NCBI GenBank assembly: GCA_021775995.1
Contig: JAJFGS010000013.1
Coordinates: forward strand, 868,001 to 932,000
Direction of reading: 5' to 3'
DNA: 64,000 bases
From: Alphaproteobacteria bacterium
GTDB taxonomy: Bacteria; Pseudomonadota; Alphaproteobacteria; Micavibrionales; Micavibrionaceae
The notes beneath the pieces were generated by a model. The model searched no databases and had not been told where the DNA came from. It was given only the letters and a program-made list of their open reading frames with translations. The number at the start of each line of letters is the position of its first letter. The first letter of the stretch is position 1. Shown here in pieces: positions 1-64,000 of this stretch. Position numbers and translations under genes: made by a program.

Positions 1-164
1 TCCAACCCTTTAATCACCGCCATCATTTCCATGCGGTTATTAGTGGTCTCGTCTTCACCACCTGACAATTCTTTCTCGTGATCGTTCCAATGTAATATAG
101 CGCCCCACCCTCCAGGGCCAGGATTACCACTACACGCACCATCTGTATAAATTTTAATACTCAT
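1..164 (-). CDS. rnhA: Ribonuclease HI, partial (N-terminal part)
   Basis: Ribonuclease HI cuts the RNA strand of RNA-DNA hybrids (primers, R-loops) in the cytoplasm. Only the first 54 codons are inside the window; the gene runs off the left edge. The translated start contains [16 protein letters not shown], which carries the first catalytic Asp, and NNRMEMMA, which carries the catalytic Glu; both are hallmark motifs of the family. The start is the ATG ending at 164. It follows ispH and a P-loop gene on the same strand; in many alphaproteobacteria ispH, thrB and rnhA are neighbours, which supports the call. A 159-bp palindromic repeat separates it from the gene before it, so it may need its own promoter. 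Confidence 0.95.
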
Positions 165-227
165 TCTTTTCTTTCTGTCATTGCGAGGAGGGCGTAAGCC
201 CGACGCGGCAATCCAGAACCCCTTTGC

Positions 228-253
228 GTAACCCCGTATTCATTACGGGGTCT
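228..253. repeat. 26-bp palindromic unit (GTAACCCCG family), copy 1
   Basis: GTAACCCCGTA, a short centre, then TACGGGGTCT. The arms pair (ACCCCGTA with TACGGGGT), giving a GC-rich hairpin. The same family recurs at 270-295 (reverse), 2812-2837, 3157-3182 (reverse), about 3200-3220 (degenerate), about 3237-3261 and 3281-3306. Confidence 0.8.
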
Positions 254-269
254 GTTCATATTTTTGCCA

Positions 270-295
270 AGACCCCGCAACAAGTGCGGGGTTAC
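270..295. repeat. 26-bp palindromic unit, copy 2 (reverse orientation)
   Basis: Reads AGACCCCGCA, a short centre, then TGCGGGGTTAC, the reverse-strand form of the same family. The inner stem base pair is changed on both arms (CCCCGTA/TACGGGG in copy 1, CCCCGCA/TGCGGGG here), so the hairpin is kept. Confidence 0.8.
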
Positions 296-342
296 AACAA
301 ATGGATTGCTTCGGCACTTCGTTTCTCGCAATGACGCTTTTG

Positions 343-1122
343 TTATTCATACTCATCGGGCAGATACCTTACAACAATCTCTAAAAACTCATCAGCGGTT
401 TTAATATTTCGAAATTCTTTTGATGGGATCGTGACACCATATTTATCAGCGATAGCTTGATATTTTGGCAAACGATTTTCAAACAATTTTGGAAATACCC
501 AACGTGAAAAATCTTTTGAATTAAATTCATCGGTACTCTTAAATTTATGCTCCATTGCATATTGCGCTATCCATGTATCTAATTTTTCAGAAGAAAAATA
601 CATAGGCTTTGGATATTCCTGCGCACGCTTTAAAACCTCTTTTTCTTCGGTTTCATTCGCCTTAATATAAACAATCAAAGAATCCTTATCGACGTTATCC
701 AACAAGACGTCATTATCAATTTCACAAAAACTTCCCGTTGAATCATTGATAACATGCGTGTGACCATCTGCCACCGCTTCCTTTACAACGCCTTGCAGAT
801 CACGCAAGGACTGGCGTTCGGCTTGAATATATTGATTTTGCCGTCTTTTAAATTCATCTAATGACAACTTGCCGTTGCCTAAACAACTTATATAATTGGT
901 CAGCTGTGATAAATCATCCGCTGTCACACGATTTTCTTTACCTAAAGTTTTTTCAATCTCATCACCGAGATACTTTGTTCCAATTCTTAAGTCACAAGAA
1001 TGATGAAACCAGCCATCTTTTCTTAAGATCGACGACAAATACGTCTTACCAACACTAGACATCCCCATCAAGGTGATAACCTTATGTTCAACTTTATTGA
1101 AATCTTTTTTTGTAATCGTCAT
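343..1122 (-). CDS. P-loop NTPase / kinase-like protein of unknown function
   Basis: A 259-aa cytoplasmic protein with a Walker A motif GMSSVGKT at residues 20-27, directly after a hydrophobic strand (VITLMG). This is the layout of small P-loop kinases and ATPases. A following segment CDLRIGTKYLGDE might bind substrate, but I do not recognise a specific family. The rest is charged and helical, with no membrane segment. The ATG at 1122 is 3 nt after the ispH stop, so the two are surely co-transcribed and probably translationally coupled. It sits where many alphaproteobacteria carry thrB (homoserine kinase) between ispH and rnhA, but the sequence is not GHMP-kinase-like. The substrate is unknown. 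Confidence 0.75.
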   Translation of the reverse strand: MTITKKDFNKVEHKVITLMGMSSVGKTYLSSILRKDGWFHHSCDLRIGTKYLGDEIEKTLGKENRVTADDLSQLTNYISCLGNGKLSLDEFKRRQNQYIQAERQSLRDLQGVVKEAVADGHTHVINDSTGSFCEIDNDVLLDNVDKDSLIVYIKANETEEKEVLKRAQEYPKPMYFSSEKLDTWIAQYAMEHKFKSTDEFNSKDFSRWVFPKLFENRLPKYQAIADKYGVTIPSKEFRNIKTADEFLEIVVRYLPDEYE

Positions 1123-1125
1123 TTT

Positions 1126-2091
1126 TTACGCGGCAGTGTCCCTTAAAATCTTAGGTATATTAAACACAACATTTTCTTCTGTTATGCTTTGTGTTTCAAC
1201 CTCTACATTATAACGTTCCCCAATGGTATCAATCACCTCTTCAACCAAAATTTCTGGTGCCGATGCGCCTGCTGTTAAACCCAATGTTTTAACGCCTTCA
1301 AGCCACTGCCAATCAATGTCATTGCTACGTTGCACCAACATAGATTTTGGACAGCCATAACTTAAGCCTACCTCAACCAATCGGTTTGAATTTGAAGAAT
1401 TCGGTGCCCCAATCACAATCATCGCATCACATTTTTCCGCAATGGCTTTGGTCGCATTTTGTCTGTTCGTTGTGGCATAACAAATATCTTCTTTATGCGG
1501 GCCCTTCATATCAGGAAATCTCTTTTGCAACGCGGCGACTATATCTGCCGTATCATCAACCGACAAAGTCGTCTGCGTACAAAAAGCCAGATTATCTTCA
1601 TCCGTCACATTTAAGGCCGCTACATCGTTCAGCGTTTCCACCAACAACACCGCCCCTTGCGGCAACTGCCCCATCGTTCCTTCAACTTCGGGATGACCAG
1701 CATGACCAATTAAAATAACTTGTCGTCCCGCTGCAAAATGCCGTTCGGCTTCTTTATGCACTTTACTCACCAAAGGACAGGTTGCATCAATAAAAAACAT
1801 CTCGCGACGTGTTGCTTCGGCTGGCACAGCCTTTGGTACGCCATGCGCAGAAAAAATAACCGGCTGCCCATCATTGGGAATTTCATCTAACGTCTCGACA
1901 AAAACCGCACCTTTATTGCGCAGACTTTCTACGACATATTTGTTATGCACGATTTCATGGCGGACATAGACAGGTGCACCATACTTCTCCAACGCCTTCT
2001 CCACAATCTGGATGGCACGGTCAACCCCCGCACAAAACCCTCTGGGGTTCGCCAGAAGTATTTTCATATTATTTTTTGGCTCAGAACTCAT
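1126..2091 (-). CDS. ispH: 4-hydroxy-3-methylbut-2-enyl diphosphate reductase
   Basis: The last enzyme of the MEP isoprenoid pathway; an iron-sulfur enzyme that converts HMBPP to IPP and DMAPP. The three cluster cysteines are visible in [19 protein letters not shown] and [12 protein letters not shown], and the catalytic Glu is in [10 protein letters not shown]. About 321 aa, the normal length. The start is uncertain: GTG at 2097, ATG at 2091 and ATG at 2067 (directly before [11 protein letters not shown]) are all in frame, and none has a strong ribosome-binding site. It leads the run ispH, P-loop gene, rnhA. The pathway partner dxs and the prenyl synthases ispA and the 39.4-kb gene are also in this window. 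Confidence 0.97.
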
Positions 2092-2181
2092 ACGCACTTA
2101 TATATAAGACAGGCATTTAAAAATCTATAGTAAGTCTCTTTTTATCTTGTCAATTGAAATACTCTCTCATAATCTATCACG

Positions 2182-2805
2182 ATGAAAACATATAAAATTA
2201 TACTCGTCGCTTTATTCACCATTTCCTTAGGTGCCTGCCAAACTTTTGAAGGTATAAAAAAGGATTTTAGCTTAATGGGCAACAAAGTTGACAATAAAGT
2301 GCAAAGCTTGAAAAGCGATGATGCAAATCAAAACGCTACCGCCATTTTAAATGACGGCTCCTGCCCGCCTATCTCTGTTGATCCACAATTAAACTCTATG
2401 TCTGAATTTTATGACATCGAAAAACCTTCTGCGGGAACAGAAGTTTCAACCTTAAATTTAATTGGTACAAAAAGCGCCTGTACATCTGATGGTGAATATC
2501 TAGAGGTTCAGGTTGAACTCTCATTCGAAGGAGAATTAGGACCGAAAGCAAAACGTAAAAAGGGCGACCGTCCTTTCTTCGCTTATCCTTACTTCATCTC
2601 TGTCACAGACAATGAAGGAAAAGAACTGGCTAAAGAGTTATTCGCCGCCTCTGTCACTTATGATGCCAATCAGGATAAAATTCAATTAGTTGATACTATC
2701 CGTCAAAAATTACCTTTAAATGATAATGGCTCAACACCAGGGTATCAAATTAAAATTGGGTTTCAATTGACTGAAGAACAGTTGTTTTACAACGCCTCGA
2801 ATTAA
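2182..2805 (+). CDS. Outer-membrane or periplasmic lipoprotein, unknown function
   Basis: A 207-aa protein with a lipoprotein signal: MKTYKIILVALF, then the lipobox LGAC with Cys at about residue 19, so it should be lipid-anchored. The mature part starts with QTFEGIKKDFSLMGNKVDNKVQ and has no recognised domain. Two Cys (in DGSCPP and SACTSD) may form a disulfide. It is divergent from ispH with about 90 nt between. The glycine-zipper lipoprotein at 20.2 kb has a similar post-lipobox stretch (CESFEG against CQTFEG), but I see no further relation. A palindromic repeat begins 6 nt after the stop. Confidence 0.8.
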   Translation: MKTYKIILVALFTISLGACQTFEGIKKDFSLMGNKVDNKVQSLKSDDANQNATAILNDGSCPPISVDPQLNSMSEFYDIEKPSAGTEVSTLNLIGTKSACTSDGEYLEVQVELSFEGELGPKAKRKKGDRPFFAYPYFISVTDNEGKELAKELFAASVTYDANQDKIQLVDTIRQKLPLNDNGSTPGYQIKIGFQLTEEQLFYNASN

Positions 2806-2811
2806 GAAAAC

Positions 2812-2837
2812 GTAACCCCGTACTTGTTACGGGGTCT
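2812..2837. repeat. 26-bp palindromic unit, copy 3, left of the GIY-YIG gene
   Basis: GTAACCCCGTA, centre CTTGT, TACGGGGTCT. Identical over 26 nt to the copy at 3281-3306. It ends 9 nt before the ATG of the GIY-YIG gene, so the hairpin lies beside the likely ribosome-binding site GGTGA (2838-2842) and could affect translation or terminate the lipoprotein transcript. Confidence 0.85.
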
Positions 2838-2846
2838 GGTGACAAT

Positions 2847-3146
2847 ATGACAGATACCTATATCTACATATTAACAAACAAACCAAACGGCACTTTATAC
2901 ATAGGCCTTACCACAAACCTTTTAAAAAGAATTAATGACCACAAAAATAAGGTAGTCAAAGGCTTTTCAAACAAATACAATCTAACTAATCTTGTTTACT
3001 ATGAAAAACATAGTGATTTAAAAGAAGCCGCTTACAGAGAAAGAATAATGAAAAAATGGAGACGGCAATGGAAGATAAATGTAATAGAAGAGAAAAATCC
3101 TTGCTGGTATGATTTATATGAAGACTTAAAGTATAAAATAAATTAA
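2847..3146 (+). CDS. Single-domain GIY-YIG endonuclease (COG2827/YhbQ-type)
   Basis: A 99-aa protein that is only a GIY-YIG nuclease domain. The two namesake strands appear as YIYILTN (residues 5-11) and TLYIGLT (16-22). They are followed by the family's helix Arg in LLKRINDHK, the catalytic-type Glu in AAYRERIMKKW, and the WRRQWKINVIEE tail typical of the short COG2827 proteins. Such proteins are thought to nick or cut branched or damaged DNA, but their role is poorly known. It stands alone, between inverted copies of the 26-bp palindrome that lie 9-10 nt from each end of the gene, which may mean the gene and repeats move or are kept together. Distinct from uvrC at the right end. Confidence 0.9.
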   Translation: MTDTYIYILTNKPNGTLYIGLTTNLLKRINDHKNKVVKGFSNKYNLTNLVYYEKHSDLKEAAYRERIMKKWRRQWKINVIEEKNPCWYDLYEDLKYKIN

Positions 3147-3156
3147 AAATAACAAA

Positions 3157-3306
3157 AGACCCCGCAATAAATGCGGGGTTACAACAAAATTCAAATAACG
3201 CAACCCCCTACTTGTTGCGGAATTGAAGAAAAAAAACAACCCCGTATTCATTACGGAGTCTCGTATAAAGAAAGAAAAGCGTAACCCCGTACTTGTTACG
3301 GGGTCT
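3157..3306. repeat. Cluster of four palindromic units (copies 4-7)
   Basis: Four copies of the 26-bp family in 150 bp between the GIY-YIG gene and gmhA. They lie at 3157-3182 (reverse orientation, GACCCCGCA/TGCGGGGTT arms), about 3200-3220 (degenerate, GCAACCCC), about 3237-3261 (one mismatch in the right arm, TACGGAGTC) and 3281-3306 (identical to copy 3). A-rich spacers of 17-20 nt separate them. No coding sequence lies in this stretch. The gmhA ribosome-binding site starts about 10 nt after the last copy. Confidence 0.85.
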
Positions 3307-3331
3307 CGTCAGAAAAAGGAAACAGTAAAAC

Positions 3332-3961
3332 ATGGTTGATCTCAGCAGCAAACAACCCGAAGTTAAAACACCAACCAAGGGTTATGATGATCTGGAATAC
3401 TGGACAGAAATAACAATGGCACACACTAAATGTGCCGCCAAAACTTTCTCTAGTCAGTTTGAAGTCATTCAACAAATGGTTGATATGGCGGTTGAAGTTA
3501 TCAGTAATGGCAACAAAATCTTATTTTTCGGCAATGGGGGCAGTGCCGCTGACAGTCAACATATCGCCGCAGAAATGGCTGTAAAATTAAAAGATGAACG
3601 CCCGCCTATCGCTGCCCTTGCTTTAAGTTTGGATTCTTCTGCATTAACGGCGACCGCCAATGATTTTGGTTTTGATCAAATCTATCAACGTCAGGTGCGC
3701 GCCCTTGGCTATGCGGGTGACCTTGCTGTGGGCTTAAGCACCTCAGGTAACAGTGAGAATATTTTAAACGGTCTTAAAAAAGCACGCCGCATGGGCATGA
3801 AAACCGTTGGTTGGTCTGGTAAAACAGGCGGTAAAATGCCTGCGCATTGTGATCTTATGCTCTGTATTGATGAAACTGATCCTGGTCGTATCCAAGAAAT
3901 GCACATTACCATGGGGCATATCTTTGTTGGTATGTTAGAACGCCGCTTGGGTTTGGTTTAA
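3332..3961 (+). CDS. gmhA: Phosphoheptose isomerase (SIS domain)
   Basis: Converts sedoheptulose 7-phosphate to D-glycero-D-manno-heptose 7-phosphate, the first step of LPS core heptose synthesis. The SIS-domain signature is clear: NGNKILFFGNGGSAADSQHI at about residues 66-85, then LAVGLSTSGNSENIL, and the metal- and substrate-site region QEMHITMGHIFVGMLE near the C-terminus. 209 aa, slightly longer than E. coli GmhA because of an N-terminal extension. The start ATG 3332 has AAGGA about 11 nt upstream. The heptosyltransferase-like gene at 32.6 kb is a likely downstream user of the product. The stop TAA overlaps the convergent phosphatase stop in a shared TTAA. Confidence 0.93.
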   Translation: MVDLSSKQPEVKTPTKGYDDLEYWTEITMAHTKCAAKTFSSQFEVIQQMVDMAVEVISNGNKILFFGNGGSAADSQHIAAEMAVKLKDERPPIAALALSLDSSALTATANDFGFDQIYQRQVRALGYAGDLAVGLSTSGNSENILNGLKKARRMGMKTVGWSGKTGGKMPAHCDLMLCIDETDPGRIQEMHITMGHIFVGMLERRLGLV

Positions 3962-4716
3962 TTCTTCTGCCACGCCTGTAAAATTCTAATATCATCACCT
4001 TCAATCGCGGCACAGCTTAAAGGGCCGCCATTATAAAGACCACTATCTAGGTTTAATCGATTATGTTTATGATCGACTTCCCCTTGCCGCGACACAGTAT
4101 GACCATGCACCACAAAATGTTCGTGATATTCTTCGTAACTCAAAAAGGGCTCGCGCGTATATATTAAATCCTCCAGCGTTTGCGACTCCAACGCAATGCC
4201 GGGACGAAATCCTGAATGAACGAATAAATAATCATCAACAATATGCGTTACTTTTAAATCTTCCATGAATGATATGTGATTTTCTGGTATGCAAGATTTC
4301 AATTCTTCCGATATTTTTTTAGAAACTTCTTTTGATATATTTTCATGTCTATCAAGACTATCAAGACCATAGCTTTTGCACGCCGCAATATCATGCGATG
4401 GCTTAAAACTAAGATTGATACCTTCTGGATTTCTTATAAATTCAACCAAACGGTTTTCGTGATTGCCTAGTAAGAACACATGATCAATATGTGGCACCGC
4501 TTTAGGACGCTCGATCAACATATCAATAACCCCCTTACTATCAGGGCCACGACTCACATAGTCTCCTAAATAAACAATCTGGGCTTGCGGAATAGGACGC
4601 GCCGCCAAATCCTCTTCAATCACGTCATGCATCCGTGCCAAAACATCGGCATAGCCGTGAATATCCCCAACGGCATAAATACGCTTACCTTCACCAATTT
4701 TATAGGTTTTACTCAT
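3958..4716 (-). CDS. Serine/threonine protein phosphatase-like metallophosphoesterase
   Basis: A 252-aa PPP-type metallophosphoesterase. The motifs occur in order: GDIHGYADVL (residues 17-26), VYLGDYVSRGPDSKG (about 48-62), LLGNHENRLVEF (about 82-93) and VVHGHTVS (about 203-210). These supply the metal-binding Asp, His and Asn residues of the two-metal site. Close relatives are the bacterial single-domain phosphatases of the PrpA/ApaH neighbourhood, common in alphaproteobacteria; the substrate (phosphoprotein or dinucleotide) cannot be told from sequence. It is convergent with gmhA and divergent from the HDAC-family gene, with only 30 nt between starts, so both promoters must overlap the neighbouring coding DNA. 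Confidence 0.9.
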   Translation of the reverse strand: MSKTYKIGEGKRIYAVGDIHGYADVLARMHDVIEEDLAARPIPQAQIVYLGDYVSRGPDSKGVIDMLIERPKAVPHIDHVFLLGNHENRLVEFIRNPEGINLSFKPSHDIAACKSYGLDSLDRHENISKEVSKKISEELKSCIPENHISFMEDLKVTHIVDDYLFVHSGFRPGIALESQTLEDLIYTREPFLSYEEYHEHFVVHGHTVSRQGEVDHKHNRLNLDSGLYNGGPLSCAAIEGDDIRILQAWQKN

Positions 4717-4746
4717 AAGAATTATTCTATAATCTCTATCGTGAAT

Positions 4747-5721
4747 ATGAAACCAATTTTATATACCAGTACAAAAAGCGCACAGCACGATACAGGCACA
4801 GGGCACCCCGAAAGCCCTGCCCGCATTCACGCTTTGGAAGAATTATTTCAAACCGCTCCTTTTAAAGATTGGCCACAAAAAACGGCGAGCGCCGCTGATC
4901 TTGATACCATCCTCCTCGCTCATGATGAAAATTATATTTTTGATCTTCAGGATAAAACACCTGACCACGGATTATTTGCTCTTGATGGTGACACAGTCCT
5001 CTCCCCTGCCTCTTACGATGCTGCGCTTCATGCAGCCGGCGCAGTTTGTAACGCAATAGATGATATCATGCGTCCTCCCGCTTGCGGGCATGACGGCACT
5101 CAAAATGCGCGAGCATTTTGTTCAATAAGACCACCGGGACATCATGCCGAACCAACGCACGCCCTCGGTTTTTGCCTGATGAATAATATTTTTATTGGTG
5201 CCCGGCATGCACAAAAAAAACATGGCATTAAAAAAATCGCTATTGTTGATTTTGATGTTCATCATGGGAATGGAACAGAAACAATGTGCCGCGCCCATAA
5301 CATCGCCCACCCAGATAAACCAATTTTTTATATTTCTACGCATGGTCATCCATTATTTCCCCATGGAATCGTAAAGGGTGGTGACCCAGCGCAAAATGAT
5401 GCGACGACGCTCAATATTCATCTGCCTGATAAATGCTCCTCTACCCAATTCCGCACACTCTATGAAAAGCAGGTTTTTCCTGCACTAGAGAACTTCGCCC
5501 CTGACCTTCTCATGCTCTCGGCGGGATTTGATGCTCATAAGGATGATCCACTAGCATCAGCCTGCCTTGAAACTGAGGATTATGGCTGGCTCACCCAGAA
5601 ATTATGCGATATCGCCGCTAAATATAGTCAAAAACGTGTCATTTCTGTTCTTGAAGGTGGCTATGATATTCCCGGCCTGACCGCCAGCGTCACTGCGCAT
5701 TTGCAGAAACTATCTCTTTAA
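4747..5721 (+). CDS. Histone deacetylase family / acetylpolyamine amidohydrolase-like protein, with an in-frame palindromic insertion
   Basis: A 324-aa zinc-dependent deacetylase of the HDAC class II / acetylpolyamine family. Active-site motifs are present: RPPGHHAEP (two His, residues 128-136), DFDVHHGNGTE (Asp and His zinc ligand and partner, 168-178) and SAGFDAHKDDPLA. The substrate is unknown; acetylated small amines are typical of bacterial members. The start ATG 4747 (GTG 4741 is possible) gives the expected N-terminus YTSTKSAQHDTGTGHPESP. In alphaproteobacteria this gene is often directly before xseB-ispA-dxs; here three Sel1 genes intervene. Odd: residues about 109-120 (RPPACGHDGTQN), coded by two hairpins at 5074-5120, look inserted in the usual run from IDDIM to AFC.IRPPGHH. 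Confidence 0.9.
   Translation: MKPILYTSTKSAQHDTGTGHPESPARIHALEELFQTAPFKDWPQKTASAADLDTILLAHDENYIFDLQDKTPDHGLFALDGDTVLSPASYDAALHAAGAVCNAIDDIMRPPACGHDGTQNARAFCSIRPPGHHAEPTHALGFCLMNNIFIGARHAQKKHGIKKIAIVDFDVHHGNGTETMCRAHNIAHPDKPIFYISTHGHPLFPHGIVKGGDPAQNDATTLNIHLPDKCSSTQFRTLYEKQVFPALENFAPDLLMLSAGFDAHKDDPLASACLETEDYGWLTQKLCDIAAKYSQKRVISVLEGGYDIPGLTASVTAHLQKLSL
5074..5120. repeat. In-frame palindromic insertion in the HDAC-family gene
   Basis: Two hairpins in 47 nt. The first is CCT (5074-5076), the 12-nt core CCCGCTTGCGGG (5077-5088) and CATGAC (5089-5094). The second is an exact 8-bp stem with a 4-nt loop, CAAAATGC-GCGA-GCATTTTG (5101-5120). The first has the same flanks as the copies in the polyprenyl synthase gene (39398) and hemW (43950), with a compensated change in the core, and it is read in the same frame as in the synthase gene (P-x-A-C-x-H-D). 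Confidence 0.75.
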
Positions 5722-6296
5722 GGTGAAGTGGGTTGTATAATAGATTTGTTCTTTTCTGCAATAATCAATGGTGAATTATAGTGTTCTACAGCAACTATAG
5801 ACACACGAACTTCATCAAGAACTTTACCTAGATCACCAAAAGAAAGGGTATAATCAAATTCTTCTGATAACATATTACCTAAATTTTTTGTTATGCCCTC
5901 GGAAATTTTTATTTTTAAATACTCAAGCCCGTCAAGTTTAAGCTCACGACCGTTTTCAATACTTAAAAATACGTCATGTGCTTTTCTAAAGTTTTGCTCA
6001 ACACCCCACCCTTCAGTATAACAAAATCCCAAATTACTTTGCGCTTTTGCACTCCCCTGCGCGGCGGATTTTTTAAACCACCCCACTGCCTTTTCAGAAT
6101 TTTGTTGAACACCCTTCCCTTCAAAATAACAAACGCCTAATAAACTTTGAGCTTCTGTCATCCCTGCCTCGGCTAATGGCAGGAGTAAGTCAGTAAGCCC
6201 GTCATAACGCCCTTCATAAAAAGCTTGCTGTGCTTGCACATATATCTCTTTCTTTGCTTGCTCACATATCTCTTTCTGATCTTCTTCTATACTCAT
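5718..6296 (-). CDS. Sel1-repeat protein (short paralogue)
   Basis: A protein of about 192 aa, last of three tandem Sel1-like genes. It has about two to three Sel1 (TPR-like) repeats, for example AQSLLGVCYFEGKGVQQNSEKAVGWFKKSAAQG broken as the usual 36-residue unit, then a non-repeat C-terminal region shared with its two neighbours (around LKLDGLEYLKIKISEG and TKNLGNMLSEEF). Sel1 repeats form alpha-solenoids for protein-protein contact. There is no signal peptide. ATG 6296 is chosen because AGGAG lies 9 nt upstream; the in-frame GTG at 6302 is too close to it. The stop shares a TTAA with the convergent HDAC-family gene. The function is unknown. Confidence 0.88.
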   Translation of the reverse strand: MSIEEDQKEICEQAKKEIYVQAQQAFYEGRYDGLTDLLLPLAEAGMTEAQSLLGVCYFEGKGVQQNSEKAVGWFKKSAAQGSAKAQSNLGFCYTEGWGVEQNFRKAHDVFLSIENGRELKLDGLEYLKIKISEGITKNLGNMLSEEFDYTLSFGDLGKVLDEVRVSIVAVEHYNSPLIIAEKNKSIIQPTSP

Positions 6297-6341
6297 TTTC
6301 ACTCACTCCTAATAGATTCTCTCTTTGTTGGAATTATCTCT

Positions 6342-7106
6342 TTAACTTTTATCAAAGTTTTCAATAGCTTTTTTTAATACACCAATCGGTATTGGACTAT
6401 TCTGTTTTAAAGCATCTATAGACTTACAAACGTCACGAAAAACTTTAGCTAGATCATGACAAACGTCAGAATTAAATACTTTCGATAACTCACTATCTAA
6501 ATTTTTTGTGAGAACCTCGGTAACTTTTATTTTTAAATGTTCAAGCCCTTCAAGTTTAAACGCATGATCGTCTTCAAAACTTAAAAATACGTCATATGCT
6601 GTTTTAAAGTTTTGTTTAACACCCTTCCCTTCAAGATAACAAAATCCTAAATTATATTGCGCGTGTGCGAATCCCTGTTCGGCGGCCTTTTCAAACCACT
6701 TAAAAGATTCTTCATGGTTTTGTTGAATACCCCTCCCTTGAGCATAACAATATCCCAAATTATATTGCGCTTCCGCAAGTCCCTGCTCAGCGGCTTTTTC
6801 AAACCAATTAAAAGCTTCATCATCATTTTGTTTAACCCCCTTCCCTTCAAGATAACAAAATGCCAAATTATGTTGCGCGGCTGCAAACCCCTGCTCGGCG
6901 GCTTTTTTATAGCAATTAAAAGATTCTTCATGGTTTTGTTGAATACCCAACCCATCAGCATAACAAACGCCTAATAAATTTTGAGCGTCTGGCATCTTTA
7001 CCTTAATTAATGGCATAAGTAATGTAAAAAACTCTTCATAACGCCCTTCAACATAAGCTTGCCTTGCTTGCCCATATATCTCTTGCTGATCTTTTGTTAT
7101 ACTCAT
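6342..7106 (-). CDS. Sel1-repeat protein (middle paralogue)
   Basis: A 254-aa cytoplasmic protein with about four Sel1 repeats at residues about 30-175. Units such as AQHNLAFCYLEGKGVKQN and AQYNLGYCYAQGRGIQQN alternate with FNWFEKAAEQGLAE. The C-terminal 75 residues (LKLEGLEHLKIKV-like region, then TKNLDSELSKVF) match the other two genes, so the set arose by duplication. The N-terminus begins MSITKDQQEIYGQARQAYVEG, close to the first paralogue. ATG 7106 has AGGA about 10 nt upstream. The gap to the next gene is about 45 nt, which fits one operon. Probably an adaptor or scaffold; no partner can be named. Confidence 0.9.
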   Translation of the reverse strand: MSITKDQQEIYGQARQAYVEGRYEEFFTLLMPLIKVKMPDAQNLLGVCYADGLGIQQNHEESFNCYKKAAEQGFAAAQHNLAFCYLEGKGVKQNDDEAFNWFEKAAEQGLAEAQYNLGYCYAQGRGIQQNHEESFKWFEKAAEQGFAHAQYNLGFCYLEGKGVKQNFKTAYDVFLSFEDDHAFKLEGLEHLKIKVTEVLTKNLDSELSKVFNSDVCHDLAKVFRDVCKSIDALKQNSPIPIGVLKKAIENFDKS

Positions 7107-7128
7107 TTCAACTCATTCCTTATAAAAT

Positions 7129-8211
7129 TTAACTAGGTTCCCTCATAACTTTTCCCTTTGCCGCAACAGTCGGCATTGTACTACCTTGTTTTAAAGCATC
7201 TATAGACACAGAAACCTCACAAAAAACTTTATCTAGACCAAGAAGAGAAGCGGTAGAATAAAATTCTTTCGAAAACTCACTATTTAAATTTTTTGTGAGA
7301 ACCTCAGAAATTTTTATTTTTAAATATTCAAGCCCTTCAAGTTTAGACTTGTAATCGTCTTGTATGCGTAAAAATAACCCATGCGCTGTTTCAAAGTCTT
7401 GTTCAACACCTTGCCCTTCAAGATAACAAATTCCTAAATTATATCGTGCGCCTTCCAATCCCTGATCGGCGGCTTTTTCAAACCACTTAAAAGCTTCTTT
7501 AGAATTTTGTTGAACACCCTGCCCTTCAGCATAACAAAATCCCAAATTATATTGTGCTTCTGCAAATCCCTGCTCAGCGGATTTTTTAAACCACTTAAAA
7601 GCTTCTTCATCACTTTGTTGAACACCCTGCCCTTTAGCATAACAAAATGCCAAATTATTTTGCGCGGCTGCAAGTCCCTGCTCGACGGATTTTTTATACC
7701 ACTTTACTGCCTCTTTATAATCTTTATCAACACCCTGCCCTCTAGCATAACAAAATGCCAAATTATTTTGCGCATTTGCAAACCCCTGTTCGGCAGAGGT
7801 TTTAAACCACTTAAAAGCTTCTTTAGAATTTTGTTGAACACCTCGTCCTTGAAAATAACAAGTTCCCACATTATTTTGCGCTTTTGCAGATCCCTGCTCA
7901 GCGGCTTTTTTAAACCACTTAAAAGCTTCTTTATCACTTGGTTGAACACCACAGCCATCGCCATAACAAAGTCCCAAATTATTTTGCGCTTCTGCAAGTC
8001 CCTGCTCAGCGGCTTTTTTAAACCACTTTACTGCCTCTTCATAATTTTTCTCAACACCCTTCCCTTGAGCATAACAAACTCCTAAATTATTTTGCGCTTC
8101 TGGCATCCCTTTCTCGGCTAATGGTATGAGTGATTCAGCAACCCCTTCATCACACTCCTGATCATAAGCTTTCTCTGCTTGCCCATAACTATCTGTTTGT
8201 TCGTAACCCAT
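7129..8211 (-). CDS. Sel1-repeat protein (long paralogue)
   Basis: A protein of about 360 aa and the first gene of the Sel1 trio. About seven Sel1 repeats fill residues about 30-285; each has the pattern AQNNLGxCYxxGxGVxxxxxEAxKWFKKAAEQG. The C-terminal region (LKIKISEVLTKNLNSEFSKEF) is shared with the two downstream paralogues. The repeats are close in DNA as well as protein, so copy number may vary by recombination. The start ATG 8211 has GAGGA 10-12 nt upstream; the in-frame GTG 8217 lies between them. No signal peptide is seen, so it is likely cytoplasmic. The long open frame on the other strand across this gene (7507-8085) is a by-product of the repeats. Confidence 0.92.
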   Translation of the reverse strand: MGYEQTDSYGQAEKAYDQECDEGVAESLIPLAEKGMPEAQNNLGVCYAQGKGVEKNYEEAVKWFKKAAEQGLAEAQNNLGLCYGDGCGVQPSDKEAFKWFKKAAEQGSAKAQNNVGTCYFQGRGVQQNSKEAFKWFKTSAEQGFANAQNNLAFCYARGQGVDKDYKEAVKWYKKSVEQGLAAAQNNLAFCYAKGQGVQQSDEEAFKWFKKSAEQGFAEAQYNLGFCYAEGQGVQQNSKEAFKWFEKAADQGLEGARYNLGICYLEGQGVEQDFETAHGLFLRIQDDYKSKLEGLEYLKIKISEVLTKNLNSEFSKEFYSTASLLGLDKVFCEVSVSIDALKQGSTMPTVAAKGKVMREPS

Positions 8212-8317
8212 TTTCACTCGTTCCTCATGCTTAAAAAACCATAATCAACCACCCTTCTTGTCTTATGTCAACAGCCTTGTCTTCTCCGCCTCCTTTATTC
8301 TTGAGAGACAGCACGTT

Positions 8318-8346
8318 TTGACATACACTGCCCTCTAATTTAATGG
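8318..8346 (+). promoter_or_regulatory. Possible sigma70 promoter for xseB-ispA-dxs
   Basis: A perfect -35 box TTGACA (8318-8323) and, 17 nt later, a weak -10 TAATGG (8341-8346). It lies just before xseB and after the divergent Sel1 genes. The -10 match is poor, so confidence is low. Confidence 0.3.
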
Positions 8347-8358
8347 GAATAACGGTAA

Positions 8359-8601
8359 ATGAGCGCACAGACTAAACCTGATGATATGAATTTTGAGCAA
8401 GCTCTCGCAGAGCTCGAAACCATCGTCACAGCCTTAGAAAGCGGCAAAGCCCCCTTAGAAGACTCAATTTCTTCTTTTGAGCGTGGCATCGCCCTTAAAA
8501 AACATTGTGAAAAAAAATTGAGCGAGGCTCAGGAAAAAATCGAGAAAATTAGTATCGGTCCAGACGGCGTTCCCACGGCCAGTGCCTTTGAAACTGAATA
8601 A
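8359..8601 (+). CDS. xseB: Exodeoxyribonuclease VII small subunit
   Basis: The 80-aa small subunit of exonuclease VII, which degrades single-stranded DNA with XseA. The family pattern is clear: NFEQALAELETIVTALESGK at residues 11-30, then LEDSISSFERGIALKKHCEKKLSEAQEKIEKI, a helical hairpin that wraps the large subunit. The length is normal. It is followed 40 nt later by ispA; xseB-ispA-dxs is a very common alphaproteobacterial order. xseA is not in the window. Confidence 0.95.
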   Translation: MSAQTKPDDMNFEQALAELETIVTALESGKAPLEDSISSFERGIALKKHCEKKLSEAQEKIEKISIGPDGVPTASAFETE

Positions 8602-8641
8602 CTAGATACGAAAATAATAAGTAAAAGAAAGACTTTATAAA

Positions 8642-9550
8642 ATGCCATCACCACGCGATGCCTCCCCTCGTCTTCAAAAGGCACTTGATGAAACTGTTGA
8701 AACGGTTGAAAAAACAATTAAGCGTCTGTTACCTGAAACAAATTTGGCAGAGCGTCATTTGTTTGATGCCATGCGTTATGGTGTTTTAACGGGCGGTAAA
8801 CGTCTGCGTCCTTTTATGGTGGTTCAGGCAGCGGCCTTATTCAATGTTGATCCTTCCCGTGCGCGTCGTACGGCGGCGGCGGTTGAATTTCTTCATTGTT
8901 ATTCTTTGATTCATGATGACTTACCCGCCATGGATGATTCTGATAAACGTCGTGGGAAAGCAACCGTTCACCGTAAATTTGATGAAGCCACGGCCATTCT
9001 TGCTGGTGATACCTTACTAACGCTTGCCTTTGAAACACTGTCTGATCGTGACACACATGCCGATCCCCATGTCCGTATTGAATTGGTACGCAAATTGGCT
9101 ATCGCCTCTGGCGGTCATGGTATGGTCGGCGGGCAAATGCTCGACCTTATTGGTGAGAAAGAAGAATTTGATCTTGGCACAATCTCACGTATGCAGCGTA
9201 TGAAAACAGGGCATCTTTTTGCCTTTTCCTGCGAAGCTGGCGCGATACTCGGCAAAGCGGATGAGCCGCATAAAAAAGCTTTGTGTAATTACGCTTATGA
9301 TCTCGGTCTGGCCTTCCAAGTCACCGACGATGTTTTAGATGTTGAAGCCGACCCGCGTGATACAGGCAAGCCTGCCAATCAAGATGAAAAAGCAGGCAAG
9401 TCAACTTTCGTTTCCACGATGGGGAAAGAGCAAGCCAAGATGCGCGCCGAGATGTTGGTTCACCAAGCCATCCGTCATCTGCATATCTTTGGCGGACGCG
9501 CTGAAATGCTCAAAGAGCTCGCCATGTATGTTCTACAACGCCGCGCTTAA
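8642..9550 (+). CDS. ispA: Farnesyl diphosphate synthase
   Basis: Joins IPP with DMAPP and then GPP to make C15 farnesyl diphosphate, the precursor of quinone side chains and undecaprenyl carrier. A 302-aa trans-prenyltransferase with both Asp-rich motifs: DDLPAMDDSDKRRG (first motif, about residues 97-110) and DDVLDVEADP (second motif, about 229-238), plus GGKRLRP for IPP binding. Codon use in the first half is notably uniform and richer in GC than the flanking accessory genes. It lies between xseB and the YciI gene, in line with dxs downstream. A second, longer-chain synthase is at 39.4 kb. Confidence 0.95.
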   Translation: MPSPRDASPRLQKALDETVETVEKTIKRLLPETNLAERHLFDAMRYGVLTGGKRLRPFMVVQAAALFNVDPSRARRTAAAVEFLHCYSLIHDDLPAMDDSDKRRGKATVHRKFDEATAILAGDTLLTLAFETLSDRDTHADPHVRIELVRKLAIASGGHGMVGGQMLDLIGEKEEFDLGTISRMQRMKTGHLFAFSCEAGAILGKADEPHKKALCNYAYDLGLAFQVTDDVLDVEADPRDTGKPANQDEKAGKSTFVSTMGKEQAKMRAEMLVHQAIRHLHIFGGRAEMLKELAMYVLQRRA

Positions 9551-9556
9551 ACCTTC

Positions 9557-9871
9557 ATGCAATTTCTTGTAATCGCCAAAGATGGAGATGATGATGAAGC
9601 GCTAAAGCGCCGTAAAGGTGCGCGCGATGATCACATTAAATATAGTGATTTCGCCGTCGAAACGGGCGAGCAGATTGTTGCCGCCGCCTTGCTGGATAAA
9701 GATGACGAAATGCGGGGTTCTGCCATGATTGTTGAATTCGACACCGTTGAAAAGCTCCAAGAGTGGCTCAAGCATGAGCCTTATATGACGGCGAATGTCT
9801 GGAAAGACATTGATGTCATCCCGTGTAAAGTCGGCCCCAGCTTCCAGCATGTTTTGAAGAAAAAAGCTTAA
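9557..9871 (+). CDS. YciI-like protein
   Basis: A 104-aa protein of the YciI / dimeric alpha-beta barrel fold. It begins with the typical strand MQFLVIAKDG, has the conserved R.ARDDHIKY helix segment (His of the family's Asp-His pair), then GSAMIVEFDTVEKLQEWLKHEPYMTANVWKDIDVIPCKVGPSF, where the EPY/VW..I pattern is characteristic. The activity of most members is unknown. It starts 6 nt after the ispA stop and is likely co-transcribed with ispA and dxs; insertion of a YciI gene inside the xseB-ispA-dxs block is not the commonest arrangement. Confidence 0.9.
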   Translation: MQFLVIAKDGDDDEALKRRKGARDDHIKYSDFAVETGEQIVAAALLDKDDEMRGSAMIVEFDTVEKLQEWLKHEPYMTANVWKDIDVIPCKVGPSFQHVLKKKA

Positions 9872-9913
9872 ATTACTTGGATTTAGGGCAAAGCCACGCT
9901 AAAACGGTGCATC

Positions 9914-11992
9914 ATGAAAGTCGCCCATAGCCAAATCGAGCCTCAAGACGCTCCCCAAAGCAAGACACCCTTGCTAGATACGGTGTATGAGCCTGCGGAT
10001 ATGCGTGGTTTCAGCGATGTTCAGCTCCGTCAATTGGCGGATGAGGTTCGTACCGCCACCATTGATGCTGTCTCTAAAACAGGTGGACATTTGGGCGCAG
10101 GACTTGGCGTGGTTGAGCTCACCACCGCCATTCACGCTGTTTTTAATACGCCCGATGATAAGCTTATCTTTGATGTTGGTCATCAATGCTACCCGCATAA
10201 AATTCTGACTCAGCGCCGTGATCGTATCGAAACCTTGCGTAAGGGCGATGGGTTATCGGGATTCACAAAACGTGCTGAGAGTGAATATGATCCTTTCGGT
10301 GCGGCGCACAGCTCCACGTCGATTTCCGCTGGACTTGGTATGGCGGTGGCACGTGACCTACAAAATGGTAACAATAATATTATCTCTGTGATTGGCGATG
10401 GCGCGATGTCGGCAGGCATGGCGTATGAAGCCCTCAATAATGCCGGCGCGCTTAAATCAAAACTGATTGTGATATTGAATGATAATAATATGAGCATCGC
10501 CCCGCCCGTCGGCGCGATGAGCCGCTATTTAACAAACCTTGTATCCTCACAGCCTTACTTGACCGCCCGTGATATGGCGAAAAGATTTACCAAACTCCTG
10601 CCTGGGCCACTCCAAAAAGTCGCCGCCCACGCTGAAGAAGCTGCGCGCGTTTCCCTTGGTGGGGGGACGATGTTTGAGGAGATGGGCTTTTACTATGTCG
10701 GCCCTGTCGATGGTCATGACATGAACGCGCTGCTCGGCATTTTGCGCAATGTCCGTGACAATATTGACGGGCCTATTCTTATTCACGCCATCACCAAAAA
10801 GGGCAAAGGCTACGCTCCCGCCGAAAATTCGAGCGATAAAATGCACGGCGTCGCAAAATTTGATGTGGTGACGGGCAATCAATTTAAACCGAAATCTTTA
10901 CGTCCCGCTTATACCAAAGTCTTCGCCAAAAGCTTGATTGAAGAAGCCCGCAAAGATGATAAAATTGTCGGCATCACCGCCGCCATGCCCGACGGCACAG
11001 GCATGGATTTGTTTGAAAAAGAATTTCCCACCCGCATGTTTGATGTCGGCATCGCCGAACAACATGCGGTGACCTTTGCCGCTGGCCTTGCGGCGGAGGG
11101 CATGAAACCTTTCTGCGCCATTTATTCCACCTTCCTGCAACGTGGCTATGACCAAGTCGTCCATGATGTCGCCATTCAAAATTTACCCGTGCGTTTTGCG
11201 ATTGACCGTGCGGGACTGGTCGGCGCAGATGGTTGCACGCATGCGGGGTCGTTTGATATCGCTTATCTCGGTTGCTTGCCGAACTTTGTTCTCATGGCGG
11301 CCTCGGATGAGCTTGAACTGAAAAACATGGTCGCCACCGCCGCCGCTTATGATGATGGGCCGATTGCTTTTAGATACCCACGTGGCGAAGGCACAGGTAT
11401 TGACATGGATGTCCCCGCTGAAATTCTCCCTATAGGAAAAGGCAGGATTGTTTATAAAACGCCTCAGGACGGCAAGCCGTCTACGGCGGAACACAACAAA
11501 GACCAACAAGACCCTGTCATCCCCACTTCTCTGTCATCCCCGCCCAACACTGTCATCCCCACTTCCCAACCTGTCATCCCCGCGCAGGCGGGGATCCGGA
11601 TACCCGCACAAGGCGGGTATGACGTCAGTGGTGATATCGCCCTACTCTCGTATGGTACTAGACTAGAAGAATGTAAATTAGCCACCGAGATGCTAGAAAC
11701 CAAAGGCATGACTGTCACCATCATGGATGCTCGCTTTGCCAAGCCCCTTGATAAAGCACTGATTAAATCTCTCGCGCAAAACCATGAGACTTTGGTAACG
11801 ATAGAGGAAGGCACCGTCGGCGGTTTCGGCTCTTACGTGCTGGATTATCTGAATGAAGAAAATTTACTGGGTGACAATTGTCGTCTGCATAATATGACCC
11901 TGCCCGATATTTTCCAAGACCAAGATGCCCCACAAAAACAATATGAACAAGCGTCCCTCACGGCGAAGGATATCGTTAAAAGAGTTATTTAA
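9914..11992 (+). CDS. dxs: 1-deoxy-D-xylulose-5-phosphate synthase, with an in-frame repeat insertion
   Basis: The first enzyme of the MEP pathway; makes DXP from pyruvate and glyceraldehyde 3-phosphate using thiamine diphosphate. Domain I (about residues 30-320) has the ThDP motif [18 protein letters not shown] and [12 protein letters not shown]. Domain II (about 330-500) has the catalytic-type Glu in [15 protein letters not shown] and the [18 protein letters not shown] region. Domain III is about 573-692. The protein is 692 aa, some 50 longer than usual. The excess is residues about 515-572, a low-complexity stretch with VIPTS and VIPAQAG peptides translated from palindromic repeats (11461-11625). 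It lies in the linker between domains II and III, where it should be tolerated. The frame is intact, so the enzyme is probably functional. Confidence 0.96.
11461..11625. repeat. Compound palindromic insertion inside dxs
   Basis: It opens with a 27-bp element: GCCTCAGG (11461-11468), the 12-nt self-complementary core ACGGCAAGCCGT, and CTACGGC (11481-11487); the same flanks at the same spacing occur in aroC. Then four CTGTCATCCCC units (about 11514, 11531, 11549 and 11571) lead into a 54-bp two-hairpin repeat at 11570-11623. The total adds about 55 codons without breaking the dxs frame. Confidence 0.85.
11570..11623. repeat. 54-bp two-hairpin repeat, copy 1
   Basis: Hairpin 1 is CCCCGC-GCAG-GCGGGG. 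Hairpin 2 is ATACCCGC-ACAAG-GCGGGTAT. It matches the copy at 14096-14149 at 51 of 54 positions; two of the three differences are a compensated pair in the second stem (ATACCC/GGGTAT against ATGCCC/GGGCAT). Translated here as part of dxs ([17 protein letters not shown]). Confidence 0.9.
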
Positions 11993-11995
11993 AAC

Positions 11996-13114
11996 TTACT
12001 GATACACTTCTTTACCCTCAGAAATATTTATCAATTCTGGCATAACATATACTGTCGGGCTCTGCCCTTTACCCTCTTTTATAACTTTTATTAGCCTTGC
12101 CTCCGTTAAAGATCTTAAAATATTATTTGCTGTAACCTTAGTTGGTATAGAAGATAATTCATAAAATACGGAAGCATTAACAATAGGTTTTGAAAAGAAG
12201 ACATCTAAAGCAGCTAAAGCATGTTTTGAATTAGTAATTCTAATAAACTCTTCTTTCATCTTTTTATATAGGTCATGTATTTTTTGAGCTTTATTCGTAT
12301 TTCTTTCTGCCTGAACAATAACAGCATTAAGAAAGAACTTTACCCACCCATGCCAATCACCTTTTTCAGTAATTGCTAAAAGCCTGTCTCTATACTCCAA
12401 ATCATTCTGTTCAATAAACTCACTCAAATAAAATACAGGTCTTTGTAAAACTTTTTTCTGACATAAAAATAAAGGTATTAGCATTCTCCCCAAACGACCA
12501 TTACCATCATTAAACGGATGAATAATTTCAAATTGTGCATGAATAATTGCCATTTGTACAATAGGATCATCAATATCCATAGAAATAAAACTTTCCAAAT
12601 TATCTATGCTTTCTTTCATAACGATGGGATTAGGTGGTATAAAACGTGCCTCTTCAATCGGCCTTCCTCGTTTACCAATCCAATTTTGATTTTCCCGAAA
12701 AGAACCAGGGTTTTTATCTTGTCCACGAACACTGTCCATTAAAACACTATGAAGTTCTCTAATTAAAGACATTGAAATAGGTCTATCTTTTAAATAGTCC
12801 TCTGCAATCAAAAGAGCTTTTCGATAATTTATGATTTCTTGGATATCAATTTTTTTTTCTTCCTCAAACACTTCACCAGCTTCATGCTGAAGAACCTCTC
12901 CTAAAGTTGCATATGTCCCCTCGATTTTAGAAGATAATACAGCTTCGTTAACTGTAATAGGCGATAACAAAACAGCCGAATTTACAATTCCACTCAATGT
13001 GCCATCATATCTAGCGATAGCTGATATAGCTTGACTTACAAGCCTAACAAGTCCATTCCACTCGATATCAGGCGGTAAAGTATCTGGAATACAAGGTTTT
13101 TTTGTAGATGCCAT
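11996..13114 (-). CDS. Fic family protein (AMP-transferase, class II, with C-terminal winged helix)
   Basis: A 372-aa Fic protein, expected to transfer AMP from ATP to a protein target. The full active-site motif HPFNDGNGRLGR is at residues 199-210. The inhibitory helix motif SSKIEGT is at 61-67, N-terminal to the Fic core, which marks class II Fic proteins, whose activity is normally held off. The N-terminal Fic_N-type region precedes it. The C-terminal ~80 residues (AALDVFFSKPIVNASVFYEL, then ANNILRSLTEARLIKVI) look like a winged helix, found in many such proteins. The start ATG 13114 is 12 nt from three copies of an operator-like repeat, so autoregulation through the winged helix is plausible. 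It is convergent with dxs. Confidence 0.93.
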   Translation of the reverse strand: MASTKKPCIPDTLPPDIEWNGLVRLVSQAISAIARYDGTLSGIVNSAVLLSPITVNEAVLSSKIEGTYATLGEVLQHEAGEVFEEEKKIDIQEIINYRKALLIAEDYLKDRPISMSLIRELHSVLMDSVRGQDKNPGSFRENQNWIGKRGRPIEEARFIPPNPIVMKESIDNLESFISMDIDDPIVQMAIIHAQFEIIHPFNDGNGRLGRMLIPLFLCQKKVLQRPVFYLSEFIEQNDLEYRDRLLAITEKGDWHGWVKFFLNAVIVQAERNTNKAQKIHDLYKKMKEEFIRITNSKHALAALDVFFSKPIVNASVFYELSSIPTKVTANNILRSLTEARLIKVIKEGKGQSPTVYVMPELINISEGKEVYQ

Positions 13115-13125
13115 TTTTCTTCAAA

Positions 13126-13197
13126 TTTGTATAAAGTTTATATATCAAAAAACTATTTGTATAAAGTAACACCCCCTTTCACTTTATACAAATAGTT
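13126..13197. promoter_or_regulatory. Operator-like repeats upstream of the Fic gene
   Basis: TTTGTATAAAGT occurs at 13126-13137, again inside a 17-mer AACTATTTGTATAAAGT at 13151-13167, and the exact reverse complement of the 17-mer is at 13181-13197, with 13 nt between the two arms. Such exact 17-bp symmetry next to a gene ending in a winged helix suggests a repressor site. As TATA-like boxes also occur within it, binding would block the Fic promoter and perhaps the divergent one. Confidence 0.7.
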
Positions 13198-13226
13198 TAG
13201 TATTAAACACACTATACACAAAACCC

Positions 13227-13255
13227 TTGACTTTAGAGGAATTTAATCCTATATT
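13227..13255 (+). promoter_or_regulatory. Sigma70-type promoter placing +1 at the start codon
   Basis: -35 TTGACT (13227-13232), a 17-nt spacer and -10 TATATT (13250-13255). The expected start of transcription, 6-7 nt downstream, falls on the ATG at 13262. No ribosome-binding site is visible before that ATG, so the transcript may be leaderless. Confidence 0.6.
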
Positions 13256-13261
13256 GTCTGT

Positions 13262-13840
13262 ATGACAGATGATAGCAACACACCCCACACCCCCGAAAAC
13301 CCCAATATCACCGCAGAAGAGCCACTGACGGCGCTGCAAAAACTGATGATAGAGCATGGCAGGCGACCGGCGCCAGAAGACGTGCCGCCGCCCGTCCCCG
13401 CCCTCACCAAAGGCGTCGATGACCCCAACGTCATGGCGCTGCCCAATAATTTAACGGCGGCGAGTATTGCCAAAATGACCGAGAGTTTGGACCCCGCCCA
13501 TCCGGCGGCGCAGCTTGGGGCGGTCAATGCCGAGTTCCTTTCGCTGATGGTGGCGGAAGATGATCAGACCTGTCTGCTCCGTCGGCAGGCACAGACGCTC
13601 GACACGCTGTTTCACACCATGCTCGGCTTTGGCTTTACGCCAAAATCATCACGGCAAAAGAAAACAAAGCTTGATAAAGACAACATCGCCATCGCTCTAC
13701 AAAGTCAGCGCCAATGTTTTGACGTCGTTAAAAATTTAAACGCGACCGAATATACCAATGCGCTGGCGCAACTTGTTTTATCACGTATCGCAACCCCCCT
13801 CCCCCTCATTCCCAACGAGCAAAAAGAAGACGGGGCATAA
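13262..13840 (+). CDS. Unknown protein, GC-rich accessory gene
   Basis: 192 aa, not recognised. The N-terminal ~60 residues are Pro- and Asp-rich and probably disordered (TPENPNITAEEPLTALQKLM, then PPPVPALTKG). The rest is helical, including AQLGAVNAEFLSLMVAEDDQT and the basic stretch SSRQKKTKLDKDN. The base composition is visibly richer in GC than the flanking Fic and sppA genes, suggesting separate origin. Its stop TAA is directly followed by the ATG of the next gene (13841), so the two form a pair. The promoter at 13227-13255 seems to give a leaderless message. There is no membrane segment or signal peptide. A phage or mobile origin is possible, but nothing proves it. Confidence 0.7.
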   Translation: MTDDSNTPHTPENPNITAEEPLTALQKLMIEHGRRPAPEDVPPPVPALTKGVDDPNVMALPNNLTAASIAKMTESLDPAHPAAQLGAVNAEFLSLMVAEDDQTCLLRRQAQTLDTLFHTMLGFGFTPKSSRQKKTKLDKDNIAIALQSQRQCFDVVKNLNATEYTNALAQLVLSRIATPLPLIPNEQKEDGA

Positions 13841-14179
13841 ATGGCTGGTAAATCAAGGTCTTGGACTCCCGAAAGACGGGCGGCGCAGGCGGAAAGAATG
13901 CGAACGCAAAAGCCTTGGTTGAAAACCACAGGGCCGAAAACCGATGCGGGCAAGCAACGTGTCGCCAAAAATTCTCAGACTCATGGACGGCGCAGTGCGG
14001 AATTTATGCAGCAGGTCAAAATCTTGCGCACGCTTTTGCGCACACAACGGGCGCAGTTAAAAAACCTCTCCCCTGTCATCCCCAAAATACTTCCCCCTGT
14101 CATCCCCGCGCAGGCGGGGATCCGGATGCCCGCACAAGACGGGCATGACAACAACAAAAATAGAAAGTTATCGCAGTGA
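13841..14179 (+). CDS. Unknown small basic protein with TGPKT...GK...HGRRS motif; tail made of a repeat
   Basis: 112 aa. Residues about 1-75 are very basic: a helical start SWTPERRAAQAERMRTQKPW, then TGPKTDAGKQRVAKNSQTHGRRS, a motif found in many short alphaproteobacterial proteins of unknown role, often written TGPRTPEGKARSSQNALKHG. It may bind nucleic acid, by charge. The last ~35 residues (from SPVIP) are translated from two CTGTCATCCCC units and a 54-bp palindromic repeat, so the native end of the protein has been replaced or extended. The ATG directly follows the stop of the previous gene. The end overlaps the convergent sppA stop by 12 nt. Confidence 0.7.
   Translation: MAGKSRSWTPERRAAQAERMRTQKPWLKTTGPKTDAGKQRVAKNSQTHGRRSAEFMQQVKILRTLLRTQRAQLKNLSPVIPKILPPVIPAQAGIRMPAQDGHDNNKNRKLSQ
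14096..14149. repeat. 54-bp two-hairpin repeat, copy 2
   Basis: The same repeat as at 11570-11623 (51 of 54 identical), again inside a coding frame and in the same reading frame ([17 protein letters not shown]). Hairpins are CCCCGC-GCAG-GCGGGG and ATGCCCG...CGGGCAT. A half unit CTGTCATCCCC also lies just upstream (about 14072). Confidence 0.9.
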
Positions 14180-16012
14180 TTCCAATTCAGGATTATAAAC
14201 CGCCGTATGGTTGCCGCTCTCTAATAATTTCTTTTGCGTCATATAGCTTGTGATGAATCCTAAATCAACGCTATCAAAAAAATGGCCGAGCGAGACTTGC
14301 TCGCCGAGCAATTCTAAAACGCGCTCGACATTGTTCAGCTCTCTTGGCATTTTAATCACATTCAAATCATGTCTGTCCTTTTTACCGAGCATCATTGCCG
14401 TTTTATTCAGCGCTTCATTCAATCCACCAATCTCGTCAACCAAACCACGCTCTAGGGCTTGTTCACCCGTCCATGCCCGACCTTTCGCCGCCGCTTTGGC
14501 TTGTTCTGGGGTCAGTTTTCTGCCTTCAGCAACACGTGTGATAAACGCATCGTACACATCATCGATCAGAACATTCATGCGGGCGGTGGCTTTGGCATCG
14601 AACTTCTTATGCAACGCCCAAATATCTGCATTGTCACCAAATTGTGGGCCTTGCCAATTGATGCCGAACTTCTTGAATAATTCACCGCCTTCAAACTTGC
14701 CCATCACAACACCAATTGAGCCCGTGATTGTGCCTGCACTTGCGACAATCGCATCCGCATCCGTCGATATCCAATATCCACCACTTGCCGCAACGGGTCC
14801 CATAGAGACGATGACTTTCTTACCCTTCTCTTTCGCCTTCACCAAACCACGTCGAATAGTCTCCGACGCCGTTGGCGATCCACCAGGTGAATCAACCCGC
14901 AAGACAATCGCCTCAATCTCATCATCTTGATAGGCTCGTGTAATCGTATTGGTGATATCATCTGCACCCGCATTACCCGAAGCGCCGGCACTATCAACAA
15001 TTGTTCCAACAACATATATAAGTGCAACACGCTTACCTTTTTTAGAAGACTTGGCTTTATGTTGCGAATAACTCGCCAAAGTCACCAACTCAACAGACTC
15101 ATCGTCTGGATCTCCCGTGGCGGCTTGGCGTATTTCAGACATCATGACATCGCCGTAATCCAAACGATCCAGCAATTTTGCGTTCAGGGCTTCCTGACCC
15201 GACAAAATAGCTTTATCAATTTGAGCTTTTAAAGCGGCTTCCTTCATTCCACGTTCTTGCGCAATATCCTTCACCATTCTCAATGACAAACTATTGAGCA
15301 AGGATTGCAGAGCTTTCTGATTAGAAGGAGAAATTTTAGAGTTCGTGAAATTCTCCATCGCACTTTTAAATTCTTCTCGTTGAAAAAATTGAGCACTAAC
15401 TCCTAATTTATCCAGCGCATTTTTTGCAAACGGCATTTGCATACTCGTTCCAGAGATTGAAACCATTCCAACAGGTTGCATCCATATCTCATCAAATGCG
15501 CTCGCCAAATAATACTGACTTAAACCGCCCATAGTATCGGTATAAGAGGCCGCATAAACCTTGGTGAATTTACCACTTTCACGGAATTTTTTAATAGCGG
15601 CACGAAGTTCTTGCGTATGGGCAACACCAACAGACGCACCATTTAATTTTACAATCAAACCACGAACACGATCATCTGTCTCTGCTTTTTCGAGCGTATC
15701 AATTATATTACGCAATGTTGGTTGCATAAAGGGAAACGGGTCTAAAATCGTTGGTTTTACTTGTGTTTCACTGATTCCATCCTCAATATTAAAATATAAA
15801 ACAATATCATCTGGCAATGACGGCGTCGACTTTCCTGCCATCGCCGTTACAAGAAATACAGATATCAAAGTTGAAATTAAAACTGCCGCACCGATGGCCG
15901 TACAAGTTTTACGAATAGCTTTCCCCAAAATAGACCAAACATTCCATCTCTTGGATTTAATCGCTTTCTTATTCTTTTTAGGCTTATAAAAAAGTGAACC
16001 AAATTTTTTCAT
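14168..16012 (-). CDS. sppA: Signal peptide peptidase SppA, 67K type
   Basis: A 614-aa membrane protease that degrades cleaved signal peptides. The cytoplasmic basic N-terminus is followed by one membrane segment (about residues 37-57), then two tandem S49 domains. The catalytic Lys should be K216 in REEFKSAMENF, and the nucleophile Ser is in VAASGGYWIST (about residue 410), matching the Ser/Lys dyad of E. coli SppA (K209, S409). DSPGGSPTASE precedes it. The length equals the long, two-domain form. It lies 21 nt after aroC on the same strand and is the last gene of the fabI-97aa-aroC-sppA run. Confidence 0.94.
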   Translation of the reverse strand: MKKFGSLFYKPKKNKKAIKSKRWNVWSILGKAIRKTCTAIGAAVLISTLISVFLVTAMAGKSTPSLPDDIVLYFNIEDGISETQVKPTILDPFPFMQPTLRNIIDTLEKAETDDRVRGLIVKLNGASVGVAHTQELRAAIKKFRESGKFTKVYAASYTDTMGGLSQYYLASAFDEIWMQPVGMVSISGTSMQMPFAKNALDKLGVSAQFFQREEFKSAMENFTNSKISPSNQKALQSLLNSLSLRMVKDIAQERGMKEAALKAQIDKAILSGQEALNAKLLDRLDYGDVMMSEIRQAATGDPDDESVELVTLASYSQHKAKSSKKGKRVALIYVVGTIVDSAGASGNAGADDITNTITRAYQDDEIEAIVLRVDSPGGSPTASETIRRGLVKAKEKGKKVIVSMGPVAASGGYWISTDADAIVASAGTITGSIGVVMGKFEGGELFKKFGINWQGPQFGDNADIWALHKKFDAKATARMNVLIDDVYDAFITRVAEGRKLTPEQAKAAAKGRAWTGEQALERGLVDEIGGLNEALNKTAMMLGKKDRHDLNVIKMPRELNNVERVLELLGEQVSLGHFFDSVDLGFITSYMTQKKLLESGNHTAVYNPELESLR

Positions 16013-16033
16013 GGAGAATCTTTCTTTTTAATA

Positions 16034-17167
16034 TCAAAGACATTGTGCTTTGTGACGCAAATAATGATCGGCTAAAACACAAGCCATCATCGCTTCACAG
16101 ACAGGCGTACCTCGCAAACCAACACACGGATCATGACGACCTTTGGTAACAATATCAGTTTCTGCGCCAGATTTATCAATTGTTTTTACCGGCGTTAAAA
16201 TTGAACTGGTTGGTTTAAAGGCCACACGCACAACGACATCTTGCCCTGAAGAAATTCCACCAAGAATACCGCCCGCATTATTCGATTGGAAACCCTCTTT
16301 GCGGATTTCATCAGCATTTTCTTCACCGCCCAACTCAACGGCGTCAAAGCCTGCACCAATTTCAACAGCCTTGGTTGCATTGATAGACATCATCGCCTTG
16401 GCAAGATCAGCGTCCAACTTATCATAAACTGGTGCGCCCAAACCTGCGGGAATGCCGCTCGCATGCACTTCAACAACCGCACCAGCACTCGAACCTTTTT
16501 TACGTTGCCCGTCTAAATATGCTTCCCAAGTTTTTGCGGCTTCGACATCAGGACACCAAAACGGATTTTGTTCCACCTGATCCCAATCAAAATTATCACG
16601 GTTAATTTTATGTGGGCCTACCTGAACAACACATCCTTTTATTGAAAACGCTGAGGCGTTTTCATTTTGCCTCAGGCGCGCAGGCGCGCTACGGCCGCTC
16701 TCTTCTGAATAATATGCAGACAACTCATGTTCCAGTATTTTACGTGCCACCGCTCCCGCCGCAACACGCATTGCGGTTTCACGTGCAGATGATCTACCAC
16801 CACCGCGATAATCACGAATGCCGTATTTTTCATTGTAAGTATAATCTGCATGACCCGGACGAAATTTATCTTTGATATCGCTATAGTCTTTTGATTTCTG
16901 ATCGACATTTTCAATTAACAAACCAATCGGCGTCCCTGTCGTTTGACCTTCAAAAACACCAGACATAATTTTAACTTGGTCAGGTTCTTTACGTTGGGTG
17001 GTAAATTTACTCTGCCCTGGTTTACGACGATCCAAAAATCCTTGAATATCAGCTTCGCTCAGCTCAATACGTGGCGGCACACCATCAACGACACAACCAA
17101 TGGCTGGCCCGTGGCTTTCACCAAAGCTTTGATATTGAAACAAGGTTCCGAAACGATTACCTGACAT
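16034..17167 (-). CDS. aroC: Chorismate synthase, with an in-frame palindromic insertion
   Basis: The last step of the shikimate pathway: EPSP to chorismate, FMN-dependent. Signatures are present: [17 protein letters not shown] near the N-terminus, [34 protein letters not shown], and [24 protein letters not shown]. 377 aa, some 15-25 longer than usual. The excess is residues about 150-175 ([20 protein letters not shown] and on), coded by hairpins at 16644-16695 and placed between helix [10 protein letters not shown]-like sequence and the conserved strand [13 protein letters not shown]. The ATG overlaps the stop of the 97-aa gene (TAATG), so translation is coupled. The frame is open, so function is likely kept. 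Confidence 0.96.
16644..16695. repeat. In-frame palindromic insertion in aroC
   Basis: On the + strand: an exact hairpin GAAAACGC-TGAG-GCGTTTTC (16644-16663), then 5 nt, then GCCTCAGG (16669-16676), the 12-nt core CGCGCAGGCGCG and CTACGGC (16689-16695). The second part has the same flanks and spacing as the element at 11461-11487 in dxs, with a different self-complementary core. Confidence 0.8.
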
Positions 17168-17460
17168 TATGCCTTACCCATAAATATAGCTACACAAGCA
17201 GCAACCGCACTTACAACCGCTGCAATTGCGGCAACCCAAGAAACCTTCACAGACCTACTAGTGGTCATATTTGCTTCTTTAGCCCGTTCTAAAACCTCCC
17301 GATTATAAGCTTGATTTTTTTCATCTTGCTTAATTCGAATTACATGATTAAGCGCATCCAATTTATGTGTTCCCGAAACAGCACGAGAATCTCGAAGTCT
17401 AATTAAATTTTCTAGCTCCTGCTCTTCATATTGAGCTACGTATTCATCAAATGTTGGCAT
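17167..17460 (-). CDS. Small membrane-anchored protein, unknown
   Basis: 97 aa. A charged helical N-terminal two-thirds ([19 protein letters not shown], then [11 protein letters not shown]) and one C-terminal membrane segment ([19 protein letters not shown], about residues 76-94), so it should be a tail-anchored inner-membrane protein. Not recognised. It lies between fabI (5 nt upstream) and aroC (1-nt overlap, TAATG), so it is clearly in their operon. No role in fatty acid or chorismate synthesis can be inferred from sequence. Confidence 0.75.
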
Positions 17461-17465
17461 GAGAG

Positions 17466-18326
17466 TTAAGCCGCCTTTTCTTTGTCCTTTTTAGGAGCGA
17501 AGGAGCTTAAAAGTTCAGCCGTTTCGGCAGCTGTATCAACGGCGCACATACCAACTGTATGATAACCACTATCAACATGCAGGCATTCACCAGTAACCCC
17601 ACTGGCCAAATCAGAAAGTAAAAATAAACCTGAACGTCCGACATCATCAATGGTAACGTTACGACGTAATGGTGAGTTTAACTCGTTCCATTTTAAAATC
17701 GCACGAAAATCACCAATACCAGAAGCTGCCAATGTTTTAATAGGTCCTGCGGAAATCGCATTCACACGAACATTTTGTGGCCCCAAATCATTAGCAAGAT
17801 ATTTAACAGACGCTTCTAATGCCGCCTTTGCCACACCCATCACATTATAATGAGGCATAACTTGTTCCGCACCGTAATAAGTGAGTGTCACAAGGCTTCC
17901 ACCTTCTTTCATTAATTTCGCCGCACGTTTTGCCACCGCCGTGAAAGAAAATACTGAAATATCCATTGTTTTTAAGAAATTATCGCGGGTCGTGTCCACA
18001 TACATCCCATCCAGCTCATTTTTGTCTGAAAAGGCAATTGCATGGACAACAAAGTCGATTTTACCCCATTTTTTCTCAATCTCAGCAAAAGCAACATCAA
18101 TACTGGATTCATCTGTTACATCACACGGCAGGATAATGTCTGAACCCACGCTCTCAGCCAGAGGTTTTACGCGTTTCAACAGCGCATCCCCTTGATAAGT
18201 AAAGGCTAATTCAGCGCCAGCATCGCTAGCAGCCTTGGATATTCCCCAGGCAATTGAGCGATCATTTGCCACGCCCATTATCAATCCGCGCTTACCTTCG
18301 AGCCAATTCGTTGTTTTTTCAGTCAT
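17466..18326 (-). CDS. fabI: Enoyl-ACP reductase (NADH)
   Basis: The last reductive step of fatty acid elongation. A 286-aa atypical short-chain dehydrogenase: GKRGLIMGVANDRSIAWGI (NAD-binding, about residues 11-29), CDVTDE, and the FabI catalytic pattern Tyr-x6-Lys in HYNVMGVAKAALE. The open frame extends upstream to 18509, but the ATG at 18326 gives the usual N-terminus and has AGGA about 12 nt upstream, so the longer start is rejected. It heads the run fabI, 97-aa gene, aroC, sppA. Divergent from the 528-aa gene. Confidence 0.95.
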   Translation of the reverse strand: MTEKTTNWLEGKRGLIMGVANDRSIAWGISKAASDAGAELAFTYQGDALLKRVKPLAESVGSDIILPCDVTDESSIDVAFAEIEKKWGKIDFVVHAIAFSDKNELDGMYVDTTRDNFLKTMDISVFSFTAVAKRAAKLMKEGGSLVTLTYYGAEQVMPHYNVMGVAKAALEASVKYLANDLGPQNVRVNAISAGPIKTLAASGIGDFRAILKWNELNSPLRRNVTIDDVGRSGLFLLSDLASGVTGECLHVDSGYHTVGMCAVDTAAETAELLSSFAPKKDKEKAA

Positions 18327-18439
18327 TTTTTGTTGTTTCCTATCTAAATATGCACATATCCTACACTTTTCCTCTGGAGGTCGTCCAGTGCCTTTATGTT
18401 GCAAATTGTAACGGTAATAACGGCCATTTACCTGTAATT

Positions 18440-18469
18440 TTGACCTTTTCTTAACCTTTATGTCATAAA
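18440..18469 (+). promoter_or_regulatory. Possible promoter for the 528-aa gene
   Basis: TTGACC (18440-18445) then, after 17-18 nt, TCATAA or CATAAA, with TATAGG just beyond. The boxes are reasonable but not perfect. It lies about 45 nt before the ATG. Confidence 0.4.
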
Positions 18470-18515
18470 ATATAGGGGAATTAAAAGGAACGAAAAACAC
18501 AGGGCGCAATTAGCT

Positions 18516-20102
18516 ATGGCTGTTACAGAAAGCCAAATCAAAACCATTATAGACGATATAACGCGTGACACTAAACATGCCTATACGGGTCTTTCGCTGT
18601 TTTTTATAACGCATAAAATCGGTAAAATGCGTGAATCTATCGCATTAGCCGAACATGAAATCGTATCTCACCCTGCGGGAAATGCCGCTCGTACGATTAT
18701 CCGTAAACATACAATTAGTGAAAAATCCTCGTTCCTTGGCTTAGCCATCACCAGTGAATCAAAAATACTGGGCTTTAAAAGAAAAGATCATCTGCTAGGG
18801 ATATTTAATGTTAATATTGATGAATTTGAAAATATGGATGAAGCAAGAGCCGAAATCTATCATCTGGCTTGGCATGCAATTGACCTTTATGAGATTCGTC
18901 AATTACCGCCATATCGTCATAAATTTAAAACAGGGCCTATGATTCCGAAACGTTCGCCAATGAATTCTGCAAAAGCCTTTCTTCAAGCTGATACTTTTGC
19001 CATCGCTTATTCAGCCCTACGAAAAGAAAATAACTTGTTACCACTTATTTCTACAAAGCGCGCAAAAAATACTTTGGAATCGACCAGTAATTTTCAACCA
19101 GAAGATTTCCCTTCTGTTATTGCAATGGACGCCTGCAAGTTAGCCATTGAAGATCTAACCACCCAAAACATACGTGAAGAAGACTATATTGCAAGTGCTC
19201 GTCAACTATCTGTTAATGTAGGACATGCTTTTGATGAAGAAAATATTCGTCAATGGTGGAACTTTACAATACCCGCTCAAGACATGGCATGGCGAGGCTT
19301 TAGCAAAGAAAAAATACTAGGGGCTGCCATCCATACAAGCAGTGATCCTTATGTGAGATCTATCGGATTTTTAATTCAAGACGTTACGAAGATAGAACCT
19401 TCATCAGCAGAAGTTCTTGAACATGGTTATAACGCCTATGTTGATCCTGAAGTCTTAGCTAGCCTTCACAAGGAAATGGTCGACACTATTTTTCAAGATG
19501 CCGTTATTAAAGGGTTAGAAGAATCCAGTAGCCGCGCCTTTTTAAACGCTGCTAATAATTTAAATGAAGCTTTAACCGAAGGACATATTTTAGGATGGTG
19601 TTCAAATGCCCTACATGATGCCGCACATGCTTTCGAACGCGCCTTATTGAATGGAGCCTCACCCGATCAAGCCGCACGTATGCAATTTGAAGGTAATAAA
19701 AATCATCCTAAATGGGAAACACTCAAACAACTTGGTCAAGATATCGTTGAACAAAAACGACAAGGATTTGCTATCACAATGGGACATATTGCAGAAATTT
19801 GCCACAACCACCCTGCATTCTCACCGGTTTTAGATTCACTAAAAATAACAATGAATGATCCTGCTTATGTTCAAAGACTTGAAGCATCTAATGACTTAAA
19901 CATCATTCCAAATATTCCAACAATGGCTCCTTCTGCACCGGCGCCAAAGGGACCAGAGCCTCAAGCTCCTGCGCCTCAAGCACCAACTGCCGCACCAGCC
20001 TTAGGCGGTAACAATAATGCAAAACAGGTCATACATCAAAAAAAGTTGGCAGCGCAAAAAGAACAAGAAAATCAACAAAAAGATAACAACGAAGAAACAT
20101 AA
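18516..20102 (+). CDS. Unknown 528-aa protein with Pro/Ala-rich tail
   Basis: Not recognised. The first ~450 residues are mixed alpha-beta and soluble, with no signal peptide or membrane segment. Aromatic and His-rich patches stand out (YHLAWHAIDLYEIR near residue 115; RQWWNFTIPAQDMAWRGF near 247). The C-terminal ~75 residues are a linker of Pro, Ala and Gln (SAPAPKGPEPQAPAPQAPT) ending in a charged Lys/Gln/Glu tail, typical of a flexible tether. It is a single gene with its own promoter and a strong bidirectional terminator at 20103-20134. It might be a lineage-specific cytoplasmic protein; no function is offered. Confidence 0.75.
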   Translation: MAVTESQIKTIIDDITRDTKHAYTGLSLFFITHKIGKMRESIALAEHEIVSHPAGNAARTIIRKHTISEKSSFLGLAITSESKILGFKRKDHLLGIFNVNIDEFENMDEARAEIYHLAWHAIDLYEIRQLPPYRHKFKTGPMIPKRSPMNSAKAFLQADTFAIAYSALRKENNLLPLISTKRAKNTLESTSNFQPEDFPSVIAMDACKLAIEDLTTQNIREEDYIASARQLSVNVGHAFDEENIRQWWNFTIPAQDMAWRGFSKEKILGAAIHTSSDPYVRSIGFLIQDVTKIEPSSAEVLEHGYNAYVDPEVLASLHKEMVDTIFQDAVIKGLEESSSRAFLNAANNLNEALTEGHILGWCSNALHDAAHAFERALLNGASPDQAARMQFEGNKNHPKWETLKQLGQDIVEQKRQGFAITMGHIAEICHNHPAFSPVLDSLKITMNDPAYVQRLEASNDLNIIPNIPTMAPSAPAPKGPEPQAPAPQAPTAAPALGGNNNAKQVIHQKKLAAQKEQENQQKDNNEET

Positions 20103-20134
20103 AAAAACCGCTTAAGACTTAAGCGGTTTTTTTT
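20103..20134. terminator. Bidirectional rho-independent terminator
   Basis: The stem CCGCTTAAG pairs with CTTAAGCGG around a 1-nt centre, with an A run before and a T run after. It sits between convergent genes (the 528-aa gene and the glycine-zipper lipoprotein), so it can stop transcription in both directions. It begins right at the stop codon of the first gene. Confidence 0.9.
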
Positions 20135-20157
20135 ATTCTTTTAAAAGAAGTTATTCA

Positions 20158-20637
20158 TTAACTAACTATCTTCCAAGTTCCATCAGGTTGTTGGCAAGCT
20201 ATGCCATAACCTTGTTCTTGTTGTCCACCAACATAAATTGTTTGTTGATATTCACGACAGTAATTACCGCTATTTGCATCTTTACCATCACGAACAGGCG
20301 TTACTGAACCAGAGTTGCCGCTATCTGGATTATTCCATGATATAGATTCACCAAGAGGTGCTGAATGTGCTTCATTATTTGCACGGTTCGCATAAGCAAT
20401 ATCTGCTTTATCAAGCGAACGTCCTACTTCACTTCCAACCAAGCCACCAAGAAGAACACCAACACCAGTTGCCCAGAGCTGTCCACTGCCGCCACCAACT
20501 TTAGAACCTAAAATTCCTCCCAAAACAGCACCACCAGCAGCACCAACAGTTTGTTTTGTTCCGGCTCCTTCAAAGGATTCACACCCCGCCAAACCGATAG
20601 AGGCAATCATAGCCATCATTAATATTGTTTTTTTCAT
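20158..20637 (-). CDS. Glycine-zipper lipoprotein (17-kDa surface antigen family)
   Basis: About 159 aa. The signal MKKTILMMAMIASIG leads to the lipobox LAGC, then ESFEGAGTKQTVGAAGGAVLG starts a glycine-zipper segment (GGAVLGGILGSKVGGGSGQ..GVGVLLGGLVGSEVG) that would pack in or against the outer membrane. A C-terminal domain with YCREYQQTIYVGGQQEQGYG and a final CQQPDGTWKIV is the pattern of the rickettsial 17-kDa antigen and SlyB-like group. The ATG at 20637 is used because it gives a proper signal and has AAAGGCGG upstream; an in-frame TTG at 20655 lies before it. Likely an envelope-integrity lipoprotein. Confidence 0.9.
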   Translation of the reverse strand: MKKTILMMAMIASIGLAGCESFEGAGTKQTVGAAGGAVLGGILGSKVGGGSGQLWATGVGVLLGGLVGSEVGRSLDKADIAYANRANNEAHSAPLGESISWNNPDSGNSGSVTPVRDGKDANSGNYCREYQQTIYVGGQQEQGYGIACQQPDGTWKIVS

Positions 20638-20761
20638 TTTAATACCGCCTTTCAATGCTTGCGATTCTCATTTTAAACGTTAATCTATCCCAAACACTAG
20701 CTATATAATAGGACGAAATAAAGGCTATATTGCCCCTAAATAACTTATTTTTGACAAAAAC

Positions 20762-21376
20762 ATGAATAAAGAAACCCCAGAAACTTTTAAGCCCCCTGAC
20801 AATCCCTATGATTTATTCAAAGAATGGCTGGCTTTAGCAGAAAAAAATGAAATAAACGATCCCAATGCGATGTGTTTGGCAACGGCCACCCCTGATGGTA
20901 AACCCAGCATGCGCATGGTCTTATTGAAAGGCTTTAATGAGGCAGGATTCATTTTTTATACAAACAATGAAAGTCACAAGGGAGAGCAAATTGTTAACAA
21001 TAAAAACGTAGCCCTTTGTTTTCACTGGAAATCATTACGCAAACAAGTACGAGTAGAAGGTGTTATAGAAGAAGTCAGCGATAAAGAAGCAGATGCTTAT
21101 TATAACACCCGCCATCGGGGCAGTCGTGTTGGCGCATGGGCTTCAAAACAATCACAACCTCTTGGCTCATATGACGAATTAAAAAAGTTTGTTGAAAAAT
21201 ATGAAGAAGAATTTAAAGACAAAGAAAACATTCCACGGCCACCTTACTGGAAAGGCTTCCGCGTTAAACCAAAGAATATTGAATTTTGGATAGATGGTGA
21301 CTATCGTCTACACCAACGCCATCTCTATACTGCTGATGACAACAACAATTGGACAACTGGGATGTTGTACCCTTAA
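20762..21376 (+). CDS. pdxH: Pyridoxamine/pyridoxine 5'-phosphate oxidase
   Basis: The FMN enzyme that oxidises PNP or PMP to pyridoxal 5'-phosphate, used among others by the ALAS at 25.1 kb. 204 aa, a normal length. The family pattern is clear: PNAMCLATATPDGKPSMRMVLLKGF (FMN-binding region), FIFYTNNESHKGEQI, VRVEGVIEEV, YYNTRHRGSRVGAWASKQSQPL, and the C-terminal FWIDGDYRLHQRHLY with the substrate-binding Arg and His. It starts a two-gene plus-strand stretch with htpG, 12 nt downstream. Confidence 0.95.
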   Translation: MNKETPETFKPPDNPYDLFKEWLALAEKNEINDPNAMCLATATPDGKPSMRMVLLKGFNEAGFIFYTNNESHKGEQIVNNKNVALCFHWKSLRKQVRVEGVIEEVSDKEADAYYNTRHRGSRVGAWASKQSQPLGSYDELKKFVEKYEEEFKDKENIPRPPYWKGFRVKPKNIEFWIDGDYRLHQRHLYTADDNNNWTTGMLYP

Positions 21377-21388
21377 CCTTTAAAACGA

Positions 21389-23344
21389 ATGAAGACTATG
21401 ACGAACGCAAAGAAAAAAGAAACAGAACAACCAGAAGAAAAAATGCAATTTGAAACAGATGTGTTTCGTTTGCTGGACATTGTCACCAACGCGCTTTATT
21501 CCAATCGCGATGTCTTTCTGCGTGAGCTCATCTCAAACTCTGCTGATGCATGCGACAGACTGCGTTATGACGCACTACAAAATGCAAAGCTAACCGAAGG
21601 CAGTGCCCCTTTTAACATTCGCATCACGCCTGAAAATAACAACACAACCTTAACCATTGCCGATAATGGCATTGGTATGGATCGTAAAGAATTAATCGAA
21701 AATTTAGGCACCATCGCACGATCAGGCACAGCCGCCATTTTAGAAAACTTAAAAAATAGCGGCAAAGACAAAGATATGTCGCTCATCGGACAGTTCGGTG
21801 TCGGTTTTTACGCCAGCTTCATGGTTGCAGGAAAAGTAACAGTTATCAGTTCAAAAGCTGGTGATGATACAACTTGGTATTGGGAATCAGATGGGCAAAC
21901 AGGCTTTACAATCAGAGAAGCCACAATAGATGAATCCAAACTTATTTCTGATGAGCACGGTACAACCATCATTCTTGATATGAAGGGTGATGCGATTGAT
22001 TATTTACTGGAAGATAAAATCACACAAATTATTTTAGAATATTCCGACCATGTCGAAGTTCCGATTTATTTGGACAACAAATTAAAAGAACTCAAAGAAG
22101 GTGAAGAAGAACAACCGATTAATGCGGCTTCCGCCCTATGGACTCGTCCAAAAAATGAAATCACCAAAGACCAATATAAAGAATTTTATCATCATATTGG
22201 CAATCTATTTGACGAACCTGTCCTTACATCCCATTGGACAGCAGAAGGTAAAATCGAATATACCGCACTTTTGTTTATCCCATCTTTACGCCCTTGGGAT
22301 TTATATGATCCCGAGCGTAAAAATGCCCTACGTCTCTATGTGAAACGAATTTTTATTACAGATCAACTTGATACAATTTTGTATCCTTGGCTCCGTTTTG
22401 TACGCGGTATTGTTGACTCCCAAGACTTACCTTTGAACATTAGCCGCGAAATGCTTCAAACAAATCCTGTCGTACATAAAATTCGCAGTGGCGTGACCAA
22501 AAAATTATTGAGTGAGATTGATAAATTGTCACGTGATGATGAAGCCAGTTTTGCTACGCTTTGGCATCAATTTGGAATGGTTATTAAAGAAGGGCTTTAT
22601 GACGCCGTTGAACATCGTGATGATATTTTTAAAATTTGCCGTTTCTTTTCAACAAACGACCCTGAAAAACCGACCAGCCTTAAAGACCACATTGGACGTA
22701 TGCCAGAAGAGCAAGATACCATCTATTACATCTCTGGCGATAACGCCGAGTCCTTACGTAGCTCTCCACAAATTGAAGGGTTTACCGCCCGTGGCATAGA
22801 GGTTTTACTCATGACAGATACGGTCGATGAATTTTGGTTACAACAAGTTAAAGAATATGAAGGTAAAAAATTCAAATCTGTTACTCAAGGAAACATTAAC
22901 CTCGATAACTTCGATAAAGAAAAAAATGACGACAACAAAGAAGAAGACAAGGAAAATGATGTCAGTATCGAGTCACTGACAACAATACTCCAAACTGAAT
23001 TAGCAGAACATATCTCCTTCGCTCGTGCGTCAAAACGTCTAACGGATTCTCCCGTTTGTTTGGTTGCCGATGAAGGTGGTGTGGATATGCACATGGAGCA
23101 GGTTCTAAAAATTCAGCACAAGTATGAGCCAAATAGAAAACCAATTTTAGAAATAAATCCGAAGCATAAACTCATACAAAAACTGGCAGAACTTTCCGAC
23201 AAGGGAGAAAACCAAGAGCTTTTAAAAGATTCTGCGAAGATGCTTATGGATCAGGCTCTGATTATACAAGGCTCTCCCCTTCCTGACCGTGCAGGTTTTG
23301 CCAAACGTATGGCCAGCTTCATGGAAAAAGGGTTGTTAGATTAA
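21389..23344 (+). CDS. htpG: Chaperone HtpG (Hsp90)
   Basis: The bacterial Hsp90, an ATP-dependent cytosolic chaperone. 651 aa. The N-terminal GHKL ATPase has LRELISNSADACDRLRY, IADNGIGMDRKELIENLGTIARSGT and GQFGVGFYASFMV. The middle domain has LPLNISREMLQTNP. The C-terminal dimerisation domain ends with FAKRMASFMEKGLLD. A Lys-, Glu- and Asp-rich stretch around residues 508-530 is typical. ATG 21389 and ATG 21398 are both possible starts. The stop is adjacent to the convergent degenerate metallopeptidase gene (TTAATTA). Confidence 0.97.
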   Translation: MKTMTNAKKKETEQPEEKMQFETDVFRLLDIVTNALYSNRDVFLRELISNSADACDRLRYDALQNAKLTEGSAPFNIRITPENNNTTLTIADNGIGMDRKELIENLGTIARSGTAAILENLKNSGKDKDMSLIGQFGVGFYASFMVAGKVTVISSKAGDDTTWYWESDGQTGFTIREATIDESKLISDEHGTTIILDMKGDAIDYLLEDKITQIILEYSDHVEVPIYLDNKLKELKEGEEEQPINAASALWTRPKNEITKDQYKEFYHHIGNLFDEPVLTSHWTAEGKIEYTALLFIPSLRPWDLYDPERKNALRLYVKRIFITDQLDTILYPWLRFVRGIVDSQDLPLNISREMLQTNPVVHKIRSGVTKKLLSEIDKLSRDDEASFATLWHQFGMVIKEGLYDAVEHRDDIFKICRFFSTNDPEKPTSLKDHIGRMPEEQDTIYYISGDNAESLRSSPQIEGFTARGIEVLLMTDTVDEFWLQQVKEYEGKKFKSVTQGNINLDNFDKEKNDDNKEEDKENDVSIESLTTILQTELAEHISFARASKRLTDSPVCLVADEGGVDMHMEQVLKIQHKYEPNRKPILEINPKHKLIQKLAELSDKGENQELLKDSAKMLMDQALIIQGSPLPDRAGFAKRMASFMEKGLLD

Positions 23345-23773
23345 TTACAACATACCCTGATAATGACGGGCAGACATCTCTTCAATTTCATCTTCGGAAA
23401 AATCAAAATGATTGCCGATTTCTTCAATCATTGCCTCGCGAATCATTTGCGTTAAATCTAAACCTGACTCACACCAGGCATCTAAAATAGGACGACGATA
23501 TAAAACAAGAACATCGTCATCATTGGCTGCTTTTTTTTCAACACCGGGCGCCAATTCTTTTCCTGCCTTATAAAGTGCTAAAAGATCAAAAGGATCCTCT
23601 AACTCTAAATCACTCTCGGTTGTCTCGTCAGGAATCTCTTCTATTTTAATTGTTAGATCTTCGTAAAATTCATTCAATTCGTCAGGTAAATTACCAAGCT
23701 GCTCATTCGCAATCACGGAAATATCATCTTCCGTTGGTGCCGCAGAAAAATTCATTAGAATTTGTTGATTCAT
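23345..23773 (-). CDS. Zincin_1 / DUF1025-type metallopeptidase-like protein with lost zinc motif
   Basis: 142 aa. It matches the alphaproteobacterial family of small predicted metallopeptidases across its length: LGNLPDELNEFYEDLTIKIE, PFDLLALYKAG, VLVLYRRPILDAWCESG and HFDFSEDEIEEM. In the family, the last part carries HExxHH (as in HVLVHEIGHHFG). Here the same place reads REAMIEEIGNHFD (about residues 112-124), so the first His is Glu and the next is Asn. Zinc binding and catalysis should be lost, though the fold seems kept. The start ATG 23773 has GGGAGGT 4 nt upstream. It is divergent from the small YjfB-like gene, with 177 nt between. Confidence 0.8.
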   Translation of the reverse strand: MNQQILMNFSAAPTEDDISVIANEQLGNLPDELNEFYEDLTIKIEEIPDETTESDLELEDPFDLLALYKAGKELAPGVEKKAANDDDVLVLYRRPILDAWCESGLDLTQMIREAMIEEIGNHFDFSEDEIEEMSARHYQGML

Positions 23774-23853
23774 GTCGACCTCCCATTTGATCTGGTTAAC
23801 GCCTAATATTTGTTTATAATTTCAATTTACGCTGATTTGCTATATTTGCCAAT

Positions 23854-23874
23854 GGCTGAAAAGGCTTTTCAGCC
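23854..23874. repeat. Exact 21-nt palindrome in a divergent intergenic region
   Basis: GGCTGAAAAG, a central G, CTTTTCAGCC. It lies in the 177-nt gap between the minus-strand Zincin-like gene and the plus-strand small gene, about 80-95 nt from each start. It may be an operator, a transcription terminator on one strand, or another repeat. No other copy was seen in the window. The rest of the gap is AT-rich with TATAAT-like words (about 23890) but no clear -35. Confidence 0.5.
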
Positions 23875-23950
23875 CTCATTCCTGTATATTTATAATAATT
23901 TAAGACTTTTTATGGTACTATATTAGAGGTTTTACACATAAAGGTGATCT

Positions 23951-24127
23951 ATGGAAGCAAGTTCAGGAATAGCGGCACAAATTGCGCAAACACGCAATGA
24001 ATTCGCATTAAATGCTATTAAGCAGACAGCTGAATCTGATAAAAAAATTGCAGATTTATTACAATCTGCTGCAGCCAGTATCCCTGGTTCTCCCATTCGA
24101 GGAACAAACGTCAACATTAAGGCGTAA
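23951..24127 (+). CDS. Small YjfB-like (putative motility) protein
   Basis: 58 aa, too short for many gene callers. The ATG at 23951 has AAGGTGAT (23941-23948) at good spacing. The protein has one helix (IAAQIAQTRNEFALNAIKQT and on to KKIADLLQSA) and a short tail ending SPIRGTNVNIKA. The helix plus LLQS and a polar tail ending in a G-x-x-x-N pattern resemble the YjfB family (PF14070), tied by name to motility, but identity cannot be confirmed by eye. It is a single gene. If correct it hints at flagella, for which there is no other gene in the window. Confidence 0.6.
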   Translation: MEASSGIAAQIAQTRNEFALNAIKQTAESDKKIADLLQSAAASIPGSPIRGTNVNIKA

Positions 24128-24145
24128 CTTAAAAAAAGAATATAA

Positions 24146-25078
24146 TTAAATTGGTGTCGCTTCGGCGGCATTTTTCATGGCTTCTTCAATATCAGCCAAA
24201 TAAGGATATGCTTCCTGCGTTCCTTCATTAAGGCATGACAGACCAGAAGCAACTGTCGCCATTTTCAAAGCCACTCCTAAAGACCGACCTTCATGCAAAC
24301 AAGCAGCAAACGTTCCACAAAAACAATCACCCGCCCCTGTTGTATCCGCAATATTCTCTAATTCCATGGAAGGAATTTTCCACCCTTTACCATCTTCGGA
24401 TACTGCAATAACTCCTTCAGCCCCCATCGTTACGATGCAAGTTAGCTTACCTTGTTTGGCCATAGCCTCCGCCAATTTAACGGTTTCTTTTTTGGCATCT
24501 ATTCCTAAGCTTTTTGCTAATTGCTTGGCTTCAATTTGATTAACAACCAAATAATCAACCAGCGAGAGCATTTCTTTTGGAATGGTTAAAGCAGGCGCTA
24601 AGTTCAAAATAACTTTTGCACCATTGTCATGCGCTGTTTTCATTACAACGGCATTTTGTTCGAGGGGCACTTCCATTTGAACCAAAAGAAGATTTTTTGA
24701 ATGAAGTATCTCAGCAGGAGCTTGCTCCGAACTCACCCCAACATTGGCACCAGACGCCACAATAATTCGATTCTCACCAGACTTTTCTTTTATAACAATG
24801 GCCATCCCCGTTGGATACTCTGTAGATTTTGCGACACCAGATGTAATAACTTCGTTCCGTTTCAGGTTACTCAGAATTCTCAAACCTGGACCATCATCAC
24901 CAACACAGCCAACAATAGCTGTTTTTGCTCCAGCACGCGCCGCAGCCAAAGCTTGGTTTGCACCCTTTCCTCCAGGGGTTGAACTATATGATGGCGTTAA
25001 AACTGTTTCACCCGATTCAGGGAAACGCTTTACATCCATGTTAATATCCATATTAATAGAACCGAAAACAATAATCAT
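24146..25078 (-). CDS. rbsK: Ribokinase (PfkB family)
   Basis: A 310-aa sugar kinase of the PfkB family. N-terminal GSINMDINMDVKRFPESGET with STPGGKGANQALAAARAG (substrate and dimer region) is typical of ribokinase, and the C-terminal DTTGAGDCFCGTFAA is the PfkB signature with the catalytic Asp and anion hole. It should phosphorylate ribose (or deoxyribose) at O5. There are no transporter genes for ribose nearby, so salvage of internal ribose is possible. Divergent from hemA. A second PfkB-type kinase is at 29.2 kb. Confidence 0.88.
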   Translation of the reverse strand: MIIVFGSINMDINMDVKRFPESGETVLTPSYSSTPGGKGANQALAAARAGAKTAIVGCVGDDGPGLRILSNLKRNEVITSGVAKSTEYPTGMAIVIKEKSGENRIIVASGANVGVSSEQAPAEILHSKNLLLVQMEVPLEQNAVVMKTAHDNGAKVILNLAPALTIPKEMLSLVDYLVVNQIEAKQLAKSLGIDAKKETVKLAEAMAKQGKLTCIVTMGAEGVIAVSEDGKGWKIPSMELENIADTTGAGDCFCGTFAACLHEGRSLGVALKMATVASGLSCLNEGTQEAYPYLADIEEAMKNAAEATPI

Positions 25079-25146
25079 TTAATTTATCCGCTTTTGTTGC
25101 TACATAGTATAATCACAAACACGCATAATACGAAGTTTAAATTGAT

Positions 25147-26367
25147 ATGGACTATAACCAAATATTCGACAATCATTTACAAAACTTACACAAAGAAGGG
25201 CGCTACCGTGTTTTCGCCCCTTTAGAACGCATATGCGGCAAATTTCCTAAGGCCGTCTATCATGCTCCCGATGGCTCATCCAAAGAAGTTACAATCTGGT
25301 GCTCCAATGATTATCTAGGCATGGGGCAAAATAAAACTGTTATTAATGCCATAAAAAATGCCGTTGATAATCATGGTGCGGGGGCTGGTGGTTCACGTAA
25401 TATTTCAGGCACACAAAAACTACATATTGATTTAGAAAATTCTTTAGCCGACCTACATCAAAAAGAAGCTGGGTTAGTTTTTTCTTCAGGCTATGCTGCC
25501 AACGAAGGCGCTTTAAGCACCATTATTAAATTATTACATGACCCAATTATTTTTTCTGATGAACATAATCATGCCTCCATGATTCATGGTATCAAGTCAG
25601 GAAAATGCGAAAAATATATTTACCGCCATAACGATATTGAACACTTAAAAGAATTACTCCAAAACGCAGATCCCTCACGCCCTAAAATTATTGCCTTTGA
25701 ATCAGTTTACTCCATGGAAGGTGATATTGCGCCCATTCAAGAAATTTGTGATTTAGCCCAAAAACATAAAGCACTCACTTATCTGGATGAGGTTCATGCC
25801 GTAGGCTTATACGGCAAACGTGGCGGCGGCATTGCAGAACAACGTGGCTTACTTGACCAAGTTGACATTGTTGAAGGAACACTTGCCAAAGCCTATGGCG
25901 TTATGGGTGGATTTATCACAGGGCCAAAAAATATTATCGATGCCGTGCGTTCTTTTTCCTCTGGGTTTATTTTTACGACCGCCCTACCCCCTTCTATTTT
26001 AGCGGGCGCATTAGCAAGCGTTGAATATTTAAAATCATCAGAAATTGAACGTGCCCGTGCACAAAGTAACGCCAAATATTTGAAACAAAAGCTAGAAGAA
26101 AATAATTTACCTTACTTAAAAGGTGAAAGTCATATCGTCTCATTGATAGTTGGCGATGCTACTTGTTGCAAGGCTGTCACGAATATATTATTGCAAGAAT
26201 ATGATATTTACGTCCAACCGATTAATTATCCGACTGTACCAAAAGGGACAGAACGTATGCGCCTTACCGCAACAGCAGCGCATAGCACCAAAGATATAGA
26301 TAAGATGGTTGATGTTTTAACAGCCCTTTATCAAGAACATAATGTTCTTAATTTAAAAACTGGATAA
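25147..26367 (+). CDS. hemA: 5-aminolevulinate synthase
   Basis: Condenses glycine and succinyl-CoA to 5-aminolevulinate, PLP-dependent; the C4 route to haem used by alphaproteobacteria and mitochondria. 406 aa. Visible: CSNDYLGMGQN, GAGAGGSRNISGTQKLHIDLE, SDEHNHASMIHGIK, YLDEVHAVGLYGKRGGGIAEQ and the PLP lysine in EGTLAKAYGVMGG. The C-terminal PTVPKGTERMRLTATAAH is also a family mark. No heme-regulatory CP motif is obvious at the N-terminus. A -10-like TATAAT is at 25108-25113. This gene is a good lineage marker for the window. Confidence 0.97.
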   Translation: MDYNQIFDNHLQNLHKEGRYRVFAPLERICGKFPKAVYHAPDGSSKEVTIWCSNDYLGMGQNKTVINAIKNAVDNHGAGAGGSRNISGTQKLHIDLENSLADLHQKEAGLVFSSGYAANEGALSTIIKLLHDPIIFSDEHNHASMIHGIKSGKCEKYIYRHNDIEHLKELLQNADPSRPKIIAFESVYSMEGDIAPIQEICDLAQKHKALTYLDEVHAVGLYGKRGGGIAEQRGLLDQVDIVEGTLAKAYGVMGGFITGPKNIIDAVRSFSSGFIFTTALPPSILAGALASVEYLKSSEIERARAQSNAKYLKQKLEENNLPYLKGESHIVSLIVGDATCCKAVTNILLQEYDIYVQPINYPTVPKGTERMRLTATAAHSTKDIDKMVDVLTALYQEHNVLNLKTG

Positions 26368-26371
26368 CCGA

Positions 26372-27754
26372 TTACTGGTTCCACATATTTTCCCACCAAG
26401 GCTCGTTCTTGATATCGTCCTTGATATTAGAAGATTGACCATTCTTTGCCATTTTGCGGCGAATATCATTAACATCCCACCCCGTTAAATTCGCCAAAGT
26501 TTTGGCTTCTTTATCAAAGCGTGGCTTTAATCCATCATAATATGATCCTGCTGCTTCACATTGCGCTTTGCCTTTAAATGGGTGTTGCATCACGTAGCGG
26601 CCTTGGAAGTTTTCACGGTCTTCTGTAACTTGCAACATAATATCCTCTGGGAAACTATCTGCCGTATAACGAATATGCATCCGCGTTACAAAAGCATTCA
26701 CTGGTCCGCCTTGTGGCGGCATAATACGACGGTTCATTGGCACAGGACGACCAGGCTTCCCATGCTCTTGATTCAGCCACCACACACCCATCTTACGCAA
26801 ATCTTTTGCAGGAATGGGATCGGCGGCACAAGGATCGCACCACGCCATATCCCATGCATATTCCAGCATAACGGTTTTCATTTTTTCTTTTTTGACCGCC
26901 GTATCAAACATAGCTTTATAGAACTCGCCGAATTCATCCGCGACAAATAATGGAATATTATCTCCGGTTGGAATTTTAGTTGTTCGATAATTTGTTGGCT
27001 CAACACGTCCTGTTTTGGTTAGCGTAAACAAAAGTAAATCTTGAGGGCCTTTAGCATTTAAAGTACCCAAGCGCACAGGCAACATAAACTTTGGCGATTC
27101 ATAAGCAACCTGAAGCGGACGTAAGTAAGTATAGCCAGAGCTTTCAAATTTATCGAGATTGACTTTCGCAACAAAGAATTTCATGTCTTGCTTTATATAA
27201 CTTTTTAAAACTTTTTCTGCGCCCTTAGGAAGCTTATAGCCTTCTTGGTTTAACCATTTATTCAGCCCATCACTTTCCTTAGCGGATAAAATAAGAATGT
27301 CATACTCACCAACGCTAAAACTTTCCTCTATAGTAACGCCCAATGCTCTAGCAGACTCTTCTACACGCCTACTCTTCATAGCCATTGGCGCATTACCCGC
27401 CGCCATATCCATCTCCATATAGATTTGCTGGCATGGATCACTATCAAAATATTCTACTAAGCGTGGTGCCGTATACGCATCCAGATGATCAATAATTTTT
27501 ATGTCGCCAATATTCACTTGTGATTTTTTAATCACTGTCGGTACAGGAATAACAATGGCAAAATCTTTTGTATCTCCTTTAAAATCATTCACCATAGTCA
27601 TGACAGTGCGCTCACCTTCACGACTCATCACAACCTTTGATGCCTCGTTAAATAAGCCAGCATCCGCTTTTGCAACATAAAAGCCACAAAATGCGTTGGC
27701 GTGGCTTGGTATAAATGTAACCAACATTAAAATGGTAAATAAAAATTTCGTCAT
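26372..27754 (-). CDS. DUF2330 secreted protein
   Basis: About 460 aa with an N-terminal signal peptide (MTKFLFTILMLVTFIPSHANA, cut before FCGFYV). The mature start FCGFYVAKADAGLFNEASKVV, then the MSREGERTVMTMVNDFKGD and FAIVIPVPT stretches, is the DUF2330 pattern; several Cys (CDPCAADP and others) may pair in the periplasm. The ATG at 27754 overlaps the stop of the RnfD-like gene (ATGA) and has GGAG at good distance, so it is preferred over ATG 27766. Role unknown; proteins of this family are often next to an RnfD/NqrB-like membrane protein, as here. Confidence 0.85.
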   Translation of the reverse strand: MTKFLFTILMLVTFIPSHANAFCGFYVAKADAGLFNEASKVVMSREGERTVMTMVNDFKGDTKDFAIVIPVPTVIKKSQVNIGDIKIIDHLDAYTAPRLVEYFDSDPCQQIYMEMDMAAGNAPMAMKSRRVEESARALGVTIEESFSVGEYDILILSAKESDGLNKWLNQEGYKLPKGAEKVLKSYIKQDMKFFVAKVNLDKFESSGYTYLRPLQVAYESPKFMLPVRLGTLNAKGPQDLLLFTLTKTGRVEPTNYRTTKIPTGDNIPLFVADEFGEFYKAMFDTAVKKEKMKTVMLEYAWDMAWCDPCAADPIPAKDLRKMGVWWLNQEHGKPGRPVPMNRRIMPPQGGPVNAFVTRMHIRYTADSFPEDIMLQVTEDRENFQGRYVMQHPFKGKAQCEAAGSYYDGLKPRFDKEAKTLANLTGWDVNDIRRKMAKNGQSSNIKDDIKNEPWWENMWNQ

Positions 27755-28554
27755 ACTTTTCTCCATTGATAGATCTTATCTTTCAAAATTAAATCAATTA
27801 TAGGCGTTGTTATACAAACCATAAACAACGCATAAAATATCGCTTCGCGCACCTGAAACACATATTGTAAAATATACGCAATGACCGCCACCGCAAAAGC
27901 AAATAGTAAACGCCCCCATCGATGGTTCGGTGTTGTCATGGGATCTGATATCATAAAGAAGGCAAAAATAAGGAGAGCGCCGCTTTGCAAATTATGAATG
28001 GGGATAGATAAAGGGTCTCCAAGCCATAATGCACGGGCAAAAAGCAAGAATACCCAGCTTCCTAGAAAAAATAATGCCATATCCACCCTTCCCGCTTTAT
28101 TGAGCACCAACACCGCAAAACAGACCAGAGCAAATGCCAACCAAATGGCGTTCCCCCATTGACCTGGTGATATCCAGACATGATCAGGCATCAAAATAAG
28201 TCCTAAAACTATGGCCGCATTCGCAGGGTTAAACAGATGTTTGTTATTGTACCGAATAAGGAATTTCCCACTCATCGCAACAACACCTGCCAAAGGATAT
28301 AGCCAAATTAGATTTGTTTTAAACAATAAAGCGAGCGATAAACTCGTAATAAGTGGAGAGCGGAAATCCAAAGACGGAATTTTGAAAATTTTTAAAAATA
28401 AAAATTGCATACACAACGTCGACAACACAACCAACACAACCGCTGCAAAAGACGGGGCAAAATCACTCCATAAAACTAAGAATAGTAACAATGACGACAA
28501 TATCAAAATCTGAAAATGTCGTGCATCATTCATAATTTTGAAAGAAAACTTCAT
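27751..28554 (-). CDS. RnfD/NqrB-like integral membrane protein
   Basis: 267 aa, hydrophobic almost throughout, with about eight to nine membrane segments. FAFFMISDPMTTPNHRWGR near residue 200 is the conserved (A/S)TDPxTxP..R.GR loop of RnfD/NqrB, and NPANAAIVLGLILM matches the NP-x-N motif. In RnfD a flavin is attached to Thr in an SGAT motif; the only SGA here is SGALL, with no Thr, so covalent flavin is unlikely. None of the other Rnf or Nqr subunits is nearby. It lies between the TetR gene (5 nt upstream, ribosome-binding site AAAGG) and DUF2330 (4-nt overlap). Confidence 0.85.
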   Translation of the reverse strand: MKFSFKIMNDARHFQILILSSLLLFLVLWSDFAPSFAAVVLVVLSTLCMQFLFLKIFKIPSLDFRSPLITSLSLALLFKTNLIWLYPLAGVVAMSGKFLIRYNNKHLFNPANAAIVLGLILMPDHVWISPGQWGNAIWLAFALVCFAVLVLNKAGRVDMALFFLGSWVFLLFARALWLGDPLSIPIHNLQSGALLIFAFFMISDPMTTPNHRWGRLLFAFAVAVIAYILQYVFQVREAIFYALFMVCITTPIIDLILKDKIYQWRKV

Positions 28555-28559
28555 ACCTT

Positions 28560-29141
28560 TTAAGATATTGGCAGTGAATTATAAAGCATCTCAGCCTTAT
28601 CTAACGCCTTGTCCAGCGTTGCCATCGTTTTACTCATATCGGGACTGTCATCATCTTTCCATGTTTTTAAAACATAAAGATAAATCCCTGTTAAGCCAGT
28701 GACCCGAACACAACCCGCAATTCCTTGCGTTGAAATATTTGCAGCCTCCAAAACGCGAGTCATAGATCGCCCCAAATGCGGCAATCCTAAAACGGCTTGT
28801 TTAGGGTCATCTTTAAAAGAACTTAAAATTGAAACAATCGCCGCACGATTTTCATTCACCAAATCAAAACGTTCCATCAAAATATCAAATATGGCTTCTC
28901 GATGAGACATGTCAGATACATTTGAAATATTTTTCATCATCTCACGATCAATTTTCCGACTATAAGCCGCCAAAATATCAACCTTATCATCGAAATATTC
29001 ATGAGCATCTTCTAAAGCAACGCCCGCTTTTTCTATAATTTCCTCAAAAGACACATCATCCCAGCTTTTATCAACCGCAAGGCTCAAAGCGGCATCAATA
29101 GCCTTATCTTTAAGCGTTTTATCTTGTGTCTTTTTAACCAT
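28560..29141 (-). CDS. TetR family transcriptional regulator
   Basis: 193 aa. The N-terminal helix-turn-helix is visible: KAIDAALSLAVDKSWDDVSFEEI followed by EKAGVALEDAHEYFDDKVDILAAYSRKID at residues about 12-65, where the recognition-helix YFDDK stretch is the usual TetR YFxxK. The C-terminal all-helical part would bind an unknown ligand. It is the first gene of a three-gene run with the RnfD-like and DUF2330 genes and may regulate it. Divergent from the adenosine kinase gene, with about 80 nt between starts. COQ9 has a similar fold, so a COQ9-like role is a distant alternative. Confidence 0.85.
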   Translation of the reverse strand: MVKKTQDKTLKDKAIDAALSLAVDKSWDDVSFEEIIEKAGVALEDAHEYFDDKVDILAAYSRKIDREMMKNISNVSDMSHREAIFDILMERFDLVNENRAAIVSILSSFKDDPKQAVLGLPHLGRSMTRVLEAANISTQGIAGCVRVTGLTGIYLYVLKTWKDDDSPDMSKTMATLDKALDKAEMLYNSLPIS

Positions 29142-29222
29142 AGGAGCTTGCCTTTTCTAAGGATTTTATAGAGATTAAAGGCATAAAAATCAATCACTCT
29201 AAACGGAAGTAAGGTAAATACT

Positions 29223-30227
29223 ATGTCTAACCCTGAATATGGCCTCATCACTATTGGCAATGCGCTTGTTGATGTTTTGGCAAAAACAACTGATGAGTAT
29301 ATCGCCACTCAAAAAGAAACTGATGGCATGGAAAAAGGGTCGATGAACCTTGTTGATTCAGCGCGGGCACTTGCACTTTATGGAGACATGGAAGACCCTA
29401 CCAAAATGTCTGGCGGCTCAGCAGGAAATACAATGGCTTGCTTCGCCTCCTTTGGTGGAAAAGGCGCCTATATCGGAAAAATTGCCGATGATGCGTTGGG
29501 CACAACATTTGCCGGTGACCTTCATCATATGGGTGTTGATTATAAAACCGAACCTTTAACAAACGGGTCTTCAACAGGTCGTTGCATGATTTTAGTAACA
29601 CCCGATGGTGAACGCACAATGAATACTTTCCTTGGTGCTGCGGTTGAATTAACACCAGAAGATATTGACCCTGAATTCATTGCAAAAGCGCAAGTCGTTT
29701 ATTTAGAAGGTTACTTGTTTGACCCGCCAAAGGCTATGGAAGCTTTTATCAAAGCCGCTCGCGAAGCCCATGAAGCAGGCCGTCAAGTCTCTCTTACCTT
29801 ATCAGACCCCTTCTGCGTCAACCGCCATCGTGAATCTTTTAAGGACCTTGTTCAAAACCATGTCGATATTCTTTTTGCAAATGAAGATGAGTTAAAATCA
29901 CTTTATGAAACAGATGATCTTGAAGAAGCCCTAGAAATTGTCAAAGACAAATGCGCTATCACTGCGACTACACGCAGTGAAAAAGGTTCTGTTATTATTA
30001 ATTCTGGACACCGCACCGATATCGAAGCCGAAAAAAATGTGAAGGTTATTGATACCACAGGCGCAGGTGATGCCTATGCCGCAGGTTTTCTTTATGGCTT
30101 TACTAAACACATGAACATGGAACAATGCGGTCGCCTCGGCTCTATCGCTGCCGCTGAAGTCATTACACAAATGGGGCCCCGCCCTTCCGTCAGCCTAGCT
30201 GAACTTATGCAGAAAAAAGCCGCTTAA
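29223..30227 (+). CDS. Adenosine kinase-type PfkB kinase
   Basis: A 334-aa PfkB kinase of the adenosine-kinase type common in alphaproteobacteria. It has GNALVDVLAKTTDE (N-terminal substrate strand), MSGGSAGNTMACFASFGGKGAYIGKIADD (di-Gly motif) and VIDTTGAGDAYAAGFLYGF (catalytic Asp). Likely phosphorylates adenosine for purine salvage; other nucleosides are possible. The ATG at 29223 follows AAGGTAAATACT. The next gene (YejA-like) starts 3 nt after the stop, so they share a transcript. Confidence 0.9.
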   Translation: MSNPEYGLITIGNALVDVLAKTTDEYIATQKETDGMEKGSMNLVDSARALALYGDMEDPTKMSGGSAGNTMACFASFGGKGAYIGKIADDALGTTFAGDLHHMGVDYKTEPLTNGSSTGRCMILVTPDGERTMNTFLGAAVELTPEDIDPEFIAKAQVVYLEGYLFDPPKAMEAFIKAAREAHEAGRQVSLTLSDPFCVNRHRESFKDLVQNHVDILFANEDELKSLYETDDLEEALEIVKDKCAITATTRSEKGSVIINSGHRTDIEAEKNVKVIDTTGAGDAYAAGFLYGFTKHMNMEQCGRLGSIAAAEVITQMGPRPSVSLAELMQKKAA

Positions 30228-30230
30228 GAT

Positions 30231-31955
30231 ATGTTTAAACTTTTAACTATCGCTCTTCTTATTCTTTCTTCCCCTGCTTTTGCAGAAGAAAAATTAGGCC
30301 AAAAATTTGGCCAGAAATTTGGATTGGCGATGGTTGGAGAACCTAAGTATAACGCTCGAAGTCCAAGCCTTGATTACGCTAACCCACGCGCCCCCAAAGG
30401 CGGCACCCTAAGACAAGCCGCCACAGGAAGCTTTGATACGCTGAACCCCTACTCTATCAAAGGTCGTGCGCCTGAAGGAATGAGCTTGGTTTTTGGTCGC
30501 TTGATGGCACGTGTTTGGGATGAACCTTTTACGATGTATCCACAAATTGCTCAAAGCGTGGAAGTTCCCGAAGATCGCTCCTCTATAACATTCCATCTTA
30601 ATCCCGCCGCAAAATTTCATGATGGAACGGCTATCACCACCGAAGATGTTTTATTTTCTTACTCTACATTAAAAGCTGAAGGTCGGCCGAACATGCGGCA
30701 AATTTATAAGCTTGCCACGCCAAAAGTCATTGATAAAAAAACTATAAAATTTTCTTTCAATGGAGATTATGATCGTGAAACCGTCATGATCATGGCGATG
30801 ATGCCTGTGCTATCCAAAGCCTATTGGTCGGGTAAAGCGTTTGACAAAACAACATTGAAACTTCCTCTTGGTTCTGGTCCTTATAAAATTCTCAGTGCCG
30901 AACCTGGAAAACGTATTGTTTATGAACGCGTCAAAGATTATTGGGGTAAAAATTTACTGGTCAGTAGAGGGCACCATAACTTTGATAAAGTTGTCTATGA
31001 ATATTTCCGCGATGATACCGTAGCCTTTGAAAGCTTTAAGAAAGGTGACCTTGATTTACGCCGCGAATGGGATGCTGGAAATTGGAACAGCACCTATGAT
31101 TTTCCTGCCCTGAAAGAAGGAAAAATAGCCAAAGAAAATTTAAAACATGGACGCCCTGACAAAGTGCGTGGGTTTATTTTCAATACCCGCCGTTTTCCGT
31201 TTGACGATATCCGTGTACGCCAAGCGCTTAATTTATTTTTTGATTTCGACTGGGTCAATAAAAATTTATTTTATGATCAATATAATCATATTGATAGTTT
31301 TTACCCCAACACTGACTTAGCACGTGAAGTTGCTAAAGCACCTGTTGAAGCACCAAAAAACCTGCGTGAAAAACTACGCATGGGTAATGAATTACTTGAA
31401 GAGGCTGGTTGGACTATTCGTAATGGTAAGCGTACTTATAAAAAATCTGGTAAGTCTATGAGTTTTGAAATATTGCTGGACAACCCTGACGATGAAAAAA
31501 TTGCGCTTTCACTCAGCCGTAGTTTGAAAAAAATGGGGATTGAAGCAAATGTTCGTGTTCTCGACAGCGCCGCTTTTCGGGGTCGTCTTAATGATTATAA
31601 CTACGACATGATACTTCATTATTGGTTTTCCACTTTATCGCCAGGAACAGAACAAAATTTATACTGGAGCTGTGCCGCCGCCAAAGAACCCTCACGGTGG
31701 AATTATGCGGGTATTTGCGACCCAAAAATCGATGCTTTGGCCAAATCTATCCCAACCGCCAGATCCCGCCAAGAGCTAGCCGCTAAAACCCAACAATTGG
31801 ACAGAAGACTATGGGAGGGGACTTATATGATCCCGCTATACCATAACCCAGTTGATTTTGTGGCTTATTGGAAACACTTGAAACACCCTACATTTAACCC
31901 GCTTTATGGCATGGTGATTGAAACATGGTGGATGGATAAGGCATCAAATCCATAA
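30231..31955 (+). CDS. YejA-like extracellular solute-binding protein (family 5)
   Basis: 574 aa; signal peptide MFKLLTIALLILSSPAFA. The mature protein has the SBP family-5 pattern: LDYANPRAPKGGTLRQAATGSFDTLNPYS (near residues 46-74), ITFHLNPAAKFHDGTAITTEDVLFSY, and PGTEQNLYWSC near the C-terminus, closest to YejA. It should bind a peptide or microcin in the periplasm and hand it to an ABC permease. No permease or ATPase gene follows (YejBEF are usual neighbours); the next gene is a lipoprotein. A short internal repeat GQKFGQKFG follows the signal peptide. Confidence 0.9.
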   Translation: MFKLLTIALLILSSPAFAEEKLGQKFGQKFGLAMVGEPKYNARSPSLDYANPRAPKGGTLRQAATGSFDTLNPYSIKGRAPEGMSLVFGRLMARVWDEPFTMYPQIAQSVEVPEDRSSITFHLNPAAKFHDGTAITTEDVLFSYSTLKAEGRPNMRQIYKLATPKVIDKKTIKFSFNGDYDRETVMIMAMMPVLSKAYWSGKAFDKTTLKLPLGSGPYKILSAEPGKRIVYERVKDYWGKNLLVSRGHHNFDKVVYEYFRDDTVAFESFKKGDLDLRREWDAGNWNSTYDFPALKEGKIAKENLKHGRPDKVRGFIFNTRRFPFDDIRVRQALNLFFDFDWVNKNLFYDQYNHIDSFYPNTDLAREVAKAPVEAPKNLREKLRMGNELLEEAGWTIRNGKRTYKKSGKSMSFEILLDNPDDEKIALSLSRSLKKMGIEANVRVLDSAAFRGRLNDYNYDMILHYWFSTLSPGTEQNLYWSCAAAKEPSRWNYAGICDPKIDALAKSIPTARSRQELAAKTQQLDRRLWEGTYMIPLYHNPVDFVAYWKHLKHPTFNPLYGMVIETWWMDKASNP

Positions 31956-32029
31956 CCACGCTTGAGCGGCCTAAAAGATACTGATATTCTATTATTTGTA
32001 ATTTTGATTCGAACAAAAAGCGCATTCTC

Positions 32030-32581
32030 ATGACCTCTAATAAAATACTTCTTTCTTTATCTTGTCTTTCTATTTTAGGACTTCATGCCTGTAGTAGCAC
32101 TGGACCTAAAATTGAGGATGCAAAATATTGGCAACGTAACTCCGCCAGCTCCGCTCTTTATTTGCAAGGCCCAAAAGCACAACAAATGCTACATATGGAT
32201 ATCGCAACCTGCGTGAATGAAATAAGCGAGCTAGAAAAATTAGGCGAAATACGTCGCGCCGTTCCTGCAAATTACAACAGCGGTAATGAAATCGAACAAC
32301 GCACCGCTTCCCAACAAGAACTTGATCAATGGGACACCCCACAGCGTGATGGGTTTTTACACAGTGAACATCTTGAGTATCACGATTTTGAAACCTGCAT
32401 GAATGCCAAAGGATGGGAACGTTTAGAACATCTTCCTTATTCACAAGCAGATTTAGCGCGTAAAGATTATTTAGACCGCTATGGTAAGAAAAAGAAAAAA
32501 TCCTACGGTGATCGTGAAAATGTCACGACTTTAGATACCAAAGCGCAAAATCCGCCGCCTTATAAAGACGTGAATGAATAA
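32030..32581 (+). CDS. Lipoprotein, unknown
   Basis: 183 aa. Signal MTSNKILLSLSCLSILG and a lipobox LHAC, then SSTGPKIEDAKYWQR. Two Cys (ATCVNEISELE and ETCMNAKGWE) could form a disulfide; the F-E-T-C-M-x-x-K-G-W motif is a common mark of small alphaproteobacterial envelope lipoproteins with unknown role. The C-terminal tail is Lys-rich (YGKKKKKSYGD). It has its own leader of about 75 nt after the YejA-like gene and ends 4 nt before the convergent GT9 gene. Confidence 0.85.
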   Translation: MTSNKILLSLSCLSILGLHACSSTGPKIEDAKYWQRNSASSALYLQGPKAQQMLHMDIATCVNEISELEKLGEIRRAVPANYNSGNEIEQRTASQQELDQWDTPQRDGFLHSEHLEYHDFETCMNAKGWERLEHLPYSQADLARKDYLDRYGKKKKKSYGDRENVTTLDTKAQNPPPYKDVNE

Positions 32582-32585
32582 GTTA

Positions 32586-33536
32586 TTACTTATTTAAAAA
32601 AGTTTTTATTGTTTCCTTAACTGCCTCAACACTCAGGCTTGTCATGAGCGTACGATCTAGTATTTCTGGCGCATATCCTTCAAAATCAATGAGTTGGTCA
32701 AAAGTTTCAGGCGTTCTGGCGTAAGCCGTATGGTCTCCCCAAGGAGCATAAAGATTTGGATAGCTGGGGCCAAAGACACCCACCGTTGGCACATGACTGG
32801 CTGCCGCCGCATGCATAAGACCTGAATCATTCCCAATATAAAAATCACATAAACTAAGAGCCGCCGCAACTTCCCCTGGGTTACCCTTGGCAATACCATC
32901 AATACGCTTATCTTCTGCTATGCTCATTAAAACAGGTTGAGCTTGCGCCTCTTCCCCTGGTGCTGCGAAGACAGCGACACGTGCATGAGGGAACATTCCT
33001 CCATCACCCGTTAACCACTGCATCACTTCAATAAATTTTTCAGGTTCCCATGTTTTACCAATCCAATTAGCCGATGGCCCAACACCGATCACTGGCGTAC
33101 CGTCAGGAATTAATTCACGGGCGAATTTTTTCTGTTCTTGCGTAAAATATAATTGAGGCGCAGGAACAGTATCGAGCTCCATGATTTCTGCGGCCTGCTC
33201 CACCTTATGCTTACTCTTATCTATATGACTGCCAAAATTATAACGTTTCTTGCTTCGCAAAAGACGTGATACCGCACTGTTACGCAGGTCAACGACCATA
33301 TCCCATTTGGTGCCCGTAACCTGTTTCCAAAGCTCTATCCAATGACCATGACGTTTTTGCTTTTTCAGAGCAATAATCTGAACAACGCCTGGAAAACCCT
33401 CAAATATAGTTTGTGGCAAAGGGCCGCAAGCCACCGTTACTTGCGCGTCTGGATATTGTGTTACAATATGATTCAGCAACCCTGTTGATAAAACAGCATC
33501 ACCCAACCGTGTTGATGTGATAAAAAGTACTTTCAT
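32586..33536 (-). CDS. Glycosyltransferase family 9 (heptosyltransferase-like)
   Basis: 316 aa. MKVLFITSTRLGDAVLSTGLLNHI at the N-terminus is the GT9 R-x-GD-x-(I/V)-x(3)-P-like start, VGPSANWIGKTWEPEKFIEVMQWL is the donor-binding part, and YIGNDSGLMHAAAASHVPTVGVFGPSYP is the classic GT9 C-terminal motif. Probably adds heptose (or Kdo/sugar) to the LPS core at the cytoplasmic face; together with gmhA it supports a heptose-bearing LPS. ATG 33536 is chosen because it gives the canonical start and avoids overlap with the divergent ygfZ; the open frame goes on to 33578. Confidence 0.9.
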   Translation of the reverse strand: MKVLFITSTRLGDAVLSTGLLNHIVTQYPDAQVTVACGPLPQTIFEGFPGVVQIIALKKQKRHGHWIELWKQVTGTKWDMVVDLRNSAVSRLLRSKKRYNFGSHIDKSKHKVEQAAEIMELDTVPAPQLYFTQEQKKFARELIPDGTPVIGVGPSANWIGKTWEPEKFIEVMQWLTGDGGMFPHARVAVFAAPGEEAQAQPVLMSIAEDKRIDGIAKGNPGEVAAALSLCDFYIGNDSGLMHAAAASHVPTVGVFGPSYPNLYAPWGDHTAYARTPETFDQLIDFEGYAPEILDRTLMTSLSVEAVKETIKTFLNK

Positions 33537-33565
33537 AAACTCTATTAGAAAGCTAAGACTAAGAC

Positions 33566-34354
33566 ATGTCAAAGCCATTTTTTGCCCCTTATTATATAAG
33601 CATACCCAACCGCAGCCTTATTCATATTGAAGGCGAAGACCGTATAGAGTTCTTACAAGGTCTTGTGTCTAATGATGTAAGAAAGTTAAAAGAAAATCAT
33701 ATCCTTTATGCTTGCATACTCACGCCACAAGGAAAATTCCTCTATGATTTCTTTATCCATCATGGTGATGGCTTTATCTTACTAGATTGCGAAGGCAATG
33801 ATCGTGCTCAAGATCTATATGATCACCTCAATAAATATCGCCTTCGTACTGATGTTAAAATCTCATTAGAAAAAAATAATGCTGTTTATGGTCTCTTTAA
33901 TACTCAAATCGGCTTACCTGATCCGCGCCACTTTAAAATGGGAACACGCAGTTTTGAAAAACCAGATGATATTTTGGAAGAAGGATTTGTCGAATGGGAC
34001 AAAGAACGCATTACGCTTGGCATTCCTGATGGGTCACGCGATATGGCGGTCGAACGCTCTACACTTCTTGAATGTAATATTGATAAATTTAACGGTGTTG
34101 ATTGGGATAAGGGGTGCTATATAGGACAAGAACTAACCGCCCGCATGCACTACCGCAACCTTGGTAAAAAACACATCCAAACTGTTAAATTTAACGGTGT
34201 GCCACTTGCGCCATTTTCAGATATTGAAATTAATGGTAAAATAATCGGTAATATGCGCTCATCTTGCGGAGACATTGGTCTCGCAATCATAAAGGATGAG
34301 GCAATAAAGGAATTAAAAAATGGGAATGATCATCCATTACGTATTTTGGGATAG
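33566..34354 (+). CDS. ygfZ: YgfZ-type folate-binding protein
   Basis: 262 aa. YgfZ/IBA57 proteins bind tetrahydrofolate and aid [4Fe-4S] proteins and tRNA modification (MiaB). The signature KGCYIGQELTARMHYRN, with the conserved Cys, is at about residues 184-200; ICPNRSLIHIEGEDRIEFLQGLVSNDV-like text (here SIPNRSLIHIEGED) opens the GcvT-like fold. The last 35 nt overlap the HAD gene, so the two are linked. The window has several Fe-S enzymes (ispH, hemW, nth) that could benefit. Confidence 0.92.
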   Translation: MSKPFFAPYYISIPNRSLIHIEGEDRIEFLQGLVSNDVRKLKENHILYACILTPQGKFLYDFFIHHGDGFILLDCEGNDRAQDLYDHLNKYRLRTDVKISLEKNNAVYGLFNTQIGLPDPRHFKMGTRSFEKPDDILEEGFVEWDKERITLGIPDGSRDMAVERSTLLECNIDKFNGVDWDKGCYIGQELTARMHYRNLGKKHIQTVKFNGVPLAPFSDIEINGKIIGNMRSSCGDIGLAIIKDEAIKELKNGNDHPLRILG

Positions 34355-34937
34355 CGACAATACCCTCGTTGAAACAGCTGAACACCATTGGCGTAAACAT
34401 GCGGAAGTTTTAAAAGAACTTGGCATTACGTTAGACAAAAAATACCGTAAAAAAATATATGAGAATAACGGCGTTCAAAATTGGGCATGGATATCAAAAG
34501 AACTCGGCTTAGAGCTCTCCCAAGAAGATTATTTACAAAAAATTGACGCTTGGTATTTTGACCATATTGATGAAATAAAAATTCGTGATGGCGTTTTGGA
34601 GGCCATTAAATATTTTAATGATAATGATATAAAACAAGCCGTCGTTTCAAATGGACGCAAAAAATCTGTGACGGCTGCCTTAAATGCCAAGGATTTAGCC
34701 CGCCATTTTAAATTCATTCTATGCAAAGAAGATTATGAAGGGCGCAAACCAGACCCCGAACCTTACTTTTCCGCTCTATTCAGAATGCAAATAGAAACAG
34801 ATGAAACAATTAAACCCGAAAGCTGTCTTGTTATAGAAGACGATCCTCTCGGCGTTGAAGCTGGCAAAGCCGCAGGCATGGCTGTTCTTTATCGCCCTAT
34901 CGGCGATGACAAACCTATAAAAACCTTGGTTTCTTAG
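34320..34937 (+). CDS. HAD-family phosphatase
   Basis: 205 aa. Motif I is WDSDNTLVET (nucleophile Asp at residue 11, DxDxT), motif II is QAVVSNGRKKSV (Ser/Asn), motif III is CKEDYEGRKPDPEPY (Lys), and motif IV is CLVIEDDPLGVEAGKAAGM (Asp pair). An HAD subfamily I (phosphoglycolate phosphatase or beta-phosphoglucomutase-like) cap follows motif I. The substrate is unknown. ATG 34320 has AAGGA 8 nt upstream and overlaps ygfZ by 35 nt, suggesting coupling. Confidence 0.9.
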   Translation: MGMIIHYVFWDSDNTLVETAEHHWRKHAEVLKELGITLDKKYRKKIYENNGVQNWAWISKELGLELSQEDYLQKIDAWYFDHIDEIKIRDGVLEAIKYFNDNDIKQAVVSNGRKKSVTAALNAKDLARHFKFILCKEDYEGRKPDPEPYFSALFRMQIETDETIKPESCLVIEDDPLGVEAGKAAGMAVLYRPIGDDKPIKTLVS

Positions 34938-35003
34938 AAAATCCTTGACTTATGAAAAATATTATGTAATTAATGACCAAATCATAATTATATGGAGAGT
35001 AAA

Positions 35004-35360
35004 ATGAGTTTTAAAAAAGTTATACCAGCGTTAATCTTTGTGTTTGCTAGTACAACACAAGCCTTCGGAAATTCTGCTTTTCTAACAGTACAGAGTGGTG
35101 ACGTGATTCATACAAACAGCAAAAAAGTAGCCAATGACGATCAATGTTTGGGGTTAGCATATGCTGCCGCCAATTCGGGATCACTCATTATATCTTCTGT
35201 AGCATGCCTTCATGACGATAAATCGAAACCTACTACTTTTTATAAATGTGGTACTGAAGAGGCAGATGGTATAGGTAGATCATTACTGAAGAAAGACCGA
35301 GGCTGCCATCAAATGCCAGGCCCAAAATTAAAACTAGGCCCAAAATTAAACAAAAAATAA
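35004..35360 (+). CDS. Small secreted protein, unknown
   Basis: 118 aa from ATG 35004, which has GGAG at good distance (ATG 34992 is in frame but lies upstream of the ribosome-binding site). The signal peptide is MSFKKVIPALIFVFASTTQAFG. The mature protein has four Cys (DDQCLG, SVACLHD, YKCGTEE, DRGCHQ), suggesting two disulfides, and ends in a Lys-rich tandem (GPKLKLGPKLNKK). Not recognised. It follows the HAD gene by about 65 nt and ends 14 nt before the convergent ppdK. Confidence 0.75.
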   Translation: MSFKKVIPALIFVFASTTQAFGNSAFLTVQSGDVIHTNSKKVANDDQCLGLAYAAANSGSLIISSVACLHDDKSKPTTFYKCGTEEADGIGRSLLKKDRGCHQMPGPKLKLGPKLNKK

Positions 35361-35373
35361 AAGTAAAGAGAAT

Positions 35374-38046
35374 CTAAGCCACAATTTTAATTTTTGAATT
35401 TTCTTTACTCTGTTTGATGGCCTCTTGTGCGGCGGCCAAGCGTGCAATCGGTACACGGTATGGTGAGCAAGATACGTAGTCGAGCTTCACGGATTCAAAG
35501 AAAGCGATGGATGATGGATCACCACCATGTTCACCACAAACACCAAGCTTAAGATCATCACGCGTTTTACGACCCCGTTCACAGGCGATAGAAACCAACT
35601 GCCCAACACCGTCTTTGTCTAAAGTTTGGAATGGGTCTTTTTCTAAAATATGTTGGTCCACATATTCTGGTAAAAATTTACCCGCATCATCACGGCTCAT
35701 CCCCATACAAGTTTGGGTTAAATCATTTGTACCGAAACTAAAGAACTCAGCCTCATTTGCAATATCATCGGCCATCAATGCCGCACGTGGCATTTCAATC
35801 ATTGTACCAACAAGATATTCAACCGTTTTACCTTTTTCGGCAAATACAGCTTCGGCCTGCTCAACCACAATATCTTTCAGAATCTTCAGCTCTTCTTTCC
35901 CAATAATAAGGGGAATCATTACTTCTGGCACTGCATTTGTTTCAACGGCAGCTTCAAATATCGCCCGCGCCTGCATCGCACAAATTTCAGGATAGGTAAT
36001 CGCCAAACGACAACCACGATGACCGAGCATAGGGTTACTTTCATGCAGCTCTGCCTGACGACGTGTTACAAAACTTGGGTCAAGACCCGCAGCATTTGTA
36101 AAGTTTGAAATATCTTCTAACGTTTGTGGTAAAAATTCATGTAATGGTGGATCAAGAAGACGAATTGTAATTGGTAAACCATCCATAATTTGAAACAACT
36201 CGGTAAAATCTTTGCGTTGCTCGGGCAATAGCTTTGCCAATGCTTCTTCACGCCCTGCTTTATCTGTCGCAAAAATCATCTCACGCACATGTTGGATACG
36301 GCTTGGCTCAAAAAACATATGTTCTGTCCGACAAAGACCAATCCCTTCGGCACCAAAATCAAGGGCTGTTTGTGCATCCAAAGGCGTTTCCGCATTCGTT
36401 CGAATTTTCATGCGGCGCGCTTTATCGGCCCACTCCATGATGATGCCAAAATCACCAGATAGTTCTGGCTTAATCGTCGCCACCTGCCCCAACATCACTT
36501 CGCCAGTTGAACCATCAATGGTTAAAATATCGCCTTCTTTAACAACATTGTCGCCAACACTTAATGTCTTTGAGGAATAATCAATAGAAATTTGTCCTGC
36601 ACCCGCAACGCAAGCACGCCCCATGCCACGCGCGACAACTGCCGCATGCGATGTCATTCCACCACGTGTTGTCAAAATCCCTGCTGCTGCGTGCATGCCA
36701 TGAATATCTTCAGGTGATGTTTCTACACGGCATAACATCACTTCCTCCCCTGCATTGGCACGTGTTTCTGCATCATCAGCTGTAAACACAACAATACCCG
36801 ATGCCGCTCCAGGAGAAGCCGGCAAACCTTTTGCAATAATATTTTTAGAGGCCTTGGGATCAAGAGTCGGATGTAAAAGTTGGTCTAGCGCAGAAGGGTC
36901 AAGACGAAGCAACGCTTCTTCTTGTGTAATCAGCTTTTCTTCAACCATATCAACGGCTATTTTTAATGCCGCCGCTGCGGTACGTTTTCCTGACCGTGTT
37001 TGCAACATATAGAGCTTTTCTTGCTGCACCGTAAATTCAATATCCTGCATATCTTTATAATGCGTTTCCAATTTATGGCGCACGTCATCCAATTGTTTGA
37101 AAACTTCTGGCATCACTTCCTCCATAGCAGGAAGTTCTGACCCTTCTTTTTCTTTTCCCTTAGTTGTTAAACTTTGTGGTGTACGGATACCCGCAACCAC
37201 ATCTTCACCTTGAGCATTCACCAGATACTCACCATAGAAGAAATTCTCACCTGTTGATGGGTCACGTGTGAAGGCAACACCTGTTGCACAATCGTCGCCC
37301 ATATTACCAAACACCATCGATTGAACGTTAACTGCCGTTCCCCAACCTTCAGGGATATCATTAATTTTACGATACGTAATCGCACGCGGTACCATCCAAG
37401 AACTAAACACTGCGCCAATTGCGCCCCATAATTGTTCCTGTGGGTCTTCTGGGAATGGTTGTCCTAAATTTTTCTCTACCATTTCTTTATATCGTACAAC
37501 AACCTGCTTCCACCCTTCGGCGGTAATGTCTGTATCTTCCGTTACATTTACATCTTTTTTATGTTGTTCCATGATATCTTCAAAATCATGATGATCTAAC
37601 CCCATCACAACATCACCATACATTTGAATAAAACGGCGATATGAATCCCATGCAAAACGCTCATCACCAGATTTTTTGACCAAACCTTCAATCGTTTTAT
37701 CATTGAGCCCAAGATTTAAAACCGTATCCATCATACCGGGCATCGACACACGTGCACCAGATCGAACAGAAACAAGAAGTGGATTTGTTGCATCGCCAAA
37801 TTTCATCCCCATTTGGGATTCTATTTTACCAATGGCATCGACAACTTGTGCTTTTAATTCTTCAGGATACTGACTGTCATTTTCGTAAAAAGCAGTACAA
37901 ACCTCGGTCGTAATTGTAAATCCAGGTGGTACAGGAAGTCCCAGCGAGGACATCTCGGCTAAATTTGCGCCTTTGCCCCCTAATAAATTCCTCATGTCCG
38001 CTTTACCGTCGGTGGTTTTACCGAAGTGATATACCCATTTGGTCAT
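35374..38046 (-). CDS. ppdK: Pyruvate, phosphate dikinase
   Basis: 890 aa. Interconverts pyruvate, ATP and phosphate with PEP, AMP and pyrophosphate. In order: N-terminal ATP-grasp (GGKGANLAEMSSLGLPVPPGF, residues about 23-43), the swivelling domain with the phospho-His in GGMTSHAAVVARGMGRACVAG (Thr/Ser two before the His is the usual regulation site), and the PEP-binding TIM barrel with EGIGLCRTEHMFFE, FFSFGTNDLTQTCMGMSRDD and CGEHGGDP. The length is normal. A single gene; no ppdK regulatory-protein gene is next to it. It can serve gluconeogenesis or pyrophosphate-based glycolysis. Confidence 0.97.
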   Translation of the reverse strand: MTKWVYHFGKTTDGKADMRNLLGGKGANLAEMSSLGLPVPPGFTITTEVCTAFYENDSQYPEELKAQVVDAIGKIESQMGMKFGDATNPLLVSVRSGARVSMPGMMDTVLNLGLNDKTIEGLVKKSGDERFAWDSYRRFIQMYGDVVMGLDHHDFEDIMEQHKKDVNVTEDTDITAEGWKQVVVRYKEMVEKNLGQPFPEDPQEQLWGAIGAVFSSWMVPRAITYRKINDIPEGWGTAVNVQSMVFGNMGDDCATGVAFTRDPSTGENFFYGEYLVNAQGEDVVAGIRTPQSLTTKGKEKEGSELPAMEEVMPEVFKQLDDVRHKLETHYKDMQDIEFTVQQEKLYMLQTRSGKRTAAAALKIAVDMVEEKLITQEEALLRLDPSALDQLLHPTLDPKASKNIIAKGLPASPGAASGIVVFTADDAETRANAGEEVMLCRVETSPEDIHGMHAAAGILTTRGGMTSHAAVVARGMGRACVAGAGQISIDYSSKTLSVGDNVVKEGDILTIDGSTGEVMLGQVATIKPELSGDFGIIMEWADKARRMKIRTNAETPLDAQTALDFGAEGIGLCRTEHMFFEPSRIQHVREMIFATDKAGREEALAKLLPEQRKDFTELFQIMDGLPITIRLLDPPLHEFLPQTLEDISNFTNAAGLDPSFVTRRQAELHESNPMLGHRGCRLAITYPEICAMQARAIFEAAVETNAVPEVMIPLIIGKEELKILKDIVVEQAEAVFAEKGKTVEYLVGTMIEMPRAALMADDIANEAEFFSFGTNDLTQTCMGMSRDDAGKFLPEYVDQHILEKDPFQTLDKDGVGQLVSIACERGRKTRDDLKLGVCGEHGGDPSSIAFFESVKLDYVSCSPYRVPIARLAAAQEAIKQSKENSKIKIVA

Positions 38047-38124
38047 GATAAGGCCCTTTTACACTTGTGAATCCTGATTACCTTTAAATTTAGCCATTTT
38101 TGGTCAAAAATCCAGAAGAAAAAA

Positions 38125-38616
38125 TTATAAACCCTTCACCAACATCAACGCCAGATCGTCATCCACAGGATAAGCCTGCCCAGCCGTAACCCCTTCGCGG
38201 TCACAAGTCACTCCATAACCGTCGGGCATATAGCCCAACTTACAATAAAGTCGCTGTGCAGGGCCGTAACCCTTGGTGAGGCCGACAGAAATCCCCATAC
38301 TTTTTGCACCTTGATCACGGGCAATATTTTCAAATGCCTCCATCAACATCGTGGCAATGCCCTGCTGCCGCGCATCTGGGATAACATTTAGATCCTGAAT
38401 TTCTGGTATGTCTAATTTTTGATACAAATTATATTTTGGTTCAAAATTTAAGACACCAAAACCAACATCTTTCTTGTTTTTTGATGCCATCAATATCAAG
38501 CATTCTTTTTCAAAACATGTTTCGAAATATCCTGCATCTTTTTTACCGATTAAATCGTAAAGAACATAAAGCGCGGGAATATCAGCCTCAACCGCTTGCC
38601 TAATATCGACACTCAT
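38125..38616 (-). CDS. GNAT family N-acetyltransferase
   Basis: 163 aa. It begins VDIRQAVEADIPALYVLYDL and has the acetyl-CoA motif A as DLNVIPDARQQGIATMLMEAFENIARDQG (Q/R-x-x-G-x-A type) at about residues 82-110, then SMGISVGLTKGYGPAQRLYCKLGYMPDG, the usual GNAT end. Substrate unknown. The ATG overlaps the stop of the methyltransferase gene by 4 nt (ATGA), so they are translationally coupled. The gap to ppdK is about 80 nt. Confidence 0.9.
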   Translation of the reverse strand: MSVDIRQAVEADIPALYVLYDLIGKKDAGYFETCFEKECLILMASKNKKDVGFGVLNFEPKYNLYQKLDIPEIQDLNVIPDARQQGIATMLMEAFENIARDQGAKSMGISVGLTKGYGPAQRLYCKLGYMPDGYGVTCDREGVTAGQAYPVDDDLALMLVKGL

Positions 38617-39341
38617 ATCGTTCCCATTTCACGCAATATATTCTCAGTTTGCGCTGTGTAACTTCCATCCTCGTTATGAAGTACAAAGCCAGCATGCAAT
38701 GTCGCAGGGCTTTTTCTATCCTTAATACATCGCAATATAACCCGCTTAGCATCCTCTCCTGCTTTAGGCCAAAGCGGGAAAATCTCTACAGCACCAAAGC
38801 GTTTGCCCAACGCCATAATAATTTTATCAATTTTATCGGCACGGTGAATCATACTCAAACTACCATTCGATTTTAAACAAAAATGTGCGGCATCAACCCA
38901 ATCTTTAACCGTTAAATCTTCATTTTCATGTCCCATGGCTGTGGCTTTTTCGGCATGGGGCGACCTTAAATGTGCGCCCGCCTCTAAATAAGGTGGATTA
39001 CAAATAATATGATCAAATGCCTTCTCTTGACGATAATCCCGAATATCCGAAACTATAAATTCTGCTCTACTTTGCATCATATTAGCGATGGCATTTCGTG
39101 TTGCTAAAGCAACATGGTCGGCCTGAATTTCTACTCCTGTCAGACGCGCGCCCTCAACACGGCTTAAAACACAAAACCCTGCACCCCCCACGCCACAGCC
39201 CATATCCAAAATATGATCCCCTGCCTTGGCAAGGCAACTGGCCGCCAAAAGCACCGAATCTATCGACGTTTTAAAGCCTTTTTCGCTATGCGCCAATTTA
39301 AGGCGCTTATTTAACACATAAATTTCTTGAAGTGCTTCCAT
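38613..39341 (-). CDS. tRNA1(Val) (adenine-N6)-methyltransferase-like (TrmN6 family)
   Basis: 242 aa. SAM-binding motif I is HILDMGCGVGGAGFCVLSR (about residues 42-60), and the N6-adenine motif NPPY is in DHIICNPPYLEAGAH (about 110-124), the hallmark of the TrmN6 group. The N-terminal LNKRLKLAHSEKGFKTSIDSVLLAA is typical. Likely methylates A37 of tRNA1(Val), though other RNA targets are possible. It shares a 4-nt overlap with the GNAT gene. It is divergent from the polyprenyl synthase gene, with 20 nt between the starts; this pairing is frequent in alphaproteobacteria. Confidence 0.87.
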   Translation of the reverse strand: MEALQEIYVLNKRLKLAHSEKGFKTSIDSVLLAASCLAKAGDHILDMGCGVGGAGFCVLSRVEGARLTGVEIQADHVALATRNAIANMMQSRAEFIVSDIRDYRQEKAFDHIICNPPYLEAGAHLRSPHAEKATAMGHENEDLTVKDWVDAAHFCLKSNGSLSMIHRADKIDKIIMALGKRFGAVEIFPLWPKAGEDAKRVILRCIKDRKSPATLHAGFVLHNEDGSYTAQTENILREMGTI

Positions 39342-39361
39342 ATCCCTATTAAACCATTGTT

Positions 39362-40405
39362 ATGGTCGCATTACAGCATAAAAATGAAAATAATAGTCCT
39401 CGCGCTTGCGCGCATGACAAACCAAGCTCAAATCCTCTTGATATTTTACAAGAGCAGATGCATGACGACATGACGGCTGTCAACGCTATGATCATTCAAC
39501 ACATGCAATCTGATGTGCCACTTATCCCTCAATTGGCCAGTTATTTAATTGCCGCAGGGGGAAAACGTATCCGACCGCTCCTTACTCTTTCTTGTACAGC
39601 TTTATTTAATGGTGACATGGTACGCGCCCATCGTTTAGCAACGGCCGTTGAGTTTATTCACACTGCTACCCTTCTTCATGATGATGTTGTTGATGACAGT
39701 GACCAACGTCGTGGAAAAGAATCAGCCAATATTGTATTTGGTAACGAAGCCAGTGTCTTGGTCGGAGATTTTTTATTCTCCCGCGCGTTTCAACTCATGG
39801 TCGCCGATGGTTCACTCGACGTCCTTCGTATTCTTTCTAATGCTTCTGCTATCATTGCCGAAGGCGAAGTCATGCAACTGTCAGCGCAAAATAATTTAGA
39901 AACAACAATAGAAGATTATTTTTCTGTAATAGAAGGAAAAACAGCTTCCCTCTTTGCTGCGGCTTGCGAAGTTGGCCCTATCATTGGCGATCAAGATAAA
40001 GATACTGTTCAATCCTTGCGTGATTACGGCCACAACCTTGGTATGGCCTTCCAAATTATTGACGATGTTCTGGATTATAAAGCTGATCGTGCCAAGCTTG
40101 GTAAAAATGTTGGTGATGACTTCCAAGAAGGCAAAATGACTGCACCCGTTATTCTGGCTCTTCAAAAATCTAATGAAGAAGAAAAACAGTTTTGGCAACG
40201 CACCCTTGGCGATAAAAACCAAAAAGACGGTGATTTAGAAACAGCACAAAGCCTGCTTTCAAAACATGGCACTCTTGCTCAGAGTATGAAACTTGCCCAT
40301 AGCTATGGCAATAAAGCTATTCAAAACTTAACGCCTTTGCCCGACAGCAATCTAAAGCAAACATTAATTGATCTTATATCTTTCACAATCAACCGAGAGC
40401 ATTAA
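39362..40405 (+). CDS. ispB: Long-chain polyprenyl diphosphate synthase (octa/decaprenyl type)
   Basis: 347 aa. Makes the long side chain of ubiquinone from FPP and IPP. GGKRIRPLLTL, then HDDVVDDSDQRRGKESAN (first Asp-rich motif, about residues 102-119) and IIDDVLDYKADRAKLGKN (second motif) are present. Product length cannot be told by eye; octaprenyl or decaprenyl is usual. Odd: residues about 12-21 (SPRACAHDKP) come from the palindromic element at 39398-39418, placed before the conserved start NPLDILQEQMHDDMTAVNAMI. If the true start were ATG 39461 the element would be upstream, but the conserved NPLDIL text argues against that. Confidence 0.92.
   Translation: MVALQHKNENNSPRACAHDKPSSNPLDILQEQMHDDMTAVNAMIIQHMQSDVPLIPQLASYLIAAGGKRIRPLLTLSCTALFNGDMVRAHRLATAVEFIHTATLLHDDVVDDSDQRRGKESANIVFGNEASVLVGDFLFSRAFQLMVADGSLDVLRILSNASAIIAEGEVMQLSAQNNLETTIEDYFSVIEGKTASLFAAACEVGPIIGDQDKDTVQSLRDYGHNLGMAFQIIDDVLDYKADRAKLGKNVGDDFQEGKMTAPVILALQKSNEEEKQFWQRTLGDKNQKDGDLETAQSLLSKHGTLAQSMKLAHSYGNKAIQNLTPLPDSNLKQTLIDLISFTINREH
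39398..39418. repeat. Family-A palindromic element in polyprenyl synthase gene
   Basis: CCT, the 12-nt core CGCGCTTGCGCG (39401-39412) and CATGAC. The first 20 nt are identical to 43950-43969 in hemW, and the flanks match 5074-5094 in the HDAC-family gene, where the core is CCCGCTTGCGGG (a compensated pair of changes). Read here as P-R-A-C-A-H-D, the same frame as in the HDAC-family gene. Confidence 0.85.
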
Positions 40406-40423
40406 ATAAAGAACTATTAAAAG

Positions 40424-40810
40424 TTAATTTCTGACCGCACCCTTACAAGGAAATACTTCGAACAACGCCAGACTTACCGCAGGAGCGGCAATAAATTGAT
40501 CATGATAAGAATTAGCTTCCAAGTATTTCCAAACGATATCCTGCAAATCATTTAATTTAACATTAGCAGGCACACACAAATCTATGTTGGGCGATGTTCC
40601 TAATGAACTTAACAAATTATGATAGTCAACCAAGCCTGCAATATATGATTGGCACGCAATATGGGCGCCTTTAACCAGCTCTCTTCCATCACTATCGCGC
40701 TTACAAAGCTCTAATAAATAGGCTCCAGAAATAAGAGCCCCTGTTTCCTGCGCTTTTGCAGAAAACGGCAGAACTGCCATTACAATGATAAGAAGGATTT
40801 TAAAACGCAT
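40424..40810 (-). CDS. Rap1a/Tai-like secreted protein
   Basis: 128 aa with a signal peptide (MRFKILLIIVMAVLPFSAKA). The mature part fits the Rap1a/Tai pattern: a first Cys in YLLELCKRD, then ACQSYIAGLVDYHN (C-x-x-Y-I-x-G), LCVPANVKLNDLQDIVWKYLEAN, and a C-terminal FEVFPC. The family is named after periplasmic immunity proteins of type VI secretion, but most members stand alone with unknown function, as here: no toxin or T6SS gene is nearby. It ends close to the polyprenyl synthase gene (convergent) and lies 15 nt after the helicase-C-terminal-like gene. Confidence 0.85.
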   Translation of the reverse strand: MRFKILLIIVMAVLPFSAKAQETGALISGAYLLELCKRDSDGRELVKGAHIACQSYIAGLVDYHNLLSSLGTSPNIDLCVPANVKLNDLQDIVWKYLEANSYHDQFIAAPAVSLALFEVFPCKGAVRN

Positions 40811-40825
40811 TATATATTCTACTTA

Positions 40826-42007
40826 TTAATCTTTTTTACCAGTTTTTAACTGCTGTAAGATTGCAAATGGAGAGTCTTCAGGCTTACTTTCCGCTTCGGC
40901 CGTATAGACATGTTGACGTGGTGGCGGCTTCTTTCCAGATTTTTTATGGTCTGGTTTGAATTTCTTCTTATCGGATTTAAAATCCATATTAGAAAATTTC
41001 TTATTTTTAGATTCTTTTCTGCTGCTATCACCACTTGCTTGCGCCCCACCAATGGCCTTACCTTTTTTCAAAGCAAATGTTGCGAGTGCGGGCTTTTCTT
41101 GCGGTTTGGCTTCTTCAGCTTTCACTTCTTCCGTAACAGCACCCTCTACGACAGGTTTAGGATTTTCAGGAACGGCTTCTTCAACCTTAACGTCATCCGC
41201 TTTAACTTCTTCAACCTCAACTGCAACTTCATCTGCAGGGTCATGAATTTTTTTATGCCCCATCGCTTCCAACACGGCATATAAATCAACAATATTACTC
41301 CCCAACCACTCTGCCATTTGATGTTGTGCCATAAACTTTCCATCTTTTGCTGTGTCATAGACGGCGCAAATAACACGATCCAACATATCAACACGAATTG
41401 AGCGAGGGCCATAAATTGGATAACCAACCGATTGATAATATTCATTATCAAGCTCTTTACCCTCAACAGAAAAAGAAACGATGCCATCGGCTGGCACTTC
41501 GGCTGGCAAATCTTTATCCTGCCAAAGGCTCAACAACAATCCACGCAATCTTACTGCTGCAGGCTTATTTAACTCAGGCAGATAAACCAACAACGGTCCA
41601 AAACGAATTTTTTTTGTTCGCAATGCATTTCGTTTGTCTTCATCCATTTGTGCAATTAAACTTTGTAATTGTTCACGTGGAATAACCCCCAGCGCTTCAT
41701 ATATTTTTGTTGCAATGTCGCGTGGCGCACCTTCAGGAATATCGTCTTCTTTTAGTTTAAATAGAGGCTCTAATGCAACGGCAACATATCGCCCCAACCA
41801 TTCAGAAATGAATTTAAGCACCGCTTCTTTGTCTTCACTCTCAAGGACAGGGCTATCCACCAAAGAACAGGTTGGACTTAAAACGGCATCGCCTTTTTTA
41901 ATTTCAGCGACAACTTCACCAGGCACCGGATTGGTAAGGTCTTTTTGCCACGTAATTTGCCCATTTTCGGCTAGAACAAGCTGTTTATCCAGAGAATTTA
42001 AAATCAT
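40826..42007 (-). CDS. Protein resembling the C-terminal part of the alphaproteobacterial SUV3-like helicase
   Basis: 393 aa without any helicase motif. Residues about 30-235 resemble the region after the helicase core in the large (about 900-1000 aa) alphaproteobacterial SUV3/MgpS-like helicases: SEWLGRYVAVALEPLF, RFGPLLVYLPELNKPAAVRLRGLLLSLW and DGIVSFSV. The rest is a Glu/Val/Lys repeat linker (VEEVKADDVKVEEAV...) and a very basic tail (GDSSRKESKNKKFSNMDFKS, then PPRQHVY), suited to binding RNA. So either a split helicase or a stand-alone accessory domain; no helicase core is adjacent in the window (upstream is a divergent secreted-protein gene). The family link is by eye. Confidence 0.55.
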   Translation of the reverse strand: MILNSLDKQLVLAENGQITWQKDLTNPVPGEVVAEIKKGDAVLSPTCSLVDSPVLESEDKEAVLKFISEWLGRYVAVALEPLFKLKEDDIPEGAPRDIATKIYEALGVIPREQLQSLIAQMDEDKRNALRTKKIRFGPLLVYLPELNKPAAVRLRGLLLSLWQDKDLPAEVPADGIVSFSVEGKELDNEYYQSVGYPIYGPRSIRVDMLDRVICAVYDTAKDGKFMAQHQMAEWLGSNIVDLYAVLEAMGHKKIHDPADEVAVEVEEVKADDVKVEEAVPENPKPVVEGAVTEEVKAEEAKPQEKPALATFALKKGKAIGGAQASGDSSRKESKNKKFSNMDFKSDKKKFKPDHKKSGKKPPPRQHVYTAEAESKPEDSPFAILQQLKTGKKD

Positions 42008-42129
42008 ATCATTTACTTACCCGAACTTGGCGGATTGATAAAGGAAAATAAACAAAAAACAGGCTTTTGATAGACCAATAAAATTGCTAGGATATGGCAA
42101 TCTTAACAAATAGCAGTAAGTTCACATTC

Positions 42130-43596
42130 ATGACATTCAAATTCGTCCAAATTTTTACCATTTCTTGCCTAACTCTCTTAATAAGCGTTTTTCCCACTTA
42201 TGCTGTGGAAATTAATGATGCTGGGGCAAAAGATCTTAAAACAATGCTGTCAACACACATAGAAAATTATAAAAAATCCATTCAGAATTCTGGTGGAGAT
42301 TTGAAACCTGAAGGGGAAATTACAATTGAACAGGGTAATGGTTATTATGCAGCGACCCTTCCCGCCACAACTTATCAAACAGCTGCAGGGGAAAATATTA
42401 AAATTGGTTTGATAGCCATGAATGCTATTCCCACGGATAATCCTAACGATTGGAAAATATCAATGGCCATCCCTACGCCCATTCTTATCGTTGATGAAAA
42501 CGATACAACAATTCGGCGCATTGATATCGGCGAACAAAACATGGGTGGGCTTTGGTCTAAAAAATTAGAAGGATTTTCAAAACTTAAAGCTCACTATAAT
42601 GATATAAAATTCACAAATATAGAAAAAGGGGGATTTTTTAATATTGATAAAGTCTCTCTTAACAGTGATTTAGAAGAGAAAAAAGAAGGCTTATGGAGCG
42701 GACCTACGAATTTTATCTTATCCAATTTTTCTGCTGTAAAACCTAATGCAGAGCAAGCATTTGCTTTAAAAGAAATCAGTGCTGTCATCGATATTGATGA
42801 CTATGCCCACCATGAAATAAAGAAGGCCAAAGAAAAAATTCAAAAAATGAGCAAAACCGAAGAGAAAAAAGATATAGGCGGTCATCTTTTTAACATCCTC
42901 GGATCAATGGGAGATTTTTCAGCTCAATTCAACCTTAAAAATCTGGAGATAAACAGCCAAACAGAAAGTAATAATCTAAAAGCGATAGACCTTATTCAAT
43001 TTGGTTATAGTTCTGCCACCCCCAAGGACAACAACATTAACCAAAGTTTTAATATTGGCTATAGTGGACTCCAATTTAAAGATCAAGCAGAAGACCTTGC
43101 CTTAATACCAAGACAATTTAAAACATCTCTTTCTCTTGAAAATTTTCCTCTCCTTGAGGTTGTGCAGTTTGCAGAAGAAGCCATTGGTTCAAACAAAGAT
43201 AGCTCTGCAAAGCAAGTTGCCGCAACAAAAGCAATAAACTTTCTACCACAAAAATTAAAAGAAGCAGGAACAGTTTTATTGCTAAAGAACACCAGTTTTG
43301 GAAACCCCCTCTATGATGTTGATATTAATGGGGAACTGAAAGCTGAAGCGTCTTCAAAAATTGGCGGCACAGGATTTCTAAATATTGAAACAAAAGGTAT
43401 AGACGCCGTCATGAAAGAATTACAAGGCACCGAAAAAGGAGCTAAATACGCCCAACAATTAACTATGTTTAGAATGATAAGTGATGAAAAAGGCGATAAA
43501 AATGTTGCTCGTATAAGATTAAACGAAGCTGGCAATGTCACCGTTAATGATAAAGATGTGAGCGCTCTTATGGGCGGTGATGCACCAGCGCAATAA
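42130..43596 (+). CDS. Secreted/periplasmic protein, unknown
   Basis: About 488 aa from ATG 42130, which gives a clear signal peptide (MTFKFVQIFTISCLTLLISV, cut after FPTYA). An upstream in-frame ATG 42094 is possible but has AGGA too close. The mature protein is beta-rich, with charged helix (HHEIKKAKEKIQKMSKTEEK near residue 230) in the middle and a C-terminal FLNIETKGIDAVMKELQG stretch that faintly recalls large periplasmic proteins of the DUF945/DUF2125 type; not enough to call. Divergent from the helicase-like gene. It ends 4 nt before the convergent hemW stop. Confidence 0.75.
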   Translation: MTFKFVQIFTISCLTLLISVFPTYAVEINDAGAKDLKTMLSTHIENYKKSIQNSGGDLKPEGEITIEQGNGYYAATLPATTYQTAAGENIKIGLIAMNAIPTDNPNDWKISMAIPTPILIVDENDTTIRRIDIGEQNMGGLWSKKLEGFSKLKAHYNDIKFTNIEKGGFFNIDKVSLNSDLEEKKEGLWSGPTNFILSNFSAVKPNAEQAFALKEISAVIDIDDYAHHEIKKAKEKIQKMSKTEEKKDIGGHLFNILGSMGDFSAQFNLKNLEINSQTESNNLKAIDLIQFGYSSATPKDNNINQSFNIGYSGLQFKDQAEDLALIPRQFKTSLSLENFPLLEVVQFAEEAIGSNKDSSAKQVAATKAINFLPQKLKEAGTVLLLKNTSFGNPLYDVDINGELKAEASSKIGGTGFLNIETKGIDAVMKELQGTEKGAKYAQQLTMFRMISDEKGDKNVARIRLNEAGNVTVNDKDVSALMGGDAPAQ

Positions 43597-43599
43597 ACC

Positions 43600-44796
43600 C
43601 TACAATAAATAAGACAGCAAACCATTCAAACGTTGCATTCCATTTTGCGTTGGCATGATGTGTGTTTTACTTAAGGCTAATAAATTTTCATCAACCAAAT
43701 GTTGTATTTTGTCTTGCGCTAAAACCATGCGCCAATCTTGACCAGTTTCATCTTCAATATTTTTTAATGCTACACCATCACGAAGTCGCAACCCCATCAT
43801 CATCATTTCAGTTAATCGCTCTTGCGCCCCAACTTCTTCAAACGGATGATATCCATGTCCCTCTTTAGATACCTTATCAAGCCAAATATCAGGCGCACGA
43901 TGCGTCCGTGTGGCATATTTATAAGAACTTGCTGGTGATGAAGCAGCCTCCTCGCGCTTGCGCGCATGAGGGCTTTTAAATGTCAACCTTCCATGCGCTC
44001 CGGGGCCTATTCCTGCATAATCCCCATAACGCCAGTAAGTCATATTATGTGTGGACTCTTGCCCTTTTGCTGCGTGGTTTGAAATTTCATAGGCAGGCAA
44101 TCCAGCCTGCCCCAAAACATCTTGTGTCACTTCATAAAATTCACCCGCTTGATCTTGTTCAGGAATACGAAACTCCCCTCTCGCCGCTTGCGTATAAAAC
44201 GGTGTGCCTTGTTCAATCGTTAATTGATAAAGAGATAAATGACCTTGGGCATATTGAATAGCTTCTTTTAATTCTGCCTTCCAATCATCAATCTGTTGTT
44301 CAGGACGCGCATAAATTAAATCAAAACTATAGCGATCAAAAATTTTGGCGGCAGTTTTAATAGCCCCAACTGCCTCAATCGCTGAATGCTCACGCCCTAA
44401 AAACTTTAACTGATCATCCCTTAAAGATTGCACACCAACAGAAACACGATTAATTCCCGCCACTTTAAAATCTTGAAATTTTTGCGCCTCAATAGACGTT
44501 GGGTTAGCTTCCAGCGTGATTTCTATACCTTCTTTAACATGCCAAACTTTTGCAATATGATTTAGAATTTTTTCAACCGTATCAGGTTTCATCAATGATG
44601 GCGTGCCGCCACCAAAAAAAATTGAGGTGACCGCACGTCCTTTTGTCATGCTCGCTACATGGTCTATCTCACGCAAATAACTTTGAACCCATTTTTCATG
44701 GTCAATTGAATCGCTAACATGGGAATTAAAATCACAATACGGACACTTGGCCTTACAAAATGGCCAATGGATATAAACACCAAACAAATCAGGCAT
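43600..44796 (-). CDS. hemW: Radical SAM heme chaperone HemW, with an in-frame palindromic insertion
   Basis: 398 aa. Binds haem and a [4Fe-4S] cluster; formerly annotated as oxygen-independent coproporphyrinogen oxidase. VYIHWPFCKAKCPYCDFNSH carries the radical-SAM CxxxCxxC plus the HemW-type extra Cys-less phenotype (F after C-x-x-C), then FGGGTPSLM, EANPTSIEA, GVQSLRDDQL and YEISNHAAKG. Residues about 274-292 (KSPHARKREEAASSPASSY) come from the palindrome at 43950-43969 and look inserted between GPGAHGRLTF and YATRTHRAPDIWL. ATG 44796 gives the canonical start and overlaps rdgB by 8 nt; the open frame goes up to 44832. Confidence 0.94.
   Translation of the reverse strand: MPDLFGVYIHWPFCKAKCPYCDFNSHVSDSIDHEKWVQSYLREIDHVASMTKGRAVTSIFFGGGTPSLMKPDTVEKILNHIAKVWHVKEGIEITLEANPTSIEAQKFQDFKVAGINRVSVGVQSLRDDQLKFLGREHSAIEAVGAIKTAAKIFDRYSFDLIYARPEQQIDDWKAELKEAIQYAQGHLSLYQLTIEQGTPFYTQAARGEFRIPEQDQAGEFYEVTQDVLGQAGLPAYEISNHAAKGQESTHNMTYWRYGDYAGIGPGAHGRLTFKSPHARKREEAASSPASSYKYATRTHRAPDIWLDKVSKEGHGYHPFEEVGAQERLTEMMMMGLRLRDGVALKNIEDETGQDWRMVLAQDKIQHLVDENLLALSKTHIMPTQNGMQRLNGLLSYLL
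43950..43969. repeat. Family-A palindromic element in hemW
   Basis: CCT (43950-43952), core CGCGCTTGCGCG (43953-43964), CATGA. Identical over 20 nt to 39398-39417. It lies on the non-coding strand of hemW, so it is translated in the other direction (SPHARKREE) than in the other two genes. Confidence 0.85.
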
Positions 44797-45388
44797 TTTT
44801 AATGAGGTAGTTTTTAAATTTTTCAATCGCAATCGCGCGATGGCTAATTTTATTTTTTGTCTCCATCAACATTTCGGCGCAGCTTGTCTTAAAACCCACA
44901 GGTACAAAAATAGGATCATAGCCATGCCCCCTATCCCCACGCATCGGCCAGCATAAATTTCCACTTAACTTGCCGTCAAAAATTTCCTCATGCCCATCTG
45001 GATAAACCAATGCTAAAACTGCTGTAAAATGTGCCGTTTGCGTTCCATCAATCCCGCCTATCTCTTTATTGACGCGCTCCATTGCAATATTAAAATCTCG
45101 TCCTGTCGCCGTCTCTCCCCACCGGGCAGAATAAACACCTGGCGCCCCATCCAATGCATCAACTGATAGACCGCTATCATCTGCCAAAGCAGGCAATCCT
45201 GTTGCCTTGCACGCCACATGCGCTTTTAACAAAGCGTTACCAACAAATGTATCTTCCGTCTCGGTAGGTTCAGGCAAGTCAAAATCTGTCGCTGATTTAA
45301 GAGAGATATCTAAACCGCTTAACATATCGGTAAATTCAATCATTTTACCTTGGTTGTGCGTCGCTATTAAAAGTGTTCCTATTGACAT
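44789..45388 (-). CDS. rdgB: dITP/XTP pyrophosphatase (Ham1/RdgB)
   Basis: 199 aa. Hydrolyses dITP, XTP and ITP to the monophosphates, keeping deaminated purines out of DNA and RNA. Motifs: LLIATHNQGKMIEF at the start (usual T-x-N-x-x-K), LPALADDSGLSVDALDGAPGVYSARW (catalytic Asp), and GHGYDPIFVP, then SHRAIAIEKF. The stop overlaps the hemW start by 8 nt and its ATG overlaps the rph stop by 1 nt (TAATG). hemW-rdgB-rph in this order is common in alphaproteobacteria. Confidence 0.96.
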   Translation of the reverse strand: MSIGTLLIATHNQGKMIEFTDMLSGLDISLKSATDFDLPEPTETEDTFVGNALLKAHVACKATGLPALADDSGLSVDALDGAPGVYSARWGETATGRDFNIAMERVNKEIGGIDGTQTAHFTAVLALVYPDGHEEIFDGKLSGNLCWPMRGDRGHGYDPIFVPVGFKTSCAEMLMETKNKISHRAIAIEKFKNYLIKNA

Positions 45389-46107
45389 TAAATACCGATG
45401 GTCTTTTTTTGTGCTTCAACCAACTGTCCACACCCTGATTTTGCTAAATTTAACAACTCTTGAAATTCTTCTTCACTAAATGGCGTTTGTTCCGCCGTAC
45501 CTTGAATTTCAACGATACCACCTCTACCTGTAATAACAAAATTTGCATCCGTTTCCGCATCGGAATCTTCGGCATAATCTAAATCTAAAACGGGTGTGCC
45601 TTTATATATACCACATGAAATTGCTGAAACCGTATCGGTCAAAGGTAATTTATCCAACAATTTTAAATCGACTAAATGTTGTAATGCCATATGCAAAGCA
45701 ACATAAGCTCCCGTCACCGACGCCGTTCTTGTTCCCCCATCCGCTTGAATCACATCACAATCAATTTTAACCTGACGTTCACCAAGTCCCTTCATATCCA
45801 CGACCGCCCGCAAAGCGCGTCCAATCAGGCGTTGAATTTCTTGCGTTCTGCCAGATTGCTTACCACGTGCCGCTTCGCGATCCATACGTGAATCAGTAGA
45901 ACGTGGTAACATGCCATATTCTGCCGTCACCCAACCTTTACCAAGACCACGCATCCATCCAGGAACCTTTTCCTCAACACTGGCTGTACATAAGACATGC
46001 GTGTCGCCAAAGACTGCCATACAGCTTCCTTCCGCATGCTTAGAATAATTAGGGATAAGCTCTACAGCTCTAAGATCTAAAGGGGTGCGGCCTGATGGTC
46101 GGGTCAT
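45388..46107 (-). CDS. rph: Ribonuclease PH
   Basis: A 239-aa phosphorolytic exoribonuclease that trims tRNA 3' ends. [28 protein letters not shown] opens the protein, then [46 protein letters not shown] (phosphate-binding Arg), [26 protein letters not shown] and [21 protein letters not shown]. The length is normal. It is first in the rph-rdgB-hemW run. In many alphaproteobacteria hrcA is divergent from rph and followed by grpE; here a different gene is in that place. Confidence 0.97.
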
Positions 46108-46270
46108 AATGATTCTCTTTTAAATTGGTTAATTTCTGTTGCCTACATTACGGCTCCAGCCATATTTGTCAATTATGCCCTTATTAAGGCTAGGCCGTAC
46201 TCTTAAGCATTTGCCCTGTCCTACGATAACCGTTATTATAAATAATGATATTCACAAAGGTTAATTGACC

Positions 46271-47263
46271 ATGAAAAAACTCATTCTTCTTATTCTCTCC
46301 TTTTATATTGCTCTGCCAGCTCAGGCGCAGGAAACACAAACTTATATTCCCAAAGGAACCAATTGGGATAATCAGGCTACAGGTTATACTGAGCAATCAA
46401 TTCAAGGAGTAGAAGAGCAAACCTATATTCCCAAAGGAATCAATTGGGAGAATAAAGCGGCAGATGTCAGCCGTTATTTAAAAAGCCAATCTTTATCAAG
46501 AGCAAATAAAATGCCTGCTGGCATTGTCAATGTTTCTATTGTTCATCCTGATTATTTAGAACCCACCCAATTCGGCCTTCTCATGACAAAAGCCAATAGC
46601 TTTACAGGATGTCATGAGTACAGCTCATTGGAGTATGAAGCAAAATATATTGAACATCATTACATGGATATTAATGTTAATCATTTTCGTCGCACTCTTA
46701 AAGAAACACAAAACCCAGAATTTGATTGCAATACAAAAAGCAAAATTATTTCTGGCCTCATTATTTTTAATGCCGATGACTTAAGAAAGAAAAATATTCG
46801 ACAAATTCGGTTCAGTAATGGCACTTCCCGCGATTCTTACGATGTTATTCTTACAGAAGATTCTATCCGTTTAGTCCCTCAAAGCATGATTGCCTTTAAA
46901 GCCCAAGATTTAAAGGGGCCAGATCAAAATTATCTTGAATATAATTTTGCTGATAAGAGTTTAATTACATTACAAGTGCCGATGGCAAAAAATGGTGAAG
47001 ATGTGGCGCAAGCGGTTCGTAACCTTGCTTACAAAAGTGCCCTTGACCCTGTCTTTGAACGCAATGGTTTAGATACATCCGGTGAAAACCATGTCTTTTA
47101 TTTTACTGACCCAAGCGGTAAAACTTTAGAACAGATTGGAACCGAAGGTTACACAGAATTTGGAACCATTCATGTAAAACGCCCCTATGATGGGCCAAAT
47201 GGACGGGTTGGGTTACCAGTACCGCTAAAAGTTTTCCTTGCACGTCCAAACGTAACTTTGTAA
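46271..47263 (+). CDS. Secreted protein, unknown, in the usual hrcA position
   Basis: 330 aa from ATG 46271, with AAAGG about 11 nt upstream. The signal peptide is MKKLILLILSFYIALPAQA. Just after it a 14-residue block is repeated (QTYIPKGTNWDNQA at about 23-36 and QTYIPKGINWENKA at about 50-63). The rest has no recognised domain; TDPSGKTLEQIGTEGYTEFGTIHVKRPYDG is near the end. It lies between rph and grpE, where alphaproteobacteria usually have hrcA, but has no HrcA features. It is co-directional with grpE (9 nt gap), so it may share transcription with it. Confidence 0.75.
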   Translation: MKKLILLILSFYIALPAQAQETQTYIPKGTNWDNQATGYTEQSIQGVEEQTYIPKGINWENKAADVSRYLKSQSLSRANKMPAGIVNVSIVHPDYLEPTQFGLLMTKANSFTGCHEYSSLEYEAKYIEHHYMDINVNHFRRTLKETQNPEFDCNTKSKIISGLIIFNADDLRKKNIRQIRFSNGTSRDSYDVILTEDSIRLVPQSMIAFKAQDLKGPDQNYLEYNFADKSLITLQVPMAKNGEDVAQAVRNLAYKSALDPVFERNGLDTSGENHVFYFTDPSGKTLEQIGTEGYTEFGTIHVKRPYDGPNGRVGLPVPLKVFLARPNVTL

Positions 47264-47272
47264 AAAGCAAGA

Positions 47273-47890
47273 ATGAACGATATGAATACTGAAGAAGACA
47301 ATGAAAACCTTGATGATAACAACGAAGAAGAAAATGTTGTTAATCTTGATGGGATGAATGGTGAGCCTGATCTGGAAATAAGCCCAGAAGATATAATAGC
47401 CTCCCTTCAACAAGATTTATTAGAAGCGCGTGATCGCACCATGCGTGCGCTGGCTGATGCTGAAAACACACGAAAACGCGCTCAAAAAGACCGTGAAGAT
47501 ACTGGTAAATATGCCGTGGCAAATTTCGCACGTGATTTACTGGATTTTGGTGACAATTTCAAACGCGCTCTTGAAAGCATGCCCGACAGCACGCCCGCTT
47601 CTGTTACTGAAGGCTTAAACGCAATGGAAACTGAGCTACTTGCCACCTTTGAACGTCATGGTATCAAAAAAATTGAACCGCTTGATGAGCCTTTCGATGC
47701 AAACTTCCATGAAGTGATGTTTGAAACACCAACACCGGGTAAAGCCCCCGGCACAATTATTCAAGTTATTGAAGCTGGTTATGTTTTAAATGATCGCTTG
47801 TTGCGTGCCGCCAAAGTTGGTCTTGCTAAAGCAGGTCCTGCACAAGAGGGTCCTACCGACCCTGGCGCTCAAGTAGATATTGAAGGTTAA
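47273..47890 (+). CDS. grpE: Nucleotide exchange factor GrpE
   Basis: 205 aa. The exchange factor for DnaK. An acidic N-terminal tail (EEDNENLDDNNEEENVVNLD), then the long coiled coil (LLEARDRTMRALADAENTRKRAQKDREDTGKYAVANFARDLLDF), and the C-terminal beta domain with EPFDANFHEVMFETPTPGKAPGTIIQVIEAGYVLNDRLLRAAKVGLAK. All in the right order and length. The stop shares a TTAA with the convergent 156-aa gene. dnaK and dnaJ are 1.8 kb downstream, beyond purC. Confidence 0.96.
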   Translation: MNDMNTEEDNENLDDNNEEENVVNLDGMNGEPDLEISPEDIIASLQQDLLEARDRTMRALADAENTRKRAQKDREDTGKYAVANFARDLLDFGDNFKRALESMPDSTPASVTEGLNAMETELLATFERHGIKKIEPLDEPFDANFHEVMFETPTPGKAPGTIIQVIEAGYVLNDRLLRAAKVGLAKAGPAQEGPTDPGAQVDIEG

Positions 47891-48357
47891 AAAACTAGAG
47901 ATGACGGTTTATTAGCTATGCTCTCAGCGTGTTCTATTAATTGCTTCGTCCGATCATGTACGTTAGAATCTACATTTTCTCTTTCAGATTTAGTCAGACT
48001 TTCTCTGTGATCTCTTACTGCATAAAATATTCTTGCTTTTTGTCTTGCTTCGGAATTAAAAGATTCCATAAAAGACTCTAAGCCTGCTCCTAAAGTAAGC
48101 GTTGTCATCATAGCAAAGGGACCTGCCAACAAGCCTGCCGGACCACCTAATCCTCCAGCTATCGCACTAGGAATCGCAAAAAGTGCACTCAGTCTAAAGC
48201 CGCAGCGCATACCATCTTTGACCATTTTTGCTCGAATTGGCTCATTCCCTACTGACATATTAAACATATCAAAATAAACGGCATTAAATTTCTCTCGATA
48301 TTTATCCGCGCTCTCTAACGCGCGATTTAACCTTTCTGCTGCCGGTAAAATAACCAT
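47887..48357 (-). CDS. Small membrane protein, unknown
   Basis: 156 aa. Two close membrane segments (about residues 55-95: FRLSALFAIPSAIAGGLGG, then LLAGPFAMMTTLTLGAG) between charged helical ends. The C-terminal half is helical and polar (ARQKARIFYAVRDHRESLTKSERENVD). ATG 48357 has AGGAG about 15 nt upstream, which is loose. It is not recognised. It lies between grpE (convergent) and purC (110 nt upstream, same strand). No evidence of a role in heat shock or purine synthesis. Confidence 0.7.
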   Translation of the reverse strand: MVILPAAERLNRALESADKYREKFNAVYFDMFNMSVGNEPIRAKMVKDGMRCGFRLSALFAIPSAIAGGLGGPAGLLAGPFAMMTTLTLGAGLESFMESFNSEARQKARIFYAVRDHRESLTKSERENVDSNVHDRTKQLIEHAESIANKPSSLVF

Positions 48358-48470
48358 AATAATAACAATACTCCTTCTTTAGGTTGGATACCTTCTTACT
48401 ATAGAAAGGCGGTTATGTCAATAATTATCGGTTTGAAAGAGCCTAAAAAAGAATTAGATTTAACAGCCGC

Positions 48471-49448
48471 TTAAGCGACTTTATTTACTTTACTTAGCTC
48501 TTCTAACGTTTTTAAAACACGAGATTCCGAGTTTTCTGAACCTTCGGGAAATTCAAATTTCTGCCCTGTAAGTTTCTCATACACACCAATATAAATCTCG
48601 GCTGTTGCAATGCGCAACTCATCGGGAATATCTGGAATATCATCTTTATACGGGTCAACACGTGCCACAACCCAACGACGCACTTGGTCTTTATCCAATG
48701 TTTGCGGCTCTTCGCCAGCCTTAATTCGCTCTTCATAGCTATCCGCCATCCAATAACGGCTACTATCCGGCGTATGAATTTCATCGCCCAGTGTCAGCAC
48801 ACCATTTTTATCAAAGCCAAACTCATATTTGGTATCGGCTAATATCAATCCAGCGCGTCCCGCAATTTCTTGCCCTCGTGCAAACAACGCTAAGGCATAC
48901 TCACTCACCTGCTCCCATACATCAGCAGGCAATATACCTTCTTCAACAATTTGTTGCGCTGATAATGGTGCGTCATGATCGCCCGTTGCCGCCTTGGTTG
49001 TCGGGGTAATAATTGGCGTTTCTAACTTTTGATTGTCCGCCATACCATCAGGAAATGTTGCACCATACATGTCACGCTTACCTTGTTTATACATGGTTAA
49101 GACTGACGTTCCTGTAGAGCCCGCCAAATATCCCCGCACCACCAATTCAACAGGCAGCATTTTTAAATCTTTACACACCATAATATTCGGATCTGGATAA
49201 TCAATCACATGATTGGGACAAATGTCTTTTGTTTGTTCAAACCAAAAACGTGACAGCTGGGTTAGCACCTGTCCTTTAAATGGAATGCTGGTAATCTGAC
49301 GATCAAAAGCAGTGAGACGATCTGATGTTACCAAAATCTTATTACCATCTGGCGTATCATAACAATGGCGCACCTTGCCAATATACGGATTTACCCCTTC
49401 AACAAAATCTATATCCTTAATCGTCTTATCCAAAAAATCTTTAATCAT
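48471..49448 (-). CDS. purC: Phosphoribosylaminoimidazole-succinocarboxamide synthase (long form)
   Basis: Joins CAIR and aspartate in purine synthesis. 325 aa from ATG 49448; the open frame goes on to 49571 but the earlier stretch is not family-like. It is of the long, yeast-like type (about 300 aa) rather than the 240-aa type: GKVRHCYDTPDGNKILVTSDRLTAFDR, VIDYPDPNIMVCKDLKMLPVELVVRGYLAGS, TPTTKAATGDHDAPLS and LADTKYEFGFDKNGVLTLGDEIHTPDSSRYW are typical. No other pur gene is near. Divergent from dnaK with a 250-nt gap that holds the dnaK promoter and nothing else that I can see. Confidence 0.94.
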   Translation of the reverse strand: MIKDFLDKTIKDIDFVEGVNPYIGKVRHCYDTPDGNKILVTSDRLTAFDRQITSIPFKGQVLTQLSRFWFEQTKDICPNHVIDYPDPNIMVCKDLKMLPVELVVRGYLAGSTGTSVLTMYKQGKRDMYGATFPDGMADNQKLETPIITPTTKAATGDHDAPLSAQQIVEEGILPADVWEQVSEYALALFARGQEIAGRAGLILADTKYEFGFDKNGVLTLGDEIHTPDSSRYWMADSYEERIKAGEEPQTLDKDQVRRWVVARVDPYKDDIPDIPDELRIATAEIYIGVYEKLTGQKFEFPEGSENSESRVLKTLEELSKVNKVA

Positions 49449-49552
49449 TATTCTTATTACCTTGTTATTTGTTACGAATTTATAGCAACTTACGAATAAA
49501 TTGATAATAAAATACTGACAAAAGTATTTTACATACAAATTTGGTAAATATT

Positions 49553-49584
49553 CTTGATTTTTGACCGTCAAATTTGCTATATAA
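49553..49584 (+). promoter_or_regulatory. Likely dnaK promoter (heat-shock or sigma70)
   Basis: CTTGAT (49553-49558) and CTATATAA (49577-49584) with about 17-18 nt between. It resembles the alphaproteobacterial sigma32 pattern (CTTG, about 17 nt, CYTAT) and can also be read as sigma70 TTGATT-N17-CTATAT. No CIRCE inverted repeat (TTAGCACTC/GAGTGCTAA) is seen; GGAGTGCT at 49594 is only a half match. Confidence 0.5.
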
Positions 49585-49698
49585 ATGTATATAGGAGTGC
49601 TGTGAAAAACGGGCTTTTATGTTTATGAAACGGCTTTTCTGGTTGAACTCATCAACAGAAAGGTTATAACTCGCTTACTTATTAAAAGGAGAAAAAAT

Positions 49699-51654
49699 AT
49701 GAGTAAAGTAATAGGTATTGACCTAGGAACTACAAACTCTTGTGTTGCCATCATGGATGGTAAGGAGCCTCGCGTTATTGAAAACGCTGAAGGTGCAAGA
49801 ACAACCCCTTCTATGGTGGGTTTCACCAAAGATGATGAACGCCTTGTTGGCCAACCAGCCAAACGCCAAGCCGTCACCAATCCAGAAAATACAGTTTACG
49901 CTATCAAGCGCCTGATCGGTCGCCGCTTTAAAGATAAAGACGTTCAAGAAATGGCAAAGAAAGCCCCTTTTAAAATTGTCGAAGGTGACAATGGCGATGC
50001 TTGGGTTGAAATTGACGGCGAGAAAATGGCTCCGTCACAAATTTCTGCGATGATATTGCAAAAAATGAAAGAAACAGCCGAAAGCTTCTTAGGTGAAGAT
50101 GTAACACAGGCCGTTATCACTGTTCCTGCTTATTTTAATGACTCACAACGTCAAGCAACAAAAGATGCTGGTAAAATTGCTGGTCTTGAAGTGCTTCGTA
50201 TTATTAACGAGCCAACAGCCGCCGCCCTTGCTTATGGTTTAGATAAAAAAGCCACAGGAACTATCATTGTTTATGACCTTGGTGGTGGAACGTTCGATGT
50301 ATCTGTTCTTGAAATTGGCGATGGCGTTTTTGAAGTAAAATCAACCAACGGTGATACATTCCTTGGTGGTGAAGACTTTGATACACGTATCATTGAATAT
50401 TTAGCCGAAGAGTTCAAAAAAGAACAAGGCATTGATTTACGTGATGACAAACTTGCGCTTCAACGTCTTAAAGAAGCCGCTGAAAAAGCAAAAATCGAGC
50501 TGTCATCTGCGACACAAACAGAAGTTAACTTGCCGTTCGTAACGGCTGATGCTTCTGGTCCAAAACATTTAAACATCAAACTTTCCCGTGCAAAACTTGA
50601 AAGCTTGGTTGATGATTTGGTTAAACGTACAATTGACCCTGTGAAAGCAGCCCTTAAAGATGCTGGTTTAAAAGCTTCCGACATTGATGATGTTATCATG
50701 GTTGGTGGTATGACCCGTATGCCAAAAATCATTGAAACAGTGAAAGACTACTTTGGTAAAGAACCACATAAAGGTGTAAACCCTGATGAAGTTGTTGCCG
50801 ATGGTGCGGCTATTCAAGGTGGTGTTCTTCAAGGGGACGTCAAAGACGTTCTTCTTCTTGATGTAACGCCTCTGTCTTTAGGTATTGAAACTTTGGGTGG
50901 TGTGTTCACACGTCTTATTGATCGTAACACAACAATCCCAACCAAAAAATCTCAAGTGTTTTCAACGGCGGAAGATAATCAGTCTGCTGTGACCATTCGT
51001 GTTTTCCAAGGAGAACGTGAAATGGCGGCAGATAATAAACCGCTGGGTCAATTCGACCTTGTCGGTATTCCTTCCGCGCCACGTGGCATGCCACAGATCG
51101 AGGTAACATTTGATATTGATGCCAATGGTATTGTTCAGGTGTCTGCTAAAGACAAAGCGACAGGAAAGGAACAACAGATCCGTATCCAAGCCAGTGGTGG
51201 TCTTTCTGATGATGACATTGAAAACATGGTCAAAGATGCCGAAGCCAATGCAGACAGTGATAAAGAAAAACGTGAATCTGTGGATGCCCGCAACCAAGCG
51301 GAAAGCCTGATTCATCAAACTGAAAGCACATTGAGTGATTTAGGTGATGATGTTCCTGAAGCTGAAAAATCAGAAATCGAGTCCGCTATGGGTGAATTGA
51401 AAACTTCACTTGAAAATGAAGATACACCTGCTGATGATTTAAAGACAAAAACAGATACTCTTATGCAGGCTTCTATGAAACTTGGTGAGCTTATTTATCG
51501 TAAGCAACAAGAGGAAGAAGCGGCTAATGGTACCACTGATAATGGTTCTAGCGACGAAGCCCCTTCTGATACACCTGATGATGTTGTCGACGCTGACTTT
51601 ACTGAAGTTGACGACAACGATGATGACGAATCAAAAGACGAAAAATCAGCTTAA
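49699..51654 (+). CDS. dnaK: Chaperone DnaK (Hsp70)
   Basis: 651 aa. The ATPase domain starts [36 protein letters not shown] and [13 protein letters not shown] are the two other Hsp70 signatures. The substrate-binding domain has [17 protein letters not shown] and the lid is helical. The C-terminal tail is acidic ([13 protein letters not shown]). AAAGGAG lies 7-8 nt before the ATG. dnaJ follows after a hairpin terminator. About 100 nt of leader lies between the promoter and the start codon. Confidence 0.98.
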
Positions 51655-51663
51655 TTAATTTTA

Positions 51664-51695
51664 ACAGAGGCGCATTATTTTTGTGCCTCTGTTTT
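51664..51695 (+). terminator. Hairpin between dnaK and dnaJ
   Basis: ACAGAGGC pairs with GCCTCTGT (51664-51691) around an AT-rich loop, followed by TTTTC. It fits a rho-independent terminator; partial read-through would give less dnaJ than dnaK. Confidence 0.75.
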
Positions 51696-51716
51696 CTATC
51701 TCATTAGGAAATAAAA

Positions 51717-52886
51717 ATGAGTAATGATTATTACAAAACACTCGGCGTTGATAAAGGTGCAGATGCGGCAGAGATAAAAAAAGCCTACCGCAAACAGGCC
51801 ATGAAGTATCACCCTGATCAAAACAAAGACAACAAAGAAGCCGAAACTAAATTTAAAGAAATCAACGCAGCCTATGATATTCTAAAAGATGAACAAAAAC
51901 GTGCCGCTTATGATCGCTTTGGCGAATCTGCCTTTGATGGTTCCCAAGGGCCTTTTGGGGGCGGTGGTGGCGGTGGTAATCCGTTTGGCGGTGGATTTCA
52001 AGGCGGAAACTTCTCTGATATTTTTGAAGATATGTTTGGTGACGTTATGGGCGGCGGCGGTCAACGGCGCAGCTCAAATGGTGCCGTGCGCGGTAATGAC
52101 ATGCAATATGCTATGGACATTGCGTTAGAAGAGGCCTTCAAAGGCATTGAAAAAACAATCACCGTTCCCATCAACGATACTTGTGATGAATGTAAGGGCA
52201 AAGGCGCTGAAAAAGGCAGCAGTGCTGAATCATGTACAACCTGTAAAGGGGCTGGTCGTATCCGTGCACAACAAGGATTTTTTACGATTGAGCGTGCCTG
52301 CTCCACTTGTGCTGGTGAAGGTACAGTCATCAAAAACCCATGCAAAAAATGTTCTGGTGCTGGGCGGGTTCGCCGTGAAAAGACATTAAAAGTAAATATC
52401 CCTAAAGGGATTGAAGGCGGACGTCGTATTCGTCTATCTGGTGAAGGCGAAGCTGGTGTTCGCGGCGGCCCTTCCGGCGATCTTTATATTTTAGTGGGAC
52501 TTAAACCACATAAGTTTTTTAAACGTGATGGTGCCAATCTTCATTGCCGTGTCCCTATCGCCATGACAACAGCGACCCTTGGTGGCACTATCGAAGTTCC
52601 GACCATTGCTGGAAAACGCTCCGAAGTAAAAATTCCTGGTGGAACTCAAACAGGACAGCAATTCCGTTTGAAAGAACAAGGGATGAGCGTGCTGAATAGC
52701 TCTACAAAAGGTGACATGTATATTGAAATATTTGTTGAAACACCTGTAAACCTGAACACAAAACAAAAAGATATGTTTAAATCACTCGACAAAGATTTAA
52801 GCGGCAAAGATGGTAAAAAATACTCCCCGGAATCTAGCGGCTTTCTTAACCGCATGAAGGACATCTGGTCAGACTTAACAGACTAA
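51717..52886 (+). CDS. dnaJ: Chaperone DnaJ (Hsp40)
   Basis: 389 aa. The J-domain ([33 protein letters not shown], with HPD at about residues 34-36), then a Gly/Phe-rich linker, then four CxxCxGxG zinc motifs ([36 protein letters not shown]; residues about 151-214), and the C-terminal substrate domains. This is a full type I DnaJ. It is 60 nt after dnaK, behind a hairpin that may lower its expression. The thioesterase and dapB genes follow closely. Confidence 0.97.
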
Positions 52887-52896
52887 GGCACAATAA

Positions 52897-53325
52897 ATGA
52901 GCATATGGTTTGAAAAATATGATTTAGAAACGCTCAATGGCAGTCGTAACGAAAATATGCCTGGGCATTTAGGTATTGAATTTATTGAAATTGGTGAAGA
53001 TTACCTAAAAGCACGCATGCCTGTTGATGAACGTACCAAGCAACCTTTTGGTATCTTACATGGCGGCGCTTCTTGCGTTCTGGCTGAAACTCTTGGCTCT
53101 GTTGCCTCATGGATGTGCATTGATCCTATTCAAAAGCGCGCTGTCGGCATTGAAATCAATGCCAATCATATCCGCCCTGTATCGGAAGGCTTTGTAACGG
53201 GTATTTGTAAACCTGTCCAAGTTGGTCGCACTATTCATGTCTGGAACATCGAAATTTTTAAAGATGACGGTAAACTCTCCGCCACTTCTCGCCTCACCTG
53301 CACAGTAAAGGATACAAACATATGA
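52897..53325 (+). CDS. PaaI-type hotdog thioesterase
   Basis: 142 aa. A hotdog-fold acyl-CoA thioesterase: MPGHLGIEFIEIGEDYLKARMPVDERTKQPFGILHGGASCVLAETLGSVAS carries the HGG active-site region (His near residue 52; catalytic-type Glu in AETLGS). The DHGI/PaaI (1,4-dihydroxy-2-naphthoyl-CoA or EntH) group is nearest. Starts 10 nt after dnaJ and its end overlaps dapB by 4 nt (ATGA), so dnaJ, this gene and dapB are one unit. Confidence 0.9.
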   Translation: MSIWFEKYDLETLNGSRNENMPGHLGIEFIEIGEDYLKARMPVDERTKQPFGILHGGASCVLAETLGSVASWMCIDPIQKRAVGIEINANHIRPVSEGFVTGICKPVQVGRTIHVWNIEIFKDDGKLSATSRLTCTVKDTNI

Positions 53326-54050
53326 TTAAAGTTGGAATCACAGGATATAAAGGCCGTATGGGAAAAATAATCTTGCAAGAAATAGAACTTGCTGATGATC
53401 TAAACTTTGCTGGCGGTATTGACATGGGTGACGACGCCGAAATCCTATTTAATGAAGCCGATGTTGTTATTGATTTTAGTGTCCCTGACGCTACCATCAC
53501 GCATACACGTTTGGCGGCCAATTCTGGAACCGCACTTATTATCGGCACCACAGGTCTTAATGAAACTCAAGAACAGAAAATTGCTGAAGCCGCTAAAAAA
53601 GTGCCTATCGTTTATGCCGCCAATATGAGTGTCGGCATCAACGTTCTCCTCGCTCTTGTTGAACAAACCGCAAGCCGCCTTGGTATTGATTGGGATATTG
53701 AAGTTTTTGAAACACATCATAATCAAAAAATTGACTCGCCTTCTGGTACAGCCTTAGCTCTTGGGAAAGCTGCCAAAGCAGGACGCTCTAAAGTTATAGA
53801 AGGGGGCGGTGATTTTGTAACAGATCGTGCTGGTAAACGTGTCCAGGGTGATATTGGTTATGCTGTACAACGCGGCGGTGATATTGCCGGCGAACATGAT
53901 GTTACCTTCTTTTCTACAGGTGAACGTATTACGTTAGGGCACAAAGCCACAGATCGTAGCCTATTTGCCAAGGGAGCGCTTCATGCCGCACGTTGGATAA
54001 GCGATAAACCTGTTGGACTTTACTCTATGAAAGATGTTTTGGATTTATAA
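53322..54050 (+). CDS. dapB: 4-hydroxy-tetrahydrodipicolinate reductase
   Basis: 242 aa. Lysine and meso-diaminopimelate synthesis. KVGITGYKGRMGKIILQEI binds NAD(P)H; VVIDFSVPDATITHTRLA and IIGTTGLNETQ follow; the DapB signature EVFETHHNQKIDSPSGTALALGKAA with the catalytic His-His and Lys is at about residues 128-152, then GDIAGEHDVTFFSTGERITLGHKATDRSLFAKGALHAARWI. Slightly shorter than E. coli DapB (273). The ATG overlaps the thioesterase stop; the end overlaps the convergent ogt by 6 nt. Confidence 0.96.
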   Translation: MIKVGITGYKGRMGKIILQEIELADDLNFAGGIDMGDDAEILFNEADVVIDFSVPDATITHTRLAANSGTALIIGTTGLNETQEQKIAEAAKKVPIVYAANMSVGINVLLALVEQTASRLGIDWDIEVFETHHNQKIDSPSGTALALGKAAKAGRSKVIEGGGDFVTDRAGKRVQGDIGYAVQRGGDIAGEHDVTFFSTGERITLGHKATDRSLFAKGALHAARWISDKPVGLYSMKDVLDL

Positions 54051-54566
54051 TTTCCCTACACCTTCTAGGTGTAAGATTTTCTCTTTTAATTCGACGCCCC
54101 AACCATAATTACCAAGGCCACCACTACTCTGTACAACACGATGGCATGGCACAACCAATGACACTGGATTTTCCCCAACCGCAGAGCCCACAGCACGCGA
54201 TGCCTTCGGTCGTCCGATATCATTGGCAACGTCACCATAACTAATCACTTGCCCTCTTGGTATTTGCAACAATGCTTGCCATACCTCACGTTGAAATTCC
54301 GTTCCACGTAAATCAAGCTGAATATCGCTCAGTGTATCTTTGTCCCACGCCTTCATAATATCATCAACAACCGCGACAGTCTGTGCATCATCGCGTACTA
54401 ATTCAGAATTTGGAAAAAATTCTGTCATGCGCGTAAAGCCATCGCCTTTATACGCACCGTCTTCTCTACCCACCATAAAACCTAGCCAGCAAATACCCTT
54501 GCAACTTTGTGCAACAACAACTTGGCCAATTGGCGTATCGTGTAATCCGTAGGTGATTTTCTCCAT
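54045..54566 (-). CDS. ogt: Methylated-DNA--[protein]-cysteine S-methyltransferase
   Basis: 173 aa. Takes the methyl group from O6-methylguanine onto its own Cys. The active-site motif VVPCHRVVQSSGGLGNYGWG is near residue 136; the wHTH with LLQIPRGQVISYGDVANDIGRPKASRAVGSAVG precedes it and the extra-helical arginine finger is the R of ASRAVG. The N-terminal pseudo-RNase H-like domain is short. There is no AdaA domain, so it is of the Ogt/AGT type. Convergent with dapB. Confidence 0.94.
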   Translation of the reverse strand: MEKITYGLHDTPIGQVVVAQSCKGICWLGFMVGREDGAYKGDGFTRMTEFFPNSELVRDDAQTVAVVDDIMKAWDKDTLSDIQLDLRGTEFQREVWQALLQIPRGQVISYGDVANDIGRPKASRAVGSAVGENPVSLVVPCHRVVQSSGGLGNYGWGVELKEKILHLEGVGKL

Positions 54567-54613
54567 AGATTCGAGTATAAAGAGAGTCTAACCAACAAAT
54601 CAACAGGCATCAA

Positions 54614-55165
54614 ATGACTGAAAATAAAGAAAAAATTACTTTTATCGCAACGGGCGGGACGATAGATTCCATCCCCACTGGCGATAAAGTCGACTCAGCC
54701 TCTAACGCACGAACAGGACGAAAGGTTATAAAAGATACCAGCGGTATTCCCAACTATATTGAAAAAATGATTGCTCCACATTTTGACTTTGAAATGAAAC
54801 GAGTGTTAATGATTGATAGCCTGGATATAAATGAAGATCATCGTCAAACAATTTTAAAAAGTATCAAAGAAACAGAGGGGCAGAAAATAATAGTAACGCA
54901 TGGAACAGACACCATGATTGAAACAGCTTTGTTTTTAGAAAAAAATCTAAAAGACAATGATAAAACCATCATACTTGTTGGGTCGGTATTTCCTCTTTAT
55001 GAAATACATGGTTCCGATGCACCATTTAATTTAGGCTACGCCATTGCACAAGCCCAAGCTAAAAATTCTGGAATTTATCTTTGCATGAATGCAAGCTGCT
55101 TTACACCTGATAAAGTTTTAAAAAATCGTAAAATCGGTCGATTTGAATTTAAAGAAGCTTCTTAA
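54614..55165 (+). CDS. Short asparaginase-domain protein (N-terminal domain only)
   Basis: 183 aa, about half a normal asparaginase (about 330). It has the first catalytic Thr region (FIATGGTIDSIPTGDK, residues 11-26) and the second (IIVTHGTDTMIETALFLE, about 93-110, with the Thr-Asp pair), but the C-terminal domain of asparaginase is absent, and the downstream nth gene starts 4 nt after the stop, so there is no room for it. A stand-alone N-terminal domain is known in some bacteria. Catalysis would need a different arrangement; substrate unknown. No frameshift is seen. Confidence 0.85.
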   Translation: MTENKEKITFIATGGTIDSIPTGDKVDSASNARTGRKVIKDTSGIPNYIEKMIAPHFDFEMKRVLMIDSLDINEDHRQTILKSIKETEGQKIIVTHGTDTMIETALFLEKNLKDNDKTIILVGSVFPLYEIHGSDAPFNLGYAIAQAQAKNSGIYLCMNASCFTPDKVLKNRKIGRFEFKEAS

Positions 55166-55169
55166 ATAA

Positions 55170-55802
55170 ATGAAAAAAGAAAAGGTTATTGAATTTTTTA
55201 AAACGCTACAGGCAATTGAACCTGAACCAAAAGGCGAGCTTAACTACACCAATCCTTTTACCCTTTTGGTCGCTGTTGTTTTATCGGCTCAAGCCACAGA
55301 TGTCGGCGTTAACAAAGCCACCCCTGCCCTTTTTGCCGTTGCAGATACGCCTGAAAAAATGGTCAAACTGGGCGAAGATAAAATTCGAGGGCTTATTAAA
55401 ACTATTGGCCTATTCAATGCCAAGGCCAAAAACATCTTTAAACTCTCTCAACTTTTAATTGATGACCATAACAGCCAAGTACCACAGGACCGTGACACGT
55501 TAATAACGCTACCAGGAGTTGGTCGTAAAACCGCCAATGTCGTTTTATCGATGGCCTTTGGCATTCCAACCATTGCTGTTGATACCCATATTTTCCGAGT
55601 CTCCAATCGTACAGGTCTTGCAAAAGGAACGACGCCAGATCAAATCGAAGAGAAATTAGAAAAAAACATACCCGATGAATTTAAGTTTCACGCCCATCAT
55701 TGGATGATTTTACATGGAAGATATATTTGTAAAGCACGCAAGCCCGACTGCAGCAACTGCCCTGTTTATGATTTATGTGCCTTTAAAGATAAATCAGCGT
55801 AG
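55170..55802 (+). CDS. nth: Endonuclease III
   Basis: 210 aa. DNA glycosylase/AP lyase for oxidised pyrimidines. The helix-hairpin-helix LITLPGVGRKTANVVLSMAFG (catalytic Lys in GVGRKTA) and the Asp in AVDTHIFRVSNR are present, and the C-terminal iron-sulfur loop CKARKPDCSNCPVYDLC has the C-x6-C-x2-C-x5-C spacing. ATG 55170 is 4 nt after the asparaginase-like gene. Its last 37 nt overlap the convergent lipoprotein gene. Confidence 0.96.
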   Translation: MKKEKVIEFFKTLQAIEPEPKGELNYTNPFTLLVAVVLSAQATDVGVNKATPALFAVADTPEKMVKLGEDKIRGLIKTIGLFNAKAKNIFKLSQLLIDDHNSQVPQDRDTLITLPGVGRKTANVVLSMAFGIPTIAVDTHIFRVSNRTGLAKGTTPDQIEEKLEKNIPDEFKFHAHHWMILHGRYICKARKPDCSNCPVYDLCAFKDKSA

Positions 55803-56275
55803 ATATCGTTGAAACCATCGTCAATCACATGACGGCGTTCTTGAATAACAGACTGCACACATTGCCACTGCACAGGGTCTACCACGGCTTCCGTACCATC
55901 AAGAACGGAGCGTCTTTGGCGAATTTCAAAATAGGAAACTGGCTTTGATGATGGCTTCTCTTTCCAATAAACATCCAGAACACAACCCTTTGTCCGGTAT
56001 TGCCATAGGTTGTTCTGACCATCCTTACGTTCTAAATCTGGCTTTGATAAAGCCAATTTAATTTCATCAGCATTTAGTTTTTTTACATTATCGGGGGTTT
56101 GTAACAATGCCACTTGTAGAGCGTAACCATAGCGCACCAAATCTGACTTACTGAGTTGCTGTAAGTTTGCAGGTCTATTTGAAAAATCAAAAACCCCTGC
56201 ACTTTCATTACAGCTTCCTACTAAAAACAAGCTGAGACAAAGTGCCAACAAAGATATTTTTTTCTGATGTGTCAT
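55766..56275 (-). CDS. Lipoprotein, unknown
   Basis: 169 aa from ATG 56275: MTHQKKISLLALCLSLFL, then lipobox VGSC. The mature protein is short and basic, with a Cys in TKGCVLDVYWKE and another in WQCVQSVIQERRH that could pair. An in-frame start further upstream would put a long extra stretch before the signal and is rejected. Not recognised. Convergent overlap with nth by 37 nt. Bactofilin lies 146 nt upstream on the same strand. Confidence 0.8.
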   Translation of the reverse strand: MTHQKKISLLALCLSLFLVGSCNESAGVFDFSNRPANLQQLSKSDLVRYGYALQVALLQTPDNVKKLNADEIKLALSKPDLERKDGQNNLWQYRTKGCVLDVYWKEKPSSKPVSYFEIRQRRSVLDGTEAVVDPVQWQCVQSVIQERRHVIDDGFNDIYADLSLKAHKS

Positions 56276-56421
56276 AAATAAATGAGCAGGAAGCAAAAAT
56301 GATGACCCAAACTTAAAAGTTCGGATCATCTTATTTTTCGCTTGTTGCAGCATGCATGGATTAAACCTAAGCACTTGCGAAACTCTTTTTTTATTAATAC
56401 GCGTTTTAGTTAATCAGCTGA

Positions 56422-57318
56422 TTATTCAGCTGCCTCAGCTTTGTCACTAAATGGCAATTCCGCACCATTATTTTGCATCGCTTTTTTTGCTCTTGGTGCA
56501 GATTTATTATTTGCATTTTTTGCAGCATTTTCTGAACCAATTGGGCTAACAGATCCGTCAATAACCGCACCTGCTTCCATTGAAAGCTCTTTATAAGAAA
56601 TAGAACCAACCACTTGACCTGTTGATTCAATTGTCAAACGACCACGGACAGTGATATCGCCTTCAAAACGGCCTGCAATATTAGCTTCGTCAATCTCGAC
56701 TGTTCCTAAGAAAGCACCGCTTTCATAAACATCTAAAACACTTGCACCTCTTAATGTGGCTTCAATTGTTCCTTCAACGATTAAGTGTTCACAAGACTCA
56801 ATTTCACCAGACATTGTAATGCCTTGACCAATAACAAGTTTACGACCGTTATCACTTTTGCTTTGTAAGGCATAAGGGTTATTCGCCGCTGCTGTATTTG
56901 CAGCATATGAACCAGGGTAGTTAGGACGACCAGCGGCCTGTGCGCCAGGACGTTGAAAATTATTACCTGGAATATTTACATCACGACCTTGCGATGACTT
57001 TTTATCTTCTGCAGGTGAATTATCTTTAATTTGTGGTTCTGGGTTATTCATGGAGCTTGCTTCCTTTTCGTTATATATTTCTGTTGTATTTATTTGTTGA
57101 TCTTGAGGTACTTCCATCGGAGCACTCACATTCTGGTTTGCCAAATTCGTCGGCGATGATACCTCTTCCTGAGATTTTGCATATCGTTCTACAGCTGAAC
57201 TTTCAACTCTGTTACGAAACTTTCTTTTATCCGTCATATTCGGTGCTTGGTCTTGCCCCTGACTATTCATATTCTTAGAGGTTTTATTCTTTGGGGGCAC
57301 TACGGCACGATGGAACAT
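56422..57318 (-). CDS. Bactofilin
   Basis: 298 aa. Polymer-forming cytoskeletal protein. The beta-helix core is at residues about 160-260: KLVIGQGITMSGEIESCEHLIVEG, EGTIEATLRGASVLDVYESG, VEIDEANIAGRFEGDITVRGRLTIESTGQVVGSISY. The N-terminal ~155 residues are disordered (Gln/Asn/Pro-rich) and the C-terminal tail is Ala/Lys-rich, longer than in most bactofilins. ATG 57318 has AGGAG 5 nt upstream; the in-frame GTG 57324 is too near it. Bactofilins help shape the cell or anchor the wall machinery. No M23 peptidase partner is adjacent. Confidence 0.93.
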   Translation of the reverse strand: MFHRAVVPPKNKTSKNMNSQGQDQAPNMTDKRKFRNRVESSAVERYAKSQEEVSSPTNLANQNVSAPMEVPQDQQINTTEIYNEKEASSMNNPEPQIKDNSPAEDKKSSQGRDVNIPGNNFQRPGAQAAGRPNYPGSYAANTAAANNPYALQSKSDNGRKLVIGQGITMSGEIESCEHLIVEGTIEATLRGASVLDVYESGAFLGTVEIDEANIAGRFEGDITVRGRLTIESTGQVVGSISYKELSMEAGAVIDGSVSPIGSENAAKNANNKSAPRAKKAMQNNGAELPFSDKAEAAE

Positions 57319-57549
57319 ATCCACTCCTGTTCTAATTACGTTTATAATACGTTGTTTATTGTTCGTTTGAATGGTTGAGTGTTACCAAATCGTTTGGGCT
57401 TTCGCAAGCAGGAAATTGAAGCTTTTTGCCATTTTCTGTGCATGACTCACCAAAGCATTTGATTTATTTATGCTTTTTTACGCTATATTGATAGGGGATG
57501 AAAAAACACCTGTATTGCTTAATCAGTTATAAAATCGGAAAGACCTGCT

Positions 57550-58602
57550 ATGTCATTGAGAATAATAGAAATTTCGGCCCCCGAAGATTCCTCTGAAAAA
57601 ATTAGAGCGCTGGCAGAACGTTATGAAGCCATTGATTGCTGGCAATCAGATCGTAAAAGCTGGCTCCAAAAGAAAGAGGATAACCGCCTCACTAGCCGTA
57701 TCTTGGTGGATGTCAAAAACCAACAAGATATGCTCGATGCCCTCCAGCGCGCGGTGAGTAATAATGATGATTGGCGCATTATTCTCCTGCCTGTTGAGGC
57801 CACCTTACCACGCCCTATAGAAGAAGAGCCTCAAAAGAAAAACAGCAATGGCAACGGTAAATTTCAACTCAAAAATATTTTACGTGGCTCCGTCACCCGT
57901 GAAGAACTCCACGCGGACATGGAACGTGGGGCTATGATTACCGTTGATTTTCTACTACTCGTCGCCCTCTCCTCTCTGGTGGCAGGGATTGGTCTTATTC
58001 AAAGTGATGTCGCCGTCGTCATTGGCGCCATGGTGATCGCACCCCTTTTAGGGCCAAACCTTGCCTTAGCTTTTGGTGCAGCTTTAGGTGATAAGAGTCT
58101 CATTATAAAGGCAATTAAAACAAATGTTGTTGGACTGACCTTTACTTTAGTCATTGCAATTCTAGCGAGCTTTCTTGTCTCTGACAATGCAGTTTTAGCC
58201 AGTACAGAAATGATGAACCGTACGAGTGTGGGTTTCGCCAGTATCATTCTTGCACTTGCCTCTGGTGCTGCTGCTGTTCTGTCATTAACAATGGGGGTCT
58301 CTAGTGCTCTTGTGGGGGTTATGGTTGCGGTTGCCCTCATGCCGCCCGCCGTCACTTTGGGTGTGACATTAGGAAACAATCAACTTGATTTAGCCTATGG
58401 CTCATTCCTATTACTGGCGACCAATGTTGTTTGCGTCAATTTATCCGCACAAGCGATTTTTCGCCTGAAAGGCATAAAACCACGCACATGGTATGAAGAA
58501 AAAAACGCTAAAAAAGCTTCAAAAATCAATAGTTTCATCTGGCTCGTCATGCTGGCTATCCTCGCTATACTTATCTGGCTGAAAAAGCAGCATCTAGGCT
58601 AA
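57550..58602 (+). CDS. DUF389 (TIGR00341) membrane protein
   Basis: 350 aa. An N-terminal cytoplasmic domain (about residues 1-130, with VDVKNQQDMLDALQRAV) is followed by six or so membrane segments (from DFLLLVALSSLVAGIGLIQSD onward). VVIGAMVIAPLLGPNLALAFG and ALMPPAVTLGVTLG, with their PLLGP and MPPA motifs, are typical of the family. Function unknown; the family is widespread. Not in a clear operon; the gap to bactofilin (57319-57549, about 230 nt) shows no gene. Confidence 0.9.
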   Translation: MSLRIIEISAPEDSSEKIRALAERYEAIDCWQSDRKSWLQKKEDNRLTSRILVDVKNQQDMLDALQRAVSNNDDWRIILLPVEATLPRPIEEEPQKKNSNGNGKFQLKNILRGSVTREELHADMERGAMITVDFLLLVALSSLVAGIGLIQSDVAVVIGAMVIAPLLGPNLALAFGAALGDKSLIIKAIKTNVVGLTFTLVIAILASFLVSDNAVLASTEMMNRTSVGFASIILALASGAAAVLSLTMGVSSALVGVMVAVALMPPAVTLGVTLGNNQLDLAYGSFLLLATNVVCVNLSAQAIFRLKGIKPRTWYEEKNAKKASKINSFIWLVMLAILAILIWLKKQHLG

Positions 58603-58613
58603 CGATTTACATA

Positions 58614-58640
58614 TTGACAATTCTTGTTTCAATCTATACT
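58614..58640 (+). promoter_or_regulatory. Possible promoter of the CysQ-like gene
   Basis: TTGACA (58614-58619) and TATACT (58635-58640) separated by 15 nt. Both boxes are good but the spacing is short. Confidence 0.4.
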
Positions 58641-58683
58641 TACTCCTCGTTATTTATAATTGTATGAACCGGTGGTTAAAACC

Positions 58684-59625
58684 ATGACGAATGATATTAC
58701 AGATTTGGAACAGCTTTTACCTGAAGCCATTAGAATAGCCCGTGAAGCTGGAGCCGCCATAGAATCATACAAACCCCAAGTTGAAGACAATACAATACTA
58801 CAAGTTATTAGAACTGACGAAAAAGATCATCAAACACCCGTTACTATCGCTGACTTCATATCCAACGGTCATATAACGCAAGAATTACAAAAACTAACAC
58901 CAAATATTCTTATCGCATCTGAAGAAAATGACGTAGCCCCAGAAACAGGCAAGCCTTTTTGGGCTATTGATCCGCTAGATGGTACTAAAATTTTCTTAGG
59001 CGGCGGTACAGGATATGCCGTCAACATTGCTCTTACTGATAAAAAGGGAAAAGTCGTTTTAGCTGTTGTTCACTGCCCGGCAACAAACGAAACTTATTAC
59101 ACAATAAAAGAGGCACTATCTTATAAAAAAATTGGCGATCAAGACCCTGTAATAATTCGGGCAGAAAGAAATATAGATCGTAGAAATTTAACAGTGGCCT
59201 TCGATGATTATCATGGTAATCCCAAATTATATCAAAAAGCGAGAATGATGCTCATGACGGATTTTAATCTCCACATTCCTGAAAAACCTACTTTATCGAG
59301 AGTAAGACCTATCAATCTTTTAGTGGCAGAAGGGTCGGTTGATGCCGCAATAAAAACAGGAAGAGATCCGTCATTTAGAGGGTCGGGTGGCTTTCCTTGG
59401 GACAATGCCGCAGATAGCTTAATTGTAAAAAACGCTGGGAGCCACTGGGCAGATTTATATAATCGTTATTCAGGATTAGCCCCTATAGGTACGGCGGGCA
59501 GAAATAGAATGCATGGCTATCTTACCCTCGGTAATGCAGCGTTAGTAAACAGTATTTTTCCGCAACATCCTAAGAGCCCTAAAGAAAACGGAGCTGAAAT
59601 ACAGCTCCGTCGTTTAAATTTATAA
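58684..59625 (+). CDS. Inositol-monophosphatase-family protein, CysQ-like
   Basis: 313 aa from ATG 58684 (an in-frame TTG is at 58660). A lithium-sensitive phosphatase of the IMPase fold: PFWAIDPLDGTKIFLGGGTGYAVNIALT is the metal-binding motif (DPLDGT), and WDNAADSLIVKNAGSHWADLYNR is motif 2 (WDxAA). The N-terminal EAIRIAREAGAAIESYK, then TIADFISNG, fits CysQ (3'(2'),5'-bisphosphate nucleotidase, PAP to AMP), though inositol or sugar phosphatase cannot be ruled out. The last codons contain a perfect hairpin (59588-59610). Confidence 0.85.
   Translation: MTNDITDLEQLLPEAIRIAREAGAAIESYKPQVEDNTILQVIRTDEKDHQTPVTIADFISNGHITQELQKLTPNILIASEENDVAPETGKPFWAIDPLDGTKIFLGGGTGYAVNIALTDKKGKVVLAVVHCPATNETYYTIKEALSYKKIGDQDPVIIRAERNIDRRNLTVAFDDYHGNPKLYQKARMMLMTDFNLHIPEKPTLSRVRPINLLVAEGSVDAAIKTGRDPSFRGSGGFPWDNAADSLIVKNAGSHWADLYNRYSGLAPIGTAGRNRMHGYLTLGNAALVNSIFPQHPKSPKENGAEIQLRRLNL
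59588..59610 (+). repeat. Hairpin inside the 3' end of the CysQ-like gene
   Basis: ACGGAGCTG-AAATA-CAGCTCCGT, a perfect 9-bp stem with a 5-nt loop, ending 12 nt before the stop codon. Only a weak T run follows (CGTTTAAATTT). Possibly a terminator that overlaps the coding end, or another palindrome that has extended the protein tail. Confidence 0.6.
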
Positions 59626-59639
59626 TTGTTGGACTAATC

Positions 59640-60218
59640 CTAATGATAGACAACGTCTTTCTGATGATCTGAACTATTGTCACTGTACAGATAATTAAGA
59701 AATACAGACGATATACCTTTAGGTGTCGCTTTCTTTACAGCTTTAGAACTTTCTTCCGCAGCTTGCTTTTCTTTCAGCAAACGTGCTGCTTCAAAAGTTA
59801 AGCTCCAGTCCATTCCTTCTGCTAAGACAGGCTTTTCCTTTTCTTGTTCCACTGACTCTGTAATTTCAACAGTACCTTGTGGTTTTTGTGCTGGAGTACC
59901 TTCCAAAATCCTTTCTTCAATTGAATGGATAGCATTAGAGAAAAATCCAGTTTGCTTTTCAACGCGTTCAACCCGAACTGACATATCCGAAACTGACTCT
60001 TTCATCGCTTTAGTTTTTTCTTCATACATTTTTGTACGTTCATCAAGCTTATGAATAGCATCGGCAAAAAATCCAGTTTGTTTTTTAACAATTTCAAAAC
60101 CAGAACGTAGGCGTTCAAATCCTACACCTAAAACAAGACTAGTTCCGATCGCTGCTACCGCAGCAAAAACAGCAAACATGAGCGAAATAACAATATACAT
60201 CTCGACTGATACAGGCAT
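59640..60218 (-). CDS. Membrane-anchored coiled-coil protein, unknown
   Basis: 192 aa from ATG 60218, with AAGGTGG at good spacing; an in-frame GTG at 60227 lies inside that site and is rejected. One N-terminal membrane segment (about residues 7-35) is followed by a coiled coil with a repeated unit QTGFFADAIHKLDERTK and QTGFFSNAIHSIEERIL (about residues 45-110), then a disordered tail (EITESVEQEKEKPVLAEG...). A membrane-tethered scaffold is possible. Not recognised. Upstream, 60219-60451 (233 nt) shows no gene. Confidence 0.75.
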   Translation of the reverse strand: MPVSVEMYIVISLMFAVFAAVAAIGTSLVLGVGFERLRSGFEIVKKQTGFFADAIHKLDERTKMYEEKTKAMKESVSDMSVRVERVEKQTGFFSNAIHSIEERILEGTPAQKPQGTVEITESVEQEKEKPVLAEGMDWSLTFEAARLLKEKQAAEESSKAVKKATPKGISSVFLNYLYSDNSSDHQKDVVYH

Positions 60219-60451
60219 GAGACCCACCTTTCTTTTTTTATATTTTTTTATAATCTTATATTTTTCTTTTTGTAGAGCGTTTCAGCCTATCCAAAAAGAA
60301 TGGGGAGTATGATTTATCAATCAATAGAACCAACCACCTACTACATTATGTTAAATCATAAAGCCTTGAGCGTCCAGAGATATCGTTTCGAAATTCCTTC
60401 AAATGCTATCTATTATACTGCCCAGAACTACCCAGAACTGCTTAGAGCGCC

Positions 60452-62326
60452 TTAAGACTCGTTAAAAAAGCCATAAATCTTCTCGGCCATAGCTTGCGAT
60501 ACACCCTCAACAGAGCGTAAATCCTCAATTCCTGCACTCGCAACGTCTTTAGCAGAGCCAAAATGGAGCAATAACGCCTTTTTACGCTTCGCCCCTATGC
60601 CTGCTATCTGATCCAGCGGGGATTTAGAGATATCATTCTTGCGCCGTGTCCGATGTGCGCCGATAGCAAAGCGGTGTACCTCATCCCGCAATCTCTGTAA
60701 ATAATGAAGTGTTGGATCATTAATAGGTAGCTGAAATGGATCTTTCCCATCTACAAAAAACTGTTCTCGCCCTGCATGACGACCTTCATGTTTAGAAATT
60801 CCCACGATCATCACATCATCATAGATACCAATTTCTTCCAGCGTTTCTTTCACCGCATTAAATTGCCCAAGCCCACCATCAATCAACAATAGATCTGGCC
60901 AATCATCCCCTTCTTTACCAATATTTTCTTTTAAGGCACGGGTGAAGCGTCGTGTCATCACTTCACGCATCATGCCGTAATCATCGCCTTCTTTGGCCTC
61001 TTTAATATTAAACTTACGGTAGGCGCTTTTGCGAAACCCTTCAGCTCCCGCCACAATCATACCGCCGACCATGTTGGTTCCTGCTATATGAGAGTTATCA
61101 TAAACTTCAATACGTTTCGGTGTTTCCTCCATATCAAACAGCTTGGCAACATTTTCTAAATGCTTGGCTTCCCCTGCGCGCTCCGCCAAATGACGTTTTA
61201 ATGCACCCCCTGCATTCGTCAAAACAAAATCAACAAGGCGTTTACGTTTACCACGTGACGGTTTTGAAATACTAACTTTGCCCTGATCTCTGCGTGTTGT
61301 TAATGCATCTTCTAATAAACTGAGTTCACTCGGCTTATGACTGACAAAAATTTCTTTTGGGACAGGTTTGTTCTCATAAAATTGTGCCATAAAGACAGAA
61401 AGTATATCTTCAACCGTTTCCTCAACATCATGACGTGGAAAATACGCTCGATTACCGTAATTTTGCCCACCCCGAAAGAAAAATACCTGCACGCATGTCT
61501 TACCATCATATTGGGTGAGAGCCATCACATCCGCATCACCAACGCCCTCCAGATTAATATCCTGCTTGGATTGTATAGCCGCCAGTGCCTTAATACGGTC
61601 ACGCAACTCCGCCGCTTTCTCAAAATCTTCGGCTTCACTGGCGGTCTGCATATTTTCTGCAAACATATCCTGCACCGCACGGCTTTCCCCTAATAGAAAT
61701 TGCCGTGCCTGATGAACCTGCTCGGCATATTCATCCTTAGATACTTTTTCGACACACGGTGCCGTACATCTCTTAATGTGATACTGCAAACAGGGGCGAT
61801 CACGGTTACTAAAAACACTGTCAGAACAATTTCTTAATTGAAAGACCCGTTGTAAAACTTGAGTTGTATAATTGACGGCGCCAGCTGAGGCAAACGGCCC
61901 AAAATACTCACCACCACCTTTTTCATTTACCTTCTTTCTCACCCCACGATGTTTTTTAATTTGTGCAAAATCATGGTCGCCCGTAATTAAAATATAAGGA
62001 AAAGATTTATCATCACGTAAAAGAATATTGTAACGCGGCTTTAATTTCTTAATCAGATTGGATTCAAGAAGTAACGCCTCTACCTCAGTATGGGTATCGA
62101 CAAATTCCATGCTCGTGGTAAGTGCCACCATCCGTTGCAGGCGCATGGGCAATTTATCAACATGGGTATAGCTCACCACCCGCTTTTTCAGTGCTTTGGC
62201 CTTACCGACATATAATATGTCGCCACTTTCACCAATCATGCGATAAACACCAGGTGTGGTGGGCAAGTTCTTCACATACCCACGGATTACCTGTGCTCCA
62301 CGCTCAATTGCTAACTCTTTTGTCAT
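60452..62326 (-). CDS. uvrC: UvrABC system protein C
   Basis: 624 aa. The nuclease subunit of nucleotide excision repair. N-terminal GIY-YIG (LPTTPGVYRMIGESGDILYVGKAKALKKRV, residues about 20-49), the Cys-rich CLQYHIKRCTAPC, UVR motif (FEKAAELRDRIKALA), the RNase H-like domain (EVYDNSHIAGTNMVGGMIV, then LLIDGGLGQ), and a C-terminal HhH pair (PLDQIAGIGAKRKKALLLHFG). The full length is intact. ATG 62326. Divergent from the methyltransferase gene (61 nt between starts). Confidence 0.97.
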   Translation of the reverse strand: MTKELAIERGAQVIRGYVKNLPTTPGVYRMIGESGDILYVGKAKALKKRVVSYTHVDKLPMRLQRMVALTTSMEFVDTHTEVEALLLESNLIKKLKPRYNILLRDDKSFPYILITGDHDFAQIKKHRGVRKKVNEKGGGEYFGPFASAGAVNYTTQVLQRVFQLRNCSDSVFSNRDRPCLQYHIKRCTAPCVEKVSKDEYAEQVHQARQFLLGESRAVQDMFAENMQTASEAEDFEKAAELRDRIKALAAIQSKQDINLEGVGDADVMALTQYDGKTCVQVFFFRGGQNYGNRAYFPRHDVEETVEDILSVFMAQFYENKPVPKEIFVSHKPSELSLLEDALTTRRDQGKVSISKPSRGKRKRLVDFVLTNAGGALKRHLAERAGEAKHLENVAKLFDMEETPKRIEVYDNSHIAGTNMVGGMIVAGAEGFRKSAYRKFNIKEAKEGDDYGMMREVMTRRFTRALKENIGKEGDDWPDLLLIDGGLGQFNAVKETLEEIGIYDDVMIVGISKHEGRHAGREQFFVDGKDPFQLPINDPTLHYLQRLRDEVHRFAIGAHRTRRKNDISKSPLDQIAGIGAKRKKALLLHFGSAKDVASAGIEDLRSVEGVSQAMAEKIYGFFNES

Positions 62327-62387
62327 AGAATTCTCTTATACTATTATATATGCTGTCGTTAAAGAGGATAACGAACTTAACACGCCT

Positions 62388-63839
62388 ATGTCACAAACAG
62401 CCCTAAATCGAAAACAACGCCGTGCAACGAAAAACCCGCAAAATGATGCCGCTACATTTTTTAATAGAGCTAAGCTTGCTATAAAACAAAAGCATTACGC
62501 CCTCGCAATAGATAATTTCATAGGCGCTATTCAGGCAGATCCAAAAAATCATCATTATAAAATTCAGCTCTGCGGACTCTTAAAAAACATCAGTTTCAAT
62601 ACCTTTAATCCAGAGATTAAAAAAATAATTCTAAAGCTTCTCATGACAAAAAACATAGACCACCAAAGTCTATGGCAACCATGGTTCTCTCTTTTAATGA
62701 CTGATCCTGCAATGAGTGAATTACAAGAACTCATAAATGGAGGAGATTTAAACGCCAAAAAACTTAGAACTTGTCTCAATGATCCCTATTTACTGACAGC
62801 TTTAAATCAACTGCTCTGTTTTGATATAAATTTTGAACGCACCATACAAAAAATTTATACCGATATGAATGGCGGCACCTTATATCCCAAATCTTTCCGC
62901 AAAGCTTTAGACGCCTACTGCTCTCATAATGAATATCTAACCGGAGCAATGCCCAAAGATAGCAACCTATATGAAATTGACAAATCCATTGCTACGTTAA
63001 GCACCACGAACAACAAAACCTCTCAAGCAGTATCTTCTCAATATGAAGAAAATCCTTATCCACGTTGGATCAGTTATAACACTCAAACAGCTATACCAGA
63101 CAAAGCCCACAATCATTTAATTGCGGGGTGTGGCACAGGATATGCCGCCTGTATGACGGCCATGCTCTACCCTAATGCAAAAATTACGGCGATAGATTTA
63201 AGTCTCGCCAGCCTATCTTACGCCAAAAAGAAAGCAACAGAACTTGGGCTAAAAAATATTACATTTTATCGGGCTGATATTCTTGATCTCGACGCGCTTG
63301 ACCAAAAATTTGATGTTATTGAATGCTCTGGTGTTCTTCATCATATGCATGATCCTCTAGAAGGATGGCAAAATCTAATAAAAAAATTAAAACCCGATGG
63401 TAAAATGCATATTGGTCTTTATAGCGAGCTGGGTCGTCAAGATATTGTCGCCGCACGCAAATTTATTACGGGACAAAAATATGAAGCAACACCAGAGGGA
63501 ATAAAAACCGCGCGGCAAAAAATAGCTGACCTGCCGGATAATCACCCCGCTCACCCTGTTACCAAGCGGCGTGATTTTTACAGTATGTCCAGCTGTCGTG
63601 ACCTCTTATTTCATGTGCAGGAACATCGTTTTACAATTCCTCAATTGGATCAATCCCTCAAAAACCTAAATCTTGTTTTTGATCGCTTTAATATTGAAAT
63701 CCCTGATGTTTCGCATAAATACCTTCACGCTTTCCCTGATGACCCTCAAATGCAAAATTTAGAAAATTGGGCCATTTTTGAGGATAAAAATCCAGCCAGC
63801 TTTGGCGGGATGTACCAATTTTGGTGCCACTGCGCATAA
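62388..63839 (+). CDS. SAM-dependent methyltransferase with N-terminal TPR-like region
   Basis: 483 aa from ATG 62388; the open frame starts earlier (62256) inside uvrC and is rejected. It begins SQTALNRKQRRATKNP, a common N-terminus of alphaproteobacterial TPR/methyltransferase proteins, then AKLAIKQKHYALAIDNFIGAIQADPKNHHYKI (a TPR unit). The SAM fold is in the second half: LIAGCGTGYAACMTAMLYPNAKITAIDLSLASLSYAKKK and VIECSGVLHHMHDPLEGWQNLIKKLKPDGKMHIGLYSE. Target unknown, possibly a small molecule or sugar. Nothing else is called after its stop, up to 64000. Confidence 0.9.
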   Translation: MSQTALNRKQRRATKNPQNDAATFFNRAKLAIKQKHYALAIDNFIGAIQADPKNHHYKIQLCGLLKNISFNTFNPEIKKIILKLLMTKNIDHQSLWQPWFSLLMTDPAMSELQELINGGDLNAKKLRTCLNDPYLLTALNQLLCFDINFERTIQKIYTDMNGGTLYPKSFRKALDAYCSHNEYLTGAMPKDSNLYEIDKSIATLSTTNNKTSQAVSSQYEENPYPRWISYNTQTAIPDKAHNHLIAGCGTGYAACMTAMLYPNAKITAIDLSLASLSYAKKKATELGLKNITFYRADILDLDALDQKFDVIECSGVLHHMHDPLEGWQNLIKKLKPDGKMHIGLYSELGRQDIVAARKFITGQKYEATPEGIKTARQKIADLPDNHPAHPVTKRRDFYSMSSCRDLLFHVQEHRFTIPQLDQSLKNLNLVFDRFNIEIPDVSHKYLHAFPDDPQMQNLENWAIFEDKNPASFGGMYQFWCHCA

Positions 63840-64000
63840 AATAGTGAGTCTCCCATAATCCAATCTTGCAAGCGCGGTAAACATATGTTTTATACGTATA
63901 TCTGTTGTCATACAGGTTTCGGCATGATGGTCATTTGGCTGTTATGCTTTGATTTTAGACTAGGCATGAGGCGCGTCGCGTATAATAAAATACGCAAGCA

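Follow-up and report, generated by a model that had tools for sequence, protein, structure and literature searches.

Two families of short REP-type palindromic repeats, almost confined to one genus of uncultured alphaproteobacteria, with in-frame copies in conserved enzyme genes

The genome (G000) that contains the 64,000-nt stretch analysed here (the window) carries two families of short palindromes of the REP type, A and B. Both are confined almost entirely to one genus of uncultured alphaproteobacteria, the other members of which that were compared are designated G001-G009. Repeats of this kind are already known as REPs and as the palindromic elements of Rickettsia (RPE); unusual are their build and the coordinated change of their two arms. 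We consider it likely that A and B are non-coding, non-autonomous repeats of the REP type, which are tolerated in genes and whose arms are kept complementary chiefly by templating.

In each copy (23-30 bp), an outer stem leads to an asymmetric internal loop of fixed sequence, followed by a 5-bp inner stem that varies but stays complementary, and by a small terminal loop. In A, the internal loop is formed by CT facing CAT or TAT and the terminal loop is TT; the AT of CAT is unpaired, and the 3' side is paired, leaving no free tail. In B, TCAGG faces CTAC, the terminal loop measures 2 nt, and 17 stem sequences occur over 67 copies. The outer stems also change complementarily, with variants GTC/GAC, CTC/GAG and GCC/GGC in A (58, 26 and 14 of 106 copies, a tally of the triplets that leaves out the preceding base) and GCC/GGC, CGC/GCG, CCC/GGG, ATC/GAT and others in B. 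Watson-Crick pairs were found in 311 of the 318 outer-stem cells of the 106 A copies, which were picked regardless of their outer stem and 99 of which have all three outer pairs intact, and in 188 of 201 such cells of the 67 B copies. Before copies were counted, chance matches to the A motif were dropped, i.e., three in G000 and one in G005, together with one A pair common to G004 and G006 that resembles a chance coding match. CTAC, which reads GTAG on the opposite strand, directly follows the inner stem on its 3' side in all nine B copies of alignment A2, which were picked by the CTAC pattern itself; CTAA replaces it in B copies in dxs of G004 and aroC of G006. The hairpins had been described before as a single stem; this was right for the inner stem, but the covarying outer stem had been missed. 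The minimum-energy DNA folds of the five window copies consist of the inner plus the outer stem, with part of the GTAG (AG) also paired in both B copies. Their folding energies are near those of shuffled sequences (z -2.24 to 0.18), so that energy alone is no evidence. A scan of the window with Rfam yielded no family at the gathering score.

All five motifs described in the initial annotation were recovered from the window sequence, positions and cores included. The A flanks, CCT-N12-CATGA, match the window seven times, three of the matches being the palindromic ones, and match the whole genome 76 times, vs. 12 times for a reversed control. All five stem pairs are Watson-Crick in 28 of these 76 matches, where 0.07 would be expected; 27 of the 28 have a TT centre, whereas base composition predicts ~0.005 perfect-stem sites of the TT type per genome. 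With exact flanks, B occurs five times in G000, always as a palindrome, and its reversed control not at all. Thus, in the genome search with flank patterns and stem test that had been proposed, perfect stems are far above expectation, and a frequency no higher than chance, named earlier as an argument against the elements, was not observed.

Among the ten genomes of the genus, A is detected by model R1 in five and B by model R2 in eight, with 0 to 107 matches per congener in these draft and partly incomplete assemblies. Outside the genus, one weak A match each was found in two of 48 genomes (E 0.041 and 0.049) and one weak B match in one of 28 (E 0.0012), and a search for A at reduced sensitivity in 288 other genomes of the class gave no match. 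A species tree based on four proteins, with node support ranging from 17 to 100 and several weak nodes, was relied on only for the sister position of G000 and G005 (support 85). Within G000, 57 of 68 copies lie outside open reading frames (ORFs) of at least 100 aa. Five of the other 11 are those in the enzymes of the window, while the remaining six are not established as insertions in real genes. The window is therefore atypical in that all five of its copies are located in genes, whereas most copies in the genome are intergenic.

Pfam identified the five host genes of the window as encoding a histone-deacetylase (HDAC) family protein, Dxs, chorismate synthase (aroC), a polyprenyl synthetase, and a protein with radical SAM and HemN_C domains (hemW). 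In the HDAC-family gene (4585-5721, forward strand), the A copy at 5072-5094 (forward) is built of outer GTC/GAC, fixed CT/CAT, inner CCCGC/GCGGG and TT. It is shared with G005, where the stem is partly compensated, and absent from G001, G003, G004, G006, and G009. A perfect 8-bp inverted repeat, CAAAATGC-gcga-GCATTTTG (5101-5120), adjoins this insert, and its right arm is also found in the empty orthologue of G006. In the polyprenyl synthase gene (39362-40405, forward), whose start codon aligns with that of relatives, the A copy at 39396-39418 (forward) lies 3' of this start, at approximately codons 12-19; it is absent in 6/6 relatives having that region, which is not covered in G006. In hemW (43600-44832, reverse strand), the A copy at 43948-43970 (forward; outer CTC/GAG) falls between the Radical_SAM and HemN_C domains, and its opposite strand encodes PHARKREEA. 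This copy is common to G002 and G007, with differing stem sequences, decayed in G005, and absent from G001, G008, and G009, the site not having been read in G003, G004, and G006.

The B copy in dxs (9914-11992, forward) is located at 11461-11487 (forward), with outer GCC/GGC and inner ACGGC/GCCGT. It is part of a larger insert at 11456-11630 (forward; ends approximate), corresponding to about residues 515-572, between the Pfam domains Transket_pyr (to 492) and Transketolase_C (from 574). In aroC (16034-17167, reverse), the B copy at 16669-16695 (forward; inner CGCGC/GCGCG) is read as a 10-residue peptide within an insert of ~21-26 residues relative to empty orthologues (16652-16720, reverse; ends approximate), and a perfect 9-bp inverted repeat, TGAAAACGC-tgag-GCGTTTTCA (16643-16664), adjoins it. 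Of the 30 aligned rows, which include that of G000 itself, 28 have no copy at this site, and that of G006 has a decayed one. The claim that the motifs lie in frame in conserved enzymes and encode extra peptides was thus borne out when the host proteins were compared with their orthologues, relatives lacking the peptides at the same sites (28/30 for AroC, 5/7 genus members for HDAC, 6/7 for polyprenyl synthase and 5/10 for Dxs).

The insert in dxs also contains a repeat (11570-11623, forward) that opens with a canonical CGTC-type REP by published criteria (PMC3733652) and went unreported in the initial annotation. A second copy at 14096-14149 (forward) provides the C-terminal codons of a 112-aa ORF (13841-14179). 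Both read TGTC-ATCCCCGC-GCAG-GCGGGGAT-CCG and have the TGTC tag, the 8-bp stem starting with AT, the 4-nt loop, and the CCA-like tail of that class, the tail being CCG instead of CCA.

The dxs and truB loops each hold different elements in different species. In dxs, B and the CGTC REP are found in G000, an A copy in G005, a pair of CGTCATTGCGAG-like elements in G006, two B copies in G004, and three tandem in-frame B copies in G007, while Dxs is short and devoid of an insert in the five members counted above. The truB loop is filled in four and empty in 25 of 29 cases. The inserts in Dxs, HemW, and TruB are located between or adjoining Pfam domains. In total, 17 gene-by-species insertions were counted at 11 sites, plus further sites in G007; the matches in long ORFs L166 and L192, which have no Pfam match, and the G002 ORFs of L394 were left out of this count.

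How the arms stay complementary can be addressed by comparing copies. Between 16 pairs of neighbouring tandem units, nine stem pairs had changed on both sides and three on one side, whereas independent change of the arms would predict 1.3 and 23, respectively. One such pair of units is identical at 23/23 compared non-stem positions and differs in one base pair, changed on both arms. Orthologous copies showed 26 to 44 two-sided vs. 14 to 16 one-sided changes, in a comparison that misses decayed copies by construction (the decayed hemW copy of G005 was left out) and in which the comparisons within three-copy sites are not independent. Arm-to-arm templating accounts for the predominance of two-sided changes no less well than selection does, and compensated stems can equally arise via selection or via recombination between copies that differ in stem type. 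Template switching that homogenises the arms of inverted repeats is documented in yeast (PMC8604942), and template switching at quasipalindromes in E. coli (PMC7202029). Since arm-to-arm template switching gives two-sided changes without selection, and such changes separate even near-identical tandem units, the earlier claim of selection on hairpin structure cannot be upheld as established. Tandem arrays with one pair changed on both arms, together with shared sites carrying different stems, make selection separable from templating.

We propose that A and B behave as non-coding, non-autonomous repeats that build up mainly between genes. An occasional copy would enter a gene and would survive there if it preserves the reading frame and lies in a linker or loop. 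The inserted peptides are probably neutral, i.e., tolerated rather than used. Most simply, one arm may template the other during replication, by quasipalindrome correction through template switching; alternatively, complementarity might be maintained by purifying loss of broken copies. New copies could be generated either by a trans-acting enzyme recognising the fixed loops and the tag, or by replication template switching onto hairpin DNA.

Inverted repeats beside the inserts hint at fold-back copying. Those of at least 7 bp were present in five of 34 flanking windows of intragenic inserts vs. 0.52 expected, which is suggestive, but the feature was seen first and tested afterwards. They were absent from the 10 windows of five further insertions; pooled, the count is five of 44 (P ~6e-4). 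A wider proposal, which we put forward tentatively and do not favour, is that A and B represent a transposase-free REP-like class, in which hairpin template switching would both rewrite the arms and copy the repeats, leaving short inverted copies of host DNA next to new inserts, and the loops in dxs, truB, and dus would be standing ports for successive elements.

Alternatively, the hairpins could be functional DNA or RNA sites, such as mRNA 3' stabilisers, regulatory hairpins, or protein-binding sites, whose stems are kept complementary by selection. The strong covariation, the fixed internal and terminal loops, and the fact that same-place copies in G000, G002, G005, and G007 remain paired despite altered stems are all in line with this possibility. 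However, the 57 intergenic copies in G000 (37 between unidirectional, 17 between divergent, and three between convergent genes) are spread much like intergenic bases, with no bias for 3' ends such as has been reported for REPs (PMC3733652). Moreover, match numbers as different as 0 and 107 among congeners and the persistence of paired copies within coding genes are difficult to reconcile with such a role, and G-U pairs, which when frequent have been taken as a sign of RNA function (PMC3733652), are scarce in the inner stems of A (14/625 cells). We therefore consider functional sites rather unlikely.

B is GTAG-REP-like. As in GTAG REPs (PMC3733652), the short hairpin has a loop of 2 nt and GTAG immediately on its 5' side, and complementary-stem sub-families, clusters, intragenic copies, and uneven spread among related species are found; B also falls within the limits set for that class (stem 5-13 bp, loop 2-20 nt, alternative complementary stems). 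In GTAG REPs, however, the tag is terminal, unpaired, and 5' of the whole hairpin, whereas in B it lies between two stems and is closed by the covarying outer stem, although REPs with two stems ("long hairpins") are also known (PMC6006769). GTAG REPs are tied to genes for RAYTs (REP-associated Y1 transposases) in REPtrons, whereas no RAYT was found beside B. Mobilisation by a RAYT acting on the GTAG tag is favoured by the position of the tag in B and by a single Y1_Tnp protein encoded in nine of the ten genomes, the tenth being 77% complete. Nevertheless, the two of these nine proteins that were scanned reached 41 and 43 bits, well below the cut-off of 80 for REP-associated transposases. Of the HuH and Y---NP motifs, the catalytic signature of RAYTs (PMC6006769), HuH is QuH in all nine sequences, N is replaced by L or M in all nine, and Y by F or H in seven. 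Furthermore, 11 stretches of 9-13 kb around the Y1_Tnp genes contained no A and one weak partial B match (E 0.47), and the protein is present in G009, a genome without A or B matches. Y1_Tnp was the one transposase family searched for, and these results weaken the case that the protein of this genus moves the repeats; a RAYT origin appears unlikely. REPINs of Pseudomonas are likewise short palindromic repeats, but they are REP doublets tied to RAYTs (PMC3116915); in the present comparisons, which were no systematic survey of pairing, A and B did not turn up as doublets of this kind.

The initial annotation had proposed an RPE-like system of this lineage's own, taken here as one that inserts preferentially in coding genes. 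The repeat families are real and the likeness to RPEs is apt, and the recurrent intragenic insertions, with some loops hit repeatedly, speak for such targeting. Yet, although ORFs of at least 100 aa cover ~93% of the window, just 11 of the 68 G000 copies are inside such ORFs. The large majority outside means that the system is not aimed at genes, and this reading is very improbable; a REP class that includes intragenic copies was already described in 2013 (PMC3733652). An origin of the palindromes by chance or as a by-product of coding constraint is practically ruled out by the excess of perfect stems, the non-coding location of most copies, and the relatives without the peptides.

A, on the other hand, resembles CGTC REPs, which are mainly alphaproteobacterial, include RPE-4 and RPE-6 of Rickettsia and dRS3 of Neisseria, and for which no dedicated transposase has been found (PMC3733652). 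The opposite strand of A opens with GTCATG or CTCATG and thereby carries a tag of the CGTC, TGTC, or CCTC kind at one end. However, the tag of CGTC REPs is unpaired, whereas that of A is paired with GAC or GAG, and their stem of 8-9 bp with leading AT pairs, loop of 4-5 nt, and CCA-like tail contrast with the 5-bp stem, 2-nt loop, and lack of a free tail in A. With congeners that have from 0 to ~100 matches, the genus is useful material for studying the route by which CGTC-type REPs multiply.

RPE-4, -6, and -7 share an ATGAC motif (PMC3767692), and the A copies whose outer triplets are GTC/GAC (58 of 106) terminate in this motif as well. In-frame insertion in conserved genes that are empty in relatives, a trait of Rickettsia RPEs, is displayed by A and B too and is shared with the palindromic elements of Wolbachia. 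RPEs are described as 100-150 bp long (PMC3767692), whereas A and B measure 23-30 bp and are mostly intergenic. In RPEs, too, elements of different types can lie close to one another within a single gene (PMC3767692), as observed here. Lineages whose conserved enzymes are known to be entered by palindromic repeats are few, and this genus joins them, with dxs and truB as repeated targets; truB is also a target of RPEs (PMC3733652).

All five palindromic motifs of the window, three of family A (in the HDAC-family, polyprenyl synthase and hemW genes) and two of family B (in dxs and aroC), were found with their cores exactly where the initial annotation had placed them, and all five host proteins were recognized by Pfam as known enzymes. 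The whole-genome pattern search that it had called for (2.0 Mb) yielded 76 matches to the A flanks, CCT-N12-CATGA, against 12 for the reversed pattern. A perfect 5-bp stem was present in 28 of the 76, with a TT center in 27 of these 28. As only 0.07 perfect stems would be expected, A occurs above chance. For B, the exact flanks gave five matches, all of them palindromic; with up to three mismatches, 63 matches were found vs. 48 in the control, including more palindromic copies in which the outer bases were exchanged pairwise.

Both families contain two stems. A reads outer stem, CT, 5-bp stem, TT, 5-bp stem, CAT or TAT, outer stem; B follows the same plan, with TCAGG in place of CT, two bases in place of TT and CTAC in place of CAT or TAT. 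In 106 A copies from loci of eight genomes, for which the fixed bases and the inner stem had been the sole selection criteria, Watson-Crick pairs made up 311 of 318 outer cells, the outer triplets being mostly GTC/GAC (58), CTC/GAG (26) and GCC/GGC (14); for B, the figure was 188 of 201 (67 copies). When copies were selected the other way round, the 625 inner cells of 125 A copies, six of which have at most two pairs and are apparently chance matches, comprised 580 Watson-Crick, 14 G-U and 31 other combinations, and the 315 inner cells of 63 B copies comprised 306, 3 and 6, respectively. Distinct stems numbered 21 in A and 17 in B. In both alignments, that of A consisting of copies chosen for paired inner stems, none of 500 shuffles reached the observed covariation score, paired percentage or count of two-sided changes. 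The count of pairs showing a two-sided change was reached by 9 of the 500 in either family, and that of pair types by 9 (A) and 35 (B).

Di Nocera et al. (2013; PMC3733652) divided REPs into GTAG- and CGTC-tagged superfamilies, with sub-families showing complementary stem changes; for REPINs, too, compensatory changes in the stem have been reported (PMC3116915). B matches the GTAG REPs in all but the non-terminal position of its tag. "Long hairpins," in which a bulge is followed by another stem, are known among REPs, but there GTAG lies 5' of the entire structure, whereas in B it lies between the stems (PMC6006769). A carries a CGTC-like tag and acts like a CGTC REP, but it is not classed as one because tag pairing, stem, loop and tail do not agree. 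It is well supported that A and B are real repeat families within a known class. No report of REPs with the tag inside a covarying outer stem was met in a limited, non-dedicated search of open papers and, as far as seen there, the structure of A and B is new.

Intragenic REP copies, also in truB, were described in several species, and Rickettsia RPE-6 and RPE-4 correspond to CGTC-1 and CGTC-4 repeats, respectively (PMC3733652). RPE-4, -6 and -7 have an ATGAC motif in common and occupy neighboring, non-identical positions of one gene among rickettsiae (PMC3767692), which is close to the pattern of A and B in this genus. The words "intragenic" and "in-frame" do not occur in the available portion of a 2025 REP survey (PMC12306157). 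The proposal of an RPE-like system stands as regards in-frame insertion, the tolerance of which is known from Rickettsia and others, but not as regards placement. In the analyzed loci of the genome carrying the window (G000), 68 copies passed a score test, three chance matches having been discarded on inspection, and 57 of the 68 are not within any ORF of at least 100 aa. Of these 57, 37 are flanked by tandem, 17 by divergent and 3 by convergent ORFs, a split resembling that of the window's intergenic bases. The 11 copies inside ORFs are those in the five window enzymes and six in ORFs without demonstrated gene interruption. Consequently, a window with all five copies in genes is unusual rather than typical.

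Covariance models built from A and B copies were used to search other genomes. A hits were found in G000 (77) and in genus members G007 (56), G005 (42), G002 (25) and G006 (15), with none in the remaining five; outside the genus, 2 of 48 genomes gave single weak hits (E 0.041 and 0.049). A class sample of 289 genomes gave none except in G000, in a run where the number of candidates evaluated in each genome was small, so that 26 of the 77 A hits of G000 were retrieved. Eight of the 10 genus members had B hits, from 2 to 107 apiece, and one further hit came from 28 genomes outside the genus (E 0.0012).

The peptides had been described as foreign to their enzyme families. Empty sites were indeed found for all five genes, but Dxs, HemW, HDAC and AroC are also filled in some relatives. 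The AroC insert (~21-26 residues) has a decayed homolog in G006 and is missing in 28 of 30 aligned rows, one of which (locus L029) is a few residues longer. Among seven genus members each, the HDAC insert (members with gene sequence) is restricted to G000 and G005, and that of polyprenyl synthase to G000. In HemW, it is present in G000, G002 and G007, decayed in G005 and absent from G001, G008 and G009, the site being unreadable in G003, G004 and G006. The Dxs site is the linker between the second and third Pfam domains. It is short in G001, G002, G003, G008 and G009, but occupied in five genomes: by B together with a CGTC-type REP in G000, by two B copies in G004, by A in G005, by two CGTCATTGCGAG-like elements in G006 and by three B copies, in tandem and in frame, in G007. 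The G007 copies (locus L462, G007:C142:1-1500), 11 codons each, represent a repeat expansion inside a conserved gene. Because the filled linkers have some residues in common outside the elements, five independent insertions need not be assumed; a loop that was already longer in the past may have been refilled. In TruB, the site is a loop where the N-terminal Pfam domain ends; it contains B in G003, G006, G007 (with an additional A) and, in opposite orientation, G005, and no element in 25 of 29. The use of dxs and truB as repeated ports is among the parts worth following. G005 and G007 both have further in-frame copies in Dus and in a small-domain methyltransferase (two and one, respectively, in the latter); others are in 5-FTHF cyclo-ligase and DapF of G005, in inositol monophosphatase and a PAF-acetylhydrolase-like protein of G007, and at a second site in Dxs of G006. 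A 112-aa ORF at window positions 13841-14179 reads a CGTC-type REP in frame at its C-terminus, followed by a short tail.

Next to several intragenic inserts there is another perfect inverted repeat, 6-9 bp in length. As the outer arm of that in the HDAC gene exists in the empty G006 gene, the inner arm seems to be host DNA newly copied in inverted orientation. Inverted repeats of at least 7 bp, a pattern noticed before being tested, were present in 5 of 34 test windows (17 insertions) vs. 0.52 expected from the same genes; five further insertions had none of that length, giving 5 of 44 pooled. An insertion footprint is possible and is a lead.

At sites matched by flanking alignment (10 for A, 5 for B, plus truB), 163 stem pairs were unchanged, 44 had changed on both sides and were still Watson-Crick, 16 had changed on one side and 1 otherwise, in a search that misses decayed copies and in which pairs from three-copy sites are non-independent. 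Without four heavily changed sites, which may be separate insertions, the counts were 136, 26 and 14. Tandem arrays offer a cleaner comparison. In an array of eight 43-bp A units (locus L378, G005:C1:42500-47400), near-identical neighbors differ at one stem base pair, A-T and G-C being exchanged on both arms, and one neighboring pair of units is otherwise identical at 23 compared non-stem positions. Among 16 tandem pairs with at least 75% non-stem identity, nine stem-pair changes were two-sided and three one-sided, whereas independent arm change would predict ~1.3 and 23. Template switching between arms yields two-sided change (PMC8604942) and could have done so in the tandem units; the changes may also stem from selection acting over time or from recombination between units that differ in stem type. 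These coupled arm changes, too, deserve to be followed.

For CGTC repeats, Di Nocera et al. found no transposase (PMC3733652). A search restricted to the Y1_Tnp (IS200-like, RAYT) family revealed one protein of 223-244 aa per genome in 9 of 10 genus members (e.g., locus L311, G000:C11:39799-40119). Two that were scanned scored 41 and 43 bits against a curated REP-associated transposase cut-off of 80, and the stretches around the genes contain no clear A or B copy. Relative to the catalytic motifs HuH and Y---NP (PMC6006769), QuH replaces HuH and L or M replaces N in all nine, and F or H replaces Y in seven; the protein may be a domesticated transposase.

Other repeats lie near by. Five matches to a further palindromic family, AACCCCG(T/C)A...T(A/G)CGGGGT, occur near the left end of the window (230-3283), and two GTCATTGCGAG-type elements are located at 177 and 326 on opposite strands; the pair filling the G006 dxs linker is similar to the latter. 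Three adjacent minus-strand ORFs at 5718-8217 contain related repeats, partly as 108-bp (36-residue) tandem arrays.
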